A stretch of 64,000 bases of DNA, taken from NCBI RefSeq assembly GCF_030315685.1, contig NZ_JASXSI010000004.1:1-64000 (forward strand), given 5' to 3'. This DNA comes from Gordonia sp. ABSL11-1. Its GTDB lineage: Bacteria; Actinomycetota; Actinomycetes; Mycobacteriales; Mycobacteriaceae. How positions within the stretch are numbered: position 1 is the stretch's first letter; every line of letters begins with the position of its first letter. Positions 1-64,000 of this stretch are shown one piece after another. The notes under the pieces are model-generated. The model did not search any database, was not told where the DNA came from, and worked only from the letters and a program-made list of their open reading frames with translations. Both the position numbers and the translations under genes were made by a program.

Positions 1-87
1 ATAAGGCCGGGCACTGCACTACGCTGAGCGCCACGCGGCACCGGCGCCGACCAATCCTGTCCTCCCGTCCCCAGGAGTTGATCTCAC

Positions 88-249
88 ATGAAGCGCGCTT
101 TCGCCATCATCGTGTCGACCGTAGGTGCACTGTTCGTCTTCGGCGCGCCACCCGCGTCCGCGATCAGCTGCGAGCCCGTGACCGGTGGGCCCGCGCTTCC
201 CCCGGGCTACCTCTTCTTCGGAAGCCTCGGTTGCGTTCCACAGTTGTGA
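88..249 (+). CDS. Small secreted peptide, 53 aa
   Basis: Reading from the ATG at 88 gives a 53-residue protein beginning MKRAFAIIVSTVGALFVFG, a clear Sec signal peptide. Signal peptidase I would cut after the APPASA stretch (about residue 25). The mature peptide is only about 28 residues, has two cysteines that could form one disulfide, and ends in GCVPQL. An AGGAG ribosome binding site lies at 73-77, ten bases before the start. The stop codon falls inside a 15-bp tandem duplication, so the C-terminus may have been altered. I do not recognise a family. Short signal-peptide proteins of this kind are common in Mycobacteriales; role unknown. Confidence 0.6.
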   Translation: MKRAFAIIVSTVGALFVFGAPPASAISCEPVTGGPALPPGYLFFGSLGCVPQL

Positions 250-274
250 AGTACACCGGTGTGAAGTACACCGG
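245..274. repeat. Perfect 15-bp tandem duplication
   Basis: The unit TGTGAAGTACACCGG occurs twice head to tail at 245-259 and 260-274. It spans the stop codon of the small secreted peptide. A second 15-bp tandem duplication occurs at 1616-1645. Confidence 0.9.
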
Positions 275-351
275 CTGACGGACTCACCTGAAGACCGCTG
301 CCCTGAGCGGGGGCGAGGGAACACAGCACGACCCGACGCGGCACTCCACAC

Positions 352-759
352 TCAAGGCACGATCGTCGGCGCCGAGCCATCCCCGAGACGCAGGACGCCG
401 AAATGTCGACGGTCGAGCGTCGCGATCACTGTTGTCTGGTACGCGTCCGCCAGGACGATGTTGGACGCGTCAGCAATGCCCACCGGTACATCGGCATACC
501 GATCGACGACAGCCAACGCTGTAGTCAATCGATCGCGCGGCATCGCGGCCAGCTCCCATGCCCCGGAAGCAAGTTCATCGAGCACGATGCGCTCGACGCG
601 GGATCCGTGTCGGGTCAGCACCAGGTAGTCGAGTTCCGCGACGATGTACGGCGACACCACAAGCGGCTCGTCTGCGGCATCGATGACTGCCGCGACCGCA
701 CTGTGTTGGGGCTCGGCGGAATCGAAGTATGCCAGGAGGGCGCTGGTATCGACGATCAC
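352..759 (-). CDS. vapC: VapC-type PIN-domain ribonuclease toxin
   Basis: The 135-aa protein starts MIVDTSALLAYF, the standard PIN-domain opening with acidic residue D4. E42 (in AELDYL), D97 (in GIADAS) and D116 (in TLDRRHF) supply the rest of the Mg-binding acidic cluster. PIN toxins cleave RNA, often tRNA or rRNA, and are held inactive by the cognate antitoxin. The GTG start at 759 overlaps the antitoxin stop by four bases (GTGA), so translation is probably coupled. The length is normal for the family, so the toxin looks intact. The RNA target cannot be told from sequence. Confidence 0.9.
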   Translation of the reverse strand: MIVDTSALLAYFDSAEPQHSAVAAVIDAADEPLVVSPYIVAELDYLVLTRHGSRVERIVLDELASGAWELAAMPRDRLTTALAVVDRYADVPVGIADASNIVLADAYQTTVIATLDRRHFGVLRLGDGSAPTIVP

Positions 760-968
760 TCGCCGAACCCTTCGAGAAGCTCGTCAGCCCGGTCGGCGAT
801 CGGCTCTCGACCGGCAAACAATGCACCCCGCGGCCGAGGAGCGCTGCCGCTCAATGCTTGACGAAGTGCTTCTCGGACGACCTCGGCCTCAGACACAGAC
901 CGTCGACGCGCTTCGACCTCGATCGCTCGTTTGAGGTCATCCGGAAGGTACAACGTCGTCTTTGCCAT
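756..968 (-). CDS. vapB: VapB-type ribbon-helix-helix antitoxin
   Basis: A 70-aa protein starting MAKTTLYLPDDLKRAIEVEA. The N-terminal strand plus two helices (residues 1-42) match the CopG/ribbon-helix-helix DNA-binding fold. The C-terminal tail (ALFAGREPIADRADELLEGF) is the flexible part that usually wraps round the toxin. The gene lies directly upstream of the PIN toxin with a four-base overlap. It probably represses its own promoter, and a perfect palindrome CCACCGGTGG sits 13 bases upstream of the start. A decayed piece of a similar gene occurs at about 18262-18372. Confidence 0.88.
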   Translation of the reverse strand: MAKTTLYLPDDLKRAIEVEARRRSVSEAEVVREALRQALSGSAPRPRGALFAGREPIADRADELLEGFGE

Positions 969-981
969 GCCACGTATGGTA

Positions 982-991
982 CCACCGGTGG
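982..991. promoter_or_regulatory. Candidate VapB operator palindrome
   Basis: CCACCGGTGG is a perfect 10-bp palindrome just upstream of the antitoxin start, flanked by a second small palindrome GGTACC at 979-984. Ribbon-helix-helix antitoxins normally bind such sites to autoregulate; binding here is inferred. Confidence 0.45.
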
Positions 992-1033
992 CATTCTCCG
1001 CCGGTGAACGTTCGTTCCGCCTACCCCGCCGGC

Positions 1034-2259
1034 TCACCCCTCCGCGGTGACCGTCGACATCGGGATCAGCGCGACCGCCCCCACGAGCGCCACGGTGTCC
1101 CCGATCACCAGGAACCGCCAGTCTCCGAGCCACGCAGCGAACAGCGGCGCCCCGGCACGCGCGAGCGCCATCGGCACGGTGATCGCTGCCAAGACACTCG
1201 CGAAGTGCACGACGCCGAAGTGGTCGGCGACGATCGACGGCCGCGCGATCACCCCGACGCCCTGCCCGAAACCCACCGCCGCGACGCAGAGCAGGGTGAG
1301 CGGGATGGACAGTCCGACGGTGGGAAGCAGCAACAGCCCGATGCCCTGGACAGCAAACCGCGACAGCCGCGATCGGCGCCAGCCGAAACCGGCGGCCCAC
1401 CGTTGTCAGTGCGAGTCGTGTCAGGATCTGCAGCACTCCGACGGCAACCGGCATGGCGGTCGCCACCGCCATCGGATGCCCCACGTCCAGCAGATAGATC
1501 ACGATGAGAAGGAGAAACACCGAGACCGACGCGGCCTGCACGACGAACGCCACCAGCACCAACCAGAACCGACGCTGCCGAAGTGCGGCGCCGATCGGCA
1601 CGCCGACCCGCTGCTGCACTCTGCTGAGATGCACTCTGCTGAGATGCACTCGGCGCGAGGGTATGGCCAGCACGTGTCCGGGAACGGCGGTCACCGCGAA
1701 GACGGCGCCCTGGATCACCAGCGCTGTTGGCCAGCCGAATTCGGTGTTCAGTCACCCGAGAACCGGATACACCACATAGGTGCCGAGGCCGGCGATCATC
1801 GTGACCGTCAGAATGGTCCGATCACGATGTTCGGCCTCCGCGGCAACAACGATCACGGCGAACGCCGCCTCATAGGTGGACATCGCGATCGACAGTCCGA
1901 TCGCAGCGAAACAGATGTACAGCTGCGACACCGACGTGAGCAGCGAGCACAACAGCACGGCCGCGGCCCCGATGGCGGATCCCGACGCCATCACCGCGCG
2001 TCCACCATGCCGATCCAGCAGACGGCCGACCGGGAACGCTGCCAGCGCACCCATCAGGGTGGACACCGTCGACGCCGCGGTCACCGCGGTTCGGGTAACG
2101 CCCAGGTCGTCGGCGATGGGGTCAAGGATCACCGGCAGGATCTGGATCATCGCCACGTAGGCACTGGTGTTTGCTGATCGCGAATACGGCGACGAGCAGC
2201 CGTCGAATGACGTGGTGTGTGACTTCCGTTGTGGCGGTGCGACAGACCTCCGCCGTCAT
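1034..2259 (-). pseudogene. Broken MFS transporter (CynX/NimT-like)
   Basis: Conceptual translation from the ATG at 2259 gives a 12-helix major facilitator of about 408 aa, but in pieces. Residues MTAEVCRTATTEVTHHVIRR lead into the first helix. A one-base shift follows near 2172 (AGCAAACACC; removing one A restores NTSAYVAMIQ). The middle part ends in a TGA at 1752 where the context (PVLG-stop-LNTEFGW) suggests a former TGG tryptophan. Another shift near 1340 leads into the last helices, ending at 1034. The start overlaps the stop of the SsuD-like gene by ATGA, so it was the last gene of that operon, presumably a transporter for its substrate or product. It may be true decay or assembly error, but three lesions favour decay. 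Confidence 0.8.
1616..1645. repeat. 15-bp tandem duplication inside the broken MFS gene
   Basis: GCACTCTGCTGAGAT is repeated twice (1616-1630, 1631-1645), followed by a partial third copy GCACTC. It keeps frame and duplicates VHLSR in the predicted protein. It is the same length as the duplication at 245-274. Confidence 0.9.
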
Positions 2260-3341
2260 CCGCGCAACAGTGGCAGGAGCTGATCACCCTGTCGTTCGAT
2301 CTCCCGCAGGTACGGGGTGTCCGAGAGGACGAAATGGGTGATGCCGAGATCCTCGTACTTACGGAGCGATTTCGCCACGTCCTCGGCGGACCCGACGAGC
2401 CACGTGGTTCCCGCGCCGCCTCCGCCGTAGCGACCCGGGGTGGTGTAGAGGTTGTCGTCGAGCACCTCTCCTCTGGCGGCGAGATCGAGGAGGCGCTGCT
2501 GTCCGACGGCCGCCCGTCGATGCGGATTCTCCGGTACCGGACCATGCTCGCCGGCCACGGCCGACTGTTGAGCCGACATGTCGGCGACCTTGGCTTCTGC
2601 ATCGCGCCATGCCTCGTCGGTCGTGTCACGGACAAAGGTCGTGACCCGCAGCCCGAACTCGAGTGGGCGGTGCTGTCGATCGACGCTCTCGCTCAACGTC
2701 TTCAGTCGGTCGATCCGTTCAGCGACGCCGTCCAGAGGCTCTCCCCAGAACAGCTGCACATCCGCCTCGGCAGCCGCTACTCGTTCCGCGGCCGTGGATG
2801 CACCCCCGAAATACAGCGTCGGGTGCGTCCGTCCGTCATGGACATCGATGCGCGGCACCACCGTCGAGTTCTCCACGCGGAAATGCTCACCGTGGAAGGT
2901 GACGTTCTCCTCGGTCCACAGACGACGAACCAGCTGCAGGAACTCGCTGGTGCGGACGTACCGATCAGCCTGGTCACCGTCCGAGTCACCGTAGGCGGCC
3001 AGATCGTCCTTGCCCGAGACGATGTTGACGCGAACGCGGCCTCCGGTCAGATGATCCAGCGTCGCTGCCGCCGTGGCGAAGTTCGCGGGCCGCCAATAGC
3101 CCGGCCGGACCGCGATCAGCGGTTCGAACGTCGTCGTGCGCGCTGCCAGTGCCGAGGCGACGGTGAAGGTGTCCGGCCGGCCCCATCCCGTGCCGATCAG
3201 TGCCCCGGTCCATCCGCTGTCCTCCACAGCAACTGCCTGACGGGTCAGCGTGTCGAGGCTGTTGTGGTTCGCCACCGTGTCGTCGCCGCGATGTCCAGGG
3301 TTGATCTGATTCGGTATGTACCAGAGGAATTCGGAACTCAT
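2256..3341 (-). CDS. SsuD-like FMNH2-dependent alkanesulfonate monooxygenase family protein
   Basis: A 361-aa bacterial luciferase-like (LLM) protein with a TIM-barrel fold. It starts MSSEFLWYIPNQINPGH and contains RPGYWRPANFATAAATLDHL and GGRVRVNIVSGKD, the pattern of the SsuD/alkanesulfonate monooxygenase group. The C-terminal TTWLVGSAEDVAKSL and YLREIERQGDQLLPL are also as in SsuD. Such enzymes use reduced FMN from a separate reductase to cleave C-S bonds and release sulfite. It follows the DszC-like gene by 42 bases, and its stop overlaps the start of the broken MFS gene, so the three form one operon. The substrate cannot be assigned; a sulfonate or sulfone is the best guess. Confidence 0.82.
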   Translation of the reverse strand: MSSEFLWYIPNQINPGHRGDDTVANHNSLDTLTRQAVAVEDSGWTGALIGTGWGRPDTFTVASALAARTTTFEPLIAVRPGYWRPANFATAAATLDHLTGGRVRVNIVSGKDDLAAYGDSDGDQADRYVRTSEFLQLVRRLWTEENVTFHGEHFRVENSTVVPRIDVHDGRTHPTLYFGGASTAAERVAAAEADVQLFWGEPLDGVAERIDRLKTLSESVDRQHRPLEFGLRVTTFVRDTTDEAWRDAEAKVADMSAQQSAVAGEHGPVPENPHRRAAVGQQRLLDLAARGEVLDDNLYTTPGRYGGGGAGTTWLVGSAEDVAKSLRKYEDLGITHFVLSDTPYLREIERQGDQLLPLLRG

Positions 3342-3383
3342 GGGTCTTTCCGGGTCGAGGGTGGGTCAATGCCGTGCTCGCGG

Positions 3384-4496
3384 TCAGCGGGCGAGGGCGG
3401 CGAGTTGTGCGGACCGCACGCCGACGCTTTGTCCTTGCACGAGGACGAACAGCGCTGATCGTGCGTGCAGTTGAGCGGTGTCATCCGAACCGATGCCACG
3501 TCCGGACCGCGCGACGAGAAGAGCGCGCGTGATCGTCGTCAACGCCTCACCGGAGGCCACCTTGACGGCCAAGCGTTCGTCGAGGCGATGACGGCCGTCG
3601 CCTGCAGCTTTCGCCTCGTCGGCGAGTCCATAGGCCTCGGCACGGATCAACCCGATCCGCGGGCGCCACACTTCGGCGACCCGCCGCGCTCCGGGGTGGT
3701 CGGCCGCCTCCAGCTCCGCGAGCACGGTCTGCGCGAGGCCGAAATGTTGTGCGCGGGCATCACTCGCTGTGTCGAGATCTTCGATCCGCCACTCGGCCAA
3801 CGACTGGATCGTGAGCACCTCGTCCTCCGGGACGTACACGCGGTCAAGCGTCACTCGTTCGGTGCGGCTTCCGGCGACGGCAGAGAGATCCAGGTGCGTC
3901 GAGCGGGTCCAAGCGCCCACCGGCACGAGCGCGGTGATCACCCGCTCGGTCGACGACTCGACGGCGGACACCACGAGGGCCGAGTTCAATCCCCAACCGC
4001 TGACCCACGAGATGGTTCCTGCGAACTCCCACCCGCCCGAATGTCTTCTTGCTCTGATGAAGTGGTCGGGAAACCTGCGGACGTCACTGACCGCCGCGCC
4101 GACGAGCACTCGTCCGTGCACGACATCGTCACCGATTGACGACAGCACACGGCCTTTTCTCTGCTCTGCGAGCAATCGACCCACCATCGGGGCGTGCTGA
4201 GCCCACACCAACCAGGTGTTGAAGCATGCGCCCGAAATGATCTCGTGGATCCGGCGGTCTGGGTTGCGCCCGAGTGCAGCGCCTCCGTGATCCGCCGGAG
4301 CCTGGTGATTGAGAAGGCCGAGCACCGACAGCTCGTCGATTCGTTCCGGTGTGACGCCGTCGCTGTCGGTACGCAGCGCGGCCGGCCGCAGCACGGAGTC
4401 CGCATAATTCCGCACCCGAGCCACCACCGGATGGGCGTCGGCAGCGGTCACCTCATCGGCCGCGTGTGCCACGTCGACTGGGGAGTCAACGGTCAT
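3384..4496 (-). CDS. Acyl-CoA dehydrogenase-like flavin monooxygenase (DszC/SfnB type)
   Basis: A 370-aa protein of the acyl-CoA dehydrogenase fold. The N-terminal helical part (VRNYADSVLRPAALRTD) is followed by the middle beta domain with GWEFAGTISWVSGWG and RVTLDRVYVPEDEVL, then a C-terminal helical bundle. The DszC/SfnB branch uses this fold as an FMNH2-dependent oxygenase rather than on acyl-CoA. A location next to SsuD-like and NtaA-like genes supports that branch. The ATG at 4496 was chosen because AGAGAGG lies upstream; an in-frame ATG at 4538 is possible. It diverges from the NtaA-like gene at 4640 across a 143-base region holding an inverted repeat. Confidence 0.72.
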   Translation of the reverse strand: MTVDSPVDVAHAADEVTAADAHPVVARVRNYADSVLRPAALRTDSDGVTPERIDELSVLGLLNHQAPADHGGAALGRNPDRRIHEIISGACFNTWLVWAQHAPMVGRLLAEQRKGRVLSSIGDDVVHGRVLVGAAVSDVRRFPDHFIRARRHSGGWEFAGTISWVSGWGLNSALVVSAVESSTERVITALVPVGAWTRSTHLDLSAVAGSRTERVTLDRVYVPEDEVLTIQSLAEWRIEDLDTASDARAQHFGLAQTVLAELEAADHPGARRVAEVWRPRIGLIRAEAYGLADEAKAAGDGRHRLDERLAVKVASGEALTTITRALLVARSGRGIGSDDTAQLHARSALFVLVQGQSVGVRSAQLAALAR

Positions 4497-4518
4497 CGAG
4501 TCGGATGTCCTCTCTCTG

Positions 4519-4538
4519 ATGACGTCGTCAGGCGTCAT
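4519..4538. promoter_or_regulatory. Inverted repeat between divergent monooxygenase genes
   Basis: ATGACG and CGTCAT arms are separated by 8 bases, and the left arm also forms TGACG-T-CGTCA (4520-4530). The site lies in the only divergent control region of the first monooxygenase cluster and could be an operator. No regulator gene is adjacent; weak evidence. Confidence 0.3.
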
Positions 4539-4639
4539 GACCGGCGGTGGGAAGTCACGCAAGTGATCGGTACTGCCCCGGGTAAAGCTACTGAGCGACA
4601 GCGCCAATGGCCTTCTTGTGTTCACGGTGAACCGAAACG

Positions 4640-5938
4640 GTGACGCGCCGGACGCACCCTGCTTCACTGTGCCAAGTGTCCGCACCCAGGAACGGCGCCG
4701 AGCCGCCACAGCTCCACCTCAACGTCAACATCCTCAATGCCGGGGTCTTCGGTGGTTCATGGCGTCTGCCCGGCACCGATGGCCTGGCGAGCTACTCGGT
4801 CGACCACTACACGTCGATCGCGCAGAAGGCCGAGCAGGCATCGCTCGACGCCGTGTTCCTCGCGGACGGTCCGGTGCTGGACCCGAGCGTGCGCCATCGT
4901 CCCGGCAACAATCTCGAGCCGACGACGGTGCTCGCCCGCATTGCGGCGCAGACCGACCACATCGGACTGATCGGCACGCTGTCGTCGTCCTACAACGATC
5001 CCGACGAACTGGCCCGGCGTCTGGGCGATCTCGACCATGTGAGCGGCGGCCGATTCGGTTGGAATGTGGTCACCACGGCGGGCCCCGTGGCGGCACGCAA
5101 CTTCGGTCGGAACGGCGAGCCCGACCACGGACTTCGCTACCGTCGAGCGGCGGCAGTGGTCGAACGAGTCGTCGCGTCCTGGGATGAACGGACCCAAGCC
5201 GTGTCCCCGCAGGGCCGGCCGGTCGTGGTCCAGGCCGGCGGCTCGAGCGACGGGAAGAGGCTGGCCGCCCGTGTCGGCGAAGTCATCTTCTCCGCCGAGC
5301 AGGACATCGACAAGGCTCGATCCTTCCGCACCGAATTGAGAAGCGGTGCAGCATCATTTGGACGCGATCCCGATGAGATCGTGGTACTGCCCGGCCTGTC
5401 GACCGTACTGGGAAGCACCGAGGCCGAGGCACGTGCCCGTCGGGAGCTCCTCGACGAACTGTTGCCCGACGCCTACGCGCGCGGGCGATTGGCGGGACAG
5501 CTCGGATTTCCGCTCGACGATCTCGACGATGACGCGCCCATCCCGCCTGGTCTCCTCCGCGAGCCGGACGAGGCCGGCGGTTCCCAGACCTTCTACCGTG
5601 TCGTCCGCGACATCATCGCCCGCGAGAACCCCACCCTGCGTCAGCTTCTCAAGACACTGTCCGGCGGGGGTGGGCACCGGATCGTCGTGGGCACACCAGA
5701 GCAAGTCGCCGACGACATCGAACGATGGTTCACCCACGGCGCCGCCGACGGTTTCAACGTGATGCCCGACGTCCTCCCCTCCGGATTCGACGACTTCGCC
5801 GATCACCTCATCCCCGAACTGCAGCGACGCGGCCTGTTCCGCACCGAGTACAGCGGTTCGACGTTGCGACATCACCTCGGACTCGGTCTCCCGGCTGTTC
5901 GCGGCTCGGCCGATCAACCACTCGTGAGCGCACGGTAA
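4640..5938 (+). CDS. NtaA/SnaA/DszA-family FMNH2-dependent monooxygenase
   Basis: A 432-aa LLM protein of the long NtaA/SnaA/SoxA(DszA) class. Visible features are LHLNVNILNAGVFGGSWR at the N-terminus, the DHVSGGRFGWNVVTTAGP segment lining the flavin site, GRPVVVQAGGSSDGKRLAA (phosphate-binding loop) and a late GHRIVVGTPEQVADDIERWF. Relatives cleave nitrilotriacetate, dibenzothiophene sulfone or similar compounds with reduced FMN. It heads a plus-strand run and is followed after 9 bases by the short LLM paralogue. The GTG at 4640 has no clear ribosome binding site, and GTG at 4676 is an alternative start. Confidence 0.82.
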   Translation: MTRRTHPASLCQVSAPRNGAEPPQLHLNVNILNAGVFGGSWRLPGTDGLASYSVDHYTSIAQKAEQASLDAVFLADGPVLDPSVRHRPGNNLEPTTVLARIAAQTDHIGLIGTLSSSYNDPDELARRLGDLDHVSGGRFGWNVVTTAGPVAARNFGRNGEPDHGLRYRRAAAVVERVVASWDERTQAVSPQGRPVVVQAGGSSDGKRLAARVGEVIFSAEQDIDKARSFRTELRSGAASFGRDPDEIVVLPGLSTVLGSTEAEARARRELLDELLPDAYARGRLAGQLGFPLDDLDDDAPIPPGLLREPDEAGGSQTFYRVVRDIIARENPTLRQLLKTLSGGGGHRIVVGTPEQVADDIERWFTHGAADGFNVMPDVLPSGFDDFADHLIPELQRRGLFRTEYSGSTLRHHLGLGLPAVRGSADQPLVSAR

Positions 5939-5947
5939 GAGGATGAG

Positions 5948-6862
5948 ATGAGTGTGTTCATCGAGATCGCCGTCGGCGAGTTGCCGGGTCAGGTGTCACT
6001 GGACGCGGCCGCCGCGATCGCGCGCGCCGCGGAGGACGCCGGCGCAGCCGGATTGGTGATCCGGGACTCGGTCGACGGCGTACGCGGCACCGACCCGTCT
6101 GTCGTGGGTTCCTACCTCGCCGGACGTCATGCCGCCCTGGCGTTCGTCGTCGAGGCGCCGACGACTCACAACGCGCCGTACAACCTGGCGCGGCGTGTGC
6201 TCTCGTTCGACCGCGCGACCGGCGGGCGGGTGGGCGTCCTTCTCCGGCCCGGGGACGGCGACGAGGTCACCGATGTGGCCAATGCTCCCCCGCACGAATC
6301 GCTGGCGGAATCGGATCGTTGGGTCGAGTACGTCCGCATTCTGAACGGTCTGTGGGAATCGTTCCCGGCAAGCGCATTACGCGGAGACCAGGGAAACGCG
6401 GTCGTTGCCGACGACACGCACATCCGCCCGATCGACCACGACGGCGACTTCTACCGGGTGGCCGGCCCACTCGACGGTCCGTCGTCCCCGCAGGGCAGAC
6501 CGGCGGTACTCGCCAACGATCCATCGGCGCTCGGCTGGGACCGGGTTGCCCGGTATGCCGACGCAGTGATCGTGGACGAGGAACAGGTCTCGACCGCCGA
6601 TCTGGAGTTGGCCGCTGCCGCCGAGCGAGCAGACCGCCGACGTGACGACATCGCCTTGCTGGCGCGAACGTCGTCGCCTGCGTCGACCCGCGATTCCGCA
6701 CCCGTTCATGCCACCGATGGAGTGACACTGCTCGTTACCGAATTCGACGACACGACAGCCGACCTCATTCGAGCAGCCACCGACCGCTACCCGCACACCC
6801 CGGACAGCGTGACGTTACGAGCCCTTCTCGGACTGCGCGAGATCGCGGGAGCGACGCGATGA
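5948..6862 (+). CDS. Short luciferase-like protein, possible partner subunit
   Basis: A 304-aa protein that aligns by eye with the long NtaA-type neighbours but is about 130 residues shorter. NAPYNLARRVLSFDRATGGR matches the SPYNLARRFQALDHVTKGR region of the gene at 11381. FYRVAGPLDGPSSPQGRPAVL matches FFRVAGPLPVPAGPQGRPVLV. The NIVTT segment and the QAGGS phosphate loop of the long enzymes are replaced by GVLLRPGDGD and ANDPS, and the C-terminal third is reduced. The gene sits between the long enzyme and the DszC-like gene (ATGA overlap with the latter). A similar short gene has the same neighbours at 34327-35241. It could be a non-catalytic subunit or a diverged enzyme. Confidence 0.7.
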   Translation: MSVFIEIAVGELPGQVSLDAAAAIARAAEDAGAAGLVIRDSVDGVRGTDPSVVGSYLAGRHAALAFVVEAPTTHNAPYNLARRVLSFDRATGGRVGVLLRPGDGDEVTDVANAPPHESLAESDRWVEYVRILNGLWESFPASALRGDQGNAVVADDTHIRPIDHDGDFYRVAGPLDGPSSPQGRPAVLANDPSALGWDRVARYADAVIVDEEQVSTADLELAAAAERADRRRDDIALLARTSSPASTRDSAPVHATDGVTLLVTEFDDTTADLIRAATDRYPHTPDSVTLRALLGLREIAGATR

Positions 6863-8097
6863 CGACCACCGACATCGGCGACACGGCGCAAGATCTCAAT
6901 CATGTGGGCGTGAGGGGTCCCGCTCTCACCGTCGACGGTATCCGCGCGGAGATCGCACCGGTACTGTCGCGGATCGGTGCGAGCGCCCGCGACCGCGAGC
7001 ACAGCCGCGACTACGCTTTCGGCGACGTCCGTGCACTGGCCGATGCCGGGATCGCACTCACCGGCATCGCTCTACGCGAGGGCGGTGCGGGAGGCACCGT
7101 CCGTGACGTCACCGACGTGATCATCGAGGTTGCCCGCGCGGACTCGAATGTGGCGCAGGCACTCCGCGGTACCTTCTTGTTGGCCAACCAGATCGCGGGA
7201 CGCGAGGACATCCCGCTGCGGTCGATCAACCTCGCCCGATTGCGCGCACGGGCGCTGTTCGCCGGAACCGGCAACGAACGCAACGGCGGAGCCGGCGGCA
7301 GCGTGACCACCACGGCCCGTCGCGTCGACGGCGGCTACCTGATCGCCGGCCGCAAGTACTATTCCACCGGCGGCCTGTACGCGTCCTACTTCTCCGGTTC
7401 TGCCGTGACCGAGGACGGCACCAACATCGGCTTCACCGTGCCCACCGACCGCGCCGGGGTCACCCGGCTCGATGACTTCGATGCCGTCGGGCAGCGTCTG
7501 ACGCAGAGTGGCTCCACCGTGCTCGACTCCGTCCGTGTCACCGACGACGAAGTCGTGGTCGTCGATGAATCGACACCTGACAATCCCTGGCTCGGTTCAT
7601 TCGCGCAGCTGTATCTTGCGGCAGTGCAAGCGGGAATCGCCGCCCGCGCCCTCGACGACGCCATCTGGTTCGTGCGCGAACATGCCCGCCCGATCAAGCA
7701 CAGCACCGCCACCACCAGCGCCGACGACCCATATGTGCGTCACACAGTCGGTGAGATCGCCGCCCGCGCACAGGCTGCACGAGCAGTCGTCCTCATCGGT
7801 GCCGAATCGCTGCAATCGGTGCGCGGGCTCACCGGCGACGCCGCCAGGGCTGCGGGCGCGGAATCCGCTGTGACCGTCGCACAGGCCGGCGTCGTCGCAA
7901 TCGAATCGGCGCTGCAGGCCACTCAACTCGTCTTCGACGTGGGAGGTGGATCGATCACCAACCGGGAGTACGGGTTCGATCGTCACTGGCGCAACTCGCG
8001 GACCGCAGCAAATCACAATCCGCGGCAATGGAAGGCGGCCGTCGCGGGCGCCTATCACCTGACCGGCGAGGAGCCTCCCACCACCGGCCTGTTCTGA
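6859..8097 (+). CDS. DszC-like acyl-CoA dehydrogenase-fold monooxygenase
   Basis: A 412-aa protein with the DszC/SfnB pattern. The N-terminal helical domain contains EHSRDYAFGDVRALADAGI and ALREGGAGGTVRDVTDVIIE. The beta domain carries GRKYYSTGGLYASYFSG and GQRLTQSGSTVLDSVRV. The C-terminal bundle ends in DRHWRNSRTAANHNPRQWK, a signature of this group that is also present in the protein at 35244. DszC uses FMNH2 and O2 to oxidise sulfur; the substrate here is unknown. The start overlaps the stop of the short LLM gene by ATGA. The normal length suggests an intact enzyme. Confidence 0.85.
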   Translation: MTTTDIGDTAQDLNHVGVRGPALTVDGIRAEIAPVLSRIGASARDREHSRDYAFGDVRALADAGIALTGIALREGGAGGTVRDVTDVIIEVARADSNVAQALRGTFLLANQIAGREDIPLRSINLARLRARALFAGTGNERNGGAGGSVTTTARRVDGGYLIAGRKYYSTGGLYASYFSGSAVTEDGTNIGFTVPTDRAGVTRLDDFDAVGQRLTQSGSTVLDSVRVTDDEVVVVDESTPDNPWLGSFAQLYLAAVQAGIAARALDDAIWFVREHARPIKHSTATTSADDPYVRHTVGEIAARAQAARAVVLIGAESLQSVRGLTGDAARAAGAESAVTVAQAGVVAIESALQATQLVFDVGGGSITNREYGFDRHWRNSRTAANHNPRQWKAAVAGAYHLTGEEPPTTGLF

Positions 8098-8158
8098 TCT
8101 CACCTCTCCCGAAACATCGTCGACCGACAACCACCACAGCACAATCGAAAGGACATCG

Positions 8159-9187
8159 ATGACCATCGAGGTCACCCGTTTCCTCGGCCGCACCGGCGTG
8201 CCCATCACGCCACTCACCCTCGGCACCATGAACTTCGGGCGTTGGCAGTCCGAGGCGGAGAGCCTGCGCATCATCGACGCCGCACTCGACGCCGGCATCA
8301 CGTCGATCGACACCGCCGACGTCTACGCGCAGGGCGTCTCCGAGGAGATCGTCGCCAAGGCCATCAGGACCCGACGCGACCGTCTGTTCCTCGCAACCAA
8401 GTTCCACGGCCAAATCGGTGACGACCCCCGACAGTCGGGCAACTCGCGCCGCTGGATCACGCAGGCTGTCGAGGACAGCCTCCGACGTCTCGGGACGGAC
8501 CACCTCGACCTCTATCAGGCACACCGGCCGGATGAGAACACAAGCCTCCTCGAGACGTTGCAGACGCTCAACAGTCTGATCCACCAGGGCAAGATCAGGT
8601 ACTACGGCACCTCGGTGTTCCCCGCCCACCTCCAGGTCGAAGCACACTGGCTCGCGGAGAAGTACGGGCTGATCGCGCCCCACACCGAACAGCTCCCCTA
8701 CTCACTGCTGGTCCGCGGGGCCGAACGCGAGGTGTTCCCCGTCGTCCAGAAGTACGGCGTGGGCGTCCTGTCCTACGGCCCGCTCGCCGCGGGCTGGCTG
8801 TCCGGCAGGTACCGTGTCGGCGGCGAGCAGCCCGAATCGGCTCGCGCCAAACTCATCCCGGGTCGATTCGATGTCACCGCGGAACGCAACCAGCGCAAGT
8901 TGGCCGCCGCTGATGCGTTGGCCCACCTGGCCGAGGACAACGGGCTGACCCTGGTCGAACTCTCGATCGCCTTCGCGCTCAACCACCCGGCGATCAGCAG
9001 CGTCATCATCGGGCCGCGCACCCAGGAACACCTGGAGGCGTACCTGAAGGCGGCGACCGTCGACCTGCCCGACACCGTGCTCGACCGGATCGACGAGATC
9101 GTCGACCCGGGGACTCATTTCCTCGAACGCGATACCGGTCGCGACACCCCATCCCTGCAACCAGCTGCCCTGCGCCGTTCGCGCTGA
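8159..9187 (+). CDS. Aldo/keto reductase
   Basis: A 342-aa NADPH-dependent aldo/keto reductase with a TIM barrel. It shows LGTMNFG near the start, DTADVYAQGVSEEIV with the catalytic Asp and Tyr, and TDHLDLYQAHRPD with the catalytic His. KIRYYGTSVFPA, LPYSLLVRGAEREVFP and SSVIIGPRTQEHLEAYL cover the cofactor side. The family reduces aldehydes and ketones. The gene follows the DszC-like gene by 61 bases with GAAAGGACATCG before the ATG. Its place in the run suggests reduction of a carbonyl product released by the oxygenases, but it could serve an unrelated step. Confidence 0.9.
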   Translation: MTIEVTRFLGRTGVPITPLTLGTMNFGRWQSEAESLRIIDAALDAGITSIDTADVYAQGVSEEIVAKAIRTRRDRLFLATKFHGQIGDDPRQSGNSRRWITQAVEDSLRRLGTDHLDLYQAHRPDENTSLLETLQTLNSLIHQGKIRYYGTSVFPAHLQVEAHWLAEKYGLIAPHTEQLPYSLLVRGAEREVFPVVQKYGVGVLSYGPLAAGWLSGRYRVGGEQPESARAKLIPGRFDVTAERNQRKLAAADALAHLAEDNGLTLVELSIAFALNHPAISSVIIGPRTQEHLEAYLKAATVDLPDTVLDRIDEIVDPGTHFLERDTGRDTPSLQPAALRRSR

Positions 9188-9226
9188 GTCCATCTGAACC
9201 CTGACCCGCCCCGAGAGGACACCACG

Positions 9227-10258
9227 ATGAGTCACGGACCCGTCGAACAGACATTTGCCGCCGACGACACCCGCTACGAGAAGATCCCCTACCGCCGAGC
9301 CGGGCGGTCAGGTCTCGATCTCCCCGCGTTCTCGTTCGGCCTCTGGCAGAAGTTCGGTACCGACTACTCCTTCGAGACGCAGCGCGAGATCATCCTGCAC
9401 GCCTTCGATCTCGGTATCACCCATTTCGACAACGCCGACCGTTACGGACCACCGCACCGGGCGGCGCAGCAGACCTTTGGGCGGGTGCTGGCCAAAGATC
9501 TCGCACCGTATCGCGACGAGATCATCCTCTCCACCAAGGCCGGCAACGCCATCGGTGCGAGTCCGTACCTCAAGGGCGGGTCACGCAAGTCGCTGCTGAC
9601 GTCTCTCGACCACAGTCTGCGGGACCTGGGCACCGACTATGTCGACATCTTCTACAGTCACAGCCCGGATCTCTCGACACCACTCGAGGAGACCGTCGGT
9701 GCCCTGGTGTCGGCGGTCGAGCAGGGCAAGGCCCTGTACGTCGGCATCTCCAACTATCTGCCGGATCGAGCGCATGAGGCCGCCGTCCTGTTGCGTGACG
9801 CCGGCGTCCCGCTGCTCGTCCATCAGCCGCGCTACTCGATCTTCGATCGCCGGGTGGAGCAGAACGGGTTGCTGGAGTTGGCAGCCGACGACGGATTCGG
9901 CCTCGTCGTCTACTCGCCCCTCGCACAGGGGCTGCTCACCAACAAGTATCTGGAGTCGATCCCCGACGACGCCCGCGCGGTGAACAGTACGTTCCTGACC
10001 CCCGACGTCATCGACGAGACGTACCGTCGGCGTACGGCCGAGCTGAACAAACTCGCCGAGGCCCGCGGCCAGTCGCTGGCCCAGCTTGCGCTGCAATGGG
10101 TTCTGCGGCGTCCGGAGGTGACCACGGCGTTGGTCGGCGCCAGCTCCACCTGGCAGCTCGACCACAACGTGACGGCGCTCGACTTCCCGGAACTCACGGA
10201 CGAGGAACTCGCCCTCATCGACGAGCATGGTGTGCACGGCACCGGCCTGAATCTCTGA
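9227..10258 (+). CDS. Aldo/keto reductase (YghZ/Kv-beta-like)
   Basis: A 343-aa aldo/keto reductase of the YghZ/Kv-beta subgroup. It has SFGLWQKFG, FDNADRYGPPHRAAQ (catalytic Asp/Tyr), DYVDIFYSHSPD (catalytic His), YVGISNY, QPRYSIFDRRVE and TTALVGASSTWQL. E. coli YghZ reduces L-glyceraldehyde 3-phosphate and methylglyoxal, but the substrate here is unknown. It is a tandem neighbour of the aldo/keto reductase at 8159 but clearly from a different subgroup, so this is not a recent duplication. GAGAGGACACCACG precedes the ATG. The next gene starts one base after its stop, consistent with one operon. Confidence 0.9.
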   Translation: MSHGPVEQTFAADDTRYEKIPYRRAGRSGLDLPAFSFGLWQKFGTDYSFETQREIILHAFDLGITHFDNADRYGPPHRAAQQTFGRVLAKDLAPYRDEIILSTKAGNAIGASPYLKGGSRKSLLTSLDHSLRDLGTDYVDIFYSHSPDLSTPLEETVGALVSAVEQGKALYVGISNYLPDRAHEAAVLLRDAGVPLLVHQPRYSIFDRRVEQNGLLELAADDGFGLVVYSPLAQGLLTNKYLESIPDDARAVNSTFLTPDVIDETYRRRTAELNKLAEARGQSLAQLALQWVLRRPEVTTALVGASSTWQLDHNVTALDFPELTDEELALIDEHGVHGTGLNL

Positions 10259-10259
10259 C

Positions 10260-11348
10260 ATGGTCGGCATCGACGCGCCGGTCGGGGCGGGTCTGACGGA
10301 CGGCCGCGCGTTCCGGCTCAACTTCCTGCTCCATCTGGACCGGGACATCCCGCCACGTCAGGCCTACCGCGAGGCGGTCGACCTGTTCGTCGCCGCCGAG
10401 GAACTCGGCTATGACTCGGGCTGGGTCATCCAGCGGCACTTCCGGCAGGGCAACGAGCACATCTCGTCGCCGTTGGTGGTGCTCGCCGCGATCGCCGAGC
10501 ACACGCACCGGATACGCCTCGGCACCGGTGTCCTCGTGCTGCCGCTGGAGGATCCGCTCCGGGTCGCCGAGGACGCCACCTCTCTCGACGAGATCAGCTC
10601 TGGTCGGCTCGAATTGGGCATCGGGTCGGGCCCGTTCCCCGGCGCGTGGGAGGCGTTCGGCCGTGACCTCGCGGAACGACATGACCTGTTCGGCCGCTCC
10701 CTCGCACGGCTTCACGAGCTGCTCGTCGGTCGTGCGGTCAACAACCTCGGCGAGGTCCTCCATCCTCCGGGAGATGCACTTCGAGAACGGCTTTGGCAGG
10801 CGACGACGAGCAATCCGGACCACGCGCACGAGGCGGCCACCGCCGCGGCCATCGCCGGCGACGGACTCCAGCTGTCGCGGGCGACGGCCTGGCAGGGCGG
10901 GACCACGCGCGACGCGCAACGTCGGCAGGCGGCGATCATCGAGGCCTACCGCGCGGGCTGGACCGATCCGGGGCGCTCACCCCGGGTCCAGGTGTCGCGG
11001 GCGGTATACCCGCACGCAGACCGCGCGCTGGCGCAACAACTCGTGACACCCGGGGTCCGCCGCTGGCAGAGCTGGAGCACCTCCGGTGAGCCGAAGAACG
11101 CGCAGACCGTCGACGACTATCTGGCCGCCGACCGCGCGCTGATCGGTCCCGCCGAGGCGTTGGCCGGCGAGCTCATCGCCGATCCCGCACTGCGCCATGC
11201 GACGGACCTGCTGGTGAGTTTCGTGCCGGGCGTCCCCGACCACGACGAGCATCTCCGGCTGTTGGAGAGCACCGCGCGTGAGCTCGCACCCCTGCTCGGC
11301 TGGCGTCCGCCCGCGGATTCGCCTGTGCACTCGCCTGTTCCGTCCTGA
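10260..11348 (+). CDS. Luciferase-like FMN-dependent oxidoreductase
   Basis: A 362-aa LLM protein of a different subgroup from the NtaA-type genes on either side. It has DLFVAAEELGYDSGWVIQRH, SSPLVVLAAIAEHTHRIRLG and TSLDEISSGRLELGIGSGPF, which form the flavin-binding barrel in the F420/FMN-dependent LLM family. The ATG is one base after the previous stop, so translation is probably coupled. It may be an extra monooxygenase or dehydrogenase of the same pathway. Whether it uses FMN or F420 cannot be decided from sequence alone, though the neighbours favour FMN. Confidence 0.78.
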   Translation: MVGIDAPVGAGLTDGRAFRLNFLLHLDRDIPPRQAYREAVDLFVAAEELGYDSGWVIQRHFRQGNEHISSPLVVLAAIAEHTHRIRLGTGVLVLPLEDPLRVAEDATSLDEISSGRLELGIGSGPFPGAWEAFGRDLAERHDLFGRSLARLHELLVGRAVNNLGEVLHPPGDALRERLWQATTSNPDHAHEAATAAAIAGDGLQLSRATAWQGGTTRDAQRRQAAIIEAYRAGWTDPGRSPRVQVSRAVYPHADRALAQQLVTPGVRRWQSWSTSGEPKNAQTVDDYLAADRALIGPAEALAGELIADPALRHATDLLVSFVPGVPDHDEHLRLLESTARELAPLLGWRPPADSPVHSPVPS

Positions 11349-11380
11349 CCCCTGCTGCTCTCACCCTCCCGGAGACGACG

Positions 11381-12763
11381 ATGTCAACGTTGCACCTCAA
11401 CCTGTCACTGATGACGCCGGGCCACTTCCGGCATGCGTGGCGATTGCCGCACGCCGATCCGGCCGCCTACCTCGACATCGACCATTTCCAGCGGCTCGCC
11501 CGAGTCGCCGAGCGCGCGTCGATCGATGCGGTGTTCCTCGGCGACGGACCCGCGCTGCGCGGAGAGATCGAGGAGGCGCCGGGCACCGGGATCGATCCCC
11601 TGGTGCTGCTCGGCAATCTCTCCGCCATCACCGAGAAGCTCGGTGTGATCGTCACCAGCTCCACCACCTACAACTCGCCCTATAACCTGGCCCGCCGGTT
11701 CCAGGCGCTGGATCACGTCACCAAGGGCAGGGCGGCCGTCAACATCGTCACCACCGGAACCCCGGCGGCAGCAGCCAATTACGGGCTGACCGGTCATCCG
11801 GACAAGGAGACGCGGTATCGCCGTGCATGGGAGTTCCTGGATGTGGTGACGGGGCTGTGGGATGGGTGGGAGCCGGACTGGCTCGTCGCCGACAAGTCGC
11901 GCGGCCGATACGCCGACACAGCGCGGATACACCGGATCGACCATGAGGGCGAGTTCTTCCGTGTCGCCGGGCCTCTCCCGGTGCCGGCCGGACCTCAGGG
12001 CCGTCCCGTGCTGGTGCAGGCCGGCGGCTCCGAGGGCGGCCTCCGGCTGGCCGGAGACTTCGCCGATGTGGTGTTCACCGTCGCACAGACCACAGGAAAG
12101 GCGATCGCCTTTCGCGACGACATCCGTCAACGAGCCCTCGCGGCGGGTCGTGCGCCGGATGCGGTCAAGATATCGCTCGGGGTGGTCGTCCTGGTGGCCG
12201 CCACCGAAGCCGAAGCCCGTCGTCGAGCAGAGGAGCTGTACGCCACGTTGCCGATCGGGCGGCTCACGGCCGAGCTGGTCGCGAATCTCGGTCTCCCCGA
12301 TGGATCTTTCGGCCCCGACGACCCGATCTCGGCCGACGATCTGCCCGACACCATCCCGACCGGAGCCTTCTCCACCGGATTCAGCGTCTCCACGCGGGCC
12401 TTGATCGCCGAACGCCCCAGCACACCACGCGAACTCGTCCAACGGGGCGCCGGCGGTTCCGGTCATCGGTTGCTGATCGGTTCGGCGGAACAGGTCGCCG
12501 ACGACCTCGAGGCCTGGTTCACCGCGGGCGCAGCCGACGGGTTCACCATCATGCCCGCCGACACTGCCGTGGATTTCGAGAACTTCGCCGACCTCGTCGT
12601 CCCGATCCTGCAGCGGCGCGGCCTGTTCCCGTCGCGATACACCGACCCGACCTTGCGCGGCCGGTTGTTCGGCTCCGCGGCTCACTCGGCATCAGACTCG
12701 ACGACGGCTCGTCCGGTCCGCGACGACGTCGCCGCCGCTGCCGCTGCCGCTGCCGCACGGTGA
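11381..12763 (+). CDS. NtaA/SnaA/DszA-family FMNH2-dependent monooxygenase
   Basis: A 460-aa long LLM protein. It starts MSTLHLNLSLMTPGHFRHAW and shows TTYNSPYNLARRFQALDHV, GRAAVNIVTTGTPAAAANYG, FFRVAGPLPVPAGPQGRPVL, QAGGSEGGLRLAGDFADVVF and GHRLLIGSAEQVADDLEAWF. These are the flavin- and phosphate-binding segments of the NtaA/SnaA class. The C-terminus carries an Ala-rich tail (DDVAAAAAAAAAR) absent from the paralogues at 4640 and 32973. It is the last gene of the plus-strand run and converges on the ABC importer. The likely role is oxidative cleavage of a C-N or C-S bond with FMNH2 from an unlinked reductase. Confidence 0.85.
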   Translation: MSTLHLNLSLMTPGHFRHAWRLPHADPAAYLDIDHFQRLARVAERASIDAVFLGDGPALRGEIEEAPGTGIDPLVLLGNLSAITEKLGVIVTSSTTYNSPYNLARRFQALDHVTKGRAAVNIVTTGTPAAAANYGLTGHPDKETRYRRAWEFLDVVTGLWDGWEPDWLVADKSRGRYADTARIHRIDHEGEFFRVAGPLPVPAGPQGRPVLVQAGGSEGGLRLAGDFADVVFTVAQTTGKAIAFRDDIRQRALAAGRAPDAVKISLGVVVLVAATEAEARRRAEELYATLPIGRLTAELVANLGLPDGSFGPDDPISADDLPDTIPTGAFSTGFSVSTRALIAERPSTPRELVQRGAGGSGHRLLIGSAEQVADDLEAWFTAGAADGFTIMPADTAVDFENFADLVVPILQRRGLFPSRYTDPTLRGRLFGSAAHSASDSTTARPVRDDVAAAAAAAAAR

Positions 12764-12795
12764 GTGTCTGACGACCGCTCGCCGCCGGGTCGCCG

Positions 12796-14517
12796 TCAGT
12801 GCGAGTCGGCGCCGGGGATCGCCGCCAGCAGCTGACGGGTGTATGGCTGCGTGGGGTTGTCGAAAACGGCGTCGACAGCCCCCGACTCGACGACGGCACC
12901 GTCCTTCATCACCGTGACGTGATCGCCGATCAGTCGGACGACGCCGAGGTCGTGTGTGACGAACACGTAGCTCAGGCCCAATTCGGCCTGCAGATCCACG
13001 AGGAGTTGCAGGATCTGCGCCTGCACCGAGACATCCAGTGCGCTGACGGCTTCGTCGAGGATCACGACATCAGGGTTGAGGGCGAGTGCCCGCGCGATGG
13101 CCACCCGCTGTCGCTGACCTCCGGAGAGTTCGCGCGGTCGTCGTCGGGCGAAGGAACGATCGAGTGAGACGGCGTCGAGCAACTCGAGGACACGCTGGCT
13201 GCGCGCACGCTTGCCGTCTCCGACGCCGAAGGCCGCCAGGGGTTCTGCGATCAGCCGCTCCACGGTGAATCGTGGGTCGAGGGAGGTGTAGGGATTCTGG
13301 AAGACGAATTGGAGGTCGCGGCGTAGTTCGCGCCGACGGCGCCGGTCGGCGGAGGTGATGTCGACGTCGCCGACACGGACCGTCCCTGTGTCCGGCTGGA
13401 GAAACCCCGCGATGATCCCGGCCAGTGTCGACTTGCCGGCTCCCGATTCGCCGACGATGGCGTGGGTGGTGCCTCGCTTGACGGTGAGCCCGACACCGTC
13501 GAGTGCGCGCAAGACACCTCCGGACCGGCCGGTGGTGCGGCGGTACGACTTTGTCAGATTTTCCGCCACCAGCACCGCCGTGGAGGGATCGCCGTCGATC
13601 GTGGCGACAGGTCGTGACGGCCGCAGCCGCCCGGAGTGCCGACCGGGTGCTGCAGCGAGCAGCCGACGGGTGTAGTCGTCGGCGGCGTGATCGGCGACGG
13701 CTGCGGGCGTCCCGGTCTCGACGATGAGTCCGTCACGCATGACCAGGATGCGGTCGGACCTCTCGAGTGCCACCCCGAGATCATGGGTGACGAACAGGAC
13801 GCCGATCCCGAGTTCGTGTCCGAGGGTCACCAAGTGGTCGAGGATCGTCTTCTGCACCGTGACATCAAGTGCGCTGGTCGGTTCGTCTGCGACGATGATC
13901 TTCGGCTTGCCTGCCAGTGCGATCGCGATGAGAGCGCGTTGTTTCATCCCTCCGCTCAGTTCGTGCGGGTAGGCGTCGAACACCCGCTCGGCGTCGACCA
14001 GTCCTGCGGTGCGCAGGCTCACCAGCGCCGACTCCCGCCACCGCGCCTGATGCAGACGTGCCGTCCCGCTGTAGGTCCCCTTAGGCTCGTTGAATCGCAC
14101 CGCATCGGCGACCTGCTGTCCGATCTTCTTCACCGGATTCAGCGATGTGTTGGGATCCTGCGGGATGAAGCCGACGTAATTACCGCGGACCAGCGTCATA
14201 CGACGGTCGCTCCATCCGGTGACGTCGACGTCGGAGTACGCGAGGCGTCCGCGGGTCACGCGTGCGTTGGCGGGCAACTGTCCGAGGGCCCCCAGGACGA
14301 CGGACGTCTTGCCCGAGCCGGATTCACCCACCAGGGAGACGAATTCACCCGGTCCGACGGTCAGATCGACCCCACGCACCGCGGACACCCACGTGCGGCC
14401 GGTCTTGTAGTCGATCGCGAGATCGCTGATCGTGAGCAACGGCTCGTCGGCGACGAGCTCATCCGGCAGGATCTGGTCGTCGACGGCGCTCGTGGCGGCG
14501 GCCTGTGTCTGTGTCAT
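12796..14517 (-). CDS. ABC importer ATPase, two fused nucleotide-binding domains (Dpp/Ddp type)
   Basis: A 573-aa protein carrying two complete ABC domains. Domain 1 has Walker A GESGSGKTS, signature LSGGMKQRALIA and Walker B IIVADEPTSALD. Domain 2 has GESGAGKST, LSGGQRQRVAIA and VVILDEAVSALD; the usual Pro after DE is Ala in this last motif. Each domain ends with the oligopeptide-type TRRLLAA or TRQLLAAIPG tail. It powers the permeases encoded just upstream. The ATG at 14517 shares a base with the upstream stop (TGATG), so the longer upstream reading was rejected. Fused double ATPases of this kind are common in actinobacterial peptide/nickel-type importers. Confidence 0.92.
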   Translation of the reverse strand: MTQTQAAATSAVDDQILPDELVADEPLLTISDLAIDYKTGRTWVSAVRGVDLTVGPGEFVSLVGESGSGKTSVVLGALGQLPANARVTRGRLAYSDVDVTGWSDRRMTLVRGNYVGFIPQDPNTSLNPVKKIGQQVADAVRFNEPKGTYSGTARLHQARWRESALVSLRTAGLVDAERVFDAYPHELSGGMKQRALIAIALAGKPKIIVADEPTSALDVTVQKTILDHLVTLGHELGIGVLFVTHDLGVALERSDRILVMRDGLIVETGTPAAVADHAADDYTRRLLAAAPGRHSGRLRPSRPVATIDGDPSTAVLVAENLTKSYRRTTGRSGGVLRALDGVGLTVKRGTTHAIVGESGAGKSTLAGIIAGFLQPDTGTVRVGDVDITSADRRRRRELRRDLQFVFQNPYTSLDPRFTVERLIAEPLAAFGVGDGKRARSQRVLELLDAVSLDRSFARRRPRELSGGQRQRVAIARALALNPDVVILDEAVSALDVSVQAQILQLLVDLQAELGLSYVFVTHDLGVVRLIGDHVTVMKDGAVVESGAVDAVFDNPTQPYTRQLLAAIPGADSH

Positions 14518-15395
14518 CAGCTCTGTGCCTTTCTGAACGAGACGCTGATCCGGTGCGTGGCGATGACCACGATCGCGAGCGCGATGCCGGGCATGATCGA
14601 GACCCACGGATACTGTGAGATGTAGTCGCGTCCTTCGGCAACCAACAGACCCCATTCGGGCTCCGGCGGTGGCGCACCGTAGCCGAGGAAGCCCAGGCCG
14701 GCGACGGCGAGGATAGCCGTGCCGATCTCCAGAGCGGCAAGCGCGAGAACCGAGTTCATCGAATTGGGGACGACGTGGCGGATCACGATGGCCACCCGGC
14801 CCACCCCCAATCCCTCGGCGGCGCGGACATAGTCCCGCGACGACACGGTCAGAACCTCGGCGCGCATCACGCGGGCGAACGCCGCGATGGACGAGATACC
14901 CACCGCCAGTGCGATGTTGTACGTCGAGTACCCGAGGACCGACACCATCACCATGGCGAGCAGCAGGCTCGGGATCGCCAGTGACACGTCGGCGAGTCGC
15001 ATCACGACGGTGTCAACCCAACCACGACGGAACCCCGCGATGAGGCCCAGGGCCGTTCCCACGCCGAACGCGATCGCCACCGCCAGCAATGTGGCCGCGA
15101 TGGTCGTCCGCGCACCGTACACGCTGCGCGCGTAGAGATCCCGTCCGAGCCGGTCGGTGCCGAACCAGTGGTCTGCGCTCGGCGCCAGGAAGCTGGCGTC
15201 GGGATTTCCGTCGTAGGGGCTGAAATGGGTGAACAATCCGGGAACCAGGGCCCAGCCGAGCGCGATGAGGACGACGACCCAGGCGAGGGCGAGTACCGGG
15301 GTTCGGGCCAGCTCGACCGCCCTGCGCCGGAACTCGTCCGCGACGTCTCGGCCCGAATGTGACCGCGGCACGGTCCCGATCTCGATCGATGTCAT
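14517..15395 (-). CDS. ABC importer permease, DppC-like
   Basis: A 292-aa membrane protein with about six helices and the OppC/DppC pattern. The periplasmic start LVPGLFTHFSPYDGNPDASF and FGTDRLGRDLYARSVYGART are followed by the EAA loop (RAAEGLGVGRVAIVIRHVVP) that contacts the ATPase. The helix GTAILAVAGLGFLGYGAPPP and EWGLLVAEGRDYI complete the family signature. It pairs with the permease at 15400 and the binding protein at 16356. The gene order binding protein - B - C - ATPase is the standard order for this importer type. Confidence 0.92.
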   Translation of the reverse strand: MTSIEIGTVPRSHSGRDVADEFRRRAVELARTPVLALAWVVVLIALGWALVPGLFTHFSPYDGNPDASFLAPSADHWFGTDRLGRDLYARSVYGARTTIAATLLAVAIAFGVGTALGLIAGFRRGWVDTVVMRLADVSLAIPSLLLAMVMVSVLGYSTYNIALAVGISSIAAFARVMRAEVLTVSSRDYVRAAEGLGVGRVAIVIRHVVPNSMNSVLALAALEIGTAILAVAGLGFLGYGAPPPEPEWGLLVAEGRDYISQYPWVSIMPGIALAIVVIATHRISVSFRKAQS

Positions 15396-15399
15396 CGGA

Positions 15400-16353
15400 T
15401 CACGCCTGCCCGGTCGTCGCGACTGCTGCGCGAAGCCGCGGATCGAGAACGGGATACACGAGATCCACGGTCAGATTGATCACGGCGAACGCGACCGCCA
15501 CGAAGACCACCAACCCCTGGACCAGGGGTACATCGAGGGTGCTGATCGCCGACTGGGTCAGCCTGCCGACACCCGTGCGCGCGAACACCGTCTCGGTGAT
15601 GACCGACCCGGCGATCAGATTTCCGAAGGTCACGCCCGCGATCGTCAGCGCCGGCAGCCCGGCGTTGCGGAAGACCTCCCGCGACAGGATATGGGAGCGC
15701 CCTGCGCCTTTGGCTCGGCTCGTGGTCACGTAACCCGCGTGCAGTTCGGTGCCGAAACTACGGACCAGCAACTGGGCTATCGGACCGGCGACAGGGATCG
15801 CGAGCGCAACGAGCGGCAGAACGAGGCTGCGCCAGCCGTCGTCGCCGAACGCCGGAAACCAACCGAGCCGGAATGCGAAGATCTGCAGCAACAGGATTCC
15901 TGACAGGAACACCGGCACCGACACCGCAGCCGTGGGCAACGCCTCGACGAGGCCCCGAAGCCACTGGTGGCGTGTCGACGTCGCGACGACCGCGATGACG
16001 AAGGCGAGGACGATCGCGAGCAGCAGGGCGCCCAGGGCCAGCACGAGAGTGTGCGGCACCACCTCGGCGATCGAGGCCGTCACCGACTTGCCGGACTGGA
16101 CCGAGTTGCCGAAGTCGCCCTGCAGAGCGTGCCACAACCGCGACAGGTATTGCCCCACAACGGGTTGATTGAAGCCGTAGTTGTCGCGAACCTGCTCCTT
16201 GACCTCCGGCGGGACGGTATTGATGGTCGCCGGGTCGAACAGCAGGTCGACGGGGTCGGCGGGTAGGACGAACAAAAGGATGAAGGTGACGGTGAAGGCG
16301 GCCCAGGCGACGAAGACCGCCCGGCCGACCTTCTCCGCGACATACCTACCCAC
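15400..16353 (-). CDS. ABC importer permease, DppB-like
   Basis: A 317-aa membrane protein of the OppB/DppB group. The first helix (AWAAFTVTFILLFVLPADPV) is followed by the periplasmic segment NYGFNQPVVGQYLSRLWHAL. Four or five helices and an EAA loop (TSRAKGAGRSHILSREVFRN) come next, then GSVITETVFARTGVGRL near the end. It forms the channel with the DppC-like partner. The gene is separated from the binding-protein gene by 2 bases and from the next permease by 4 bases, so the four genes are one operon. Confidence 0.92.
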   Translation of the reverse strand: MGRYVAEKVGRAVFVAWAAFTVTFILLFVLPADPVDLLFDPATINTVPPEVKEQVRDNYGFNQPVVGQYLSRLWHALQGDFGNSVQSGKSVTASIAEVVPHTLVLALGALLLAIVLAFVIAVVATSTRHQWLRGLVEALPTAAVSVPVFLSGILLLQIFAFRLGWFPAFGDDGWRSLVLPLVALAIPVAGPIAQLLVRSFGTELHAGYVTTSRAKGAGRSHILSREVFRNAGLPALTIAGVTFGNLIAGSVITETVFARTGVGRLTQSAISTLDVPLVQGLVVFVAVAFAVINLTVDLVYPVLDPRLRAAVATTGQA

Positions 16354-16355
16354 GG

Positions 16356-18095
16356 TCAGCTTCCCGCACGATTGTCGTCACCGTTGCCCTTCCAGGCATC
16401 GACGAACGTGTTGCGGGACTGTGCGTCGAAGATGATGCCATGGACGTTCGGGGAGTGAGCAATCACCTGCGACGGGTTGTACACCGGGTTGACGAGGGCG
16501 TACTTGCGGAGCAGCAGATCCTGTGCGGCCTTGGCATACTGGGCGCGCTGCACCGGATCAAGGGTCGTCTCGATCTGGCCGAGCACCCTGGTCACCTCGG
16601 CAGGATCGATGCCCGGAGACTCCGGTCCGACATAGGAGCCGTTGCCCAGTTCGGGGCCGTACTGCAGGTTGAGCACGGCGGGATCGTTTCGGGAACGATT
16701 GGCCGCGACGATGTTCCAGTCGGTCTTGGCCTTGGCCTGCTGGGCGGTGTAGTCCGGAATCGGGACCACCGTCAATTGCAGATCCACGCCGATCTTCTTC
16801 AGGTCCTGCTGGATCGACTCGTAGGCCGGGGTGTTGACCACCAGATTGTTGATGCCCAAGAGCTTCACGGTCAGCCGCTTTCCGTCCTTGACCCGGATAC
16901 CCCCCGGACCGGGGCGCCAGCCGGCGTCGTCGAGGATCTTCTGCGCCGCTTGCGCGTCGTAACGTGTGACGGACGAGCTGTAGTCGACGTATCCCGGCAC
17001 GGACGGTTGCAGCACCGAGGTCGCAACCGAGTACGACGGGGTGAGCACGGTCTTCTCCAACGACTGCCGGTTCCAGCCCAATTGGATCGCCTTACGGACG
17101 GCGATGTCGTTTGTCGGGAAAAGCTGCGAGTTGAAGTTGAAGAAGATCGACGTTCCCGACACCGGACGGTAGATGATCGGGTAACCCTGGGCTGCCAAGG
17201 CCTTCTCGTCGGTGGTGCCGACGTCAAGGGTGGCATCGATGGCACCAGACGTCAGCGAGCCAGTGCGAACGCTGGACTCCGGGATGGACCGGAACACGAT
17301 CTTGTCAAGGTAGGACTCACCCTTGTGTTCGAGCGCCGGCGGAGCCCAGTTGTAGCCGGCACGACGCACCAGCACCGTCTCCACCTGCGGCGTCCAGCTC
17401 TCGTAGACGAACGGTCCCGTGCCGACCACCTTGGTGGCGTCGGCCGATCGCTGCTCGGCCGAGAGTCGCAGCGTGTTCGGCGACAGGAAGCCCGGACCGG
17501 CGTTGGCGGTGAACGACACGGCCTGCAGTGCGCTGGCCAACGGACGCTCGAAACGCAGTCGAACGGTCTGGGCATCGACCACGTCGGTACCGACGTAACC
17601 GGGGAAGAGGGTCGCACCGTTGGGCGTGATACCCAGTGCCGGATCGCCGTTGATGTACTGGTCGAAGTTCAGCTTGACGGCCTCGGCGTCGAACGGGACC
17701 CCGTCGCTGAACGTCACCCCCTTGCGCAGCCTGAACGTGAACTCCGTCAGCTGGGGATTGTGACTCCACGATTCCGCCAGCCACGGCGTCACCTCGCCGG
17801 ACTTGGGGTCCTGCCAGAGCAGCTTGTCAGTGACGTTCCCGGCGATCAGGGATTCGGCATAATTGGTCCCCCACTGCGGGTCCGGGCTGCGCTGATAGTC
17901 GATCAACGCGAAGTTCAGGGTTCCGCCCCGGACGGGTGTGCCATCAGTGCCGGTGCTCGTGTCGTCGGAACCTCCGCTGGTCACCACCACACCGATGACC
18001 ACGGCGACGATCACCGCGATCGCACCGGTGATCCATGGCCAGCGCCGGCGTTGTGCGGAATCGGACTGCTCGATCGAACTTCGGAGATCAGACAT
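16356..18095 (-). CDS. ABC importer substrate-binding protein (SBP_bac_5)
   Basis: A 579-aa family-5 extracellular binding protein. The N-terminus has a membrane anchor (ITGAIAVIVAVVIGVVVTSG, about residues 23-42) and no lipobox cysteine, unlike the lipoprotein of the second importer at 38047. The body has the family landmarks GGTLNFALIDYQ, VTPWLAESWSHNPQLTEFTF, LRKGVTFSDGVPFDAEAVKL, GTGPFVYESWTP and AVRKAIQLGWNRQSLE. Family members bind peptides, nickel, or small organic compounds. Location beside flavin monooxygenases suggests uptake of their substrate or of the same type of compound. It is the first gene of a minus-strand importer operon. Confidence 0.9.
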   Translation of the reverse strand: MSDLRSSIEQSDSAQRRRWPWITGAIAVIVAVVIGVVVTSGGSDDTSTGTDGTPVRGGTLNFALIDYQRSPDPQWGTNYAESLIAGNVTDKLLWQDPKSGEVTPWLAESWSHNPQLTEFTFRLRKGVTFSDGVPFDAEAVKLNFDQYINGDPALGITPNGATLFPGYVGTDVVDAQTVRLRFERPLASALQAVSFTANAGPGFLSPNTLRLSAEQRSADATKVVGTGPFVYESWTPQVETVLVRRAGYNWAPPALEHKGESYLDKIVFRSIPESSVRTGSLTSGAIDATLDVGTTDEKALAAQGYPIIYRPVSGTSIFFNFNSQLFPTNDIAVRKAIQLGWNRQSLEKTVLTPSYSVATSVLQPSVPGYVDYSSSVTRYDAQAAQKILDDAGWRPGPGGIRVKDGKRLTVKLLGINNLVVNTPAYESIQQDLKKIGVDLQLTVVPIPDYTAQQAKAKTDWNIVAANRSRNDPAVLNLQYGPELGNGSYVGPESPGIDPAEVTRVLGQIETTLDPVQRAQYAKAAQDLLLRKYALVNPVYNPSQVIAHSPNVHGIIFDAQSRNTFVDAWKGNGDDNRAGS

Positions 18096-18434
18096 CGGTC
18101 ACTTTCGGATGATGAAGGGTCGGTGGGAGCAATCCCATGCAGATGCCAGAACGCCTGCGCCGGAATACTCTTGCCTCGGCGTCACATCATCCGGGCGGTG
18201 GTCGCCGAATGGCAGCTTTGCGTTCAGCTTGATCTCAAGACGGTCGGCTGACCGCTGACATGAGCGTTACCCGCTCCGCGAACACGTTGCCGCACAATGC
18301 TCGACGAAGGGCTCCCAGACGATCTCGGCCTCAGGCATGGGTCGTCGACGCGAAACAATTGACCTTGCGAACTTCGCACAACGGGCCTACTCTCGAATAT
18401 ACGTTCGACTCGCAGATCCGGGGGGTGCAGCGAC
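18096..18434. other. Intergenic region between the importer and the HNH gene
   Basis: Apart from the decayed vapB piece at 18262-18372, no gene is seen. The region must hold the divergent promoters for the importer operon and the HNH gene, but no clear -35/-10 pair stands out. Confidence 0.5.
18262..18372 (-). pseudogene. Decayed vapB-like antitoxin fragment
   Basis: On the minus strand this reads ARSIVSRRRPMPEAEIVWE, which resembles KRAIEVEARRRSVSEAEVVRE of the intact antitoxin at 756-968. The nucleotides also match: AATGCT(C/T)GACGAAG and CGTCGACGCG occur in both copies, with one single-base deletion between them. There is no start, the C-terminal part runs into unrelated residues and a stop, and no toxin piece was found beside it. 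It looks like the relic of a second toxin-antitoxin locus or of a duplicated antitoxin. Confidence 0.6.
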
Positions 18435-20033
18435 ATGTCGACCGATGTTCCGGTTACCGAGGTTCCCGTCTCCGAGGTGGAGTCGTTGTACCGCCAGCTG
18501 CATGACCTGCTCGATCAGATCCAGCAGGTCGACAGCACACCCGCCTCAGATCTCGCCGTCCTCGCCGTGGCCGAAGAGCATGAACGTGCCTACCGCCGGA
18601 TGAGTAGCATCGGCCACCAGCGGGTCGCCGAGGTGTCCGATCGGGGCATGGTCGGCGAACTCGGCTACCGCACTGTGCGAGACCTGATGGCAGACCGCCT
18701 GCGTATCCCGGATGCCAACCGACGTGTGCACCACATGCGCATGATCGCGGCGCTCCGCTCGTTCTCGGGCGAAATCCTCGAACCTCGCTGCCCGAACCTG
18801 GCCGAGGCTGTCGCACAGGGCGATTGCGCCCCCGCCCACGTGAACGCCGTTCTCGAGATCCTCAACAAGATCCCACAGGCCGTGCCGGCAGACGTCAAGC
18901 AGACGGCAGAGAAGTTCATGGCCGACTTCGCGCGGCAGCTGTCGCCGAAGCAGATCACACAGGTCGGTACCCACCTGCTCGCACGCGTCGATCCCGACGG
19001 TTCGTTGACCGCCGACGTCGACCGCAAACGTCGTCGCGGCCTGACCACGGGTGAGCAGGACGCCCAGTCCATGAGCACCGTGACCGGCACGCTCGACCCC
19101 ACTGCCCGAGCGATGCTCGAGGTGCTGCTCGCCGTGTGGGGCGCGCCCGGCATGAACAACCCGGACGACGACGAGTCGCCGAAGGGCGCCGAGGACACCG
19201 CCGACGTGGAAAGGCTGAAAGAAGCTGCGGGCAGGGATAACCGGACGCAGAGTCAGCGCAATCATGACGCGTTGAAGGCCTTGCTCAAGGCGGTGCTCGA
19301 CGGCGGCGTGCTCGGCAAAAGCCACCGCGGCCTACCGCCGCATCTGATCGTCAAGATCAGCGAGTCCGATCTGCACGATCGTGCCGGCCTCGGTATGACC
19401 GCGACCGGTACCCACCTGCCGATCACCGATGTGCTCGAGATCGCCGCCGAGGCGCACTGGCATCTCGCGGTGTTCAAGGATCACTCGGCACAGGCCCTCT
19501 ACCTCGGAACCGCCAAACGCCTTGCCAACCAGGCACAACGCCTCATGCACTTCGCGCAACCCGGCGGCGGCGGATGCTCTGCACCGGGATGCACTCAACC
19601 GAGCACTCACGTGGAAATCCATCACGCCGAGAAGGATTGGGCCAAGGGAGGGCGCACCAACATCGACGAAACCGCACCGGCCTGCCCACCCCACAACAGG
19701 ATGGTCGGACCCGAACCGGGCCAGTGGAGCACCCGCATCATCCGGGAGGGCCCCGATACCGGCCGGGCCGGATGGACGATCAACCCGGCCAGCGGACCAC
19801 CACCGTCGCCGCGGGTCAACCGTGCACACGAAGTCGACGAACTGTGGGAGCAGTATCGGCGCCGACGGTCGATCAGTGATGCACCGCAGCCTGTTTCACC
19901 GACGCCGCGCACGGTCGACCGGATCGTCGCCTCGCCGCAGAAGTCCGCGATCCGTCTCCATCGGAGTCGAAAGATGACGACTCGGAGGGTTGGACGGCGA
20001 CCGCTGGAGCGCATCGGCACGTCGCGGCGGTAG
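18435..20033 (+). CDS. DUF222 / 13E12-repeat-type HNH endonuclease family protein
   Basis: A 532-aa protein with a long N-terminal DUF222 helical domain (residues about 20-380; includes VAEVSDRGMVGELGYRTVRD and RMIAALRSFSGEIL). A C-terminal HNH domain follows: GCSAPGCTQPSTHVEIHHAE then NIDETAPACPPHNRMV. The two CxxxC-like cysteines, the HH pair, the Asn and the last His fit the HNH metal site. These proteins are multi-copy in Mycobacteriales and often linked with mobile DNA; their role is not established. The C-terminal 60 residues are basic. It lies at the border of the accessory stretch, just after the decayed antitoxin. Confidence 0.85.
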   Translation: MSTDVPVTEVPVSEVESLYRQLHDLLDQIQQVDSTPASDLAVLAVAEEHERAYRRMSSIGHQRVAEVSDRGMVGELGYRTVRDLMADRLRIPDANRRVHHMRMIAALRSFSGEILEPRCPNLAEAVAQGDCAPAHVNAVLEILNKIPQAVPADVKQTAEKFMADFARQLSPKQITQVGTHLLARVDPDGSLTADVDRKRRRGLTTGEQDAQSMSTVTGTLDPTARAMLEVLLAVWGAPGMNNPDDDESPKGAEDTADVERLKEAAGRDNRTQSQRNHDALKALLKAVLDGGVLGKSHRGLPPHLIVKISESDLHDRAGLGMTATGTHLPITDVLEIAAEAHWHLAVFKDHSAQALYLGTAKRLANQAQRLMHFAQPGGGGCSAPGCTQPSTHVEIHHAEKDWAKGGRTNIDETAPACPPHNRMVGPEPGQWSTRIIREGPDTGRAGWTINPASGPPPSPRVNRAHEVDELWEQYRRRRSISDAPQPVSPTPRTVDRIVASPQKSAIRLHRSRKMTTRRVGRRPLERIGTSRR

Positions 20034-20153
20034 TGCGCGGGAACCCGTCCCCCGATCGGTGGACACGATGGTCACCTGGCTGATCCCCCATCCGGGGAGT
20101 TCCGGTTAACCGCACATGCGAGCACCGTGATGGGTGAGAGGTCGGACACGAGG

Positions 20154-20187
20154 CCCGACTCCCGACTCCCGAATCCCGAATCCCGAG
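20154..20187. repeat. 7-bp tandem repeat upstream of a secreted-protein gene
   Basis: Two CCCGACT units and two CCCGAAT units run head to tail from 20154 to 20181, followed by a partial unit CCCGAG. The last unit leads directly into the ribosome binding site GAGGGAGA of the gene starting at 20198. Confidence 0.85.
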
Positions 20188-20197
20188 GGAGATCGTC

Positions 20198-20668
20198 ATG
20201 AACACCAGCACAATCGGCCACCGCACCGTTCTGGCCCTGCTCACCGGCGTCGCCGGCGTGGGTGTCGCTGCCGCGGCCATCGTCGGCGCCGGATCTGCCC
20301 ATGCAGGCACCATGCCGATGGGAACACCGTCCATCGCGATGACCATCACCAATCACTCCGGCACCGATGAGTTCATGCTCAATGACCTCACCAGCAGCAG
20401 TGGCAGTTGGATGAACGCGCCACAGCCGTTCCTCGCACCCGGAGCCAGCGAAACTGTCGTCGCCATCGGGACCACGCCCGGACAGCTCAGTGCCGCAGTG
20501 CAGTATCGTATGGGCGACTCCGGACCCGACGTGCGCTACGTGGTCAATGATTTCGCTGGAGTCAACGCCTTTCAGTGGGTGTGGGGTCCCCAAGCATCCC
20601 AGTACCCGATCAGCCATACCATCGACAGCGGAAACCCCTACATCAACACCACTTTCGACCAGTGGTGA
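20198..20668 (+). CDS. Secreted beta-rich protein, 156 aa, unknown function
   Basis: The signal peptide spans about residues 1-36 (VLALLTGVAGVGVAAAAIVG, cleavage after AHA). The mature part is about 120 residues, cysteine-free and rich in Ser, Thr, Asn and aromatic residues. It includes MTITNHSGTDEFMLNDLTS, SAAVQYRMGD and AFQWVWGPQASQYP. The pattern of short strands beginning with TITNHSG is reminiscent of aegerolysin-like or ET79-like beta sandwiches, but this is a visual impression only. GAGGGAGA precedes the ATG. The 7-bp repeat array immediately upstream may affect expression. It converges on another secreted-protein gene at 20696. Confidence 0.75.
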   Translation: MNTSTIGHRTVLALLTGVAGVGVAAAAIVGAGSAHAGTMPMGTPSIAMTITNHSGTDEFMLNDLTSSSGSWMNAPQPFLAPGASETVVAIGTTPGQLSAAVQYRMGDSGPDVRYVVNDFAGVNAFQWVWGPQASQYPISHTIDSGNPYINTTFDQW

Positions 20669-20695
20669 ACTCTCCCATCTCCACCAGCCCTCGAT

Positions 20696-21169
20696 CTACT
20701 CAGCCGTGTACTCGGCCGTGCAGTCGAGGTTGGAGGTCCATCCGTTGGCGGCCGTATTACTCACTGCGGCAACGACAGTGATTCGACCCGATCCGACCTG
20801 CTGGGTGGGCAGGGTGATGGTGGTGCGGCCACGGTCGATCTCGGCGACGGTGTTGCTGTCCCAGCCACCACCCGTGCGTCCGGTATCGAGGTTGGCCCAC
20901 GTGACAGAAGCCTGCTGCTTGTAAGGGACCAACGCCTTCGAGACTGTATGGAAGGCAAACGTCGTGGCACCGGCGCCGGCCGACTCGACACTGACCATGC
21001 TGTATTCGGCACGCATGGGATGCATCGGGTCCGGATAGGTGATCGAGCACAGCGGCGTGCTCGCCGGCGCAGCGCCCGCCTCACCTGATGCCGTGGTGCT
21101 CGCCACGCCGCCACCGAAGGCAACCAACGCTGCGGCAGAGAGTGTGGCGACCGGTCGTGGATTTCTCAT
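20696..21169 (-). CDS. Secreted protein, 157 aa, unknown function
   Basis: The N-terminal signal peptide (VATLSAAALVAFGGGVAST, cleavage near AGAAPA) is followed by a 120-residue mature domain. Two cysteines lie near its ends (PLCSITYPDP and NLDCTAEYTAE) and would form one disulfide closing a small beta domain. Motifs include TVAEIDRGRTTITLPTQQVG and TFAFHTVSKALVPY. No family is recognised with confidence. Small secreted domains with one disulfide near the termini occur in mycobacterial MPT/Rv-type secreted proteins. A perfect 13-bp inverted repeat lies about 50 bases upstream of the start. Confidence 0.75.
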   Translation of the reverse strand: MRNPRPVATLSAAALVAFGGGVASTTASGEAGAAPASTPLCSITYPDPMHPMRAEYSMVSVESAGAGATTFAFHTVSKALVPYKQQASVTWANLDTGRTGGGWDSNTVAEIDRGRTTITLPTQQVGSGRITVVAAVSNTAANGWTSNLDCTAEYTAE

Positions 21170-21584
21170 CTATGTGTCACCCTTTCACGAGTCGTGCCTA
21201 CGCACTGTGCAGAGGTCTCGCGGACTCAGATGTCGCCGTGGGCATCTGAGTCCGCACACGTGGCAGCAGCAGTCGTCGCGGAGTCTCTGCGGTGACCTTC
21301 GCTGTCACATAAGGACTATCGCGGGGACTCTCGGCGATCGTTACCCTCGCTAATCACAATCGTCCGACCGAGTGACTCGGACCGCAGATGTCCGTACCGG
21401 CGTGGCGACACCCCGCGGACGCTCCAACCGTCGATCGGCACCTCCTGCCCCGCGGGATGACATGGCCCGAGCTGCCCGTCGATCGATCGAATTCTCGATG
21501 ATGCACGAGCATTGTCAGCGTGCACGCGCTACGGTTTGCCGAGCCCGCACGTAACGCGGGCGCCGACGTGGGAGATCAATCGAC
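21170..21584. other. Divergent intergenic region with a strong inverted repeat
   Basis: 415 bases without a gene. It separates the secreted-protein gene (minus) from the PLDc_N-type gene (plus). It holds the 21220-21255 hairpin and otherwise shows no recognisable RNA gene. Confidence 0.6.
21220..21255. promoter_or_regulatory. Perfect 13-bp inverted repeat upstream of secreted-protein gene
   Basis: GCGGACTCAGATG (21220-21232) pairs fully with CATCTGAGTCCGC (21243-21255) around a 10-base loop. No U-tract follows on either strand. It lies 51 bases upstream of the minus-strand start at 21169, so it is in a leader or operator position rather than at a gene end. Confidence 0.5.
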
Positions 21585-21950
21585 ATGCCATACCTGGGCC
21601 TGCTGTATCTGGTGATCCTGGTCATCACCTTGATCGACATCATCAACACCGACGACGCCCTCATCCGGGGGATGCCGAAGATCGCGTGGGTGCTACTGGT
21701 CGTCGTCCTCCCGTTGATCGGCGCGCTGCTGTGGCTCGCGTTCGGTCGCCCCACCGGCGAGGAACGTCGGCAACCCGCATCCGGCGCGGCATCGGCGTAC
21801 CCCGAATATGACCGCCCCGGCCGGTTCATCCCGGCCGACCCCGAGGCAGATCGCGAGTTCCTTCAGCAATTGCGTGATCGTGCCGAAAAACAGCGCCAAG
21901 CTGCGCGCGAACAACAGCGCCGCACCGATGAACCCGAATCCGGACCCTGA
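21585..21950 (+). CDS. PLDc_N-domain small membrane protein
   Basis: A 121-aa protein with two N-terminal helices: LGLLYLVILVITLIDIINTD and KIAWVLLVVVLPLIGALLWL, followed by AFGRPTGEE. This matches the phospholipase-D-nuclease N-terminal (PLDc_N) membrane domain seen alone in many actinobacterial small proteins. The soluble C-terminal part (residues about 60-121) is charged, with a likely coiled coil (FLQQLRDRAEKQRQAAREQQ). No catalytic HKD motif is present, so it is not an enzyme. Function unknown; envelope-associated. GGGAGATCAATCGAC precedes the ATG. Confidence 0.82.
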   Translation: MPYLGLLYLVILVITLIDIINTDDALIRGMPKIAWVLLVVVLPLIGALLWLAFGRPTGEERRQPASGAASAYPEYDRPGRFIPADPEADREFLQQLRDRAEKQRQAAREQQRRTDEPESGP

Positions 21951-21968
21951 CGTCGTTGTCGGACCTCG

Positions 21969-22425
21969 TCACCGATCCTGCCCGAGGCTGCGTGCCGACA
22001 TCCTGCCCAACTCCACGACCCCTGTGGCAACATGCTCGGCGACAGCCGAGGGGTCACCATCGAGTCGACCATCACCTCGAAATGACCTGGGTGCGTCACC
22101 GCGAACATCACATAAGCGGCACCGCCATCGACGAAGCCGTCGGTTCCCCGCGCTGCCGGCGTGATGGCTTGGACCGCCAGACGGAAGCCCTCCGTGGCGA
22201 CAGCAGTGAACAGGCCGGCCTTGTCCCCGAACTGATAAGCAGTGCAGCGTGCGTGACGCCTGCACGCCGCGCGACCTGTCGCATGCTCACGCCGGCCGCG
22301 CCGACCCGTTCCACCTCGGCGACCGTGGCCTCGATCGCGGCTTCTCGTAGGCGGCCGTGATGGTACGTCGCGGTACGTCGCGGGATCAGCACCGAGATCT
22401 CACAGTTGCGGCGTGGCACGATCAT
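21969..22425 (-). pseudogene. Broken TetR/AcrR-family regulator
   Basis: The N-terminal helix-turn-helix is readable as TYHHGRLREAAIEATVAEVE then GVSMRQVARRAGVTHAA. A frame change near 22236 is needed to continue with YQFGDKAGLFTAVATEGFRL and DGFVDGGAAYVMFAVTHPGH. A further shift and apparent internal loss lead to GVVELGRMSARSLGQDR and a stop at 21969. The expected C-terminal ligand domain is about half missing. A 10-bp tandem duplication (22363-22382) lies right before TYHHG. It would have been divergent from the ZapE-like gene, which is also broken. Confidence 0.8.
22363..22382. repeat. 10-bp tandem duplication in the broken TetR gene
   Basis: GTACGTCGCG occurs twice head to tail (22363-22372, 22373-22382). 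A 10-base insertion shifts frame, so it is a plausible inactivating event for the TetR gene. Confidence 0.8.
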
Positions 22426-22428
22426 GCT

Positions 22429-23454
22429 GTGTCCTCTCGGCGGCAGGCAATTCTCTCGGCGATCGAGGCGGCAGCGACTCGCGACGGCATGTCGCTGGAC
22501 CCCGGACAACGGCAACTCGCCGGTCGACTGGCCGATCTCGATCCACACCTGTCCCACTGGTCGCCCACACGCACGCCGACACCGAATGGTCTCTTCGTTC
22601 ATGGGCCAGCCGGACGAGGGAAATCGTGGCTCGCCAACGCGTACTTTGACGCAGTTCCCACAGATCGCAAGACACGCATGCATTTTCACAGCTTCTTCGA
22701 CGAGCTTCATCGCCACATTCACCACCACCGCGACCAGGATCGAGCCGTTCAGAAGGCACTCGACGAGGTCATCCGCGACTGCCACTTACTCTTCTTCGAT
22801 GAGCTGCACGTCCATGACTCCGGTGACGCGCGGCTGCTGACCCGGCTGCTCGAACGGGTCTTCGCGCGACGGATCGTCGTGGTGGCCACCTCGAACTATG
22901 CGCCGGATGACTTGTTACCAAACCCCATCTGGCACCACATATTCGAGCCGGGTGTTGCCCTGATCAACGCCCACATGTCGACCGTCCATCTGACTGGATC
23001 AATCGACTACCGCACAGCCGGAGGCGGACGGGTCAATGGCTTCGCCGCCGGCGAATGGACGACCGCCCCCGTCACGGTGCCCAAGCGCTACGACGATACC
23101 TCCCTCGCCGTTCGGGACCGCCACTTTCCTGTCCTCGCAGCACGTCCCGGCGAGCTATGGGTCACCTTCGCGCAGGTCTGCGATGCACCGTTGTCGACCA
23201 TCGAGTACCTGGAGTAGGCGCGAACCTACGGTCATTGGGTGATCGTGGACATTCCGATGTTCAACGGCATCGATGCCGAGGCCCAACAACGCTTCATCAA
23301 TCTCATCGACATCCTGGTCGACATCGACGTCCGCGTCACCTTTCACTCATCGCATACCCTGCATCGATTCTTGGCCGCGGCGAGCGGACGACCGGATGCG
23401 TTCCGCATGCAGAGCCGGATGCAGTTACTGAGACGTGATTCCACGAGGTGTTGA
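22429..23454 (+). pseudogene. zapE: ZapE/AFG1-like ATPase interrupted by an amber codon
   Basis: The first 262 codons encode an AFG1/ZapE ATPase: Walker A GPAGRGKSW (about residues 59-67), FHSFFDELHRHIHHHRD, Walker B LLFFDELHVHD and sensor-like VVVATSNYAPDDLLPNPIW. A TAG at 23215-23217 interrupts STIEYLE-stop-ARTYGHWVIVD. The same frame then continues with DAEAQQRFINLIDILVDIDV and RPDAFRMQSRMQLLR, which is the normal family C-terminus. The stop most likely replaced TGG (Trp). The family acts in division or mitochondrial-type quality control. The start (GTG 22429) lacks a clear ribosome binding site. A sequencing error at one base is possible. Confidence 0.85.
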
Positions 23455-23792
23455 CACCTGTGTGCTGCGACGTTTCCGCTGTCCGACCATCTCCCCTCAC
23501 CCGCGATGATCGCCACACTATGCAGGGACTTGCCTCGGCGGTGGAGCACCCGGATCGTCGGGTCCGCCAATCGCTGATCGCAGACGCGCCGCAGTCGGGT
23601 CCACATCATCTCGTCGAGACCCTGCGGCACCGACCCCTGGAGCACAAGCCGCAGGCGGAGAAAGTAGACGCGCTCGGAAATCCCGAAACGTACCCAGATC
23701 TCCTCGGCGCCACCTCCACCGAACGGCGCCCAACGCACCGCGAAGGCGACCATTTCCTGACGCTCGCTATGCCATGACGACCGATCTTTCAT
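23343..23792 (-). CDS. Hypothetical DUF3263-like protein
   Basis: An ORF of about 149 aa read from ATG 23792 (an in-frame ATG at 23813 is also possible). The N-terminal half (MVAFAVRWAPFGGGGAEEIW then VRFGISERVYFLRLRLVL) resembles the short helical DUF3263 domain of actinobacteria, in which an aromatic-rich helix is followed by FGMS..YY. The last 37 codons overlap the 3' end of the interrupted ZapE-like gene on the other strand, and that tail has no family resemblance. The natural stop may therefore have been lost. Function unknown. Confidence 0.5.
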   Translation of the reverse strand: MKDRSSWHSERQEMVAFAVRWAPFGGGGAEEIWVRFGISERVYFLRLRLVLQGSVPQGLDEMMWTRLRRVCDQRLADPTIRVLHRRGKSLHSVAIIAGEGRWSDSGNVAAHRCQHLVESRLSNCIRLCMRNASGRPLAAAKNRCRVCDE

Positions 23793-23924
23793 ATCGCCAT
23801 TATCGTCGATCACGCGCCGCGACTCTGTCGATCCCCGAATATTGGCGTCAGACGTGACGAACCCCCGGAAAACCGTGATACGGCTTGTCTCGCATCATTA
23901 TTCATGAGGGGGGTTCATAGACGG

Positions 23925-23959
23925 CGAGTGGGCTGACGACCACGTCATCAGCCCACTCG
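23925..23959. terminator. Rho-independent-type terminator hairpin
   Basis: CGAGTGGGCTGA pairs perfectly with TCAGCCCACTCG (12-bp stem) around an 11-base loop. It lies 21 bases after the stop of the minus-strand GlsB-type gene. No U-tract follows, as is usual in high-GC actinobacteria. Confidence 0.7.
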
Positions 23960-23980
23960 CGTCGTTGCCCCGCTGCGCGA

Positions 23981-24292
23981 TCAGCGTCGTCCGGTGACCA
24001 GTTTGACCAGGAACAACAGGATCACCGAACCCAGGAGCGCGGTGAAGAACGTGAACCACCATCCGCCACTGGCGGTGTCGAAGGCGAAGCTGAGGAGAAA
24101 TCCACCAAGGAATGCGCCGACGACCCCGACCACCACATTGAGGACCACACCCATCTGGGCATCAGTTCCCATGACCTTGCTGGCCAACCAGCCCGCGATA
24201 CCCCCGATGATGATGTAACCGATCCACCCGACCGCGGTGGTCGTCGTCGACCGCTCGGCCACTACCCATTGCACAGCTTCTGACGCACTCAT
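23981..24292 (-). CDS. GlsB/YeaQ/YmgE family (transglycosylase-associated) membrane protein
   Basis: A 103-aa protein with three or four helices: GWIGYIIIGGIAGWLASKVM, GVVLNVVVGVVGAFLGGFLL and FFTALLGSVILLFLVKLVTG. The GGIAGWLASKVMG and GAFLGGF signature defines the GlsB/YeaQ/YmgE family, formerly called transglycosylase-associated protein. Members are small inner-membrane proteins linked with general stress; their activity is not known. It is a single-gene unit with a strong terminator hairpin downstream (23925-23959). Confidence 0.88.
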   Translation of the reverse strand: MSASEAVQWVVAERSTTTTAVGWIGYIIIGGIAGWLASKVMGTDAQMGVVLNVVVGVVGAFLGGFLLSFAFDTASGGWWFTFFTALLGSVILLFLVKLVTGRR

Positions 24293-24566
24293 TCGACAGC
24301 CCTTCTCACAGTGTTTTCATGACACCCCGACGCAATCCACTTAGGGCATGCGCGCATACCCGATCACACGGTAATTCAAACCGCGCGGCGTTGGGCCGGC
24401 TTCAGATGCTGCCCAGTCACGGCAGGAGTGTCATAAAGCCGTTCCCCCTTATCGGACGTATTTCATGAACCGTAGGTCGAACAAGCGCCGACGAACCAGC
24501 CGCACGAGCGATTCGACGCTGCGCCGACACCCATATAACAAAACGATAACGCGCAGGGGCGCGCGG

Positions 24567-25466
24567 TCAGAACGTGGCGGACGGATTGAGCGGCGACCCT
24601 GCACACCGACGCGATCACCAGCGGCGCCGCCGTCAGCAGAAACTCGCTGCGGCCGAACCGGTCGACGACCTGCACCAGCCTGTCCAACGCGAGCCACTCC
24701 AGGAATGTGAGTCCGATGCGCGCCAGACCGAGTCGATGCAAGGGCAGGTCGAGGTCGGGGTCCCCGCTCGGGAGTCGTTCGATGCAATCGCCGCCGAAGA
24801 TCGCGGCATCCCGTTCCCGCAGCCACAGCACTGCTGACGTGTCGAGCCCTGCCCGACATCGGGGTGCAGCGTCCGGGTGCGCGGACAGGCGCGCATCGAG
24901 TCCGACGTGCACGATCAGCGCGTCTCCCGACTCGACGGTGAGTCCCGCTGCTTGCTCCGCACGATCGAGATCGTCTGCGGTGACGAACTCGGTGGGATCG
25001 AGCCACTCGACACCACGCAACTGCGCGATGTCGAGCAGGACTCCGCACGTGAAGATCCCGCCTCTCGTCGCTGCGACCCAAAGACGCCTCAGACCTTCTG
25101 GACCGAGAACGGTGTCGTCTCGGCGACCGTTGTACGCCATCCCACGGAGATGACAGTGCCCCAACGCGTCGAGATGGGTGCCCCATCCGTGGATGTCGAG
25201 CGTGATCTGGTCGACGACTGCATCGGCAACCGCCGGTTCCGAGTCGATCGTGTGCTCCACCAGAAGGTCACTCCGCTGTGTCAGAGGCAGACTCATCTCG
25301 GACGCGAGAGTACCGACACACCCTCCCGGATCAGACGCGCCGCTCGTCGTCGTACCGTCGCGGTGATGAGATTCAGGGTGCCGCGCTCATCGTCGAAATC
25401 CCAGCGTCCTGCGTTGTTGCACCTCGACTCGAGTGCCCGCAGACGTTGGCTGACGTGATCATTCAC
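24567..25466 (-). pseudogene. Cyclase-family (kynurenine formamidase-like) gene with two frameshifts
   Basis: From the GTG at 25466 (preceded by GGAGAGGCGAGAAC) the N-terminus reads RWDFDDERGTLNLITATVRR, typical of the cyclase family. A shift near 25312 is needed to join it to SLPLTQRSDLLVEH and the metal-binding HGWGTHLDALGHCHLRG. A second shift near 24600 restores the expected ending GSPLNPSATF and a stop at 24567. The repaired product would be about 299 aa, the usual length. Family members are metal-dependent hydrolases related to kynurenine formamidase. It lies 59 bases after the DJ-1-type gene on the same strand. Confidence 0.8.
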
Positions 25467-25525
25467 GTTCTCGCCTCTCCCATATCACCGTGCTTCTCGG
25501 TCGAGACGTCGGTAGACCGCCTACG

Positions 25526-26140
25526 CTAGCGATTGGCGAACACGTCATGGTCCGGATCGGTCTGCGGTTCGAACTCGATGACTTCAGCGGCGTGCTGTGC
25601 GAGTTCGGCACCGACGAGGTCGGCGATCAAGGCCGCTGTCATGTCGATGCCCGCAGCAACGCCCGACGACGTCCAACGGTCACGATCCTGCACCCATCGG
25701 GCACGACGCTCCCAGCTCACCGATTTGCCGTACCGGGTCACGCGGTCGAATGACCTCTTGTTCGACGTCGCTCGATAACCGTCGAGGAGTCCGGCGGCGG
25801 CGAGGATCGCCGAACCGGTGCACACCGACGTCACCAGGTTCGCGTCGACGACGTAGGTGCGCAACTGCTCGAGGAATCCGGCGTCGTCGACCATCCTGAG
25901 CCATCCGATCCCACCGGGGACCATCACGATGTCCACGTCCGCATCGGAGGCGAAACCCTCGGGCGCCTCGACTCGTGTTCCCTGAGAACTCGCGATCAAC
26001 CCGGCCTCGGCGGCGACCATCGTGACTTCGAAATGCTGATCCAGCACACCCAGGATCTCGACGGGTCCGAAGACGTCGAGGAGTTCGAAGCCCTCGTACA
26101 TCACGACGGACACTCTGCGCCTGGCCGAGGTCTCGGACAT
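25526..26140 (-). CDS. DJ-1/PfpI-superfamily protein
   Basis: A 204-aa class-I glutamine amidotransferase-like protein. It contains VSVVMYEGFELLDVFGPVEI at the start, VDIVMVPGGIG in the middle and the nucleophile elbow SVCTGSAILAAAGLLDG with Cys107. RWVQDRDRWTSSGVAAGIDM then follows, as in isonitrile hydratase/InhA-type relatives and the N-terminal domain of GATase-AraC regulators. The glutamate near residue 16 that orients the cysteine is present. No AraC DNA-binding domain is attached. It could hydrate an isonitrile or act on glyoxal-type compounds; the substrate is unknown. It is upstream of the broken cyclase gene on the same strand. Confidence 0.85.
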   Translation of the reverse strand: MSETSARRRVSVVMYEGFELLDVFGPVEILGVLDQHFEVTMVAAEAGLIASSQGTRVEAPEGFASDADVDIVMVPGGIGWLRMVDDAGFLEQLRTYVVDANLVTSVCTGSAILAAAGLLDGYRATSNKRSFDRVTRYGKSVSWERRARWVQDRDRWTSSGVAAGIDMTAALIADLVGAELAQHAAEVIEFEPQTDPDHDVFANR

Positions 26141-26215
26141 CGGGACTCCCTTCGCCGCCTCAGCCCCCGCTCGACAGGATCGATGATCAGGGTTGCAGAG
26201 TTTCAGTCTGCCGCA

Positions 26216-27366
26216 TCATGCCCGGGCGAAGGTGCCGCCGTACTCCTCGATGTCGATGGTGTCAGCGGTGACGGCCTTGTGGCCGTTGTACACCTCGCGG
26301 TCGACCTCGTCTTCGGCATTCGCGAGGAACATCGCCACCACAGGGAACGCACCCGGCACGGTGATTGTGCCCATGTTCACCAGGATCGCCAGACACATGC
26401 CGAGCACAATGGCGCCGACATTCAATTGCACGTCGCCGGCCTGTGCCAGGAACATCACCACGATCATGCAGTTGAGAACAGCGCCGTACGAACCCAATGT
26501 GAGACCCACCGACAGGGTGAAGTTGGCGATCTTCTGACGCCCACCTACCTTCTCCACCGTGTTCTTCAGCGCAGTCGGAAAGGTGACCGCGGAGCTCGTG
26601 GCGGTGACGGCGATCGCTGTCTGTTCGGCGAGCTTCGACGGCAGTTTCCACGGGCTGAGTCGCGTGCGGACGGTCGCACCACGACGAACAGGACGAGAAA
26701 CACCGATCAGCGTGGTGCCGAGATACTTCAACGCAGTGGTGACGACGCCGAACCCGACGTCACTGGCCAGCGAACTGAGCAGGCAGAAGACGCCGATCGG
26801 TCCCATGTACATGACCAGAGGGATCATCGTCAGGACGATCTGCTGGATCTGATCCACGAACGACAACACGCTGTCGTTCCCGGTCTGGTGATGTGCTGTC
26901 GCAGGGCGATACCGAACAGTAGGGAGAAGATGATGATCGGCACCATCGTCGCGCTCGCCATGGCCTCGAAGACGTTCTTGGACACGAACTCCAGCAGGGT
27001 GACCTGCCAACCGAGCGCCGCATCGGCTTCTGACTCGAGCTCCGAGTCGAGTTGGCCAGTGAACACCATGCCCAACCCGGGCTCGATGAGGGCGCTCAGT
27101 CCGTACGCGAGAAGTGCTGCAATGACCGAGAATCCGATCATCCACTTGAAGGTCCGGAACGCGATCCACCCGGTCTCCGATCCGGTGGCAACGATCACCG
27201 ACGCCATCGCCAGCGGGACGATCGACATCTGGATCCATCGGATGAACATGTCGCCGATGAACTGGAGATTGGCTGTCCACTCGCCGACGGCGAGACCGAA
27301 GATCACCCCGGCGACCGCCGCCACACCGATCTGGGCGGCCGGACTCTTCAGAATCGTCCAACTCAT
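26216..27366 (-). pseudogene. Dicarboxylate/amino acid:cation symporter (DAACS) with frameshifts
   Basis: The start MSWTILKSPAAQIGVAAVAG and the segments MFIRWIQMSIVPLAMASVIV and MASATMVPIIIFSLLFGIAL show a glutamate/dicarboxylate symporter. Near 26893 a shift is needed to continue with HHQTGNDSVLSFVDQIQQIV. A second, compensated shift is likely near 26640-26710: the present frame reads SRPVRRGATVRTR where the other frame reads a hydrophobic VFLVLFVVVRPSAR. The C-terminal part, with TATSSAVTFPTALKNTVEKV and NMGTITVPGAFPVVAMFLAN (the transport core), is intact. The total would be about 380 aa. The gene is inactive or the sequence has indel errors. Confidence 0.75.
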
Positions 27367-27563
27367 GTGTTTCGTCGCTTCCGTCGGTTCGCAATTCCGG
27401 CGAAACGGTATGCGACGCGCGCTACCCCGCCCGTGGCCTCGACGTTTGTGTCGCGATACCCCCGCCGTGTCCGAGGAGTGCGGGAATGGGCCGCCGTGCG
27501 CGTGTTCAATCAAGCGGACTAGGGTTCTGTTTAGACCTGCTGAGAATGAGGAAGGACGACGCG

Positions 27564-28082
27564 ATGTCTGATGACAACTCCAAGCGGACGAAGGCGCTCG
27601 ACGTGGGACTGCTGACGCTGCGCACTGCGGTCGGCGCCACGTTGTTCGCGCACGGTACTCAGAAGCTCGCGGGCTGGTTCAACGGCCCGGGTATCGACGG
27701 CACCGCTGCCGGCATGGAGAAGATGGGCTTCCGTCCCGCCAAGCTGTCGGCGGTCACGGCCGGCGTCAGCGAAGCCGCAGGCGGACTGGTCGCGCTGGGT
27801 GCAGGCACCCGTCTCGCCTCGGCGGCCGGTGCTGCGGCCATGCTCGCCGCAGCCGACGTCCACCGACCCAACGGCTTCTTCTCGCAGAACGGCGGGCTGG
27901 AGTTCCCGGCCGTACTGGGCGTGGCGTCGGCGGCCCTGGCGCTGACCGGACCCGGCCGGTACTCGGTGGACGGACTCATCGGCCATCGTCTCGAGCAGGA
28001 GCGCGTGGGCGTGCTGGCCCTGGCCGCCGCGACCATCGGCGCAGCGGGTGTGCTCTACAAGCGGAAGAGCCCGACGGCGTAG
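27564..28082 (+). CDS. DoxX-family membrane protein
   Basis: A 172-aa protein with four helices in the DoxX pattern. It begins DVGLLTLRTAVGATLFAHG, QKLAGWFNGPGIDGTAAGME and KMGFRPAKLSAVTAGVSEAA. A helix then ends GAAAMLAAADVHRPNGFFSQ, followed by the usual FPAVLGVASAALALTGPGRY and SVDGLIG. DoxX relatives include thiosulfate:quinone oxidoreductase subunits and stress-related membrane proteins. In mycobacteria DoxX works with SodA and SseA, but neither is found here. AGGAAGGA lies upstream of the ATG. The gene starts after a 197-base gap behind the broken symporter and looks intact. Confidence 0.85.
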   Translation: MSDDNSKRTKALDVGLLTLRTAVGATLFAHGTQKLAGWFNGPGIDGTAAGMEKMGFRPAKLSAVTAGVSEAAGGLVALGAGTRLASAAGAAAMLAAADVHRPNGFFSQNGGLEFPAVLGVASAALALTGPGRYSVDGLIGHRLEQERVGVLALAAATIGAAGVLYKRKSPTA

Positions 28083-28144
28083 GAATGGGACGTCGGAGCG
28101 CGGGTCGGGCGGGCCCGGGCCGCCGGGGCCGTCCCGGAATTACG

Positions 28145-28297
28145 CCCTCGAAAAGCGCCCGTGCAGCCGACTCCACCCGGAAATGCGCCCAGCGGTTTGG
28201 CGTTGTCCCAGGTCAACGCTGACCCTCGGCATCCACACACTCATGGCGGGCGCTTTTCGGGGGCGGTTTGCCGGACCGCCGGGCGCTTTCGGGGGGG
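28145..28297. repeat. Four copies of a short GC-rich motif, two in each orientation
   Basis: The motif CC(C/G)GAAA(A/T)GCGCCC, or close variants, occurs on the plus strand at about 28147-28160 and 28177-28190. It occurs on the minus strand at about 28248-28263 and 28281-28297. Between the last two is a 6-bp stem GGCGGT/ACCGCC (28262-28280). The arrangement is direct-direct-inverted-inverted in a 257-base gap between convergent genes. It may act as a bidirectional terminator or be a REP-like intergenic element. Confidence 0.6.
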
Positions 28298-28339
28298 CGG
28301 ATTCCGGGCCGTCGAACATTCTTCGGGGTTCTCTGCCGC

Positions 28340-29452
28340 TTAATCGACCGGCCGGAAGTCGACGTCGAGTTGCTGACCGTCGTCGTCCAGGTAAGCGAGC
28401 AACCGGGGCGGCACGTACGTCTTGTCCTTTCCGGCACGTCGCACCGCACACGAGGCGACATACTCCGACGGGACGTCGGTCTCGCCGATCGGACGGTTCA
28501 GCGGCTTGAGCACGCGATAGAACCCCTTCCGCGATTCCTCCAGCGCCGCATAAGCGTTGGTGGCCTGCAGGAGGAACTCGAACGGATTCAGGGCAATCAG
28601 AGGTGAAGTCGACGATCCCGTTGGGGAACCTCCACCGGGCGCCCCGTTTCGAAACCAGAGGCCGTGATCCGCGGCCTTCGTCATCATCCACACGAGCGGG
28701 ATGTCGCTGATCGGCGTGTTCGCGTATCCGCCGCCGACGTTGCAGTGGACTCCGGGGAACCACACCTGCTCCACGACCTGATCTTTCGCATCTGGATTGG
28801 TCTGCCACAGCGTCGGCTCGAACGGTCCTCGCTTCTCGTCGATGGCCAGAGCCTGGTAGGCCGCTGTGACGGCCGGGCCGAGCTTGGTGTTGTGAAACGA
28901 CCATCGCCTGTTGATCCACTTGATCACCGGGGTTTTGCCGAACGGGATGCCGAGTGACCCGACGGTGTCCCAGACGCCGATGAGGCGGATGGTCACGTCA
29001 TCGTGAGAGTACTTCCGACGGAACTCTCTGGCGAGATCGCCGTCAGGCTTCTTCTCGTCGGCGCGGTCGCGGTACAACTCGAAGGCCTCGTCGATCCGGG
29101 CCTGGTTCTCGCGCTTCACAATTCCGGCGTTACCGATGAACCCGCCCAGGCTACGCGCGGTGTAGGCGCCCCGGCTGAAACCGAACAGGAAGATCTCGTC
29201 ACCCGGTTCGTAGGAGGCGACCAGTTCGGCATATCCCGTCTTCACGTTCTTGGACAAGCCCAGCCCGAGCGCACCACCCCGAATCTTCTCCCAATGACCC
29301 GTCCCCACCCCGGCGATGTAGAACTTCCTCTGCTCGACTCCCTCGTCGTCGACGTCGGCGATCGCCTCGTACAGCTTGACCACGTTCGTCGGGTTCTTCT
29401 GTCCGAACACATTCCACGTGCCGTCACAACAGACGATCAACTTCTTTGCCAT
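28340..29452 (-). CDS. DUF2235 alpha/beta-hydrolase (Tle1-like phospholipase domain)
   Basis: A 370-aa protein of the DUF2235 family, an alpha/beta hydrolase domain also found in Tle1 type VI phospholipase effectors. The start KKLIVCCDGTWNVFGQKNPT is followed by the nucleophile elbow GFSRGAYTAR (Ser93), the IGVWDTVGSLGIPFG Asp region and PGVHCNVGGGY with the likely catalytic His. No signal peptide or type VI adaptor is present, so it is probably cytosolic. Physiological role unknown; lipid or ester hydrolysis is inferred. The ATG at 29452 was preferred to a longer reading because MAKKLIVCCDG is the family start. It stands alone on the minus strand. Confidence 0.85.
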   Translation of the reverse strand: MAKKLIVCCDGTWNVFGQKNPTNVVKLYEAIADVDDEGVEQRKFYIAGVGTGHWEKIRGGALGLGLSKNVKTGYAELVASYEPGDEIFLFGFSRGAYTARSLGGFIGNAGIVKRENQARIDEAFELYRDRADEKKPDGDLAREFRRKYSHDDVTIRLIGVWDTVGSLGIPFGKTPVIKWINRRWSFHNTKLGPAVTAAYQALAIDEKRGPFEPTLWQTNPDAKDQVVEQVWFPGVHCNVGGGYANTPISDIPLVWMMTKAADHGLWFRNGAPGGGSPTGSSTSPLIALNPFEFLLQATNAYAALEESRKGFYRVLKPLNRPIGETDVPSEYVASCAVRRAGKDKTYVPPRLLAYLDDDGQQLDVDFRPVD

Positions 29453-29645
29453 CGCCACACCCGACTTCCTCAACCACCTCATGGTTCTGCTACCGAATCT
29501 TACGGCGGGGGCGTGGACGGCCGCGTCGAGCGATCGACGGACCACGGGAGACGCCATCACCACGCTGAGCGCCACCGGTGTGTGGCGTAACGTCTCGGGT
29601 GGTCGAGACGACGAGCACGATAGAGGTCACCAAACAGGGGTCGTT

Positions 29646-30026
29646 ATGTCAGGTGCGGTAGTTTCCAGAATGCGGGTCACTGCATGCGTTGTCGCGGTGG
29701 TCGTGGCTGGCTTGTTGGCCGGTGCCGGCAACTCTTACGCAGGTACCGACAAGTGCCACGTCCGCTGGGATCCCCTGGGCGCCTCCGCGACATGTCACGA
29801 TACTGGTGCTCCCGCGGGCAGGGAGTACGTACTGGTCGTCGAGTGTTGGGGCTTACACGGGATTCCCAATCGATTCCCGCTCTACGCCGTCGGGCCCTAC
29901 TCGCAGTCCAGTCGATGGTTTGTCCCGACCGGACGGGCGTCGGGGAACTGCAGCTCCAGTTGGGGCGCGCCGTCGCTGAATGTCGGCGTCGTGACAGGTG
30001 CCCACGTCGAAATCTACCGACAGTAG
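29646..30026 (+). CDS. Secreted cysteine-containing protein, 126 aa, unknown function
   Basis: The signal peptide (MRVTACVVAVVVAGLLAGAG, cleaved after SYA) starts either at ATG 29646 or at the in-frame ATG 29670. The mature part of about 90 residues has four cysteines (KCHVRW, ATCHDTG, VECWGLHG, GNCSSSWG), enough for two disulfides. It also has several tryptophans. The aromatic and glycine-rich sequence suggests a small beta-sheet domain exposed on the cell surface or secreted. GGGG is five bases before the ATG. No family is recognised. It is a single gene pointing away from the DUF2235 gene. Confidence 0.7.
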   Translation: MSGAVVSRMRVTACVVAVVVAGLLAGAGNSYAGTDKCHVRWDPLGASATCHDTGAPAGREYVLVVECWGLHGIPNRFPLYAVGPYSQSSRWFVPTGRASGNCSSSWGAPSLNVGVVTGAHVEIYRQ

Positions 30027-30447
30027 CCCACCGCGATACGCGCGTATCTTCGCGTCGTTCGTCCCATTCTGTCACCCGTAGGAGATCCACGTCCCGTCGA
30101 CCTCCGAGTCCGTCTTGGTGCCCGGTGAATGTGAGGCGCGGATGGGGCGGACTGCGTCGGCTGATGAGCGAAGCAGCGGACGCGGCGTCCTACCCGGGAC
30201 CGGTGCCACCACCGCTCGAATCGAACGGAAAGGTCGGTCCGCGCGTGCCATCGGGATTGCGGGGGGGCGATCGACGAGTACGTGCTCGTCTCACGACCGA
30301 ACACGCGACGGCGCCATGCTGCGAACCGAGCACGGAAGCCGCGGGACATGTCGCGGACCAGGGATCGGTCCTTCACGCAACGTAATGGTCCATGGCGGAC
30401 CTTATCTCCGCTCATCAGACACCAGATGCATTTCGGGAGAGAGAACC
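30027..30447. other. Gene-free region, possible decayed ORF
   Basis: 421 bases with no convincing intact gene. A stretch from ATG 30163 reads EAADAASYPGPVPPPLESNG and then loses coding character at a run of seven G (30259-30265). The +1 frame after that run reads AIDEYVLVSRPNTRRRHAAN. This could be a small frameshifted gene. Evidence is weak. Confidence 0.35.
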
Positions 30448-31353
30448 TCACCACGGCTCGGTGCAGTCCTCACACAACCGGCCGATGCGCGCGATCGGCC
30501 GGTTGTCACGGTTCTTCACCCACATCGCGATCCCGTCGACGACCGTCGGGACGAGGATGTCCCAGCCTGCCGACGGCCAGTCGATCCAGGCGTTGCCGGT
30601 GAGGTCTCCCTGCACCTCGTCAGCGAGATGGGCCGTCGCACGCGCGGTCGACAGGTCGACGCTCTCGGGGTTCACGGTCATGAGGTCACCGCTCCAGCCC
30701 CGCAGGCCGTGCCGCCGTAGCTGCACTTTCACACCGCCGAACTCGGTGATCAGTACTTCCCACGTGTGATCGGCGACGTCGGGCAACGGCTTCTTACGCA
30801 CCCAACACCGGAGATCGTGCTCGACTGCAGCCACCGCGGACGACCAGTTCGACGGCAACTCGGACGGACCCAGCCACAGGCCGGTGCCCCACCGTCGGGT
30901 CCAACTGGCCACGACCCGGAACGGATAGTCGCTGGTCATCGGGTAGTCGGAATCGAGCGCAGGCGCCTCGCGGAGATCGCCGACGCGTGTGCGGACGTCC
31001 CCCTTGACCCACATGGCGACACCATCGACGAGGGCAACGCTCATGAACCCACCGTCGTCGGCCCACGGCCAGGCCACGTGCGCCCGCGCGACCTGGTCCT
31101 GAACGAGGTCGGCGATGCAGAGCAGTATTGTCTCCACGTCATCGTCGACGCGCGGGCATCCACCGGTCACACCGAAGCCCGACCCCTCGCGCCAGGCGAT
31201 CGTGACATCGCTGAGGAGCACGACCACCCCGCTGTCATCGTCGTACTCCCCCACCCAGTCGATGCGTTCGATGTACCCGCTGTACTGCCGCACATGCAGG
31301 TCGCGACCCAGCCGATCCAGTGCGTCCGACCAGGTCTCCGGCACGTCGGACAT
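30448..31353 (-). CDS. Hypothetical protein with an internal duplication
   Basis: A 301-aa protein starting MSDVPETWSDALDRLGRDLH; the ATG at 31353 was chosen because codon quality and composition drop upstream. It is rich in Trp and Asp. Two similar segments recur: HVAWPWADDGGFMSVALVDG-VAMWVKG (about residues 80-107) and NAWIDWPSAGWDILVPTVVDG-IAMWVKN (about 260-288). These imply an internal repeat of a small domain. It has no signal peptide or membrane helix, so it is probably cytosolic. Family not recognised. Its first 119 bases overlap the 3' end of the amino-acid permease reading, which suggests a rearranged junction. Confidence 0.65.
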   Translation of the reverse strand: MSDVPETWSDALDRLGRDLHVRQYSGYIERIDWVGEYDDDSGVVVLLSDVTIAWREGSGFGVTGGCPRVDDDVETILLCIADLVQDQVARAHVAWPWADDGGFMSVALVDGVAMWVKGDVRTRVGDLREAPALDSDYPMTSDYPFRVVASWTRRWGTGLWLGPSELPSNWSSAVAAVEHDLRCWVRKKPLPDVADHTWEVLITEFGGVKVQLRRHGLRGWSGDLMTVNPESVDLSTARATAHLADEVQGDLTGNAWIDWPSAGWDILVPTVVDGIAMWVKNRDNRPIARIGRLCEDCTEPW

Positions 31354-32803
31354 CGATACCTCGATCCCACGCCGCGGCATCCAGGCCGCCGTCAACACGC
31401 GCTCCCTGCGGGAAGAATCGAACATCGTCATCGACAAAGGATGGCACCCCGCGACGCACATCGGCGAGCCAATTTGTCGGTGCCGCGACGTAGAGTCGCG
31501 ACTGCGCGGACGAGAAGTTGATGCGGTACAGCCAGATCGGAGTCGCGATCACCACCAGCAGGTAGCTGATCAGGAATCCCCAGTTGGCGACGTAGGCGCC
31601 GTACACGTCGAAGACGAGCCGACCCGCCGAGCTGAAGGTCGCCACGACAGCGAACACCAGTGCGGCGGCGCCGACCACGAGAATGCCCACCCACGGGGTG
31701 CGGTAGCGCGGATGAACACGTGTGAGCGCCGCAGGCAACGCACCCTCGTGGGCGAGGGTGAACAGGGATCGGGCCGCCGACGTCGTCACCGCGGTGACGA
31801 AGACGATGAACGCGATCGCAACCGCCGCACTGACAACCGAGTTGATCCAGGAGACACCGGTCTCGTCGGCGAGCTGCGGCAGCACTGCCTTGTCGCCGTC
31901 GATTCCGTCGAAGTGCAGCACCTGCGGGTACGTGGCCAGGAGGTAGAGCACGCCGATGATCAACACCACTCGGAGCAGAGCACGCGCGATGGTGCGATGC
32001 GCGTCGCGCGCCTCGGCACCCAGCGAGGCGACACTCTCGAAGCCCGCATATGACCCGACGGCGGTCACCGCGGCCACGAACGTAGAGCTGTTGCCCAGGT
32101 TGGACAGACTCCACTGCTCACCGTCGATGTGAAAACCGTAGGCCACATAGGACGCCACGATGATGACCGCGATGGAGATGAGTGCCAGCACTTCAAAGGC
32201 GAGTTCGTACTTCGCGGCCAGCGTCGCGCCGCGCAACGGCAGATACACCGCCACGCCGACGACGATCACCACGAGCAACAGTTTGAACCACGTCGCCTCG
32301 CTGCCCAACCCGATCTCGAAGAGGAAAGAATCGACGTAGAGCACGCCGCCGAGAGCGCCGGTCGTGGCGAATCCGATGTACCCCAACAGCAGGCTGACAC
32401 CGGCGACGAACGCGAACCCGGGACCGAGCCCATTGCCGGTGTAGGTGCCCAGCGACCCGCTCGACACCGTGCGCTGCGCCTGGAATCCGATGGTGAGGGC
32501 GATCAGCAGGACGATGACGAGGCCGACGATCGCCGCCCACGCCGCGCCTTTGCCCGCCGCGGTGTACAGCGCGAACGGCACCCCGGCGATCGCGACGCTG
32601 GGCGCCGCGGCGGCGAGCCCTTGCGCGAAGACGCCCCACGAACCGAGAGCGTTCTCTTTCAATCCGGTGGACTCCGCCGAGATGATGTCGCGGCCGCCGA
32701 CCGACAACGTCCGCGCGGTCTCCGTCGCACCGGCGTCCGCAGCCGCGGTGTTCACCCGGTCTGAGCCTGATGGTGATGGTGAAGTCTCCGCCGATGCGGT
32801 CAT
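31235..32803 (-). CDS. APC-family amino-acid permease, probably C-terminally truncated
   Basis: The ATG at 32803 follows GAAAGCAGGGAGTC. The N-terminal tail is about 55 residues, then APC helices begin: WGVFAQGLAAAAPSVAIAGV, AAWAAIVGLVIVLLIALTIG, FVAGVSLLLGYIGFATTGAL and further segments to FLISYLLVVIATPIWLYRIN. That is about ten helices, whereas the family normally has twelve. After PIWLYRIN the reading turns into DDDVRFFPQGARVDGGLDAA and other hydrophilic sequence overlapping the next gene in another frame. This suggests that the last two helices were lost in a deletion. The substrate is probably an amino acid or polyamine. Confidence 0.75.
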   Translation of the reverse strand: MTASAETSPSPSGSDRVNTAAADAGATETARTLSVGGRDIISAESTGLKENALGSWGVFAQGLAAAAPSVAIAGVPFALYTAAGKGAAWAAIVGLVIVLLIALTIGFQAQRTVSSGSLGTYTGNGLGPGFAFVAGVSLLLGYIGFATTGALGGVLYVDSFLFEIGLGSEATWFKLLLVVIVVGVAVYLPLRGATLAAKYELAFEVLALISIAVIIVASYVAYGFHIDGEQWSLSNLGNSSTFVAAVTAVGSYAGFESVASLGAEARDAHRTIARALLRVVLIIGVLYLLATYPQVLHFDGIDGDKAVLPQLADETGVSWINSVVSAAVAIAFIVFVTAVTTSAARSLFTLAHEGALPAALTRVHPRYRTPWVGILVVGAAALVFAVVATFSSAGRLVFDVYGAYVANWGFLISYLLVVIATPIWLYRINFSSAQSRLYVAAPTNWLADVRRGVPSFVDDDVRFFPQGARVDGGLDAAAWDRGIDVRRAGDLVGRTGSAGSRPACAAVQRVHRTHRLGGGVRR

Positions 32804-32972
32804 GACTCCCTGCTTTCTCCGGGAACCATCGATGCCCGGACACGTTGATGTGCAACGCTTCCGACGCATGGATCGTGTTCGAATGGTGTGGAATCCCGAG
32901 TATGGCCGGACCCGGCTGCCGACGAACGCGTTGCGCGCGGGAAGGTTCTATCTGTCCGAATTCCGACGACGC

Positions 32973-34268
32973 TCAGAGAGCGGCGACCGGAGTCGACGAC
33001 GCCGCTCGCAGATGATCACGGAGAGTGTGGGTCTCGTACTCATGCCGGTACAACCCGCGGCGTCGCAGGATGGGGACCAGTTCGTCGACGATGACATCGA
33101 GCCCGTCGACGAGCACGTCGGGCTGCAGATTGAACCCGTCGATCGCGCCGGAGTGAAACCAGTCCTCGATGTGGTCAGCGAGTTGTTCTGGTGTGCCGAC
33201 GAATCCGGCATGCCCGGACCCGGTGTACCGCGTCTGCTTGAGGTACTCACGTACGGTCGGACTGGTTCGCCTGATCTGCGCCACGATCGACTCACGGAAC
33301 CCGACGCTGCCAGCGAAGGTCTGAAGATCAGCAGGTGCGGCCAGAACCTCTTCCGGGAACGGTTCGTCGAGCTCCAGTTTCGACGCGTCGTACCCGATGG
33401 CCTGCGACAACCACCCGATGGAGTACGACGCCGGGCCACGGTCGTGCAGCTCATCGCTGCGGCGGCGCGCCTCCTCCTCCGTACTGCCCAGCGAGAGCAG
33501 TAGCCCCGGCAGGATCTTGACGTCGTCAGGCGAGCGGCCGGCGTCCTGCGCGAGACCCTTCACGAGCCGGTAGTGCTCGATGGCCTTGTCCTTGGTCAGC
33601 TCCGCGGCGAAGACACCTTCGGCGACGCGACCCGCCAACGCGCGACCCTTGGCGGAACCACCCGCCTGGAACAGCACCGGGTGTCCCTGTTGCGAGGGGG
33701 GAATCCGCAGGCGGGTGTCGACCGAGAAGTGGTCACCGCGATGGTGGACATCCTCTCCCGTCGCTGCCGACTCCCACAGTGCGCGCACCACATCGACGAA
33801 CTCGCTCGCACGCTCGTAACGGTCGTCGCGAACCGGGACGTCGGGCAATCCGAAGTTGCGGGCCGGCACGGTGCCGCGGGTGGTGACGATGTTCCACGCT
33901 GCTCGGCCACCGGACGCGTGGTCTAGCGACAGCAGACGCTCGGCGAGTTCGACGGGATCGTTGAACGTCGTCGACGCGGTGGAGACGAGCCCGACGTTCT
34001 CGGTCGCCCCCGCCACGAAGCCCCAGTTGACCGTCGGTTCCAGGTGGGCCGGGTTCGCGTCATAGGCCGGGTCGCCGAGTGCCGGGACGTCGGCGAGGAA
34101 CAGGGCGTCCAGTGTGCCACGCTCAGCGGCCGCGCCGATCCGTCGCCAGTAGCCGGGATCGACGAAGGATCGCGCCGTCAGCTCGGGCGACTGCCACGCT
34201 GCGGGGAGATACCCGAGGACGAGCACGTTGATCCCGAGGATGACGTGTCCGTCGCGGCGATCGGTCAT
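32973..34268 (-). CDS. NtaA/SnaA/DszA-family FMNH2-dependent monooxygenase
   Basis: A 431-aa long LLM protein, the counterpart of the one at 4640. It shows GINVLVLGYLPAAWQSPELT, TASTTFNDPVELAERLLSLD, ASGGRAAWNIVTTRGTVPAR, GHPVLFQAGGSAKGRALAGR and a late GFVGTPEQLADHIEDWFHSG. The flavin- and phosphate-binding segments (NIVTT, QAGGS) are intact. It is the third gene of a minus-strand trio after a DszC-like enzyme and a short LLM paralogue, 58 bases downstream of the latter. The probable role is FMNH2-dependent cleavage of a heteroatom compound, with the reductase encoded elsewhere. Confidence 0.85.
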   Translation of the reverse strand: MTDRRDGHVILGINVLVLGYLPAAWQSPELTARSFVDPGYWRRIGAAAERGTLDALFLADVPALGDPAYDANPAHLEPTVNWGFVAGATENVGLVSTASTTFNDPVELAERLLSLDHASGGRAAWNIVTTRGTVPARNFGLPDVPVRDDRYERASEFVDVVRALWESAATGEDVHHRGDHFSVDTRLRIPPSQQGHPVLFQAGGSAKGRALAGRVAEGVFAAELTKDKAIEHYRLVKGLAQDAGRSPDDVKILPGLLLSLGSTEEEARRRSDELHDRGPASYSIGWLSQAIGYDASKLELDEPFPEEVLAAPADLQTFAGSVGFRESIVAQIRRTSPTVREYLKQTRYTGSGHAGFVGTPEQLADHIEDWFHSGAIDGFNLQPDVLVDGLDVIVDELVPILRRRGLYRHEYETHTLRDHLRAASSTPVAAL

Positions 34269-34326
34269 GGGTACTCCTGAAAGGCGTGTCGTGGTGCCGG
34301 CCGTTGACCTGGCACGAGGGGATGTG

Positions 34327-35241
34327 TCATAGCCACGGATATGGTTGCGGAACAGGAAATGCCGGGCGGCGCGGCGCTCGTGGTGCGATTGCGAGGGTCA
34401 GCGCCTCACGCAACGGCAACGTCGAGTCGGTCGTGGCGACACCGTCGACCAGGAGCTGACGCGCGGCGTGGAGCAGGTCGACGACTTCGACGTCGCCACC
34501 GTCGACAGCGGGGCTCAGCACGATACCGGTCGCGTCCGTCGGCACCTCGTCGCCGAGGCCGATGGCCACGATCGGCTGTCCGGTCGAGCCGATCACGAGA
34601 TCGACGTCGTCGGCGACATCCGGCACGCCGTCCGCGGCAGGGTCGCCGTACCACGCGAGGACCGACGGACCGTGCGGCGGTTCGGGCACCGTCAACGGAC
34701 CGGCGATCCGGTAGGCGTCGTCGATGTCGACGTGATCGATCTGATCGGATCGGACGAAGATCCCGGAGTCTCGTTCGCCGACAACGGACTCCAACGGCCA
34801 GCTGCGCTCCAGCGCCCGCACAGCACGTGCAGCGGACGCCACGTGGTGTGCTGCAGCGGATCTGTCGGCGAGACTGCCGGAGGCCACCCACGGGTCGATG
34901 ATTCCGACGGCGGAATCAGGAAGACCGAACACCGCACCGGTGCGGCCGGCCGACAGGTGGCCGAGTGAGGCGACGCGGCGCGCCAAGTTGTACGGATGGT
35001 CACGTCGTGGTGCGGCGGCCACGAGGGTGCGGGCGTTGGTCGTCCGCGCGGCGAGAACCGCAGCCGCGGCGCTGCTGTCGATGGTCGGCTGAGCCTGTCC
35101 TACGCGGCCGTCGAACCGATCGACGCCGAGGATCGTGAAGGCCAGCGGCAGCGCATCCCACTCGGCGACCAGGGTCCGGTCGTCGAGGAGTTGCAGCACT
35201 GTTCTACCGGTCAACCCCAGTGCGAGAAATGGTGCAGCCAT
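34327..35241 (-). CDS. Short luciferase-like protein, possible partner subunit
   Basis: A 304-aa LLM-like protein of the same length as the one at 5948 and in the same gene neighbourhood. DHPYNLARRVASLGHLSAGR aligns with the PYNLARR region of long NtaA-type enzymes, and YRIAGPLTVPEPPHGPSVLA with FFRVAGPLPVPAGPQGRPVL. The NIVTT and QAGGS segments are replaced by AVFGLPDSAVG and WYGDPAADG. The second half has few barrel landmarks. ATG 35241 starts 2 bases after the DszC-like stop; a TTG at 35247 that overlaps this stop is an alternative. It may be a catalytically silent subunit of the neighbouring monooxygenase. Confidence 0.68.
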   Translation of the reverse strand: MAAPFLALGLTGRTVLQLLDDRTLVAEWDALPLAFTILGVDRFDGRVGQAQPTIDSSAAAAVLAARTTNARTLVAAAPRRDHPYNLARRVASLGHLSAGRTGAVFGLPDSAVGIIDPWVASGSLADRSAAAHHVASAARAVRALERSWPLESVVGERDSGIFVRSDQIDHVDIDDAYRIAGPLTVPEPPHGPSVLAWYGDPAADGVPDVADDVDLVIGSTGQPIVAIGLGDEVPTDATGIVLSPAVDGGDVEVVDLLHAARQLLVDGVATTDSTLPLREALTLAIAPRAPRRPAFPVPQPYPWL

Positions 35242-35243
35242 GG

Positions 35244-36494
35244 TCAATTGCCCTGACCACCGCGGCCTGCCGCGAAGAGATTCGGGACAGGGTCGGTGCC
35301 GTTCACAAACCAGTCGCCCAGGATGCGGGCTTTGTAGACGCGCGGGTTGTGTGATGCCAGCGTCCGAGCGTTACGCCAGTGGCGGTCGAGGAGTTTCGTT
35401 GTCGACACCCCGGAAGCGCCGAGAGCGTCGAACACGGTGGTCGTCGCGGCGAGGGCGGCGTCGATGATGACGAGCTGCGCCTGATCGGTGGCCACCTGCG
35501 AGCTGCGGACACGGAACGACCGTTCGTCATCGTCGCCGGCGGCATGTGCTGTGGCCAGCCGATCGAGCTCGCGTGACGTCTGACGCAACGCGGCCTCCGC
35601 CGCGAACGCGTGCGCCGAGACACTTCCGATGACCTGCAGCAGTTGTGGATCCGACGCCGGCACGGGATCGAGACCCTGCGGGTAGTTCCGTCCGCGGGCC
35701 TTCAGCGCCGCGATCCCGTCCCGCAGCGTGGCACGGATGATCCCCGTCAGGACGGCGAGGATCGCCACTTGATAGAAGTGGCCCTGGTAGACGAACCGCT
35801 CGCTGACGGGAAAGACGTCGCCCTCCTCGGCGGGCACGTCGACGTAATTGGCGCTGCCACTGGCCGTCGTCTGTTGGCCGAAGCCGGTCCAGTCGTCGAT
35901 CAGATCGACACCCGGATCGTCGCGGCGGACGAGAGCCGTCAGCAGTCCGCCGTCGTCGGTGCGACCGATGACATCGAGCCAGTCGGCGAAGAGACTACCG
36001 GTGGCATAGAACTTCGCGCCGGTGACACGGTAGTCGTCGCCGTCTGGCCGGATGGTCGTCGCCATCGCCGCCAAAGTGCCGTTGTTGGCCTCGGTCCATC
36101 CTCCGCCGACGAACTCCCCCGCGAGGAATCGCTCGATCCACCGGTCGTTGGCCGCCGACTGCGGTGCGTTGAGACGGTCTTCCACGAATGCCAAATGGTT
36201 GCGCCAGACATGTGCGACGTTGGCGTCTGCCTCGGCCAACGCTGCCAGCACCGCGAAGGTCTGTTCCAGCGACGCCCCGAGTCCGCCACGCGCAATCGGT
36301 ATCCGGATGTGCCCCAACCCGGCATCCTTCAGCCATTGCACCTGCTCGTGCGCGAACTCTCGATTGCGTTCACGTTCGGTGTTGCCCTCCGCGATCCGGG
36401 CGAAGATCGGTGCGAACCGCTCGTCGAGCTCGTCGTCGGTGGCTGTCGCGGGCCGCAGGTAGACCGGCGCGATCGGCGCGTCGATGTCGCTCAT
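35244..36494 (-). CDS. DszC-like acyl-CoA dehydrogenase-fold monooxygenase
   Basis: A 416-aa protein of the DszC/SfnB class. The N-terminal domain has EGNTERERNREFAHEQVQWL and HIRIPIARGGLGASLEQTFA. The beta domain has GGGWTEANNGTLAAMATTIR, GAKFYATGSLFADWLDVIGR and GFGQQTTASGSANYVDVPAE. The C-terminus has LLDRHWRNARTLASHNPRVY, matching the same signature in the protein at 6859. Such enzymes use FMNH2 and O2. It is the first gene of the second monooxygenase operon, 69 bases downstream of the Eis-like gene. Substrate unknown; sulfur or a related heteroatom is inferred from the family. Confidence 0.85.
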   Translation of the reverse strand: MSDIDAPIAPVYLRPATATDDELDERFAPIFARIAEGNTERERNREFAHEQVQWLKDAGLGHIRIPIARGGLGASLEQTFAVLAALAEADANVAHVWRNHLAFVEDRLNAPQSAANDRWIERFLAGEFVGGGWTEANNGTLAAMATTIRPDGDDYRVTGAKFYATGSLFADWLDVIGRTDDGGLLTALVRRDDPGVDLIDDWTGFGQQTTASGSANYVDVPAEEGDVFPVSERFVYQGHFYQVAILAVLTGIIRATLRDGIAALKARGRNYPQGLDPVPASDPQLLQVIGSVSAHAFAAEAALRQTSRELDRLATAHAAGDDDERSFRVRSSQVATDQAQLVIIDAALAATTTVFDALGASGVSTTKLLDRHWRNARTLASHNPRVYKARILGDWFVNGTDPVPNLFAAGRGGQGN

Positions 36495-36563
36495 GGTCGT
36501 CACTTCCTGTCGAGAGTTGTTGTGGTGCAGCGCCACATACCGCAGCGTCTGGACGGGGGCGTG

Positions 36564-37763
36564 TCAGAACACGATCCCGGAGAACGGGAGTCGGTGCGCG
36601 CCGAACAGCACGTCGAGTCGTCGGACAGCGTCGACACGGTGCTCGACGACCTGCCCGACCGCGGCCAGGTTCCGCCAGCGGGTGCCGCCCAGATAAGTGG
36701 CGCCGAGTGCCGCGACACCGACGGTCACGTCGGGGTTGGCGCTCACGCGGCGCACCGACTTCGGGCCGATCTCGTAGACACCGGAGTTGGTGGGCAGCTG
36801 CGGATCGTCGACGGCGACGACGACGGGGTCCTCTTCGGCGTAGGTGCGCGCGGCGAGCGCCGCCTCCACGTCGACGAGTCGCAGCCAGGTCTCGTCGTGC
36901 TCAGGGCCCAGGTCGACGGCGCGGCGGTCGCCGACAGCGAGGGCGATCGGATCGTCGAGCGCCACGGCATCGACGGCGACCACATCCACCAGATCGAGGG
37001 AGAGCAGGTGGCGCCACAGTCCGGCACGGGCGTCGTCGTCGACCGCGACGAAGTCCGACACGGTTACCGTCCGTGACCTGCTGCCGAACCAGTGCTCCGG
37101 GTCCTCCGGCCGATACACCACGTACCCGTCGTCGACGCCGTTCGCACTGTGCACCGCGACATACACACTGGCGGAGTCACTCGCTCGCCGGATGCGTTGC
37201 AACTCCCACCACCCGTCCGGGCGGATGATGGTGCCGGTCGAGTCGACCCGGTCGGCGATCTCGGAGAGGAGATCCGTGGTCACCGCACCGTCCACCAGAC
37301 GGACCTGCCCGCGGTCAGGCAGCGTGGGTCGCAACCGGGCGCGTCGGAGATCCACGCGGACCGACCGCGCCGACGACGCGACGCCGTAACCGAACTGCTC
37401 GTAGATGACCGCCTCCGAGGCGCGGAGGGTCGCGACAATCTCCCCGCGACGGGCGAAGTCGTCGAACTGGGCGGCGATCAGCCGACGCAGAACCCCCTGA
37501 CGGCGGTGGGTCGGCAGCACGCCGATGTGGGTGACCGCGGCGTGTGGCACGTGCGCACCGCCAGGGACCACGAGCCGACTGGTGTACGCGTCGGCCCCGC
37601 CGACGACCACGCCGTCGTCGACGGCCCCGATGAAGCGGCCGGGTTCGGTGATGGCGGTGGCGTCGACGTCCCAGGCGGGGAGTCCGACCATCGAACGGAA
37701 GAAGGCGCTCAGCGCCGACCTCACCTCATCCGGCGTCGACAGCGTGCGGATCTCAACGCTCAT
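36564..37763 (-). CDS. eis: Eis-like GNAT N-acetyltransferase
   Basis: A 399-aa protein with the Eis architecture: N-terminal GNAT domain, second GNAT-like domain and a C-terminal SCP2-like domain. The acetyl-CoA loop is VTHIGVLPTHRRQGVLRRLI (about residues 78-96). YEQFGYG places Tyr126 where Eis has its catalytic acid, and the protein ends in SGIVF with a C-terminal Phe, whose carboxylate is the general base in Eis. The length matches Eis (about 400). Eis acetylates aminoglycosides and protein lysines at several positions. The symbol is by family only; the natural substrate is unknown. It is probably transcribed upstream of the second monooxygenase trio. Confidence 0.85.
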   Translation of the reverse strand: MSVEIRTLSTPDEVRSALSAFFRSMVGLPAWDVDATAITEPGRFIGAVDDGVVVGGADAYTSRLVVPGGAHVPHAAVTHIGVLPTHRRQGVLRRLIAAQFDDFARRGEIVATLRASEAVIYEQFGYGVASSARSVRVDLRRARLRPTLPDRGQVRLVDGAVTTDLLSEIADRVDSTGTIIRPDGWWELQRIRRASDSASVYVAVHSANGVDDGYVVYRPEDPEHWFGSRSRTVTVSDFVAVDDDARAGLWRHLLSLDLVDVVAVDAVALDDPIALAVGDRRAVDLGPEHDETWLRLVDVEAALAARTYAEEDPVVVAVDDPQLPTNSGVYEIGPKSVRRVSANPDVTVGVAALGATYLGGTRWRNLAAVGQVVEHRVDAVRRLDVLFGAHRLPFSGIVF

Positions 37764-38046
37764 TCCGACGAGTATCGGCGCGAGCGTAGGCGAGATCGAG
37801 CGTTTCACCCGCGGCGATTTCATCGGAAGAATCGGGAATCGACAACTGCCGGACCCCATGGGGAAAGGACCTGTGTGACAACCGAACATCACCATCGAGA
37901 TCAGATCCGCTATTCCGGCGACTCGGACATCCGATCACGCTGAACCGAAGAGGTGCCGATATGCACACGCCCACCGTAGGGTCGGCCACCGACGTGCGCC
38001 GTCGACAATCGCCGGCGCCAATCACGAGGGAACGGCCCCACACATC

Positions 38047-39639
38047 ATGCGAATCGAACGTATCCGTCGGCGCGGCTTCGTCGTCGCCGTACTCGCTCTG
38101 ACGGTCGCCGTCGTCGCGACCGCCTGTGGCGGCGGAGGCGGCTCGGTGACATCGAAGAACCCTGCCGACACCCTGGTCGTCGGCCTGTACACCGAACCGA
38201 CGGCGATCGATCCACAGCGCGAGTACTTCTGGGAGACCTTCCGAGCGTCACGGAATGTCTACGAGCCGCTCGTGCAGGAGGTGCTGTCGACCGATCAGGG
38301 CGTGACGAAACTGGCGCCCGGTCTCGCGACGGCGTGGCGGTCCAACCCCGATGCCACCACATGGACGTTCGACCTGCGGCGCGGGGTGAAGTTCCACGAC
38401 GGCACCGACTTCGACGCGGCCGCACTGGACTTCAACGTCAAGCGCTTCAGCGATCCGTCGTTCGAGTTCTACGACGAGAAGAGTGTGGCGATGCTGAAAG
38501 CACGGTTCAGCGACCTCAAGAGCACCCGCATCGTTGATGACCACACCTACGAGTTCACCTTCAATCGGCCCTACCTGGGATTCCCGCGTCTGCTCGCCCA
38601 GTCCATCGGCTCGCCGCTCGTATTCAGCCCGGCCGCACTGCGGCAGTACGGCAACGACGGGTTGTCGGAGCATCCGACGGGTACCGGCCCCTACCGGTTC
38701 GTCGAGCGAAAGATCAACGACCACATCACGCTCGACCGCAATGACGCCTACTGGGGTGAGACACCGCAGCTGAAACGCCTGGTGTTCCGGACGATCCCGA
38801 ACAACCAGAGTCGGCTGGCCGCCTTTCAGAGTGGCGAGATCGACATCCTGACGCGCGTGCAACCCACCGACGTAGAACTGCTCGAGCGTCAGGGTGCGTC
38901 GGTGCCGAAGGGCACCGCGGCGCAACTCGACTACGTTTCCTTCCTGTTCGGCAACCGTTGGGCGCAGAACCCGCAAGTGCGCGAGGCCGTATCGCTCGCC
39001 ATCGACCGACAGGGTCTGGCCGACAACATCTACTCCGGCCACGCACAACCACTCTGGTCGTTTCTGAATCCCGGCAACGAGGCCTACGACCCGAATCTGC
39101 GTAACTACTCCTACGATCCGGACCGCGCACGGCAGGTGTTGTCCGGAGCCGGGCTCGGCAATGGTCAGGTGTCGTTCAACATCATCGCCGACCTCGCCGG
39201 CCAGCCCGAGGCGGAGGCCATCTCCGCGAACCTGAAGGCCGTCGGGATCAACGCGCCCGTCGTTGCCCTCGAGCGGGGCAACTACTCGTCGCGCATCTCC
39301 AATCCGCAATCCGACGACGGCTTCCACCTCGGCGAATACGGCGGAACGTACCCCGAGTGGGCACTGGAGGGATTCAACTCGACGGTCCTGGCCAACGGAG
39401 GTGAACGCTACGTCGATTACCCGGCGATCACCCGTGCACTCGACACCGCGCGCTACACCAGCGACCCGAACACGCGAATCGTCGACTGGCAGAACGCCGA
39501 CAAGGTGATCGCCGCGGACCACGCGGTCATCCCGACGGTGAACTTCACCCGCTACTACGCGATCTCACCCCAGGTTCGCGGCTTCGTCTGGCCCAACACG
39601 AACTGGTACGACCTCGGACCGGTGTCGAAGGAGAGCTGA
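38047..39639 (+). CDS. ABC importer substrate-binding lipoprotein (SBP_bac_5)
   Basis: A 530-aa family-5 binding protein. The signal peptide FVVAVLALTVAVVATAC ends in a lipobox, with the lipidated Cys at about residue 27, followed by GGGGGS. Landmarks are DTLVVGLYTEPTAIDPQREY, LAPGLATAWRSNPDATTWTF, DLRRGVKFHDGTDFDAAALD, HPTGTGPYRFVERKINDHIT and QNPQVREAVSLAIDRQGLAD. It captures a small solute for the permeases that follow (TGATG overlap with the first). This importer lies beside the second monooxygenase trio as the 16356 importer lies beside the first. It is only distantly similar to that protein, suggesting a different ligand. Confidence 0.92.
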   Translation: MRIERIRRRGFVVAVLALTVAVVATACGGGGGSVTSKNPADTLVVGLYTEPTAIDPQREYFWETFRASRNVYEPLVQEVLSTDQGVTKLAPGLATAWRSNPDATTWTFDLRRGVKFHDGTDFDAAALDFNVKRFSDPSFEFYDEKSVAMLKARFSDLKSTRIVDDHTYEFTFNRPYLGFPRLLAQSIGSPLVFSPAALRQYGNDGLSEHPTGTGPYRFVERKINDHITLDRNDAYWGETPQLKRLVFRTIPNNQSRLAAFQSGEIDILTRVQPTDVELLERQGASVPKGTAAQLDYVSFLFGNRWAQNPQVREAVSLAIDRQGLADNIYSGHAQPLWSFLNPGNEAYDPNLRNYSYDPDRARQVLSGAGLGNGQVSFNIIADLAGQPEAEAISANLKAVGINAPVVALERGNYSSRISNPQSDDGFHLGEYGGTYPEWALEGFNSTVLANGGERYVDYPAITRALDTARYTSDPNTRIVDWQNADKVIAADHAVIPTVNFTRYYAISPQVRGFVWPNTNWYDLGPVSKES

Positions 39640-40712
39640 TGTCGACCACCCTGATCGAGACGGACGCCGACGTCGGCGCCGACGAGCCCGATGCACCCAA
39701 ATCGCGCGCCGTCGAACCGACCGGTCGCTGGGATACGGTGCGTGCCGCGGCCCGTCGGCACCGCCTGGCACTACGGATTCTCGGTCGGGTGCTCCTTCTG
39801 GTCCCAGTGCTGTTCGTCATCTCGATCCTGGTGTTCTTGCTCGGCAAGGCGAGTCCCGGAGACCCAATCAAGGCCAGCCTGCACGGCGTGCTGTCGTCGG
39901 ATGCAGTTGCCGACCTCCAACAGGCGTACGGGCTGAACGACGGACTGGTCGCCCAGTACCTCGACTGGGTGTCGAGTCTGTTCACCGCAGGCGGCGGCCG
40001 GTCGATCATCAACGGCTCCAACGTGTTCGACACACTGGGAACGGCGTTCGTGAACACGTTGATCCTCACCGCCGCCGCGGTGTTCGTATCCGTGGTGTTC
40101 GGGGTGCTGATCGGAACCGTTGCGGCGCTCAATCACAACCGCTTCGTCGACCGCGCCATCATGCTGCTGGTGCAGATCGGTTCGAACCTGTCGGTCTACT
40201 GGTTCGGTCTGATCCTCATCTGGCTGTTCGCGCTGCAGTGGAAGGTGCTGCCTGCCACCGGTATGCGCGACCTCACCGGCAACGGCGGTGCCGCCGACCT
40301 CCTGCATCACCTGATCCTGCCCGCGTTCTCCGCAGCTCTCATCTCGATGCTCATCCTCGCGCGGTTCGCACGGGCCGGCGTGATCGAGAGCCTGGAATCG
40401 GACTACATCCGGACCGCGCGCAGCCAAGGGCTCCCCCAGTGGCGAATCCTGACGAAGCACGTCGGCCGCAACGTCGCACCGATCATCGTCACGACCACGG
40501 GTCTGGAGATCGGCACACTTCTCAGCGGCGCGGTGTTCGTCGAGTTCGTGTTCAGCTGGCCCGGTGTGGGTACCGACCTGATGAACGCCATCAGCGCCCA
40601 CGACTACCCAGTCATCCAGGGCGGCGTCATGTTGGTGACGGTGGTGTTCGTGCTCGTCAACCTGGTCACCGACGTCATCGCCGATCTGCTCGACCCCAGA
40701 CTCAGGAGCTGA
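39639..40712 (+). CDS. ABC importer permease, DppB-like
   Basis: A 357-aa membrane protein with an extended cytosolic N-terminus of about 45 residues before the first helix (VLLLVPVLFVISILVFLLGK). The DppB pattern continues with GKASPGDPIKASLHG, QQAYGLNDGLVAQYLDWVSS, the EAA loop RTARSQGLPQWRILTKHVGR and EIGTLLSGAVFVEFVFSWPG near the end. It forms the membrane channel with the next gene. It shares one base with the binding-protein stop, so translation is coupled. Confidence 0.92.
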   Translation: MSTTLIETDADVGADEPDAPKSRAVEPTGRWDTVRAAARRHRLALRILGRVLLLVPVLFVISILVFLLGKASPGDPIKASLHGVLSSDAVADLQQAYGLNDGLVAQYLDWVSSLFTAGGGRSIINGSNVFDTLGTAFVNTLILTAAAVFVSVVFGVLIGTVAALNHNRFVDRAIMLLVQIGSNLSVYWFGLILIWLFALQWKVLPATGMRDLTGNGGAADLLHHLILPAFSAALISMLILARFARAGVIESLESDYIRTARSQGLPQWRILTKHVGRNVAPIIVTTTGLEIGTLLSGAVFVEFVFSWPGVGTDLMNAISAHDYPVIQGGVMLVTVVFVLVNLVTDVIADLLDPRLRS

Positions 40713-40713
40713 T

Positions 40714-41622
40714 GTGACGATCTCGGACGATCAGGAGACGACGGCCGACGTCGAAGCGGGCGTGTCGTCGTCGGCCACTCGCCGATGGAATCGCCCTGCA
40801 TGGACCTACCACCGACAGTTGGTTCTCGCGGTCACCGTGCTGACGCTGGTGATAGTGGTGTCTGCTCTGGCGCCGTGGCTCGCTCCCTACGATCCAACGA
40901 TCGGGGACCCGGCGTCGCGATATCTGCAACCCGGTTCGGATGGACACCTGCTCGGAACGGACGAGCAGGGTCGCGACGTCCTGAGTCGCCTCATCTGGGG
41001 TGGTCGCGCCACGATCGTCCCGACCGCGATCGCGACCTCGGTCGCCGTGCTGATCGGCTCCGTCATCGGACTCCTGGCCGGTTGGTCGCGGTCGTGGGTG
41101 TCGTCCGCGGTCATGCGGATCATCGACATCCTGTTCGCGTTTCCCGTCGTCATCGTCGCCTTCGCGCTGGCCGAGGTAATCGGGATGGGCGTCTGGGTGG
41201 TGGCCTCTGCAGTGGTGTTCGCCGCAGTCCCCTACGTGACGCGGATCGTCTACGCCGAGACGCGACGCCAGCGCGAGCTGGAGTATGTCGAGGCATCCAT
41301 CGGGCTGGGCGCATCGTCGTGGACGATCCTGCGTTCGGAGATCTTGCCAAACGTGGGTGCGACCATCATCGTGTATTGGACCAGTCTCATCGGCATACTG
41401 ATCGTGTTGGCGTCGAGCCTCAGTGCACTGGGCATCGGCGTGCAGCCACCCACGCCCGATTGGGGGCGGATGGTCGCCGAAGGTGCAAAGGTCCTGATCT
41501 CGGGCAGCCCGTTCGTCGCGATCGTCCCGGGCGTCGCGATACTCATCGTGGGCCTCGCCTTCAACTGGCTCGGCGACGGCCTCCGTGACGTGCTCGACCC
41601 CCGCTGGAGCGCACACCGATGA
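40714..41622 (+). CDS. ABC importer permease, DppC-like
   Basis: A 302-aa membrane protein that begins at GTG 40714, one base after the previous stop. It has the DppC landmarks: first helix QLVLAVTVLTLVIVVSALAP, the motif LGTDEQGRDVLSRLIWGGRA, the EAA loop EASIGLGASSWTILRSEILP and SLSALGIGVQPPTPDWGRMV followed by the final helix FVAIVPGVAILIVGLAFNWL. It works with the DppB-like partner. Its end overlaps the ATPase start by ATGA. Confidence 0.92.
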   Translation: MTISDDQETTADVEAGVSSSATRRWNRPAWTYHRQLVLAVTVLTLVIVVSALAPWLAPYDPTIGDPASRYLQPGSDGHLLGTDEQGRDVLSRLIWGGRATIVPTAIATSVAVLIGSVIGLLAGWSRSWVSSAVMRIIDILFAFPVVIVAFALAEVIGMGVWVVASAVVFAAVPYVTRIVYAETRRQRELEYVEASIGLGASSWTILRSEILPNVGATIIVYWTSLIGILIVLASSLSALGIGVQPPTPDWGRMVAEGAKVLISGSPFVAIVPGVAILIVGLAFNWLGDGLRDVLDPRWSAHR

Positions 41623-43310
41623 CGACCACACATGAATCACGTTCATCCGCCGAGACTTCCGACGCGCGCCCACTGCTGCGTGTCGACGGCTTGTCGGTCC
41701 GCTTCCCGAATCGGGCCGGGGGCGTCGACGCGGTGTCGGACCTCTCCCTCGACCTGCCGACCGATCGCGTGCTCGCCCTGGTCGGCGAATCGGGATCGGG
41801 CAAGAGCGTCACCGCGTCCGCGATCGCGGGCCTGCTCCCCGCCAGTGCTCGGCCCGAGGTGACCGGGTCGATAGAGCTCGGTGGCCACCAGATCATCGGC
41901 GCCGCCGAACGTGATCTGAACAGGCTGCGAGGCAAACGGATCGGCACGATCTTCCAGAACCCGGCTACGTCGTTCGACCCGTCGTTCACCATCGGCAACC
42001 AGCTCGTCGAGCTGATCCGACTCCACCGACCGGTGGCTCGGCGCCACGCTCTGACGCTGGCAGCTGAGTGGCTGGAGCGGGTGGGCATCCACGATCCGCA
42101 CCGCGTGCTCGACAGTTATCCGCATCAGTTGAGTGGCGGTATGCGACAGCGGGTGATGATCGCGGTCGCATGCCTACCCGAGCCCGATCTGCTGATCGCC
42201 GACGAACCCACGACCGCACTGGATCCGACGCTCTCCACTCAGATCCTGGATCTGATCGACGGTCTGCGGCGCGACCTCGGCATGGCCGTGCTGTTGGTGA
42301 CGCACGACTTCGGCGTGGTGGCACGGCTCAGCGACACCGTCGCGGTCCTCCGCCATGGGCGTCTCGTCGAGCACGGCGCCACCGCCGCGCTGCTCGCGGA
42401 TCCGCAGCACGAGTACACGCAGCGTCTCATCGCCGCGGTGCCCGAACTGTCGGCCGATTCTCATCTGGTGGCGCGGGATCATTCGTCGGCCGATCCGGCG
42501 CCGGCGGCGGTGATCGACGGGGTGTCGAAGGTGTTCCACGGCAACGGGAGTCGGACGAGCGACTTCGCCGCGCTGCAGGAGGTGTCCATCCGCGTCGACC
42601 GGGGTCGAGCTCTCGGGTTGATCGGCGAATCAGGCTCCGGGAAGTCGACATTGGCCCGCATCCTGGCCGGCATCGAACCCGCATCGAGCGGCAAGGTCAC
42701 CGTGCACCGGGACGAACGTCAGATCGAGATCTCGCAGCTGGGTCGCGCGGACCGTGCGCGTCATGTCCAGCTCGTATTCCAGGATCACGGCAGCGCACTC
42801 AACCCACGCATCCGGGTCGGCGAGCAGATCGCCCGACCCATCCGTCGTCTCGGTGTCGCCGCCACCTCGTCGGCCGCCAGACGCCGCACCGACGAACTCC
42901 TCGACCTCGTCGGGCTCGAACCCGCCGTGCTCCGGGATCGCTACCCACATCAGCTCTCCGGGGGTCAGCGGCAACGCGTCGGCGTCGCCCGCGCGCTCGG
43001 CGTCGAGCCGGCTTTGGTGATCCTGGATGAACCGACGTCGGCGCTGGACGTCACCACGCAGGACGAGATCCTGCACCTGCTCGCCGACCTGCGCAAAGCG
43101 ACGTCGGTCACCTACCTGCTCATCGCGCACGACCTGGCCGTCGTCCAGGCCTTCGCGGACGACGTGGTGGTCCTGGATCGGGGACAGGTCGTCGACCGGT
43201 TCGACGCCCGTGACTTCCGCGCACCCGACCGCGATCCCGTCACCCAGCGTCTCGTAGAGGCCGTGCTGCCGCCGCGGCCCACGCGGATCAGCCGGGAGCC
43301 TTCCGGCTGA
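41619..43310 (+). CDS. ABC importer ATPase, two fused nucleotide-binding domains
   Basis: A 563-aa double ATPase. Domain 1 has Walker A GESGSGKSV, signature LSGGMRQRVMIA and Walker B LLIADEPTTALD. Domain 2 has GESGSGKST, LSGGQRQRVGVA and LVILDEPTSALD. Both halves look catalytically complete, unlike the first importer, whose second Walker B reads DEAVSALD. It energises the two permeases just upstream (ATGA overlap). The 3' end overlaps by about 23 bases the end of a decayed SDR gene on the opposite strand. Confidence 0.93.
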   Translation: MTTTHESRSSAETSDARPLLRVDGLSVRFPNRAGGVDAVSDLSLDLPTDRVLALVGESGSGKSVTASAIAGLLPASARPEVTGSIELGGHQIIGAAERDLNRLRGKRIGTIFQNPATSFDPSFTIGNQLVELIRLHRPVARRHALTLAAEWLERVGIHDPHRVLDSYPHQLSGGMRQRVMIAVACLPEPDLLIADEPTTALDPTLSTQILDLIDGLRRDLGMAVLLVTHDFGVVARLSDTVAVLRHGRLVEHGATAALLADPQHEYTQRLIAAVPELSADSHLVARDHSSADPAPAAVIDGVSKVFHGNGSRTSDFAALQEVSIRVDRGRALGLIGESGSGKSTLARILAGIEPASSGKVTVHRDERQIEISQLGRADRARHVQLVFQDHGSALNPRIRVGEQIARPIRRLGVAATSSAARRRTDELLDLVGLEPAVLRDRYPHQLSGGQRQRVGVARALGVEPALVILDEPTSALDVTTQDEILHLLADLRKATSVTYLLIAHDLAVVQAFADDVVVLDRGQVVDRFDARDFRAPDRDPVTQRLVEAVLPPRPTRISREPSG

Positions 43311-43770
43311 GTCCTTCCCACGCTCGGTGCTCGTCGGTGCGGGCCACCTCCATTGCTGGACCATGTCGTAAGAGGCGCCGCCGACGATCAGCCGCAACGG
43401 CGGGTCGGCCAGATCCACGAGTTGCATGATCACCGGAGCTGCGGTGGTCGGGTCGGGGCCGAGATCATTGCCCCACATCTCCGCCAATTGCGCTCGGAGG
43501 GAATTGCATTCGGGTCGGGACCCACTGTGTGTGATGCCCCGGGTGAGCGGGTCGGTGCCGTATCCGCCGAGCTGCACGACCGTCACCCCGTTACCGAACG
43601 GCGCCACCGCCATACCGGGCGCCTGAATCATCGAGTCGAGCGCACTCTTGCCCGCCCGCAGAACCCGGTGGACGCGCCGCCGCCCGTGCCCATCGAGGTG
43701 ACCTGGAGGTTACGACCAGGTCCTTGGGCCCGAAGGTGCGCGACTGTTTCACAGACGATTTGGCTACCGG
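43288..43770 (-). pseudogene. Decayed SDR, partial paralogue of the gene at 45833
   Basis: Three frames must be joined. The first reads VCETVAHLRAQGPGRNLQVT and SMGTGGGASTGFCG, the second APFGNGVTVVQLGGYGTDPL and APVIMQLVDLADPPLRLIVG, and the last EVARTDEHRAWEGLSRKAPG ending at 43288. Each piece matches the intact SDR at 45833-46654 (for example VVPHLRAQESGRILQVTTMG and QPGGYGTDLFTRG). The N-terminal Rossmann half (about 120 residues) is absent and the catalytic Tyr of YGASK is changed (FCGRA). The 3' end runs into the ABC ATPase gene. Confidence 0.85.
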
Positions 43771-44120
43771 AGTCGACCGAGCACGTAGACCTCTACACAC
43801 AACGAGCCGACTGCGACTCCGGCTGCCAGAGCAACCGCAACGGGTGACGAGCCAGCGACGATGAGCAGAAACGTCACCACGAACCCGATGGTCGTCAGGA
43901 TCGCGGCAAGCAGTCCCTCGAAGGGACCCCAACGCCACCCCTGTGGAGTAGGACGGCGCGGCCTCGCGTGTCCACCACGACCGATCATCCGTGTCGACGA
44001 ACCGCGACCGGGCCATCGCCACTTCGGATTCGCGCGCCGTAGCCATGACTCCGACCGCGACGTCGACGGCGGTGGACCGATCAGCCTCCCGTGTGCGTTC
44101 GCCGCCGCCGCGAGAGTCAT
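43764..44120 (-). CDS. Small membrane protein, possibly the 3' part of a frameshifted gene
   Basis: The reading gives 118 aa. The C-terminal half is convincing: GPFEGLLAAILTTIGFVVTF continues to LLIVAGSSPVAVALAAGVAV and forms two helices. The N-terminal half is Arg/Pro-rich and unconvincing. In another frame the same DNA reads ESEVAMARSRFVDTDDRSWW then TREAAPSY, with better composition. It starts with an ATGA overlap on the previous small gene. One broken gene spanning 43764-44344 is as likely as two overlapping ones. Function unknown. Confidence 0.45.
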   Translation of the reverse strand: MTLAAAANAHGRLIGPPPSTSRSESWLRRANPKWRWPGRGSSTRMIGRGGHARPRRPTPQGWRWGPFEGLLAAILTTIGFVVTFLLIVAGSSPVAVALAAGVAVGSLCVEVYVLGRLR

Positions 44121-44344
44121 GATGCCACCGCCGCACGGCCGTGCTCGGACGCCGCCGCCTCTGATACAGCGGGACCATCGAAGCGACGTGGTATCTGCGT
44201 GGGGGTCGCCGCGTCACGCCGAGGATCGGCCGCTCTCGTCACTCGTGAACGGGTGAACCCCATGATGGATGTCCACCATGGCTCGAGCGGCGATGGGTCG
44301 GGCCACTCGACGAACGGGGCCGCATCGGATTCACGCGCAGTCAT
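44117..44344 (-). CDS. Small protein divergent from hsp20
   Basis: A 75-aa reading starting MTARESDAAPFVEWPDPSPL, with a very strong ribosome binding site (AAGGAGG, six bases before the ATG). The first 30 residues, including EPWWTSIMGF, look like a real protein, while the rest is Arg/Ala-rich and may be out of frame. It ends in an ATGA overlap with the following membrane-protein reading. It is divergent from hsp20 and could share the CIRCE operator at 44401-44449, so heat regulation is possible. Function unknown. Confidence 0.5.
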   Translation of the reverse strand: MTARESDAAPFVEWPDPSPLEPWWTSIMGFTRSRVTRAADPRRDAATPTQIPRRFDGPAVSEAAASEHGRAAVAS

Positions 44345-44400
44345 GGTGTCCTCCTTGTTGTTCCGGGTCTGGTGCCCTGGCGCGAACGAACAAGAATTAT

Positions 44401-44449
44401 CTAGCACTCTTTGCCGACGAGTGCTAGCGCGATCGGCCGACGAGTGCTA
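44401..44449. promoter_or_regulatory. CIRCE operator (HrcA site) plus a third half-site
   Basis: CTAGCACTC-N9-GAGTGCTAG (44401-44427) matches the CIRCE consensus TTAGCACTC-N9-GAGTGCTAA apart from the outermost base pair. A further half-site GAGTGCTA lies at 44442-44449, inside a direct repeat of GCCGACGAGTGCTA whose two copies are 23 bases apart. HrcA binds CIRCE and represses chaperone genes. Position upstream of hsp20 fits the HrcA control known for mycobacterial acr2/hsp20. Confidence 0.88.
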
Positions 44450-44523
44450 TTTATGGATGTGTACAGCGATGTGCTGCTCGTCAACGGGTGGCGAGCAGCC
44501 TGATGTTCAGGAGGTGAGTAGCT

Positions 44524-44970
44524 GTGCTTCGTTTTGATCCGTTCAGCGATGTGGACGCACTTGCTCGTGGATTGATGACCGGCTCTGTGACCGGTACTCA
44601 GCGCACGCCGAAGTTCATGCCGATGGACCTCTACAAGGTCGACGACCACTACATGCTGGTGGCCGACCTGCCCGGCGCCGATCCCGGCTCGATCGACGTC
44701 AGTGTCGACAACGGCACGTTGACGTTGTCCGCACAACGCAGCGCGCCGTCGGACGAGGGGGTGCAATGGTTGAGCAGTGAGAGATTCGCCGGAGCCTATC
44801 GGCGGCAGCTCTCGTTGGGCGACGGCATCGACACCTCGCGCATCAGCGCTGACTACGACAACGGCGTTCTCACGCTGACGATCCCACTGGCCGAACGCGC
44901 CAAACCCCGAAAGATCACCGTGGAGGCCAAGGATCGGCCGCAGGCGATCGCTGCCCATCACAGCGACTGA
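44524..44970 (+). CDS. hsp20: Hsp20 / alpha-crystallin small heat shock protein
   Basis: A 148-aa small heat shock protein. The short N-terminal arm (MLRFDPFSDVDALARGLMTG) is followed by the alpha-crystallin domain with MDLYKVDDHYMLVADLPGAD, SIDVSVDNGTLTLSAQRSAP and the closing motif DYDNGVLTLTIPLAERAKPR. A C-terminal tail carries the RKITV strand. It is an ATP-independent holdase that binds unfolding proteins. The GTG start is preceded by AGGAGGTGA. A CIRCE element 75-120 bases upstream indicates HrcA repression and heat induction. A strong terminator follows at 45022-45052. It is most like mycobacterial Acr2 by regulation. Confidence 0.95.
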   Translation: MLRFDPFSDVDALARGLMTGSVTGTQRTPKFMPMDLYKVDDHYMLVADLPGADPGSIDVSVDNGTLTLSAQRSAPSDEGVQWLSSERFAGAYRRQLSLGDGIDTSRISADYDNGVLTLTIPLAERAKPRKITVEAKDRPQAIAAHHSD

Positions 44971-45021
44971 CCGAGTTCGCTCGGCGTCGTAAACCAGTGT
45001 GAGAAAGGGGGGTTGATGCGT

Positions 45022-45052
45022 GTGGCGGGCCACCGAACGGGTGGCCCGCCAC
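45022..45052. terminator. Strong bidirectional terminator hairpin
   Basis: GTGGCGGGCCACC pairs perfectly with GGTGGCCCGCCAC (13-bp stem, 5-base loop) between the convergent hsp20 and DUF3618-type genes. There is no U-tract. It probably serves both directions. Confidence 0.85.
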
Positions 45053-45074
45053 GGCAGACGGGGCCGGTCAGCGG

Positions 45075-45374
45075 CTAGCGCTTCCGCCGTCGGATCACGA
45101 CAAACGCGCCCAGAGCCAGCGCACCGGCGACGACGACACCGATGATCGCCTGCCGGTTGTCCTTGGCCTTCGCCGCTGCCGCATGCACGGTTTCGTCAGT
45201 CGCAGCGCTCACGCGTGCGGGCACGTCGAGCTTTTTCGTCAGTGCATCGACGGTCTCGGCAAGTTCTTCCCGCTGCTGCTCGACGGGTGGCGGATCGGCA
45301 GCCGCGGGTCCGGTGTTCTGGGGCTCGCTGTTCTCGGGCCCGACTTTCTCGGGTTCAGGGGCCGGCGTCGTCAT
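45075..45374 (-). CDS. DUF3618-like single-helix membrane protein
   Basis: A 99-aa protein with a Pro/Glu-rich start, a coiled-coil stretch (REELAETVDALTKKLDVPAR), a short linker and a C-terminal helix (AIIGVVVAGALALGAFVVIR) ending in basic residues. This is the DUF3618 pattern, which is widespread in Mycobacteriales and usually sits next to a holin-like gene, as here. The start overlaps the stop of the upstream holin-like gene by ATGA. It is probably a membrane-anchored structural or stress protein. No enzymatic motif is seen. Confidence 0.82.
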   Translation of the reverse strand: MTTPAPEPEKVGPENSEPQNTGPAAADPPPVEQQREELAETVDALTKKLDVPARVSAATDETVHAAAAKAKDNRQAIIGVVVAGALALGAFVVIRRRKR

Positions 45375-45775
45375 CGGAGATGCTCCTTCACAGTGTCGAT
45401 GTCCTGCTGAACGCTGGCGGCGGTGTGCTCCGGAGCCGGCGGCACAGCTGCTTTGGCTCGTTGCGCTCCGATGGCCGCGACCACGCCGCCGACCACCAAC
45501 AAGACGACACCGACGATGACGGCGGCCAGCCACGCGGCGACTGCCGTGGCCAGTCCGAGCACGGCCGCGGCCACAAGAGTCCCGAGTCCGAACAGCACGA
45601 GCAGCGTGCCCGCACCCGAGATGCCCACCCCGACACCCAGGCGAGTGCCTTTGCCCTTCACCTCGTCGAGCGCATCGCGGATCTCGGTCTTGACGAGCGT
45701 GGTCGTCTGCTGCTGCAGCCGTTCCACGAGTTGCACGGTCGACAACTCGTCCGTCCGTTGGTTCTGATCAGCCAT
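45371..45775 (-). CDS. Phage-holin-family / DUF1469-like membrane protein
   Basis: A 134-aa protein. A soluble N-terminal helix (LSTVQLVERLQQQTTTLVKT) is followed by two long hydrophobic helices: GVGISGAGTLLVLFGLGTLV and AVAAWLAAVIVGVVLLVVGG. A short C-terminal tail follows (QQDIDTVKEHLR). This matches the holin superfamily DUF1469 (actinobacterial YqjE-like) found with DUF3618 proteins. No phage genes are nearby, so lysis is unlikely; an envelope stress role is more plausible. It is the first gene of a two-gene unit. Confidence 0.85.
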   Translation of the reverse strand: MADQNQRTDELSTVQLVERLQQQTTTLVKTEIRDALDEVKGKGTRLGVGVGISGAGTLLVLFGLGTLVAAAVLGLATAVAAWLAAVIVGVVLLVVGGVVAAIGAQRAKAAVPPAPEHTAASVQQDIDTVKEHLR

Positions 45776-45832
45776 GTGGTGCGTGTACCACTCCCGACGG
45801 GAGCCAAACCCCGCCACGCGTTCTGCACCGGC

Positions 45833-46654
45833 TCAGCCAGGAGCCTGTCGGCTGAGATGCTCCCAGTTCCGGTATTCATCGCTGCGGGCCGCCTCCAGTT
45901 GCTGGACCATGTCGAAGGACGCGCCGCCGACGATCAACCGCAGCGGGGGTTCCGCGAGATCCACCACCTTCATGATCACGGGTGCCGCGGTACTCGGGTC
46001 GGGACCGGGTCCGCCGCCCCACATCTCGGCCAGTTGAGCACGCAAGGGCTCGTAGTGCGAGATCGCTCGGGTATCCGTCGTACCCCGCGTGAAGAGGTCG
46101 GTTCCGTATCCGCCGGGCTGCACGATCGTCACCGTGATCCCGAACGGCGCCACCTCCATCGCCAACGCCTGGCTCAGCGCATCGAGCGCACTCTTGCTCG
46201 CCCCGTAGAAGCCGGTGGACGCAACCCCGCCGCCGGTTCCCATCGTCGTCACCTGGAGGATGCGTCCGGATTCCTGGGCGCGTAGATGCGGCACGACGGC
46301 CTGTGAGACCCACACGGCGCCAAAGAAGTTGACGTCGAACTGATCGCGGATCTGTTCCTCGGTGGCCTCCTCGACCATACCGAGCAACATCACCCCGGCG
46401 TTGTTGACCACCACATCAATCCGCCCGAACACGTCGACCGCCCGATCGACGACGCTATACACCGCCTCACGGTCGCGCACATCCAACGTCAGCAACTCGA
46501 GCCGGTCGGGATGGGCGGCCGCCAGATCGGCCAGCGGCTCGAGATCACGCGCAGCGGCCACCACCGTGTCGCCGGTCGCGAGTGCCGACTCGGTGAACGC
46601 CCTGCCGAGCCCCCTCGACGCACCGGTGATGAACCAGACTCTCGCAGTCGTCAT
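45833..46654 (-). CDS. Short-chain dehydrogenase/reductase (SDR)
   Basis: A 273-aa classical SDR. The cofactor loop is FITGASRGLGRAF (TGxxxGxG), followed by NNAGVMLLGMVEE and the catalytic YGASKSALDAL (Tyr-x-x-x-Lys). QPGGYGTDLF then follows, as in oxidoreductases of the DltE/YusZ-like group. It uses NAD(P)H; the substrate is unknown. The start was set at MTTARVWFITG (46654). It diverges from a TetR gene across a region with two matching operators, so it is very probably the repressor's target. A decayed relative lies at 43288-43770. Confidence 0.9.
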   Translation of the reverse strand: MTTARVWFITGASRGLGRAFTESALATGDTVVAAARDLEPLADLAAAHPDRLELLTLDVRDREAVYSVVDRAVDVFGRIDVVVNNAGVMLLGMVEEATEEQIRDQFDVNFFGAVWVSQAVVPHLRAQESGRILQVTTMGTGGGVASTGFYGASKSALDALSQALAMEVAPFGITVTIVQPGGYGTDLFTRGTTDTRAISHYEPLRAQLAEMWGGGPGPDPSTAAPVIMKVVDLAEPPLRLIVGGASFDMVQQLEAARSDEYRNWEHLSRQAPG

Positions 46655-46679
46655 ACGCACTCCTTCGAGATCCAAAAGA

Positions 46680-46749
46680 CGAGACGTTTCGTCTCGGCAC
46701 AGAGTGCCCGCAAGCACGGGCCGTTGTCAAGACGACCCGTCTCGTCTCG
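46680..46749. promoter_or_regulatory. Two TetR-type operators between SDR and TetR genes
   Basis: CGAGACG-TTT-CGTCTCG (46680-46696) and AGACG-ACC-CGTCT (46730-46742) share the same half-sites and 3-base spacer. The second is followed by an overlapping extra CGTCTCG (46743-46749). One site lies near each divergent start, fitting autoregulation and SDR control by the adjacent TetR protein. Confidence 0.75.
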
Positions 46750-46770
46750 TCCCGCATGTATCGTCGACTC

Positions 46771-47379
46771 ATGCCCGATGCCGCCACCCCGAATCCCACA
46801 CGACGCAGCGAGCGATCCCGCCAATCCGTCCTCACTGCTGCACGCGATCTCGTCGCCGAACGGGGGTATCCCAAGGTCACGATCGAATCCATCGCCGCCA
46901 GGGCCGGCGTCGGCAAACAGACCATCTATCGCTGGTGGCCGTCCAAGGGAGCCGTCATCCTCGATGCCTACCTCGCGCTCAGCGAAGGCGAGGACGGTGT
47001 CGAACTCCCCGACACCGGCGACCTCGAGGCAGACCTGAAGGCGGTCATGCGAGCAACCGTGGCCGAGTTCGACGACCCGGCTCTCGAGGCCTCGCTCAGA
47101 GCACTCAACACCCAGATCACCGACGATCCCCACCTCTCGGCCCTCTATCGGGAGAGGCTTGCCGACCCACTCGACGATGCAAAGAAGACGAGGCTGCGCG
47201 CCGCCCAGCAGGCCGGGCAACTCGATTCGGAGGCCGACCTGGATTTGGTCGTGGAGTTCCTGTACGCCCCGCTCTACCAGCGCTGGTTGCAGCGTTCCGG
47301 TGAACTGACGCCCGAGTACACCGACGCCATTGTGGACGTCGCCCTCCGGGCCTTCGCACCCCGAACCGACCACCGATAG
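46771..47379 (+). CDS. TetR/AcrR-family transcriptional regulator
   Basis: A 202-aa regulator from the ATG at 46771 (an in-frame ATG at 46756 also exists but lies closer to the operator). The helix-turn-helix is RSERSRQSVLTAARDLVAER then KVTIESIAARAGVGKQTIYR-WW. The ligand domain (TetR_C of the WWPSKG type) follows, with LEADLKAVMRATVAEFDDPA and DLDLVVEFLYAPLYQRWLQR. It likely represses the divergent SDR and itself through the paired CGAGACG/CGTCTCG operators. The inducer is unknown. Confidence 0.92.
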   Translation: MPDAATPNPTRRSERSRQSVLTAARDLVAERGYPKVTIESIAARAGVGKQTIYRWWPSKGAVILDAYLALSEGEDGVELPDTGDLEADLKAVMRATVAEFDDPALEASLRALNTQITDDPHLSALYRERLADPLDDAKKTRLRAAQQAGQLDSEADLDLVVEFLYAPLYQRWLQRSGELTPEYTDAIVDVALRAFAPRTDHR

Positions 47380-47459
47380 AAGGCACCCCCACGTGCCGCG
47401 CCTGTCACCTCCACGGATACCGTCAGCGGTCGGTGGAGGACGGTTACGAGGGGACGCTC

Positions 47460-48977
47460 ATGACAAACGCGGAAGAGGTGCGCCGAGAAGGCGGTCGACC
47501 CCTACTGACACCCGGCCGCAACTGCCACGGGATCGCGCGCGCCGACCGGTTCGCCTGCATCGTCGACGCCGCGGACTACTTCCGGTTCGCGAAGCAGGCG
47601 ATGCTCGGAGCACAGAAGCGAATCATGCTCATCGGATGGGACTTCGACACGCGGATTCAGTTCGAGCCGGAAGGCCAGACGCTCGACGGCCCCAATGAGC
47701 TCGGCGAGTTCCTCAATTGGCTGCCGAAACATCAGCCGGGTCTCGAGATACACCTCCTGAAGTGGAGCGTGGGCGCATTCACCGCGATCACCCGCGGGAT
47801 GACCCCCGTCTTCCTCGCCAACCTCGCCACCACGAAGAACGTCCACCTCGAGATCGACACACGCCACCCGCTGCGGGCCGCGCATCATCAGAAGATCGTC
47901 GTGATCGACGACTGTATCGCGTTCTGCGGAGGGATTGACATGACCGTGGACCGCTGGGATCGGTCGGACCATACCGACGACCATCCGCGTCGCGTCGAGC
48001 CCAACGGCGACGCGTACGGGCCGTGGCATGACGCGACAACCGCCGTCGACGGTGACGCGGCCCGTCTCGTCGGCGATATCGCGCGCCAACGGTGGCAGGT
48101 CGCCACCGGGGAGGAACTCGATCCGGTCCGGGGCGTCGACGCCGACCCGTGGCCGGACGCCCTGGATCCGACGATGCGATCAGTCGACGTCGCTGTGGCC
48201 CGCACACTTCCGGAACTGGGACACCAGAGCGAGGTCCGCGAGATCGAACAGCTCTACCTCGATGCGATCGGTTCTGCGAAACGATTCCTGTACATCGAGA
48301 GTCAGTACCTCGCCGCGCGCGTGATCGCCGATGCGTTGGCCGAACGTCTTCGGGAACCCGGGGGTCCGGAGATCGTCGTCGTACTCCCCCGCCACGCCGA
48401 CGGATGGCTCGAGCAGAAGGCCATGGACGGCGCCCGCAAGCGCCTCCTCCATCAACTGTGGGACGCCGACCGGCACAACCACTTTCGCGCTTACCATCCG
48501 GTAACCGCCGCGGGCGAACCGATCTACGTGCACGCGAAGGTTCTCGTCATGGACGACGAACTGCTGCGAGTGGGCTCGTCCAACCTCAACAACCGCTCGC
48601 TCGGACTCGACAGCGAGTGCGATCTCGCCGTCGAGGTCACCGCCGGCGATCCGTCAGCCGGCGAGCATCGGAGGAGTATCGAGTCCGTCCGCGACCGCCT
48701 GATCTCCGAGCACCTCGCCGTGTCGGTGACCGACTTCCGCGACGAAATCGACCGCCGTCGCTCCCTGATCGCCGCCATCGATGAACTCCGTGGCGAAGGG
48801 AAAACCCTCGTGGAATTCGAGGCGACGACCGTCGAGGACGAGGAGAGTCCGTTGGCGGAGAACGATCTGATGGACCCGGAGACCGCGAAGGGCAATTCGC
48901 TTCTCACCCGCGCCATCCGGTTCGTCGCGGGTCGACCGCTCCAGCGTCTGCCGGGCGCCGTCGCCGGTCGTCGATGA
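47460..48977 (+). CDS. Phospholipase D-family protein with two HKD motifs
   Basis: A 505-aa protein with two phospholipase D half-domains. The first motif is AAHHQKIVVIDD followed by GGIDMT. The second is VHAKVLVMDDELLRVGSSNL with NNRSLGLDSECDL. Both HxK(x4)D cores and the downstream Ser/Asn residues are present, so it should be active as a phosphodiesterase or transphosphatidylase. It has no signal peptide. GMTPVFLANLATTKNVHLEI between the halves is typical of plant/bacterial PLD-like proteins. AGGGGACGCTC precedes the ATG at 47460. It might act in phospholipid remodelling. Confidence 0.9.
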   Translation: MTNAEEVRREGGRPLLTPGRNCHGIARADRFACIVDAADYFRFAKQAMLGAQKRIMLIGWDFDTRIQFEPEGQTLDGPNELGEFLNWLPKHQPGLEIHLLKWSVGAFTAITRGMTPVFLANLATTKNVHLEIDTRHPLRAAHHQKIVVIDDCIAFCGGIDMTVDRWDRSDHTDDHPRRVEPNGDAYGPWHDATTAVDGDAARLVGDIARQRWQVATGEELDPVRGVDADPWPDALDPTMRSVDVAVARTLPELGHQSEVREIEQLYLDAIGSAKRFLYIESQYLAARVIADALAERLREPGGPEIVVVLPRHADGWLEQKAMDGARKRLLHQLWDADRHNHFRAYHPVTAAGEPIYVHAKVLVMDDELLRVGSSNLNNRSLGLDSECDLAVEVTAGDPSAGEHRRSIESVRDRLISEHLAVSVTDFRDEIDRRRSLIAAIDELRGEGKTLVEFEATTVEDEESPLAENDLMDPETAKGNSLLTRAIRFVAGRPLQRLPGAVAGRR

Positions 48978-49001
48978 TGTCGCTCCAGACTGCGACTGCC
49001 G

Positions 49002-49772
49002 TCAGTTCTTGACGAGACCGCCGTCGACGACGAGATTCTGTCCCGTCACCGCACGCGACCACGGGGACAGGAAGAACAGCACGGCGTCGGCGAACTCGGC
49101 GGGCGTCGTCACCGACCGCAAGGGCGTGGATGCTGCGATCGCGTCGAAGACGGCCTCGGGTGTGGCCGCGCTGGCGTCGGTGGTCCGCAGCAGTCCGCCC
49201 GAGACCATGTTCACGGTGATGCCGTCGGGCCCGAGGTCGTGCGACAGCGTGCGGGTCAGGGCGAGCAGAGCCGCCTTGGCAGCGGTGTAATCGTGATACG
49301 GGACAACGGGATTCTGCACCAGGTTGGTCCCGATGTTGATCACGCGACCGCCACCGGCCTCACGCATACCCGGTAGCGCCGCCTGGATGGTGGTGAGCGC
49401 ACCGCCGACGATGCCGTGTAACTGTGTGTCGAGCTCGCGCCACGTGAGGTCGTCGGCGTGGGAGCGCTCGTCGCCGTTGAACGAATAGTCGGGCAGTGCG
49501 TTGTTGATCACTGCGGTCACCGGCGCGTCGAAATGCTTTGCTGCGGTGGCGATCATGTGGTGCACCGCATCTCGATCGGTGACGTCGGCGCCGACGACGA
49601 AGGCCTGCTCGCCGATCTTCTCGGCCAAGGCCAGTGCGGCGTCACGACTGCGGCGGTAGTTGATGACGACACGCGCCCCCTGCGCGGCGACCGCCGACAC
49701 GACATGGGCGCCGAGTCCGCGAGCACCACCGGTGACGAGGACGACGTGCTCGGACATGGGCACAGCAGACAT
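49002..49772 (-). CDS. Short-chain dehydrogenase (3-oxoacyl-ACP reductase-like)
   Basis: A 256-aa SDR with VVLVTGGARGLGAHVVSAVA (cofactor loop), the NADP-preferring VVINYRRSRDAAL and INNALPDYSFNG in place of the usual NNAG. Catalytic HDYTAAKAALLALTRTLSHD, GITVNMVSGGLLRTTDASAA and the FabG-type ending SRAVTGQNLVVDGGLVKN are present. Family members reduce 3-oxoacyl-ACP or act on similar ketones. The variant NNAL loop suggests a specialised substrate. ATG 49772 was chosen with GAAGGGA upstream; ATG 49757 is an alternative. It diverges from the glyoxalase-like gene. Confidence 0.88.
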   Translation of the reverse strand: MSAVPMSEHVVLVTGGARGLGAHVVSAVAAQGARVVINYRRSRDAALALAEKIGEQAFVVGADVTDRDAVHHMIATAAKHFDAPVTAVINNALPDYSFNGDERSHADDLTWRELDTQLHGIVGGALTTIQAALPGMREAGGGRVINIGTNLVQNPVVPYHDYTAAKAALLALTRTLSHDLGPDGITVNMVSGGLLRTTDASAATPEAVFDAIAASTPLRSVTTPAEFADAVLFFLSPWSRAVTGQNLVVDGGLVKN

Positions 49773-49963
49773 TCGGACCATCCCTTCGCCGGTGCTGACC
49801 GGAGCAGGTTCGACGGGTCTGATCTCAGCCGGCCCATGCCGGCACCCCGTGTCGAAGTCCATGTGATCGCACTGAGTGGCGTGAGTGCAAGCAGGACTCG
49901 ACGCGTGACCCGTCGCCGGAGGTCAGTTAGGGTGGCCTAATCAAGCCAGCAGGCAGGGGTACC

Positions 49964-50704
49964 ATGAATCACGTCGCCACGTTCGACCATCTCATCCACT
50001 GGGTGGACGATCTCGACACGGCCTCGGCGTCCTACGAGTCCGCCGGGATTCCGGTGACACCAGCGCTCACGATGCCCGGATTCCGCAACGCGGCCTGGGG
50101 AATCGACGATGAGCGTTACGTCGAGCTGGCCTGCGTGGACGACTGGAATGCCGTGGAATCCTCGCCGTACGGAGAGAGCTTGGCGATCCTTCGACCGGCG
50201 GTCGAAGCATTGCGCGGCCCCGGTCCGCTGACGTTCGCCGTTCACGTGCCGGACGCACGGGCGGTTGCCAGTCGACTCCGCGCGTCAGGTCACGCCGTCG
50301 AGGAGGTCGACGTGCACCTCCATGACAGGGATGCAGGTTTCGTCGAGGTGTTCGCCAGCGACGCGCCCACACACTTCCCGTTCTTCATCACCTACGATCC
50401 GCCACGTGCCGACATCGCCCGGATGCGCGCCGACCACCGCAGGGCGCACGGTATCTCGTTCGATGGCCGACCGGACCTGATTGCACTGCTCATCGGCAGT
50501 ACCGCCCCCGACGCCGACGCCGTCCTTCTCGGAGAGTTCATCGGATGCCAGGTTCGCGGCCGCACCGTCGAGCTACCCGGCGCCGAGCTGCGGCTGACCG
50601 ACGATGCGCCACGAGGCCTGTACGGCATCGCGGTGCGCGATCCGAACTTGCGAGATAGTCGTCCGGTCGACGTGAGCGGGATGTCGATCGTCCACGACGG
50701 CTGA
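49964..50704 (+). CDS. Glyoxalase-like (VOC) domain protein
   Basis: A 246-aa protein with two vicinal-oxygen-chelate-like modules. The first begins ATFDHLIHWVDDLDTASASY with His at the metal position and RNAAWGIDDERYVELACVDD. The second is a more diverged half (GISFDGRPDLIALLIGSTAP then PGAELRLTDDAPRGLYGIAV). It resembles the glyoxalase-like domain family PF13468. The reaction is unknown; this fold covers isomerases, dioxygenases and resistance proteins. Upstream, TTAGGGTGGCCTAA (49927-49940) faintly resembles an iron-regulator box, noted under rejected items. It is divergent from the SDR at 49002. Confidence 0.8.
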   Translation: MNHVATFDHLIHWVDDLDTASASYESAGIPVTPALTMPGFRNAAWGIDDERYVELACVDDWNAVESSPYGESLAILRPAVEALRGPGPLTFAVHVPDARAVASRLRASGHAVEEVDVHLHDRDAGFVEVFASDAPTHFPFFITYDPPRADIARMRADHRRAHGISFDGRPDLIALLIGSTAPDADAVLLGEFIGCQVRGRTVELPGAELRLTDDAPRGLYGIAVRDPNLRDSRPVDVSGMSIVHDG

Positions 50705-50949
50705 GGGCGGCTCGTCTGGCACAGACCGCACGCGGTGCCGCAGCATCACAGGTCAGCGCCCGATGGGTGTCATTCGCCCGGATGAACTTTCTTAGCTTTG
50801 GTAACGAACGAACACGGTCATTCGGATACTCCGATGGAGAGCGTGAGTGATCCAGGTCTCACTGAGGCGGCGCGGGCGAGCGGTTGACGATTCGCATGCC
50901 TGGTCGCCCTGTGGGGTGAACCGGTCGGGGACCGACGAAGGGAATCGAC

Positions 50950-51540
50950 ATGTCGAACACGCTGTGGAAACGACTTATGCTGGTCACAGCCATCGTGGCG
51001 CTGGCGATGGGGCTCCCGGTTACGGCGCAGGCGCACGCCGACGGACTCTACGGCCGCTATCTGGTCGTCGGCCGGATCGAGCAGGCCTACCTGGACACCG
51101 GGGGCCCTGGGACCTGGGGCAATCCGACGATGTCCGAAGCGGCTGCTGCCAACGGTGGGCGATTCCAACGTTTCGCAAAGGACACCTCGTTCTATTGGAA
51201 TCCGCGGGTGTCCTACGGGGTCGCCCACCAGGTGGGCGGCGCCATCCGCGCCAAATGGGCAGCGCTGAACTGGGAGCGAGGCGCCCTCGGGTATCCGGTG
51301 AACAACGAACAGGGACACCAGGAGTCATCGACGCCGGGAGCACGGTCGAATGACTTCCAGGGCGGCGTGATCTTCTGGTCCGCACCGACCGGCGCCCATC
51401 CCGTGTGGGGCGAGATCCTCAACAAGTGGGTGCGCGCGGGAGCGACGAAGTCGTCGTTCGGCCTACCCGTGGGCGACGAGTACCGCATCGGCACCCGATA
51501 CGCCCAGAACTTCCAACAGGGCACGATCCTGTGGCCCTGA
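50950..51540 (+). CDS. Secreted LGFP-repeat protein
   Basis: A 196-aa protein with a signal peptide (MLVTAIVALAMGLPVTAQAH, cleavage about AHA). It has three to four LGFP repeats, a motif found in cell-wall-bound proteins of mycolic-acid bacteria: AYLDTGGPGTWGNPTMSEAA, NWERGALGYPVNNEQGHQES and GATKSSFGLPVGDEYRIGTR, each followed by an aromatic F-x-x-G-x-I-x-W strand (NDFQGGVIFW, QNFQQGTILW). It is probably anchored to the arabinogalactan-mycolate layer through these repeats, with no catalytic domain. It ends exactly at the last repeat, so it looks complete. Its promoter lies in the 245-base upstream gap. Confidence 0.9.
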   Translation: MSNTLWKRLMLVTAIVALAMGLPVTAQAHADGLYGRYLVVGRIEQAYLDTGGPGTWGNPTMSEAAAANGGRFQRFAKDTSFYWNPRVSYGVAHQVGGAIRAKWAALNWERGALGYPVNNEQGHQESSTPGARSNDFQGGVIFWSAPTGAHPVWGEILNKWVRAGATKSSFGLPVGDEYRIGTRYAQNFQQGTILWP

Positions 51541-51700
51541 TCTTTTCTGGAACACCCGACCGCGACAAGCATGGCACGCCAGGGATTCTCGACAACGTCT
51601 TCCCCGTAAAGCGTTCACTGATGTCCTGCTCCAGCGCGGGTCATCGGTGAAACGCTCATGGCCGCGGTGTCGTAGGTTCTTACGGTGCAGGTACCCCGGG

Positions 51701-51937
51701 TCCGATGACGCGCAACCGATCACGCGAAGGATGCTGCTTCGCCGGTCGGTGCTCACAGCAATGATGGCATCGTGTGCTGTCGCGTGCAGCTCACCCGTGC
51801 CGCATCAGTCGCGACCTGCTGGCGTCGCGGCACGGTGGGGCGCCTTCATCCCGTCCGTCCTGCCGGCTGCCCGGTGGCCGGATGGATTCGCGAGATGACG
51901 GAGAACGTAGCGCTCACCGTTACGTTCTCCGTCATCT
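51701..51937 (+). pseudogene. Internally deleted paralogue of the GH26-like Tat lipoprotein
   Basis: The frame reads ITRRMLLRRSVLTAMMASCA then VACSS, a twin-arginine lipoprotein signal, then ARWGAFIPSVLPA and a stop at 51898. This matches LTRRDLLRITAVGLAGLTVA-ACSS and ARAWGAYIPTVLPS of the intact gene at 59970. The homology stops there and jumps to sequence like the region after the intact gene's stop, including an almost identical hairpin (51893-51937). About 270 codons of the body are missing, so a single internal deletion is the simplest explanation. Confidence 0.8.
51893..51937. terminator. Terminator-like 17-bp hairpin after the relic
   Basis: AGATGACGGAGAACGTA pairs perfectly with TACGTTCTCCGTCATCT around an 11-base loop. 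It is nearly the same sequence as the hairpin at 60990-61034 after the intact paralogue. Confidence 0.85.
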
Positions 51938-52211
51938 GCGCACGCGATCCTGGCCGGTCCACCGTTCAGATGAACACACTCAGCCGATGCTCGTGCCCGC
52001 CGGAGATTCCTGTCGATATCGACACCCCGATATGAGAAACTCGACGAAGAATCCACCATCAGAAAGTCAGGTCAGATCGATATCGGGTCGGGGAGCCCAA
52101 CAAATTAGTGTCGAGAACGAAATGCTTGGTCGAATCGGTTGATTCTTTTGCATCGCAAACAGATTCGACGGCCAGACGTTCTTCTCGGACATCTCCCGAA
52201 GGAATGAAGTC

Positions 52212-52481
52212 ATGACCACCCGAATCCGCGCGATCTCCATCGGTTTCGCACTCAGTGCAACCGCCACATTGTTCGCGGCACCGATCGCATCCGCCGCTCC
52301 GGCCGTGGCCGTCGCACCCACCCCAGCGGCGACCATCGAGGTGCCCGACATCCCGGTCCCGCTCCTGCCCGTACCGCTGCTCCCGGTTCCGCTGGTGCCC
52401 GTACCGGTCGTCCCGATCTTCCCGATTCCCGACGCTCCGAAGACCGTCTGCATCACGGTCGTCTGCGTCCCCGTCGACTAG
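52212..52481 (+). CDS. Small secreted Pro/Val-rich protein with C-terminal KTVCI-type motif
   Basis: An 89-aa protein. The signal peptide (IRAISIGFALSATATLFAAP, cleavage at ASA) is followed by a Pro-Val-Leu repeat region (IPVPLLPVPLLPVPLVPVPV). The C-terminus is APKTVCITVVCVPVD with two cysteines four residues apart. The same tail, GPKTICIAGFCLPLP, ends the secreted protein at 55494, so the tail is a shared motif. The PVPLLPVPLL part may be an extended polyproline-type rod. Its stop codon shares the CTAG palindrome with the stop of the convergent MFS gene. Function unknown. Confidence 0.78.
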   Translation: MTTRIRAISIGFALSATATLFAAPIASAAPAVAVAPTPAATIEVPDIPVPLLPVPLLPVPLVPVPVVPIFPIPDAPKTVCITVVCVPVD

Positions 52482-54118
52482 CGCGGGTCGGGTCGCTCCC
52501 CGTACGTGTCCTCCGGGATCTCACCGGGCCGGTAATCGGGCAGTCGACTGGCCGGCACGATCGCAATGGCACTCAACGCGGCCAGCAGCAGTAACCCGTA
52601 CTTGAGCGTGCGCAAACGGACGTCCTCGTTGATGCGGACGGCCTCGTCGACCTGCGCAGGTGTGGCGTCGGTGCCGTCGAGGACTTTGCGCAGTTCGTCG
52701 TTGCTGACGAAGTTGACGTTGTCGAGGTCCACCTGAGACACCAGCGAATCCGGGAGTCGCGGGTGGTCGACGACCGCCTGCCCGACACCGACGCTGAGCA
52801 GCGTGACCAGCAGGGCGCCCATGACGGCCGTACCGACTGCCGACGCCAGGTTCTGCGTGGTGCCGCGTACCGACCCGACGTCGCCCGCGAGCTTCTTCGG
52901 CGCCGAGGTCACCAGCACGTTGAACACAAGGGTGACAAGTGCGCCCTGCCCGATGCCGAAGACGATCAACCCGACGATCGTCGGCAGCGTCTCCCAGTTG
53001 TTCGACACCACGTACGCCAACCAGACCAGGGCGCCGGTGGTGAGCACGAACGAGAACACGCCGATCGCGCGCGGGGTGAACCGCCTGTAGACGCGGACCA
53101 CCAGGGTCGCAGTGATGAACACGGTGAGGTTGAAGGGCATCATCGCCAGCGCGGTGTCGAATGGTGTTCGCCCCTGCACGATCTGGATGTATAGCGGCAC
53201 GGTGAAGTTCAATGCCGCCTCCATCGCGACGACGATGAACATCGCGTAGACGGCAGATCGCTCCCGCGAGCTTCGCAACACTGACAGGTCGACAAGCGGA
53301 ACCTTGCCCGCCGCCATCCGTCGTCGCGTCCACACGAAGAACGCCTGCACCAGAATCACGCCGACGACGATCAGTACGGGTGCCGGAGACACTCCGAGGA
53401 TGTCGAAGGGTGCGCCGTCGTCGGCGTAGAAGACGCCCCAGTTGTTGAGGTTGTTGAAGCCCAGAGTGAGCGACATGATTCCGACGCCGATCAGGATCGC
53501 CGCGACACCGTCGATGGTGATGTCCGGGTCGCCGGGCACCGGCTTGAGGGAGAAGCTGAAGATCAGGATCAACACCGCCAGCGCCAGTACGATGCCGAAC
53601 ACCGGACGCCACCCGACCAGCGTCCCCAATGCGCCGCCGATGAAGAACGCACTCACACCCGACACTGCCCGCGCCGAGCCGAGCGAGCCGATCGCGGTGG
53701 CCTGTTGGTCGCCGTGGTAATTCGCCGCGATCAACGCGACCAGCGACGGCACGATGATCGCGGCGGCAGCACCGGCGAGAGCCTGGCCCGCGATCGCCCA
53801 CCCAACCGCGGGCGAGACGATCATCAGGATCGCCGAGCAGGCGAATACGCCGACAACCAGCCGAAAGATCAGCAACCAGCCGACGCGTTGTCCGAGTTTG
53901 GCGCCCAACATCACCAGCGCGGCGACCACCAGCCCGTAGACGACGATGGTGGTGCTGGCGACCGTCGGTGCGACGTCGAAATCATCGACCATCCCACCCA
54001 GCGAGACAGGCAGTGCCGCGACATTGAACGACATCATCACCTGCGCGAGGAACAAGCCGATCATCGGCATCCACGAGGTACGTTCGGCTGGGGCGGTCTC
54101 GGACAGAGGTGTGGTCAC
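52478..54118 (-). CDS. MFS transporter, DHA2-type (14-helix) drug/proton antiporter
   Basis: A 546-aa permease with about 14 helices. It starts WMPMIGLFLAQVMMSFNVAA. Motif A-like LGAKLGQRVGWLLIFRLVVG comes after helix 2, and a motif C-like stretch is RAVSGVSAFFIGGALGTLVG. The periplasmic loop QVDLDNVNFVSNDELRKVLD before the last helix is typical of the actinobacterial EmrB/QacA branch. Such proteins export drugs, lipids or metabolites. It is 19 bases downstream of the glutaminase gene on the same strand, so it may be co-transcribed. The substrate is unknown. Confidence 0.9.
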   Translation of the reverse strand: MTTPLSETAPAERTSWMPMIGLFLAQVMMSFNVAALPVSLGGMVDDFDVAPTVASTTIVVYGLVVAALVMLGAKLGQRVGWLLIFRLVVGVFACSAILMIVSPAVGWAIAGQALAGAAAAIIVPSLVALIAANYHGDQQATAIGSLGSARAVSGVSAFFIGGALGTLVGWRPVFGIVLALAVLILIFSFSLKPVPGDPDITIDGVAAILIGVGIMSLTLGFNNLNNWGVFYADDGAPFDILGVSPAPVLIVVGVILVQAFFVWTRRRMAAGKVPLVDLSVLRSSRERSAVYAMFIVVAMEAALNFTVPLYIQIVQGRTPFDTALAMMPFNLTVFITATLVVRVYRRFTPRAIGVFSFVLTTGALVWLAYVVSNNWETLPTIVGLIVFGIGQGALVTLVFNVLVTSAPKKLAGDVGSVRGTTQNLASAVGTAVMGALLVTLLSVGVGQAVVDHPRLPDSLVSQVDLDNVNFVSNDELRKVLDGTDATPAQVDEAVRINEDVRLRTLKYGLLLLAALSAIAIVPASRLPDYRPGEIPEDTYGERPDPR

Positions 54119-54137
54119 AAGCGGAACTCCTTCTCGG

Positions 54138-55148
54138 TCACGGTTGTGGGAGGTGACGGGTGGTGGCCGCCGACGCGAAGACGTTCAGGCCGAGCGTACG
54201 AGACAGGTATGCGGTCGCCCGTTGCCCTCGGACGCTGTTGCCGGCTTCATCGAGGCGAGGTGAGAAAGTGCCGATTGCGCCCTTGCCCGGAGCCACGGCC
54301 ACGATTCCGCCGGCCACTCCCGACTTCGCCGGTAGTCCGATCTCGTACAACCACTCTCCCGAGCGCTGATACATGCCCGCCGCGGCAAGCACGGACAGTG
54401 TGTCCTGGCAGACGTGTGGACTCACGACCTGCTGACCACTGATGGGATTGACGCCGCCGTCGGCGAGAGTGGCGCCCATGATCGCGAGATCGCGGGCGTT
54501 GACCAACAGGGAGCACTGCCGGGTGTAGACATCGACCACATCGAGTGGATCGATGGTGATGCGGCCGTAGCTCTCCAGCAGTCGGGCAATCGCTTTGTTC
54601 CGCTGGTTGGTGAGCATCTCGGACTGGTACACGTCCCCGTCGAGTTCGAGGAACCGGCCCGCGAAGCGCGACACCCCGGTGCGGATGTACTCCCATTGTG
54701 CCGCCGGGGTCTCGCCCGGCACCAATGCCGTGGTCGCCAAGGCCCCCGCATTCACCATGGGATTCATCGGATGCCCGTTGTTCAGCTCGATCGCGATGAC
54801 CGAGTTGAATCCGAAACCGGTGTTGTCCACACCGACTCGATCCGCAACCACTGTATGTCCCAACGCATCGCACACCAATGCGTAGACGAAGGCCTTCGAA
54901 ATCGATTGGATGGAAAAGTCGTGGCCCGCTGCACCGATGGTGTGTACACGTCCACCGACATCGGCGACGGCAACCCCGAACAGGTCCGGATCCACACGAG
55001 CGAGGGCGGGGATGTAGTCGGCCACTGCACCTGCGGTCCGCGATCGGTACCTCTCATACGCCGATCCCACGAGGTGGTCGACTCGCTCCCATCCAGGAAG
55101 CGCACCTGTGGACACCGCCTGTTCGATCCCGTCGACCTCGAGTTCCAC
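54138..55148 (-). CDS. glsA: Glutaminase A
   Basis: A 336-aa glutaminase of the serine-dependent beta-lactamase-like fold. The catalytic Ser-x-x-Lys is SIQSISKAFVYALVCDALGH. Other landmarks are VGVDNTGFGFNSVIAIELNN, HPMNPMVNAGALATTALVPG, SEMLTNQRNKAIARLLESYG and the YTRQCSLLVNARDLAIMGAT segment. LPAKSGVAGGIVAVAPGKGA holds the second conserved lysine-serine motif. It hydrolyses glutamine to glutamate and ammonia. The GTG at 55148 is preceded by a G-rich Shine-Dalgarno-like run. It is the first gene of a two-gene unit with the DHA2 exporter. Confidence 0.93.
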   Translation of the reverse strand: MELEVDGIEQAVSTGALPGWERVDHLVGSAYERYRSRTAGAVADYIPALARVDPDLFGVAVADVGGRVHTIGAAGHDFSIQSISKAFVYALVCDALGHTVVADRVGVDNTGFGFNSVIAIELNNGHPMNPMVNAGALATTALVPGETPAAQWEYIRTGVSRFAGRFLELDGDVYQSEMLTNQRNKAIARLLESYGRITIDPLDVVDVYTRQCSLLVNARDLAIMGATLADGGVNPISGQQVVSPHVCQDTLSVLAAAGMYQRSGEWLYEIGLPAKSGVAGGIVAVAPGKGAIGTFSPRLDEAGNSVRGQRATAYLSRTLGLNVFASAATTRHLPQP

Positions 55149-55493
55149 TCAACCGCCCCCCTTTCCGCTACGGAGTGTACGGCTCATGACCCGCGACTGA
55201 GATGCAACGAACCGTCCGACATCTGAATCACGTCTCCTTGCCGCGCACAATGAGCAACGGAAACGTATTCTGCAGAATCGGACAGAGAGTGCAAGAATGA
55301 TGTCGACAACCATCGGCCGTACAGAACCTTGCGTGGATGGCTGTCCCGAGTCGGGTGAATTGTACTGCAGGCGTTGCAATTCGGCTGCGGATCTGCGTCT
55401 CGTGATCATCCAACGAGTGTTGTGAGAAATGAACGTCCCGGGTGTTCTCATGCGCCACGCACGACGTTCTCGATATCCCCAAGGAGTCCGACC
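55149..55493. other. Divergent intergenic region, glutaminase / secreted protein
   Basis: 345 bases without a gene. A block GTTGTGAGAAATGAACGTC (about 55420-55438) resembles GTTGAGAAATGAAGGTC (about 59788-59804) upstream of the GH26-like gene. This hints at a shared promoter or leader element. Confidence 0.4.
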
Positions 55494-56087
55494 ATGACCA
55501 GGAGAATCCGTACGACATTCGGCACAACCACACTCGGCGCTGCCATACTCGCCGCCGCGATGGCTCCGACCGCGTCGGCTGCGCCGGCCGACGTCACCGC
55601 GACGTCGTCCGTGTCGGGCAGTGTCATCACGCTGACCGTCAAGAACAGCGCCGCCAAGCGGATCGGTTGCGAGATCTTCGGTGTCCCGGCCGATGCGAAG
55701 CCGTCCGCCGATCAGGTCAAGTTCGGCTACCAGACTCCCGAGGAACTCAGCGCGCTGATCGTGCCGGGCAGCACGAAGAACCTCGAGATGCGACTGTCGG
55801 TGGGCACACCCCCTCGGCCGGCCGGCTCGACCACCATCCCCGACGGCAGCTACGACGTCTACTGGGGTTGCGGCACCATCTCACTGCCGCCGGGCGACCC
55901 GGCCGCCGAAGAGTACTGGGGCACCAACCCACCGCTCGGCAACAAACCTGCGACCGCAACGACGCCACTCCGTGTCGACGTTCCGGGAACCACCAGCACC
56001 GAGCCGTCCACTCCCGCACCGGCGCCGACCGCGCCCGGCGGACCGAAGACGATCTGCATCGCGGGCTTCTGTCTGCCGCTGCCGTGA
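55494..56087 (+). CDS. Secreted protein with Pro-rich linker and C-terminal KTICI motif
   Basis: A 197-aa protein. The signal peptide (TLGAAILAAAMAPTASAA) is followed by a beta-rich domain of about 120 residues (DVTATSSVSGSVITLTVKNS, CEIFGVPADAKPSADQVKFG, GSYDVYWGCGTISLPPGDPA). This fold and its two cysteines suggest a small immunoglobulin-like domain. A Thr/Pro-rich linker (TSTEPSTPAPAPTAPGG) leads to PKTICIAGFCLPLP, a tail shared with the protein at 52212. The domain may act at the cell surface. AAGGAG precedes the ATG at 55494. No enzyme motif is seen. Confidence 0.8.
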   Translation: MTRRIRTTFGTTTLGAAILAAAMAPTASAAPADVTATSSVSGSVITLTVKNSAAKRIGCEIFGVPADAKPSADQVKFGYQTPEELSALIVPGSTKNLEMRLSVGTPPRPAGSTTIPDGSYDVYWGCGTISLPPGDPAAEEYWGTNPPLGNKPATATTPLRVDVPGTTSTEPSTPAPAPTAPGGPKTICIAGFCLPLP

Positions 56088-56119
56088 TCACAGGCACCTG
56101 ACCCCCGCCGCACCGTGTT

Positions 56120-56165
56120 GAGGCGCCGCGCGCTCGGAAGTTCAAGCCAGTGCACGCGGCGCCTC
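56120..56165. terminator. Terminator-like inverted repeat between convergent genes
   Basis: GAGGCGCCGCG (56120-56130) pairs with CGCGGCGCCTC (56155-56165); the loop is 24 bases. It is 33 bases after the secreted-protein gene and within the 302-base gap before the convergent LysR gene. Nothing else is seen in that gap. Confidence 0.5.
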
Positions 56166-56389
56166 CACGTCCACGTTGCCAGTGGTCACTCACGCGAAAG
56201 GGGGGAGTTCGCGCGTAAGCGCTCCGAACATTCCGCTGGCACCGCCCCGACGGACGTATCGCCACGGTAACAAACCTTCCAGCACGACGCCATGTGGACG
56301 ACGGGAAAACATCAGTGGCGCAATGTCTTCCAACTTCCGTTGAGGATCGAGGCCTTACAACACGGGTTGCATGTCGCCGATCGCGTCGC

Positions 56390-57274
56390 TCAGCGAGTTC
56401 CGAAGCCCACCTGCTCCAGAGCTTTCACCAGCACCGGCGCCGGATCGACGTCGACGCGGACGAACGCCACATGCCCGCTCAACTCAGGGTCGTCGAGGTC
56501 GACGACGTGGTACGGCGTCTGCTCGCCTCGTCGCCGCACCCAGGCGCGCGGGACGATACTGGCCCAACCGCCTCGTGCGACGAGCGCCAGCAGGGTGGAG
56601 ATCGCGTCGGCCTCCAGCCGCGGCGTGATCGTCACACCCTGGGACGCAGCCACCTCATCGATTCGGTCTCGTCCACGCATTCCTTTGCGCAGCAAGCACA
56701 TCGGGAGGTCAGTGATCTCCGGCCAGCTCATCGATTCGACTCTGGCGGGGCCGAGGCCATCGCCGATGACGAGCACATGCTCCTCGTCGTACAGCGGTCG
56801 GCACACCAGTCCGCTCGTGTCGACCCCGTGGGTGTACAGGATTCCCGCGTCGAGTTCGAACCGGCGTAGGCGGTCCACGATGTCGTCGGAGCGCAACGCG
56901 GATTCGATTCGCAGCCGAACCAGCGGGTGAGCGTCGCAGAACGGGTCGACGAGGTCGGCGACGACGGTGGTCGCCGCCGGGATCACCCCGAGCCGCAGTT
57001 CGCCCGTCAGGCCGGTGTGGAGGGTCGCGGCCTCGTGCTCGAGTGAGTCACGTTCGGCCAGAATTCGTCGTGCGCTCAGCACGAGCCGTTCGCCTTCCGG
57101 CGTGAGTCCCTCGAAACTGGAGCCGCGTCGGACGAGCGGGACGCCGAGTTCACGCTCGAGTTTGCGGATCGCCTCCGACAACGCCGGCTGCGACACGAAA
57201 CATGCAGCGGCGGCACGCGCGAAGTGCTGCTCCCGGGCCAAGGCCACGAAGTACTCGAGTTGACGGAACTGCAT
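56390..57274 (-). CDS. LysR-family transcriptional regulator
   Basis: A 294-aa LysR regulator. The N-terminal helix-turn-helix is MQFRQLEYFVALAREQHFAR, AAAACFVSQPALSEAIRKLE and RELGVPLVRRG. The periplasmic-binding-type effector domain follows (RLGVIPAATTVVADLVDPFC, DAGILYTHGVDTSGLVCRPL). It most likely controls the divergent FUSC-type membrane protein, with the 10-bp inverted repeat GGTCGATAGG/CCTATCGACC between them as its binding site. The inducer is not known; FUSC relatives handle aromatic acids, so an aromatic acid is a reasonable guess. Confidence 0.92.
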   Translation of the reverse strand: MQFRQLEYFVALAREQHFARAAAACFVSQPALSEAIRKLERELGVPLVRRGSSFEGLTPEGERLVLSARRILAERDSLEHEAATLHTGLTGELRLGVIPAATTVVADLVDPFCDAHPLVRLRIESALRSDDIVDRLRRFELDAGILYTHGVDTSGLVCRPLYDEEHVLVIGDGLGPARVESMSWPEITDLPMCLLRKGMRGRDRIDEVAASQGVTITPRLEADAISTLLALVARGGWASIVPRAWVRRRGEQTPYHVVDLDDPELSGHVAFVRVDVDPAPVLVKALEQVGFGTR

Positions 57275-57290
57275 CCACCCGTTCTAGCAC

Positions 57291-57315
57291 GGTCGATAGG
57301 CGACTCCTATCGACC
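57291..57315. promoter_or_regulatory. Candidate LysR operator
   Basis: GGTCGATAGG and CCTATCGACC form a perfect 10-bp inverted repeat with a 5-base spacer (CGACT), 17 bases upstream of the LysR start. The ATAG-N7-CTAT core fits the LysR T-N11-A rule and lies between the divergent genes. Confidence 0.7.
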
Positions 57316-57420
57316 GAGTAGCACGGCGTCTTGGACACGACGACTCGGCGCGACGGACCATGGTCGGGCAGCGTCGGCACGCCGCGGACTGAGCGACAAC
57401 CGGCGAAACGGAGACCGACC

Positions 57421-58476
57421 GTGAGGTCAGAAACACTACGACCCGACGGACACGACCACCGCCACGCCCTGCGCGTGGCGGCAGGTCTCGCGGTCCCGGG
57501 CATGGTCCTGCTCATCGCGGGCCGGCCGGACTTGATGGTGTACGCGGCGTTCGGTTCGTTCGCAGGCATGTACGGCCGCACCGATATCGGCGCGACCCGT
57601 CTCCGACAACAGCTCGAGGCCGCCTGTCTGCTGACCGCCGGTGTCGTCATCGGCGTGCTCTTGTCGGCATGGACGGTGTCCGGATGGGTGCTCGTGGCTG
57701 TCGGATCGACGTTCGCGGCGCTCAGCTCCCTGCTGGCCGATCGGCTCCGGCTCCGACCCGTGGGGCCGTTCTTCTTCCTCTTCGCTCTCGGCGCCACGGC
57801 CACGGTACCGCCGTCGCTCGTCGCTCCTGCGGTCGCGATCGGCATCTGCGCTGCCACCGCCGCGCTGGCAGTAGCGATCGGGCTCATCGGCGTACCGCGC
57901 GAGGGCCCATCGCGTGAGGTTCGTCGCCTGCCGCGCGGTGCGTGTGTGCACGCGGTCCGCTATGCGGTCGCCGTCGGCGCCGCCGGAGCACTGGGCATGG
58001 TGTTCGGGTTCGATCACGCGAACTGGGCGATGGCGGCCGCAGCCGTGCCCCTGGGCGCGATGGACGTCGGGCGACCATCTGAGGGCGAAGTCCGGCTGGT
58101 GCTGGTGCGCGCGATTCATCGGGTCGTCGGCACGGCCGCGGGTCTCGTCGTCGCCGCGGCGCTGCTCGCCGCGGATCTGGGTCCGTCCGCGCTGGCCGCA
58201 CTCATGATGGCGCTGCTCTTCCCCACCGAACTGTTCATGACGCGCCACTATGCGGTGGCCATCGGCTTCTTCACCCCGCTGATCATGCTGATGACCGAAC
58301 TCGCCGACCCATCTGATCCGGCTGTGCTGCTCACCGCCCGCGGATGGGACACGCTCATCGGCGTGGTGACCGGTGTCGTCGTGGTCGTGGCGATTCGGGG
58401 ACATCGGCGGTCGTCGTCGCCACTCCCATCATCGAATCCCGCGGGGCGTCGGAGGGCTATCGGCCTCAACGCCTGA
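57421..58476 (+). CDS. FUSC/aromatic-acid-exporter-type membrane protein
   Basis: A 351-aa protein with two blocks of hydrophobic helices. The first covers VAAGLAVPGMVLLIAGRPDL, FGSFAGMYGRTDIGATRLRQ and CLLTAGVVIGVLLSAWTVSG. The second covers YAVAVGAAGALGMVFGFDHA and further helices ending DTLIGVVTGVVVVVAIRG. FGSFAG and the paired blocks fit the FUSC/AaeB-like exporter family, where they carry aromatic acids or other toxic metabolites. The GTG at 57421 is the first plausible start after the LysR operator. It is divergent from LysR. Exporter function is inferred from the family. Confidence 0.8.
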   Translation: MRSETLRPDGHDHRHALRVAAGLAVPGMVLLIAGRPDLMVYAAFGSFAGMYGRTDIGATRLRQQLEAACLLTAGVVIGVLLSAWTVSGWVLVAVGSTFAALSSLLADRLRLRPVGPFFFLFALGATATVPPSLVAPAVAIGICAATAALAVAIGLIGVPREGPSREVRRLPRGACVHAVRYAVAVGAAGALGMVFGFDHANWAMAAAAVPLGAMDVGRPSEGEVRLVLVRAIHRVVGTAAGLVVAAALLAADLGPSALAALMMALLFPTELFMTRHYAVAIGFFTPLIMLMTELADPSDPAVLLTARGWDTLIGVVTGVVVVVAIRGHRRSSSPLPSSNPAGRRRAIGLNA

Positions 58477-58580
58477 CCCAGGTGTCACCACGGCGCGACG
58501 CCGTGTCGACAGTCGCCTCGACTTCGCGCTGACGTGCCATCTGGGTCAACGATTCTCGACGACGACAGGCGCGAAGGAGA

Positions 58581-59663
58581 TCATTCGCAGGCGACGCCGT
58601 CACCGTCGCGGTCGAGGGCGCTGCGGTAGCCGGGTTGGCCCCGATACAGCGGGGCCGCTCCGGCAGCTCTCGCCGCCGAGCAGTTCTTGTAGTAGGCGCT
58701 GACCCTGTCGTCTTGCGGTGGTGCGACATACATCGGGGTCTGCGTCGCCGGGGGGCGGGTCGCGGTCGGCGCAGGAGTCGTCGGCACGGGTGTGGCTGTC
58801 CGCGTGGCGGTTTCCGACGGTTCCGACGTCTCCACCGGCGTCGCCCCGCATCCGGTGAGGATGTGCGTCATCGCGTCCTTCTCCGCCCGCGTCACCCAGA
58901 GGCGGTACACCGCTTTGACGTCGACCTGGCGGGACACGTACACGCACCGATACGACTTGTTCGAGGGCAACCAGGTGGCCGCGTCGCCGTCACCCTTCTG
59001 CTGGTTCGCGCTGCCGTCGGTGGCCTGCAGGTTGCGCGGATCGTTCGCGAGGTTGCGGCGTTCCATCGCGCTGAGCTGCTGCGCACCCTTCTGCCAGGCA
59101 TCCGACAGCGCGACGACGTGATCGATCTGCACCGCCGACGACGTCGACGCCCCGCGCTGAAACGCGATCGTGGAGTTCGTGTACGGGTCGTTCAGGGTGC
59201 CGGTCTGCACCGCGCAACCGTGGGAGCCCGGCTTCATCGTGAGCGACGTGAGGTCGCGGCGCAGGATGTCATTGCGGGTGTCGCAGCCGTTGTGCCCGTC
59301 GGCGACGGTGACGTCGTCGGTCCAGGCCTGACCGAATTGCTCACGCGAGTAGCCGGTCTTGGGGGCGCGGCCCTTCACGGCCAGCGTCTGGAGCTTCGCG
59401 AGCGAGCTGTCGGCAGCGGTCGCCGACATGGTGCTCGGACCTCGGGACACCTGCTGCATCGTCGGCGCAGGCATCGGACTCGCCGACGTGGAGGTGGCGA
59501 GCGTGGTCGATGGGGTCGTCGTCGAGGTGGTAGCAGAGGTCACGGACCGAGGTTCTTCACCGGAGACCGCTCCGACGGCGACGAGGCCTGCGACGACGGC
59601 GACACCCACACCCACCGCCGTCCAACTGCCCCGAGAGATCTTCGTTACCGACCGCGCACGCAC
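58581..59663 (-). CDS. Secreted HNH (DUF1524-like) nuclease with Excalibur domain
   Basis: A 360-aa exported protein. The N-terminal signal anchor (WTAVGVGVAVVAGLVAVGAV) is followed by a Ser/Thr/Pro linker and then an HNH-type nuclease core with VQIDHVVALSDAWQKGAQQL, RNLANDPRNLQATDGSANQQ and KGDGDAATWLP. DH and N-x-x-K are the expected metal-site residues. A second Thr/Pro linker leads to the calcium-binding Excalibur domain (YYKNCSAARAAGAAPLYRGQ then LDRDGDGVACE). It is probably a surface-exposed or secreted nuclease whose Excalibur domain binds Ca2+ or the wall. The paired cysteines (GCDTRND, HGCAVQ) may be disulfides. Confidence 0.87.
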   Translation of the reverse strand: MRARSVTKISRGSWTAVGVGVAVVAGLVAVGAVSGEEPRSVTSATTSTTTPSTTLATSTSASPMPAPTMQQVSRGPSTMSATAADSSLAKLQTLAVKGRAPKTGYSREQFGQAWTDDVTVADGHNGCDTRNDILRRDLTSLTMKPGSHGCAVQTGTLNDPYTNSTIAFQRGASTSSAVQIDHVVALSDAWQKGAQQLSAMERRNLANDPRNLQATDGSANQQKGDGDAATWLPSNKSYRCVYVSRQVDVKAVYRLWVTRAEKDAMTHILTGCGATPVETSEPSETATRTATPVPTTPAPTATRPPATQTPMYVAPPQDDRVSAYYKNCSAARAAGAAPLYRGQPGYRSALDRDGDGVACE

Positions 59664-59969
59664 TTCGTCATCCTTTGCTTCATCAACACTTCATGCTCCT
59701 CGGACAATCGTCCGACATTGCCTCGATGTTACGTGGCACGCCTCGGGGTCATCGTCGACCATCAACAAATGCTCGAACACAACAATTGTTGAGAAATGAA
59801 GGTCTCTTCAGTTCAGTTGTGAAGGAATACCATACCTACAGTGCAGCAACAGATTTCATCCAGGATTGCCGGTTGTGTCGACGTCGGAACAATCGCCTCA
59901 GGATTGCCGTGATGGAGGTTCAGGAATGTCGATTAGAGAAATGCACTCGAAGGCGCAACAATATTGACC
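59664..59969. other. Divergent intergenic region with a 12-bp palindrome
   Basis: 306 bases, lower in GC than its surroundings. It contains the perfect palindrome CAACAATTGTTG at 59780-59791, followed by GAGAAATGAAGGTC, a block also found upstream of the secreted-protein gene at 55494. It is likely a promoter/operator region for the HNH-Excalibur and GH26-like genes. Confidence 0.5.
59780..59791. promoter_or_regulatory. Candidate operator palindrome
   Basis: CAACAATTGTTG is a perfect 12-bp palindrome in the divergent promoter region before the GH26-like lipoprotein gene. No regulator gene is adjacent. Confidence 0.4.
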
Positions 59970-60971
59970 ATGAATGCGAGGCCATCACATCCGCCACGTG
60001 ATCTGACCCGTCGCGATCTCCTCCGCATCACCGCGGTCGGCTTGGCCGGACTCACAGTGGCAGCGTGTTCCTCCGCGGCCACGAGCGATGCGATGCGGGC
60101 CCGGGCCTGGGGCGCCTATATCCCCACCGTGCTGCCGTCGGACGGGTCTGCAGACTCACCCATCGAACAGCTCGCGGCCCTCGCTGAGGTCCACCCGCGG
60201 TACCTCCATCGGTATGCCGCGATCGGCGAACCCGCCCCGATCCCCGAATTCGACGCCATCGTGACCGCTGGGTCGACTCCTCTTCTGACCGTGGAGCCAT
60301 GGCTGGCCGGCCAGGGCCCGAACCAGCCCGAGTACGCGTTGCAGCGCATCGCCGCAGGCGACTTCGACCGCGAATTGCGCCGCTGGGGTGCGGAACTCAC
60401 GGCCTGGGGCAGGCCTGTGCTGTTCCGGTTCGCCCCGAAGATGAACACCGCGGCGTACCCATGGTCGCTCGGCGTCAACGGCAACACCGCCCGCGACTAC
60501 CGCGGGGCGTGGTCGCGGATGCGGACCGTCGTCGGCACCGAGGGCACCGGCAACATCCGGTTCGTCTGGGCGCCTGCGGTGCTGACCACAGAGACGAAGC
60601 CCTTCGCCGAGGCTTATCCCGACGCCAACGAGGTCAACTACGTCGCGCTCGATGGCTACAACTGGGGTGACGCCGACGGCCACCGCTGGACGCCGGCGGC
60701 GGACCTGTTCGGCACGAGTCTGGCCGTGTTACGTGAACTCGACGGCGATCACCCGATGCTGATCACCGAGGTCGCCTGCGCGACCGCGCCACAACTCGGC
60801 CTGAAGGCCAACTGGATTCGCGACTTCTTCACCCTGATCGACAACGAGCCCCGGCTCGAGGCGTTCCTCTGGTATCAGGCCGACACGCAACGAGATTGGC
60901 GCTTCAACTCGACGTCGGCCAGCATCGACGCCTTCCGCTCCTCGTTGGCGGCGATGAGTTCGCAGAAGTAG
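59970..60971 (+). CDS. GH26-like Tat lipoprotein lacking the usual acid/base glutamate
   Basis: A 333-aa exported protein. A Tat motif (LTRRDLLRI) precedes the hydrophobic stretch VGLAGLTVAACSS with lipobox Cys33. The body looks like a beta-mannanase-type glycoside hydrolase of family 26: WGAYIPTVLPSDGSADSPIE, TPLLTVEPWLAGQGPNQPEY and NYVALDGYNWGDADGHRWTP. ITEVACA supplies Glu267 as nucleophile. At the acid/base site, where the family has HEMN, this protein has FRFAPKMN (Lys157). It may be inactive, use another residue, or bind sugar only. A truncated paralogue is at 51701. The ATG at 59970 was preferred to the TTG at 59964. Confidence 0.8.
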   Translation: MNARPSHPPRDLTRRDLLRITAVGLAGLTVAACSSAATSDAMRARAWGAYIPTVLPSDGSADSPIEQLAALAEVHPRYLHRYAAIGEPAPIPEFDAIVTAGSTPLLTVEPWLAGQGPNQPEYALQRIAAGDFDRELRRWGAELTAWGRPVLFRFAPKMNTAAYPWSLGVNGNTARDYRGAWSRMRTVVGTEGTGNIRFVWAPAVLTTETKPFAEAYPDANEVNYVALDGYNWGDADGHRWTPAADLFGTSLAVLRELDGDHPMLITEVACATAPQLGLKANWIRDFFTLIDNEPRLEAFLWYQADTQRDWRFNSTSASIDAFRSSLAAMSSQK

Positions 60972-60989
60972 GGCCGGTGGCGTTCGGGT

Positions 60990-61034
60990 AGATGACGGCG
61001 AACGTAACGGTGGGCGTTACGTTCGCCGTCATCT
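60990..61034. terminator. Strong terminator hairpin after the GH26-like gene
   Basis: AGATGACGGCGAACGTAACG pairs perfectly over 20 bp with the sequence at 61015-61034; the loop is GTGGG. It lies 19 bases after the stop. The same hairpin, slightly diverged, follows the truncated paralogue at 51893-51937. Confidence 0.9.
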
Positions 61035-61160
61035 GCCATCTGTCGGCGTCGCCGATGAGGTCCGACGATCCGGTGGCCGACCCACTGGAGGAACCGCTCG
61101 ACTTGTCCGCGGACCCGGTGGACGTGTCGTCGGCGCCATGCGTGTACGAGCGTTCTTCAT
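61029..61160 (-). CDS. Possible small protein or gene remnant with a strong ribosome binding site
   Basis: ATG 61160 is preceded by an excellent GGGGAGG five bases upstream and reads MKNARTRMAPTTRPPGPRTS, 43 residues in all, ending inside the terminator hairpin. After the first nine residues the composition is poor, while the other frame reads DDTSTGSADKSSGSSSGSAT. That would suit the mature part of a Ser/Gly-rich secreted protein whose signal peptide was deleted with a frame change. It could be a remnant of a small lipoprotein. The rest of 60972-61380 shows no gene. Confidence 0.3.
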   Translation of the reverse strand: MKNARTRMAPTTRPPGPRTSRAVPPVGRPPDRRTSSATPTDGR

Positions 61161-61380
61161 GTCAACCTCCCCGAAAGATTGTGCGTACGAACGATGTATT
61201 GAGCAGTCTGAGTCCAGACGCCTCGGAAGTTGCCGGCCACCGACCGGTTCGACCACCTGAAGATCGTTTCGGATCTCCTGCGGCGGGTCACCCATGTTGC
61301 GGCCGTCGAGCCGACCTGGAGTGGATGGCGGGGTGCGGCTTCCTGTGAGTCCCCTCAGCAATCGCCCGGATACTGGACGG

Positions 61381-61683
61381 ATGCGATCCGTCGACCCGTT
61401 CCATGCGCTGGTACTCATGGCGTTGCTCTTCACCTGTGGTGCGTGGTGCCTCGCGCGGCCGGGACGGTGGTCGGCGGTCGTGCTCGTCGTGGTGTCCGGG
61501 GTGTGGATCGTGTGGAACGGACCGCTCGAGGGCCGGACGCTTCTCGTGCTCAGCGAGCGGCACGGGATCACCGAGTCGGATCTGCTGGCGGTCGCAGGGT
61601 TCGCCATCGCGGCGTTCGCGCTCTGGCGGACCCAGACGGCCGGCGGTCGACGGTGGTCGCGGCGCCGTCGTCGGCGTGACTGA
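61381..61683 (+). CDS. Small membrane protein, 100 aa
   Basis: From ATG 61381 the protein has two hydrophobic helices (HALVLMALLFTCGAWCLARP and WSAVVLVVVSGVWIVWNGPL), a short loop and a third segment (DLLAVAGFAIAAFALWRT) before an Arg-rich C-terminus (RRWSRRRRRRD). It lies 21 bases upstream of menA on the same strand and may be co-transcribed. Proteins of this size and topology occur next to menA in Mycobacteriales but have no known function. The basic tail should lie on the cytoplasmic side. Confidence 0.75.
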   Translation: MRSVDPFHALVLMALLFTCGAWCLARPGRWSAVVLVVVSGVWIVWNGPLEGRTLLVLSERHGITESDLLAVAGFAIAAFALWRTQTAGGRRWSRRRRRRD

Positions 61684-61704
61684 GCCACGTGGAAAGATCG
61701 ACCC

Positions 61705-62571
61705 GTGGCAACCCCGAAGGAGTGGATCCAAGGCGCGCGTCCGCGCACGCTGCCCAATGCGATCGCTCCGGTGATCGTCGGTGTCGGCGCCGTGCGTGAA
61801 CTGGGCGGCGTCGTCTGGTGGAAGGCGGTCCTCGCCCTGGTGGTGGCGGTGGCGTTCATCATCGGCGTCAACTTCGCCAACGACTACTCCGACGGCGTGC
61901 GCGGCACCGACGACGACCGCGTCGGCCCGATGCGCCTCGTCGGTTCCGGCGCCGCGTCACCGTCGGCGGTCAAACGTGCCGCATTCGCGTGCTTCGCGCT
62001 CGGTGCCGTGTGCGGACTGGCCCTCGCGATCACGACGGCGTGGTGGCTGGTCGTCGTCGGCGCCATCTGTATCGCCGGCGCCTGGTTCTACACCGGCGGC
62101 GACAAGCCGTACGGCTACATCGGGCTCGGCGAGATCGCCGTGTTCGTCTTCTTCGGACTGGTCGCCGTGCTCGGCACGCAGTACGTCGTGGGCGGTTCGG
62201 TCGACGGGACCGGTCTGCTGTGCGCGGTCGCGGTCGGCAGCATCTCGTCTGCGGTGCTCGTCGTCAACAACCTGCGAGACATCCCGAGCGACATCGAATC
62301 GGGGAAAATCACTCTCGCGGTCCGGCTCGGCGACAGACGAACTCGCATCCTCTTCGCCGCCCTGCTCGTCGTCCCACTGATCGTGAGCGTCGCTCTCGTT
62401 CCGGTGACGCCGTGGGCGTTGCTGGGTCTGCTGGCCGCTCCCCTGGTGTGGGTGGCGCTGAAGCCGGTTCGCGGCGGCGCGCTCGGACCCGGCCTCATCC
62501 CGTCACTCGGCGCAACCGGTCAGGCGATGCTGGCATGGGCGGTGCTGACCGCGGTAGCTCTGTTCCTCTGA
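61705..62571 (+). CDS. menA: 1,4-dihydroxy-2-naphthoate polyprenyltransferase MenA
   Basis: A 288-aa UbiA-superfamily membrane enzyme. The first aspartate-rich motif is [20 protein letters not shown] (N-D-x-x-D type) and the second is [20 protein letters not shown], the standard MenA pair that binds Mg-polyprenyl diphosphate. About eight helices follow. MenA joins a polyprenyl chain to 1,4-dihydroxy-2-naphthoate to make demethylmenaquinone, so it belongs to menaquinone biosynthesis. The GTG start at 61705 is the first codon of the conserved [19 protein letters not shown] opening. It is a core gene, which supports this being chromosomal DNA. Confidence 0.95.
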
Positions 62572-62635
62572 CATCGTGTGTGATCTGCGGTACTCCGGAA
62601 CGCGTCGTCGGCGGGCGACATGCACAATTTGATTC

Positions 62636-63220
62636 ATGATGGTGCGGCGGCGGTCTCGACTCCGCTCGGCCGCCGTGATCGTCCTCGTCGCACTGGCACT
62701 CGTCGCCGTCATCGGGGCGGTTGGCTACCAACTCTTCAATCGTGAACATCAGGATGCGCTGCGTCCGGCCGACGCGATCGTCGTGCTCGGCGGTGAACAC
62801 GACGGCCGCGAGGACTACGGTCTGCGCCTGGCCGACGAGGGCTACGCGGACACCGTCCTGATCTCGGACCCTTACCGGCCGTACAACCCGTGGGACAAGA
62901 AACTGATGGATCGCGTCTGCGACGCGGGCACACGGACCGTCGAGGTGATCTGTTTTGTACCCGATCCGTCGACGACGCAGGGTGAGGCGATGTTCGTGCA
63001 GCGGATGGCGAAACAGCGCGGGTGGCATTCGGTCATCGTGATCAGTTGGCGTTACCACATGGTCCGGGCCCGCTACATCTTCGGACAGTGCTTCGACGGC
63101 GAGGTCGTGATGCGCAGCGTCCCCCGCGACTACTCCCGTCCGCTGCGGCAGTGGGCCTACCAGTACGCGTATCAGTACGGCGGGCTGGCGAAGGCCGCGG
63201 TGATCGGGTGTGCCAGGTGA
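62636..63220 (+). CDS. DUF218 (SanA/YdcF-like) membrane-anchored protein
   Basis: A 194-aa protein with one N-terminal helix (SAAVIVLVALALVAVIGAVG) and a DUF218 domain. The domain has DAIVVLGGEHDGREDYGLRL, VPDPSTTQGEAMFVQRMAKQ and VIVISWRYHMVRARYIFGQC. In SanA/YdcF relatives these segments form a Rossmann-like pocket; SanA affects envelope permeability. It is probably anchored with the domain outside the membrane. The gene is 64 bases after menA on the same strand. The precise role is unknown. Confidence 0.87.
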   Translation: MMVRRRSRLRSAAVIVLVALALVAVIGAVGYQLFNREHQDALRPADAIVVLGGEHDGREDYGLRLADEGYADTVLISDPYRPYNPWDKKLMDRVCDAGTRTVEVICFVPDPSTTQGEAMFVQRMAKQRGWHSVIVISWRYHMVRARYIFGQCFDGEVVMRSVPRDYSRPLRQWAYQYAYQYGGLAKAAVIGCAR

Positions 63221-63385
63221 GATCCGGCGCGGTCGTTGCGGGCGCCGGCTCCGGTCCGGAATCTCCAATCTGCCGCTGACCTGCAGCGTCGTCGGACCTT
63301 CACGATGAGGACATCGGCGCGTGCGTGTGGCGGCCCTAGACTCTGACCGTCTCCCGACCGGGAGTTCGGACGAAAGGAATCGCCG

Positions 63386-64000
63386 GTGACCATCGCAGTG
63401 CGTCGGGGCACGCCAGGGTCAGTGCGGGATCGCGTCTCTCGCAGGGTCTTCGCAAAGGTGTCGGTCGCGCTCATCGCGATCGCCGCGGTCGTCGGACTCA
63501 CCCAGTCGAGTCCGCTGTCGCAGTCGGCGTACGCCGCACCGTCGGGTCCGATCGCTGCGTTCGGCAAGGTCACCGCCACCACGATCAAGGCGAAGGGGGC
63601 GGTCGTCTCCGTGAGCGCCGGCACCTTCGTGCTCGACCAGACCACCGGCGCAGTTCGACTGGTGGACGCCGCGGGTGAGGTCGCGGCGGAGTTCGTGCCG
63701 AAAGTCGTCGTCGACGGCGTGGTCCAGCCGTTGTCGGCGACCATCACCAAAGCCGGAAAGTCCGTCTCGTTTCTGTCCGACAACGCGATCCGAATCGGCG
63801 CGAACATCGCAGCGTTCACCGCGAATCAGGTCGGTAATGCAGCGCAGCGGTGCGTGTCGTCGGGGTTGATGCCCGCTCTCACCGCAGCAGTGGTGGGCGC
63901 GATCACCGCGGGTGTCGCCGGGTTCTTCGCAGGCGGATTCGGCGCGGTACCGGGTGCGGTCGGCGGGGCTGTGCTGACCGGGTTCTCCGGCTTCGGCGCC
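63386..64000 (+). CDS. Secreted protein with C-terminal Gly-rich hydrophobic segment (truncated by window edge)
   Basis: From GTG 63386, with AAAGGA upstream, the frame is open to the last base (205 codons) with no stop in the window. The signal peptide (VSVALIAIAAVVGLTQSSPL, cleavage about AYAAP) is followed by a beta-rich part (KVTATTIKAKGAVVSVSAGT, VRLVDAAGEVAAEFVPKVVV and VSFLSDNAIRIGANIAAF). A glycine-zipper-like hydrophobic end follows (VVGAITAGVAGFFAGGFGAV then PGAVGGAV). The pattern occurs in secreted hypothetical proteins of Gordonia and Rhodococcus. The C-terminus lies outside the window. Confidence 0.75.
   Translation, partial: MTIAVRRGTPGSVRDRVSRRVFAKVSVALIAIAAVVGLTQSSPLSQSAYAAPSGPIAAFGKVTATTIKAKGAVVSVSAGTFVLDQTTGAVRLVDAAGEVAAEFVPKVVVDGVVQPLSATITKAGKSVSFLSDNAIRIGANIAAFTANQVGNAAQRCVSSGLMPALTAAVVGAITAGVAGFFAGGFGAVPGAVGGAVLTGFSGFGA

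Follow-up and report, generated by a model that had tools for sequence, protein, structure and literature searches.

Two diverged gene modules in Gordonia encode a predicted two-subunit LLM monooxygenase with a DszC-like enzyme and a peptide-type importer

The 64,000-nucleotide stretch of Gordonia sp. ABSL11-1 analysed here (the window) contains two diverged gene sets separated by ~28 kb, each encoding a long LLM protein (L), a short LLM protein (S) and a DszC-like protein (D). Module 1 lies at 4640–8097 on the forward strand and is transcribed in the order L1-S1-D1, whereas module 2 is transcribed in the order D2-S2-L2 from 36536 to 32973 on the reverse strand; a plain inversion of module 1 is ruled out by this difference in transcription order. 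The S and D genes of module 1 are joined by an ATGA overlap, and the corresponding junction in module 2 is TGACCATG, or alternatively a TTG overlapping the stop. The first-pass annotation had described the three families in this order, with a reversed set on the other strand, and the genes were located as it claimed. Sequence identities of 42% between L1 and L2, 35% between S1 and S2 (over an alignment of only 147 aa) and 31% between D1 and D2 rule out a recent duplication and uphold its further view of related, diverged copies; on sequence comparison, the two modules are old, related and diverged, and the preferred reading is of one type of system serving two ranges of substrates.

Each module carries its own five-domain importer, as had been stated, consisting of a binding protein, two permeases and one double-ABC ATPase gene. 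Importer 1 on the reverse strand comprises a fused double ATPase (12796–14655; PF00005 in two stretches), permease C (14517–15395; PF00528), permease B (15400–16353; PF00528) and the family-5 binding protein SBP1 (16356–18095), which is of the TIGR04028 (KPN_01854) kind at 333.2 bits, under the cut-off of 468.5; importer 2 on the forward strand comprises the family-5 binding lipoprotein SBP2 (38047–39639; PF00496, 254 bits), permease B (39639–40712; PF00528, 153 bits), permease C (40714–41622; PF00528, 88 bits) and a fused double ATPase (41619–43310; PF00005 in two stretches). Read from the sequence, the anchoring of the binding proteins also differs as described, SBP2 having a lipobox-like VVATAC motif and SBP1 a hydrophobic N-terminal stretch with no lipobox and no such cysteine. 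Peptide-type importers also transport nickel chelates, opines and peptides, a range that tells against reading them as organosulfur importers.

The neighbours of module 1 include an SsuD-like FMNH2-dependent monooxygenase (2256–3341, reverse; TIGR03565 231 bits, the cut-off of 518 being unmet); a weak acyl-CoA-dehydrogenase-like protein (3384–4709, reverse; PF02771 26.3 bits, TIGR04022 27.8 bits), whose true start probably lies at a lower coordinate because the ORF overlaps L1; two aldo/keto reductases (8159–9187 and 9227–10258, forward; PF00248 239.9 and 235.9 bits), which within the window are confined to module 1, in line with the earlier claim; an LLM of the TIGR04027 (KPN_01858) kind (10260–11348, forward; 239.5 bits, under the cut-off of 412.9); and L3 (11381–12763, forward; TIGR03860 445.1 bits), a second NtaA/DmoA-type enzyme of the stand-alone type. 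Module 2 is accompanied by an APC-type amino-acid permease adjoining L2 (31235–32869, reverse; PF00324 91 bits) and an Eis-like GNAT acetyltransferase (36564–37895, reverse; PF13527, PF17668 and PF13530). Further recurrent partners, beyond those of the first-pass annotation, are the GNAT and amino-acid permease genes in module 2; in module 1 they are the SsuD-like gene, the TIGR04027-like gene and the second gene of NtaA type. No Rfam RNA element matched in 1–44000, and a promoter scan of 4400–18500, a weak test in a high-GC actinobacterium, found no promoter.

D1 (6859–8097, forward), of the acyl-CoA dehydrogenase superfamily, and D2 (35244–36536, reverse) are DszC/SfnB-like flavin monooxygenases with 239.9 and 249.6 bits against the SfnB model TIGR04022, below its cut-off of 430.9, and with 135.1 and 111.2 bits against the DszC equivalog NF043015, far below its cut-off of 850. 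DszC and methanesulfinate monooxygenase are the nearest relatives of D; D1 matches PDB DszC at 116.7 bits, and D2 matches DszC (5xb8) at 111 bits and methanesulfinate monooxygenase at 95 bits. L1 (4640–5938, forward; 432 aa; 390.7 bits) and L2 (32973–34268, reverse; 431 aa; 391.0 bits) are NtaA/DmoA-type FMN monooxygenases that pass the TIGR03860 cut-off of 279.7 bits, with 7e36_B/NtfO2 as best PDB match and CmoJ/YtnJ as next nearest; L1 shares 40% identity with the stand-alone L3, nearly equal to its 42% with L2. The S proteins are S1 (5948–6862, forward; 304 aa) and S2 (34327–35247, reverse; 306 aa, or 304 aa from the likely start, an ATG at 35241 used by relatives), the latter with zero Pfam matches at E 0.001. 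Against 7e36_A/NtfO1, the S1 family profile scores 148 bits over positions 10–302 of 306 and the S2 family profile 85 bits over positions 44–293 of 302, and NtfO1 is also the PDB fold match of rank 1 for the predicted models of both. The S queries gave 18 and 15 matches in their own genome (self included); S1 and S2 alone are short among these, every other frame having at least 369 aa. S as a pseudogene fragment was rejected, as the window copies have no internal stop, the family alignments A1 and A2 are conserved over the full length and the models are confident.

Differential losses were observed between L and S in the side loop (the residues between a conserved W and QG) and the lid, the limits of both being sequence-based. 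Among the 75 L rows (74 distinct proteins), the side loop has 28–30 residues in 66, as in L2 (28), and nine residues in five, as in L1, which corresponds to a deletion of 17 or 36 residues in 71 rows, the other rows being cut, broken or mis-paired; 43–46 residues are found in 32 of the 36 other NtaA-type rows, and most stand-alone NtaA-type enzymes have both side loop and lid, L3 carrying both in full (45 and 98 residues). The lid in complete L rows has 97–105 residues, and the FMN-site residues are kept in nearly all of the 75 rows (F56 in 73, A58 in 72, T101 in 72, T133 in 72, Y155 in 72, Q203 in 73 and F222 in 71, with 2–3 gaps at each position). The exception is H151, a residue published as essential, which is histidine in only 5/75 rows and arginine in L2 and its kin, a point against the functional reading given below; of the eight-residue set, L1 has 8/8 and L2 7/8. 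The S proteins exhibit the reverse pattern, as every one of the 77 aligned rows retains at most one of the eight FMN-site residues and a lid of 0–7 residues, with ~95 residues missing, while the side loop has 44–45 residues in 73/77. Judged from the alignments, the losses are complementary, L keeping the FMN site and lid and having lost the loop, and S the converse. S is probably not a third enzyme; the preferred reading makes it a non-catalytic partner of L, the predicted catalytic subunit, and on this reading each set would encode a DszC-like enzyme and a single monooxygenase of two subunits, instead of three separate enzymes. The short LLM of the first-pass annotation is present with the partners claimed for it, but its likely role is read differently here, the FMN residues and lid being gone and the protein NtfO1-like.

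The first-pass annotation had named a lack of these partners elsewhere as grounds for rejecting its idea, and the partners do occur with the short LLM elsewhere: S, L and D are co-located in 33/33 S2-type loci, from Gordonia to Rhizobium, and an importer (binding protein, permease and ATPase) is present in 27/33, these loci being separated from third-type loci at an ad hoc profile score of 250 bits. Soil actinobacteria and rhizobia repeatedly carry relatives of the modules, a part of them annotated as mere hypothetical proteins, and further copies lie on plasmids; a plasmid search with S1 gave 0/941 records at 80% coverage and partial matches only. The S1 genus and family searches scored at most 39 and 22 candidates per genome, and the phylum-wide S1 search, with the best five candidates per genome scored, gave at least 1/396 genomes, which is not a frequency. 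Several neighbouring ORF clusters resemble antisense shadow frames and were ignored. Among the Gordonia S2 modules (window included), a GNAT gene lies upstream of the D2 counterpart in 8/8 and a member of the amino-acid permease family beside 8/8. In Williamsia, Frankia and Nocardia an SsuD-like gene adjoins the S1 module, but 0/3 other Gordonia S1 regions have one; TauD-type genes occur in 20/33 third-type loci (one member typed), in 0/33 S2-type loci and nowhere in the window, both TauD genes of this genome lying on another contig; and a MetQ/NlpA-typed family occurs in six loci. In Gordonia, Williamsia, Nocardia and Frankia, modules of different lineages are separated by 8.6–28 kb.

The distances of S and L correlate across 31 loci (r 0.91; none of 2000 permutations as high), a value confounded by shared host ancestry. 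The L deletions of 17 and 36 residues are unequal in length, the L partners form two clades, the one paired with S1 grouping with Nocardia enzymes that have the full loop (98/95), and in BLAST comparisons S1 resembles L3 more closely than it does S2, as would fit loop deletions that arose separately and not in one ancestral heterodimer. All sampled S rows nevertheless lie on one side of a branch (99/98; long branches), and a single L clade is not rejected by the AU test (p 0.108), and such convergence of the two modules on one gene set is possible, if somewhat improbable.

With regard to function, we consider it fairly probable that L and S assemble into a single heterodimeric enzyme with S as its non-catalytic member, and that this enzyme, together with D and the importer, serves organosulfur uptake, sulfur oxidation and C–S cleavage. 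The importer would bring in an organosulfur compound, D would oxidise its sulfur, and L-S, in which S may supply the side-loop contacts lost by L, would then cleave the C–S bond as in DszC/DszA or CmoO/CmoJ, with FMNH2 presumably coming from a flavin reductase. In module 2, the GNAT and the amino-acid permease may handle an amine-bearing, cysteine-like substrate, with acetylation before oxidation, although GNAT genes in only 12/33 S2-type loci overall argue against the acetylation step; in module 1, the aldo/keto reductases could reduce aldehyde by-products and the SsuD-like enzyme could handle the remaining sulfonate. Scavenging of an amino-acid-like organosulfur compound is suggested by the DszC-like D and, at some of the loci, by TauD, MetQ, SsuD-like, GNAT or amino-acid permease neighbours. 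The "heteroatom compounds" proposed earlier may be narrowed to organosulfur solely through the relatives of D and, at some of the loci, the TauD, MetQ and SsuD-like genes; the absence of TauD from the S2-type loci and the window, and of an SsuD-like gene from the other Gordonia S1 regions, counts against it, as do the scores of D below the SfnB and DszC cut-offs. The membership of L in the NtaA/EmoA family, the peptide/nickel/opine class of the importers and the carbon hydroxylation performed by the solved S-L relative would also suit a real L-S heterodimer acting by C–N cleavage or hydroxylation on an imported aminopolycarboxylate, opine or peptide-like metabolite; as D resembles the S-oxidising DszC and methanesulfinate monooxygenase, and those same three neighbour types occur in part of the loci, a pathway of this kind appears unlikely. 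A role of S as a regulator or as an enzyme in its own right, to which its separate genes and conservation (52% mean identity within the S2 clade) might point, is very improbable given its lost FMN site and lid, the complementary loop loss in L and the NtfO1 precedent.

If the heterodimer and organosulfur reading is true, a conserved monooxygenase of two subunits, serving organosulfur compounds from the environment, has escaped notice because its second subunit is filed as a hypothetical protein or a separate LLM enzyme; L expressed alone would fail or mislead, which would bear on desulfurisation and on sulfonate/PFAS-precursor work in Gordonia and Rhodococcus; and the complementary loop and lid losses would represent a clean natural case of duplicate enzymes becoming mutually dependent. 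More tentatively, the modules may represent an unrecognised, partly plasmid-borne type of organosulfur scavenging, with obligate pseudo-enzyme heterodimers in which, across several old lineages, a catalytic LLM that has lost its side loop borrows that of a dead LLM; modules from different lineages may be kept together because their targets are consecutive or overlapping portions of a single sulfur source.

No description of the S-L-D-importer module was found in the open-access literature, which misses most subscription papers, and genes of NtaA and DszC type that are published as sulfur-responsive in other Gordonia strains could not be matched to the present module. Relatives of both the LLM and the binding protein of TIGR04027/TIGR04028 are present in module 1, but under the cut-offs, and neither KPN_01858 nor KPN_01854 was found by name in a limited open-access search. 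The SfnB/SfnG and MsuC/MsuD systems for sulfones and sulfonates are similar in the DszC-like D with an SsuD-like neighbour, but D scores under the SfnB cut-off and L is not SfnG (TIGR04021 far under cut-off). The Dsz 4S system (DszA-DszB-DszC) likewise has a DszA-family protein and a DszC-like protein in one operon with a middle gene; here, however, the middle gene is a short LLM and not the DszB sulfinase, an importer is present, and D is far below the DszC cut-off. LLM enzymes with two unlike subunits also include bacterial luciferase LuxAB and the SnaA/SnaB synthase of pristinamycin IIA. PMC3775442 describes the latter synthase as having two subunits. In the Bacillus CmoO/CmoJ salvage of S-alkylcysteine, acetylation and sulfur oxidation precede flavin-dependent C–S cleavage, according to PMC10863075, and the GNAT of module 2, which alone has one, could mirror the acetylation step in a putative salvage role; after NtfO2, L comes nearest to CmoJ, but the side loop of CmoJ/YtnJ is full-length, and here the oxidase is DszC-like and the importer peptide-type. 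NtfO1-NtfO2 and StmO1-StmO2 (PDB 7E36, 7C2R) differ in performing a biosynthetic carbon hydroxylation, with neither an importer nor a DszC-like partner named in the passages of PMC8027225 consulted, and in the arginine of L2 at H151; because NtfO1-NtfO2 is biosynthetic and hydroxylates carbon, the chemistry of L-S need not be C–S cleavage. These pairs nevertheless consist of a short and a long NtaA-type protein with the same complementary pattern, the long subunit lacking the side loop and keeping lid and FMN site and the short subunit having the loop without the lid, and in that source, neither StmO1 nor StmO2 yielded product in vivo without the other, and changes at the FMN site of NtfO2 abolished activity almost wholly in four mutants (PMC8027225).

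Two modules in the window each contain a long NtaA/DmoA-type FMN monooxygenase (L), a short LLM relative (S) and a DszC/SfnB-like flavin monooxygenase (D). In module 1, L1 (4640–5938), S1 (5948–6862) and D1 (6859–8097) lie on the forward strand and are followed on it by a pair of aldo/keto reductases, a TIGR04027-like LLM and L3, a second, stand-alone NtaA-type enzyme, beyond which the importer lies on the reverse strand; in module 2, a GNAT, D2, S2, L2 and an amino-acid permease follow in this order on the reverse strand, with the importer divergent from them. A DUF222 protein (18435–20033) is encoded immediately upstream of importer 1, in divergent orientation to the binding-protein gene of that importer, and a strong Tle1-like phospholipase catalytic domain of the T6SS kind (PF09994, 290 bits; 28340–29575) was observed between the modules of this actinobacterium. 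The 5.7 Mb host genome gave 61 Bac_luciferase matches; with S1 and S2 as queries, 18 and 15 own-genome matches were recovered (self included), the only short ones being S1 and S2 and all remaining frames measuring at least 369 aa.

The module copies are diverged, with identities of 42% between L1 and L2, 31% between D1 and D2, and 35% between S1 and S2 over 147 residues only. L1 is nearly as close to L3 (40%), and L3 is also a better match for S1 than S2 is, so the likeness of L alone is no proof of a repeated module; the repetition is proven by the S gene and its linkage. The first-pass annotation, which had described one monooxygenase and importer module occurring twice, named a real and recurrent feature. 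Elsewhere in the same genome (locus L103, 5630–16251), an importer like that of SBP1, the family-5 binding protein of importer 1, accompanies a gene resembling D1 and NtaA-type enzymes of the stand-alone type, without S, so the importer-L-D theme also occurs without S.

A scan of named genomes with an S2 profile returned 72 loci, 67 of them with an S gene and five (L064, L067, L068, L070 and L072) with full-length relatives only. The S2 clade covers 33 loci from Gordonia (closest S2 relative in Gordonia sp. CPCC 206044, 92% identical), Williamsia, Amycolatopsis, Dactylosporangium, Nocardioides, Actinomadura, Microbispora, Herbiconiux and others, as well as Rhizobium, Shinella, Mesorhizobium and Variovorax. 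The expectation that the short LLM keeps long LLM and DszC-like partners elsewhere was borne out, as all 33 loci contain L at most 300 bases and D at most 1.6 kb from S, the D of L024, L026 and L027 being a more distant relative (115–144 bits). Binding protein, permease and ATPase occur within 9.5 kb in 27 of the 33 and a GNAT anywhere in the locus in 12, some loci ending at contig ends. The gene order is variable (D-S-L, D-L-S, S-D-L, divergent), indicating that no single fixed operon is conserved. A third, more distant group comprises 37 S genes in 33 loci, with L within 3 kb of S for 35 (within 300 bases for 26), D within 6.5 kb for 26 and an importer for 27. Rhodococcus loci L049, L052, L053 and L071 show two different S genes about one D, which suggests one cluster with two S-L pairs. 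In Mycobacterium lepraemurium (L061, 3734–13150), broken remnants of an S-L-D-SsuD-importer module fit genome decay, and the third-type S gene of Gordonia soli (G038:C50; L143, 9594–10583) has one in-frame TGA in its match.

The complementary lid and side-loop pattern of NtfO1 and NtfO2 was examined in an alignment that combined S proteins (77 rows), partner L proteins (75 rows for 74 distinct proteins, as the L of L052 appears once for each of two S genes) and a further 36 NtaA-type proteins, taken from the window and the loci. The side loop of the partner L has 28–30 residues in 66 of 75 rows and 9 in five; the four deviating rows are the cut loci L026 and L045, the broken L061 copy (Mycobacterium lepraemurium) and L059, whose L protein is probably not a partner of S. 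The loop has 44–45 residues in 73 of 77 S rows (exceptions 37, 41, 43 and 60) and 43–46 in 32 of the 36 other NtaA-type rows, the exceptions being L017 (9 residues), which turned out to be an S1 partner with its S just beyond the locus edge, L037, which is cut, and also L034 (24) and L026 (38). The lid is reduced to 0–7 residues in all 77 S rows vs. 97–105 in complete L rows. Each S row keeps at most one of eight FMN-site residues, numbered as in NtfO2: F56 is kept in 0/77 S and 73/75 L rows, Q203 in 2/77 and 73/75, T101 in 11/77 and 72/75, and N130, a conserved neighbour of T133 added to the published site residues for scoring, in 0/77 and 73/75. H151 is histidine in 5/75 L rows and otherwise mostly arginine; among the S2-clade partners, arginine takes the position of this essential NtfO2 histidine in 33 of 34 rows, the remaining row being a gap. 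The S alignment near H151 and Y155 is uncertain.

In the L tree, S2 partners and third-group partners are united in a single clade (100/100), and the S1 partners make up a second one (100/100), which groups with full-loop Nocardia enzymes (98/95); a separate quick tree gave a similar picture. Holding all sampled L partners together was not rejected (AU p 0.108). A branch with 99/98 support sets the 20 sampled S proteins apart from the rest, although these S proteins are long branches. One ancient origin and two parallel losses are both possible. After removal of rows that lack D or have a cut or doubtful partner, and with host phylogeny not controlled, distances correlated for S-L, S-D and L-D at r 0.91, 0.76 and 0.64 across 31 S2-clade loci and at 0.96, 0.88 and 0.94 across 22 third-group loci, none of 2000 permutations being as high for any pair.

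At high scores, S1 was detected in 4 and S2 in 8 of 59 Gordonia genomes, both only in the window's genome; the block from L1 through S1, D1, the two reductases and the LLM to L3 is the same in the three other Gordonia with S1. In the family sample, S1 occurs in 2 of 101 genomes, this one and Williamsia sterculiae; the latter has an S2 and an S1 module together with both importers, and ~11 kb separates the two S genes. S1 and any other S module lie 8.6–28 kb apart in five of seven genomes (the window's, Williamsia, Nocardia cerradoensis, N. aobensis and Frankia tisae) and are not co-located in genome G018 and N. miyunensis, in a sample biased by Frankia and Nocardia having come via the S2-profile loci and by the two co-located Nocardia sharing a genus. 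In G. soli, S2 and the third-type S are on separate contigs.

The feature is also under-annotated. Plasmids carry the set, among them pAtK84c of Rhizobium rhizogenes, in which all three genes (S, L and D) bear the annotation conserved hypothetical protein; a plasmid of Sinorhizobium sp. RAC02; and linear plasmid pGD02.2.1 of Rhodococcus rhodochrous (L148, 4785–13612), on which a GNAT precedes, and IS21 and IS3 genes follow, a set of importer, S (annotated as hypothetical protein), D and L.

A sulfur connection is suggested by the relatives of D and L and by neighbouring genes in part of the loci. The nearest relatives of D include DszC and methanesulfinate monooxygenase, and L is most similar to NtfO2, then CmoJ/YtnJ, with NtaA and DszA behind. 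By family search of neighbours, TauD-type dioxygenases occur in 20/33 third-group and 0/33 S2-type loci; a TauD query found none in the window, the genome's two TauD genes being on another contig. A family typed as MetQ/NlpA lipoprotein occurs in six loci, two of them S2-type. SsuD-like genes adjoin the S1 modules of Williamsia, Frankia and Nocardia and are absent beside those of the three other Gordonia examined. GNAT and amino-acid permease accompany D2-S2-L2 in all eight Gordonia, which, with the acetylate, oxidise and cleave logic outlined for CmoO/CmoJ (PMC10863075), suggests an amino-acid-like organosulfur compound as a candidate substrate of module 2. In published omics work, a DszC-like gene of G. 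alkanivorans 135 responds to dibenzothiophene vs. sulfate (393-fold by qRT-PCR), as does the next-numbered NtaA/DmoA gene, and in Gordonia NB4-1Y organosulfur sources elicit a response of NtaA-type RS14730 and of LLM RS14725. The published sulfur-responsive genes, which include QGP87979/QGP87980 as well as RS14725/RS14730, may correspond to L, S and D.

Among solved structures, L1 and L2 each match chain B of 7E36 (NtfO2) best, and the family profiles of S1 and S2 match chain A (NtfO1) best; chain A is also the top fold match of the S1 and S2 AlphaFold models (mean pLDDT 87.5 and 88.7; TM-scores, normalised by query length, of 0.80 and 0.70). According to PMC8027225, NtfO1 and NtfO2 form a heterodimer, stmO1 or stmO2 singly gave no new product in vivo, the FMN site in NtfO2 was placed by docking and tested with mutants, and NtfO2 has the lid and lacks the side loop tail, NtfO1 being the opposite. 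The enzyme kind, an NtaA-type LLM heterodimer, is already known from one solved case; what is new is its use in a module that is linked to import and probably serves sulfur scavenging.
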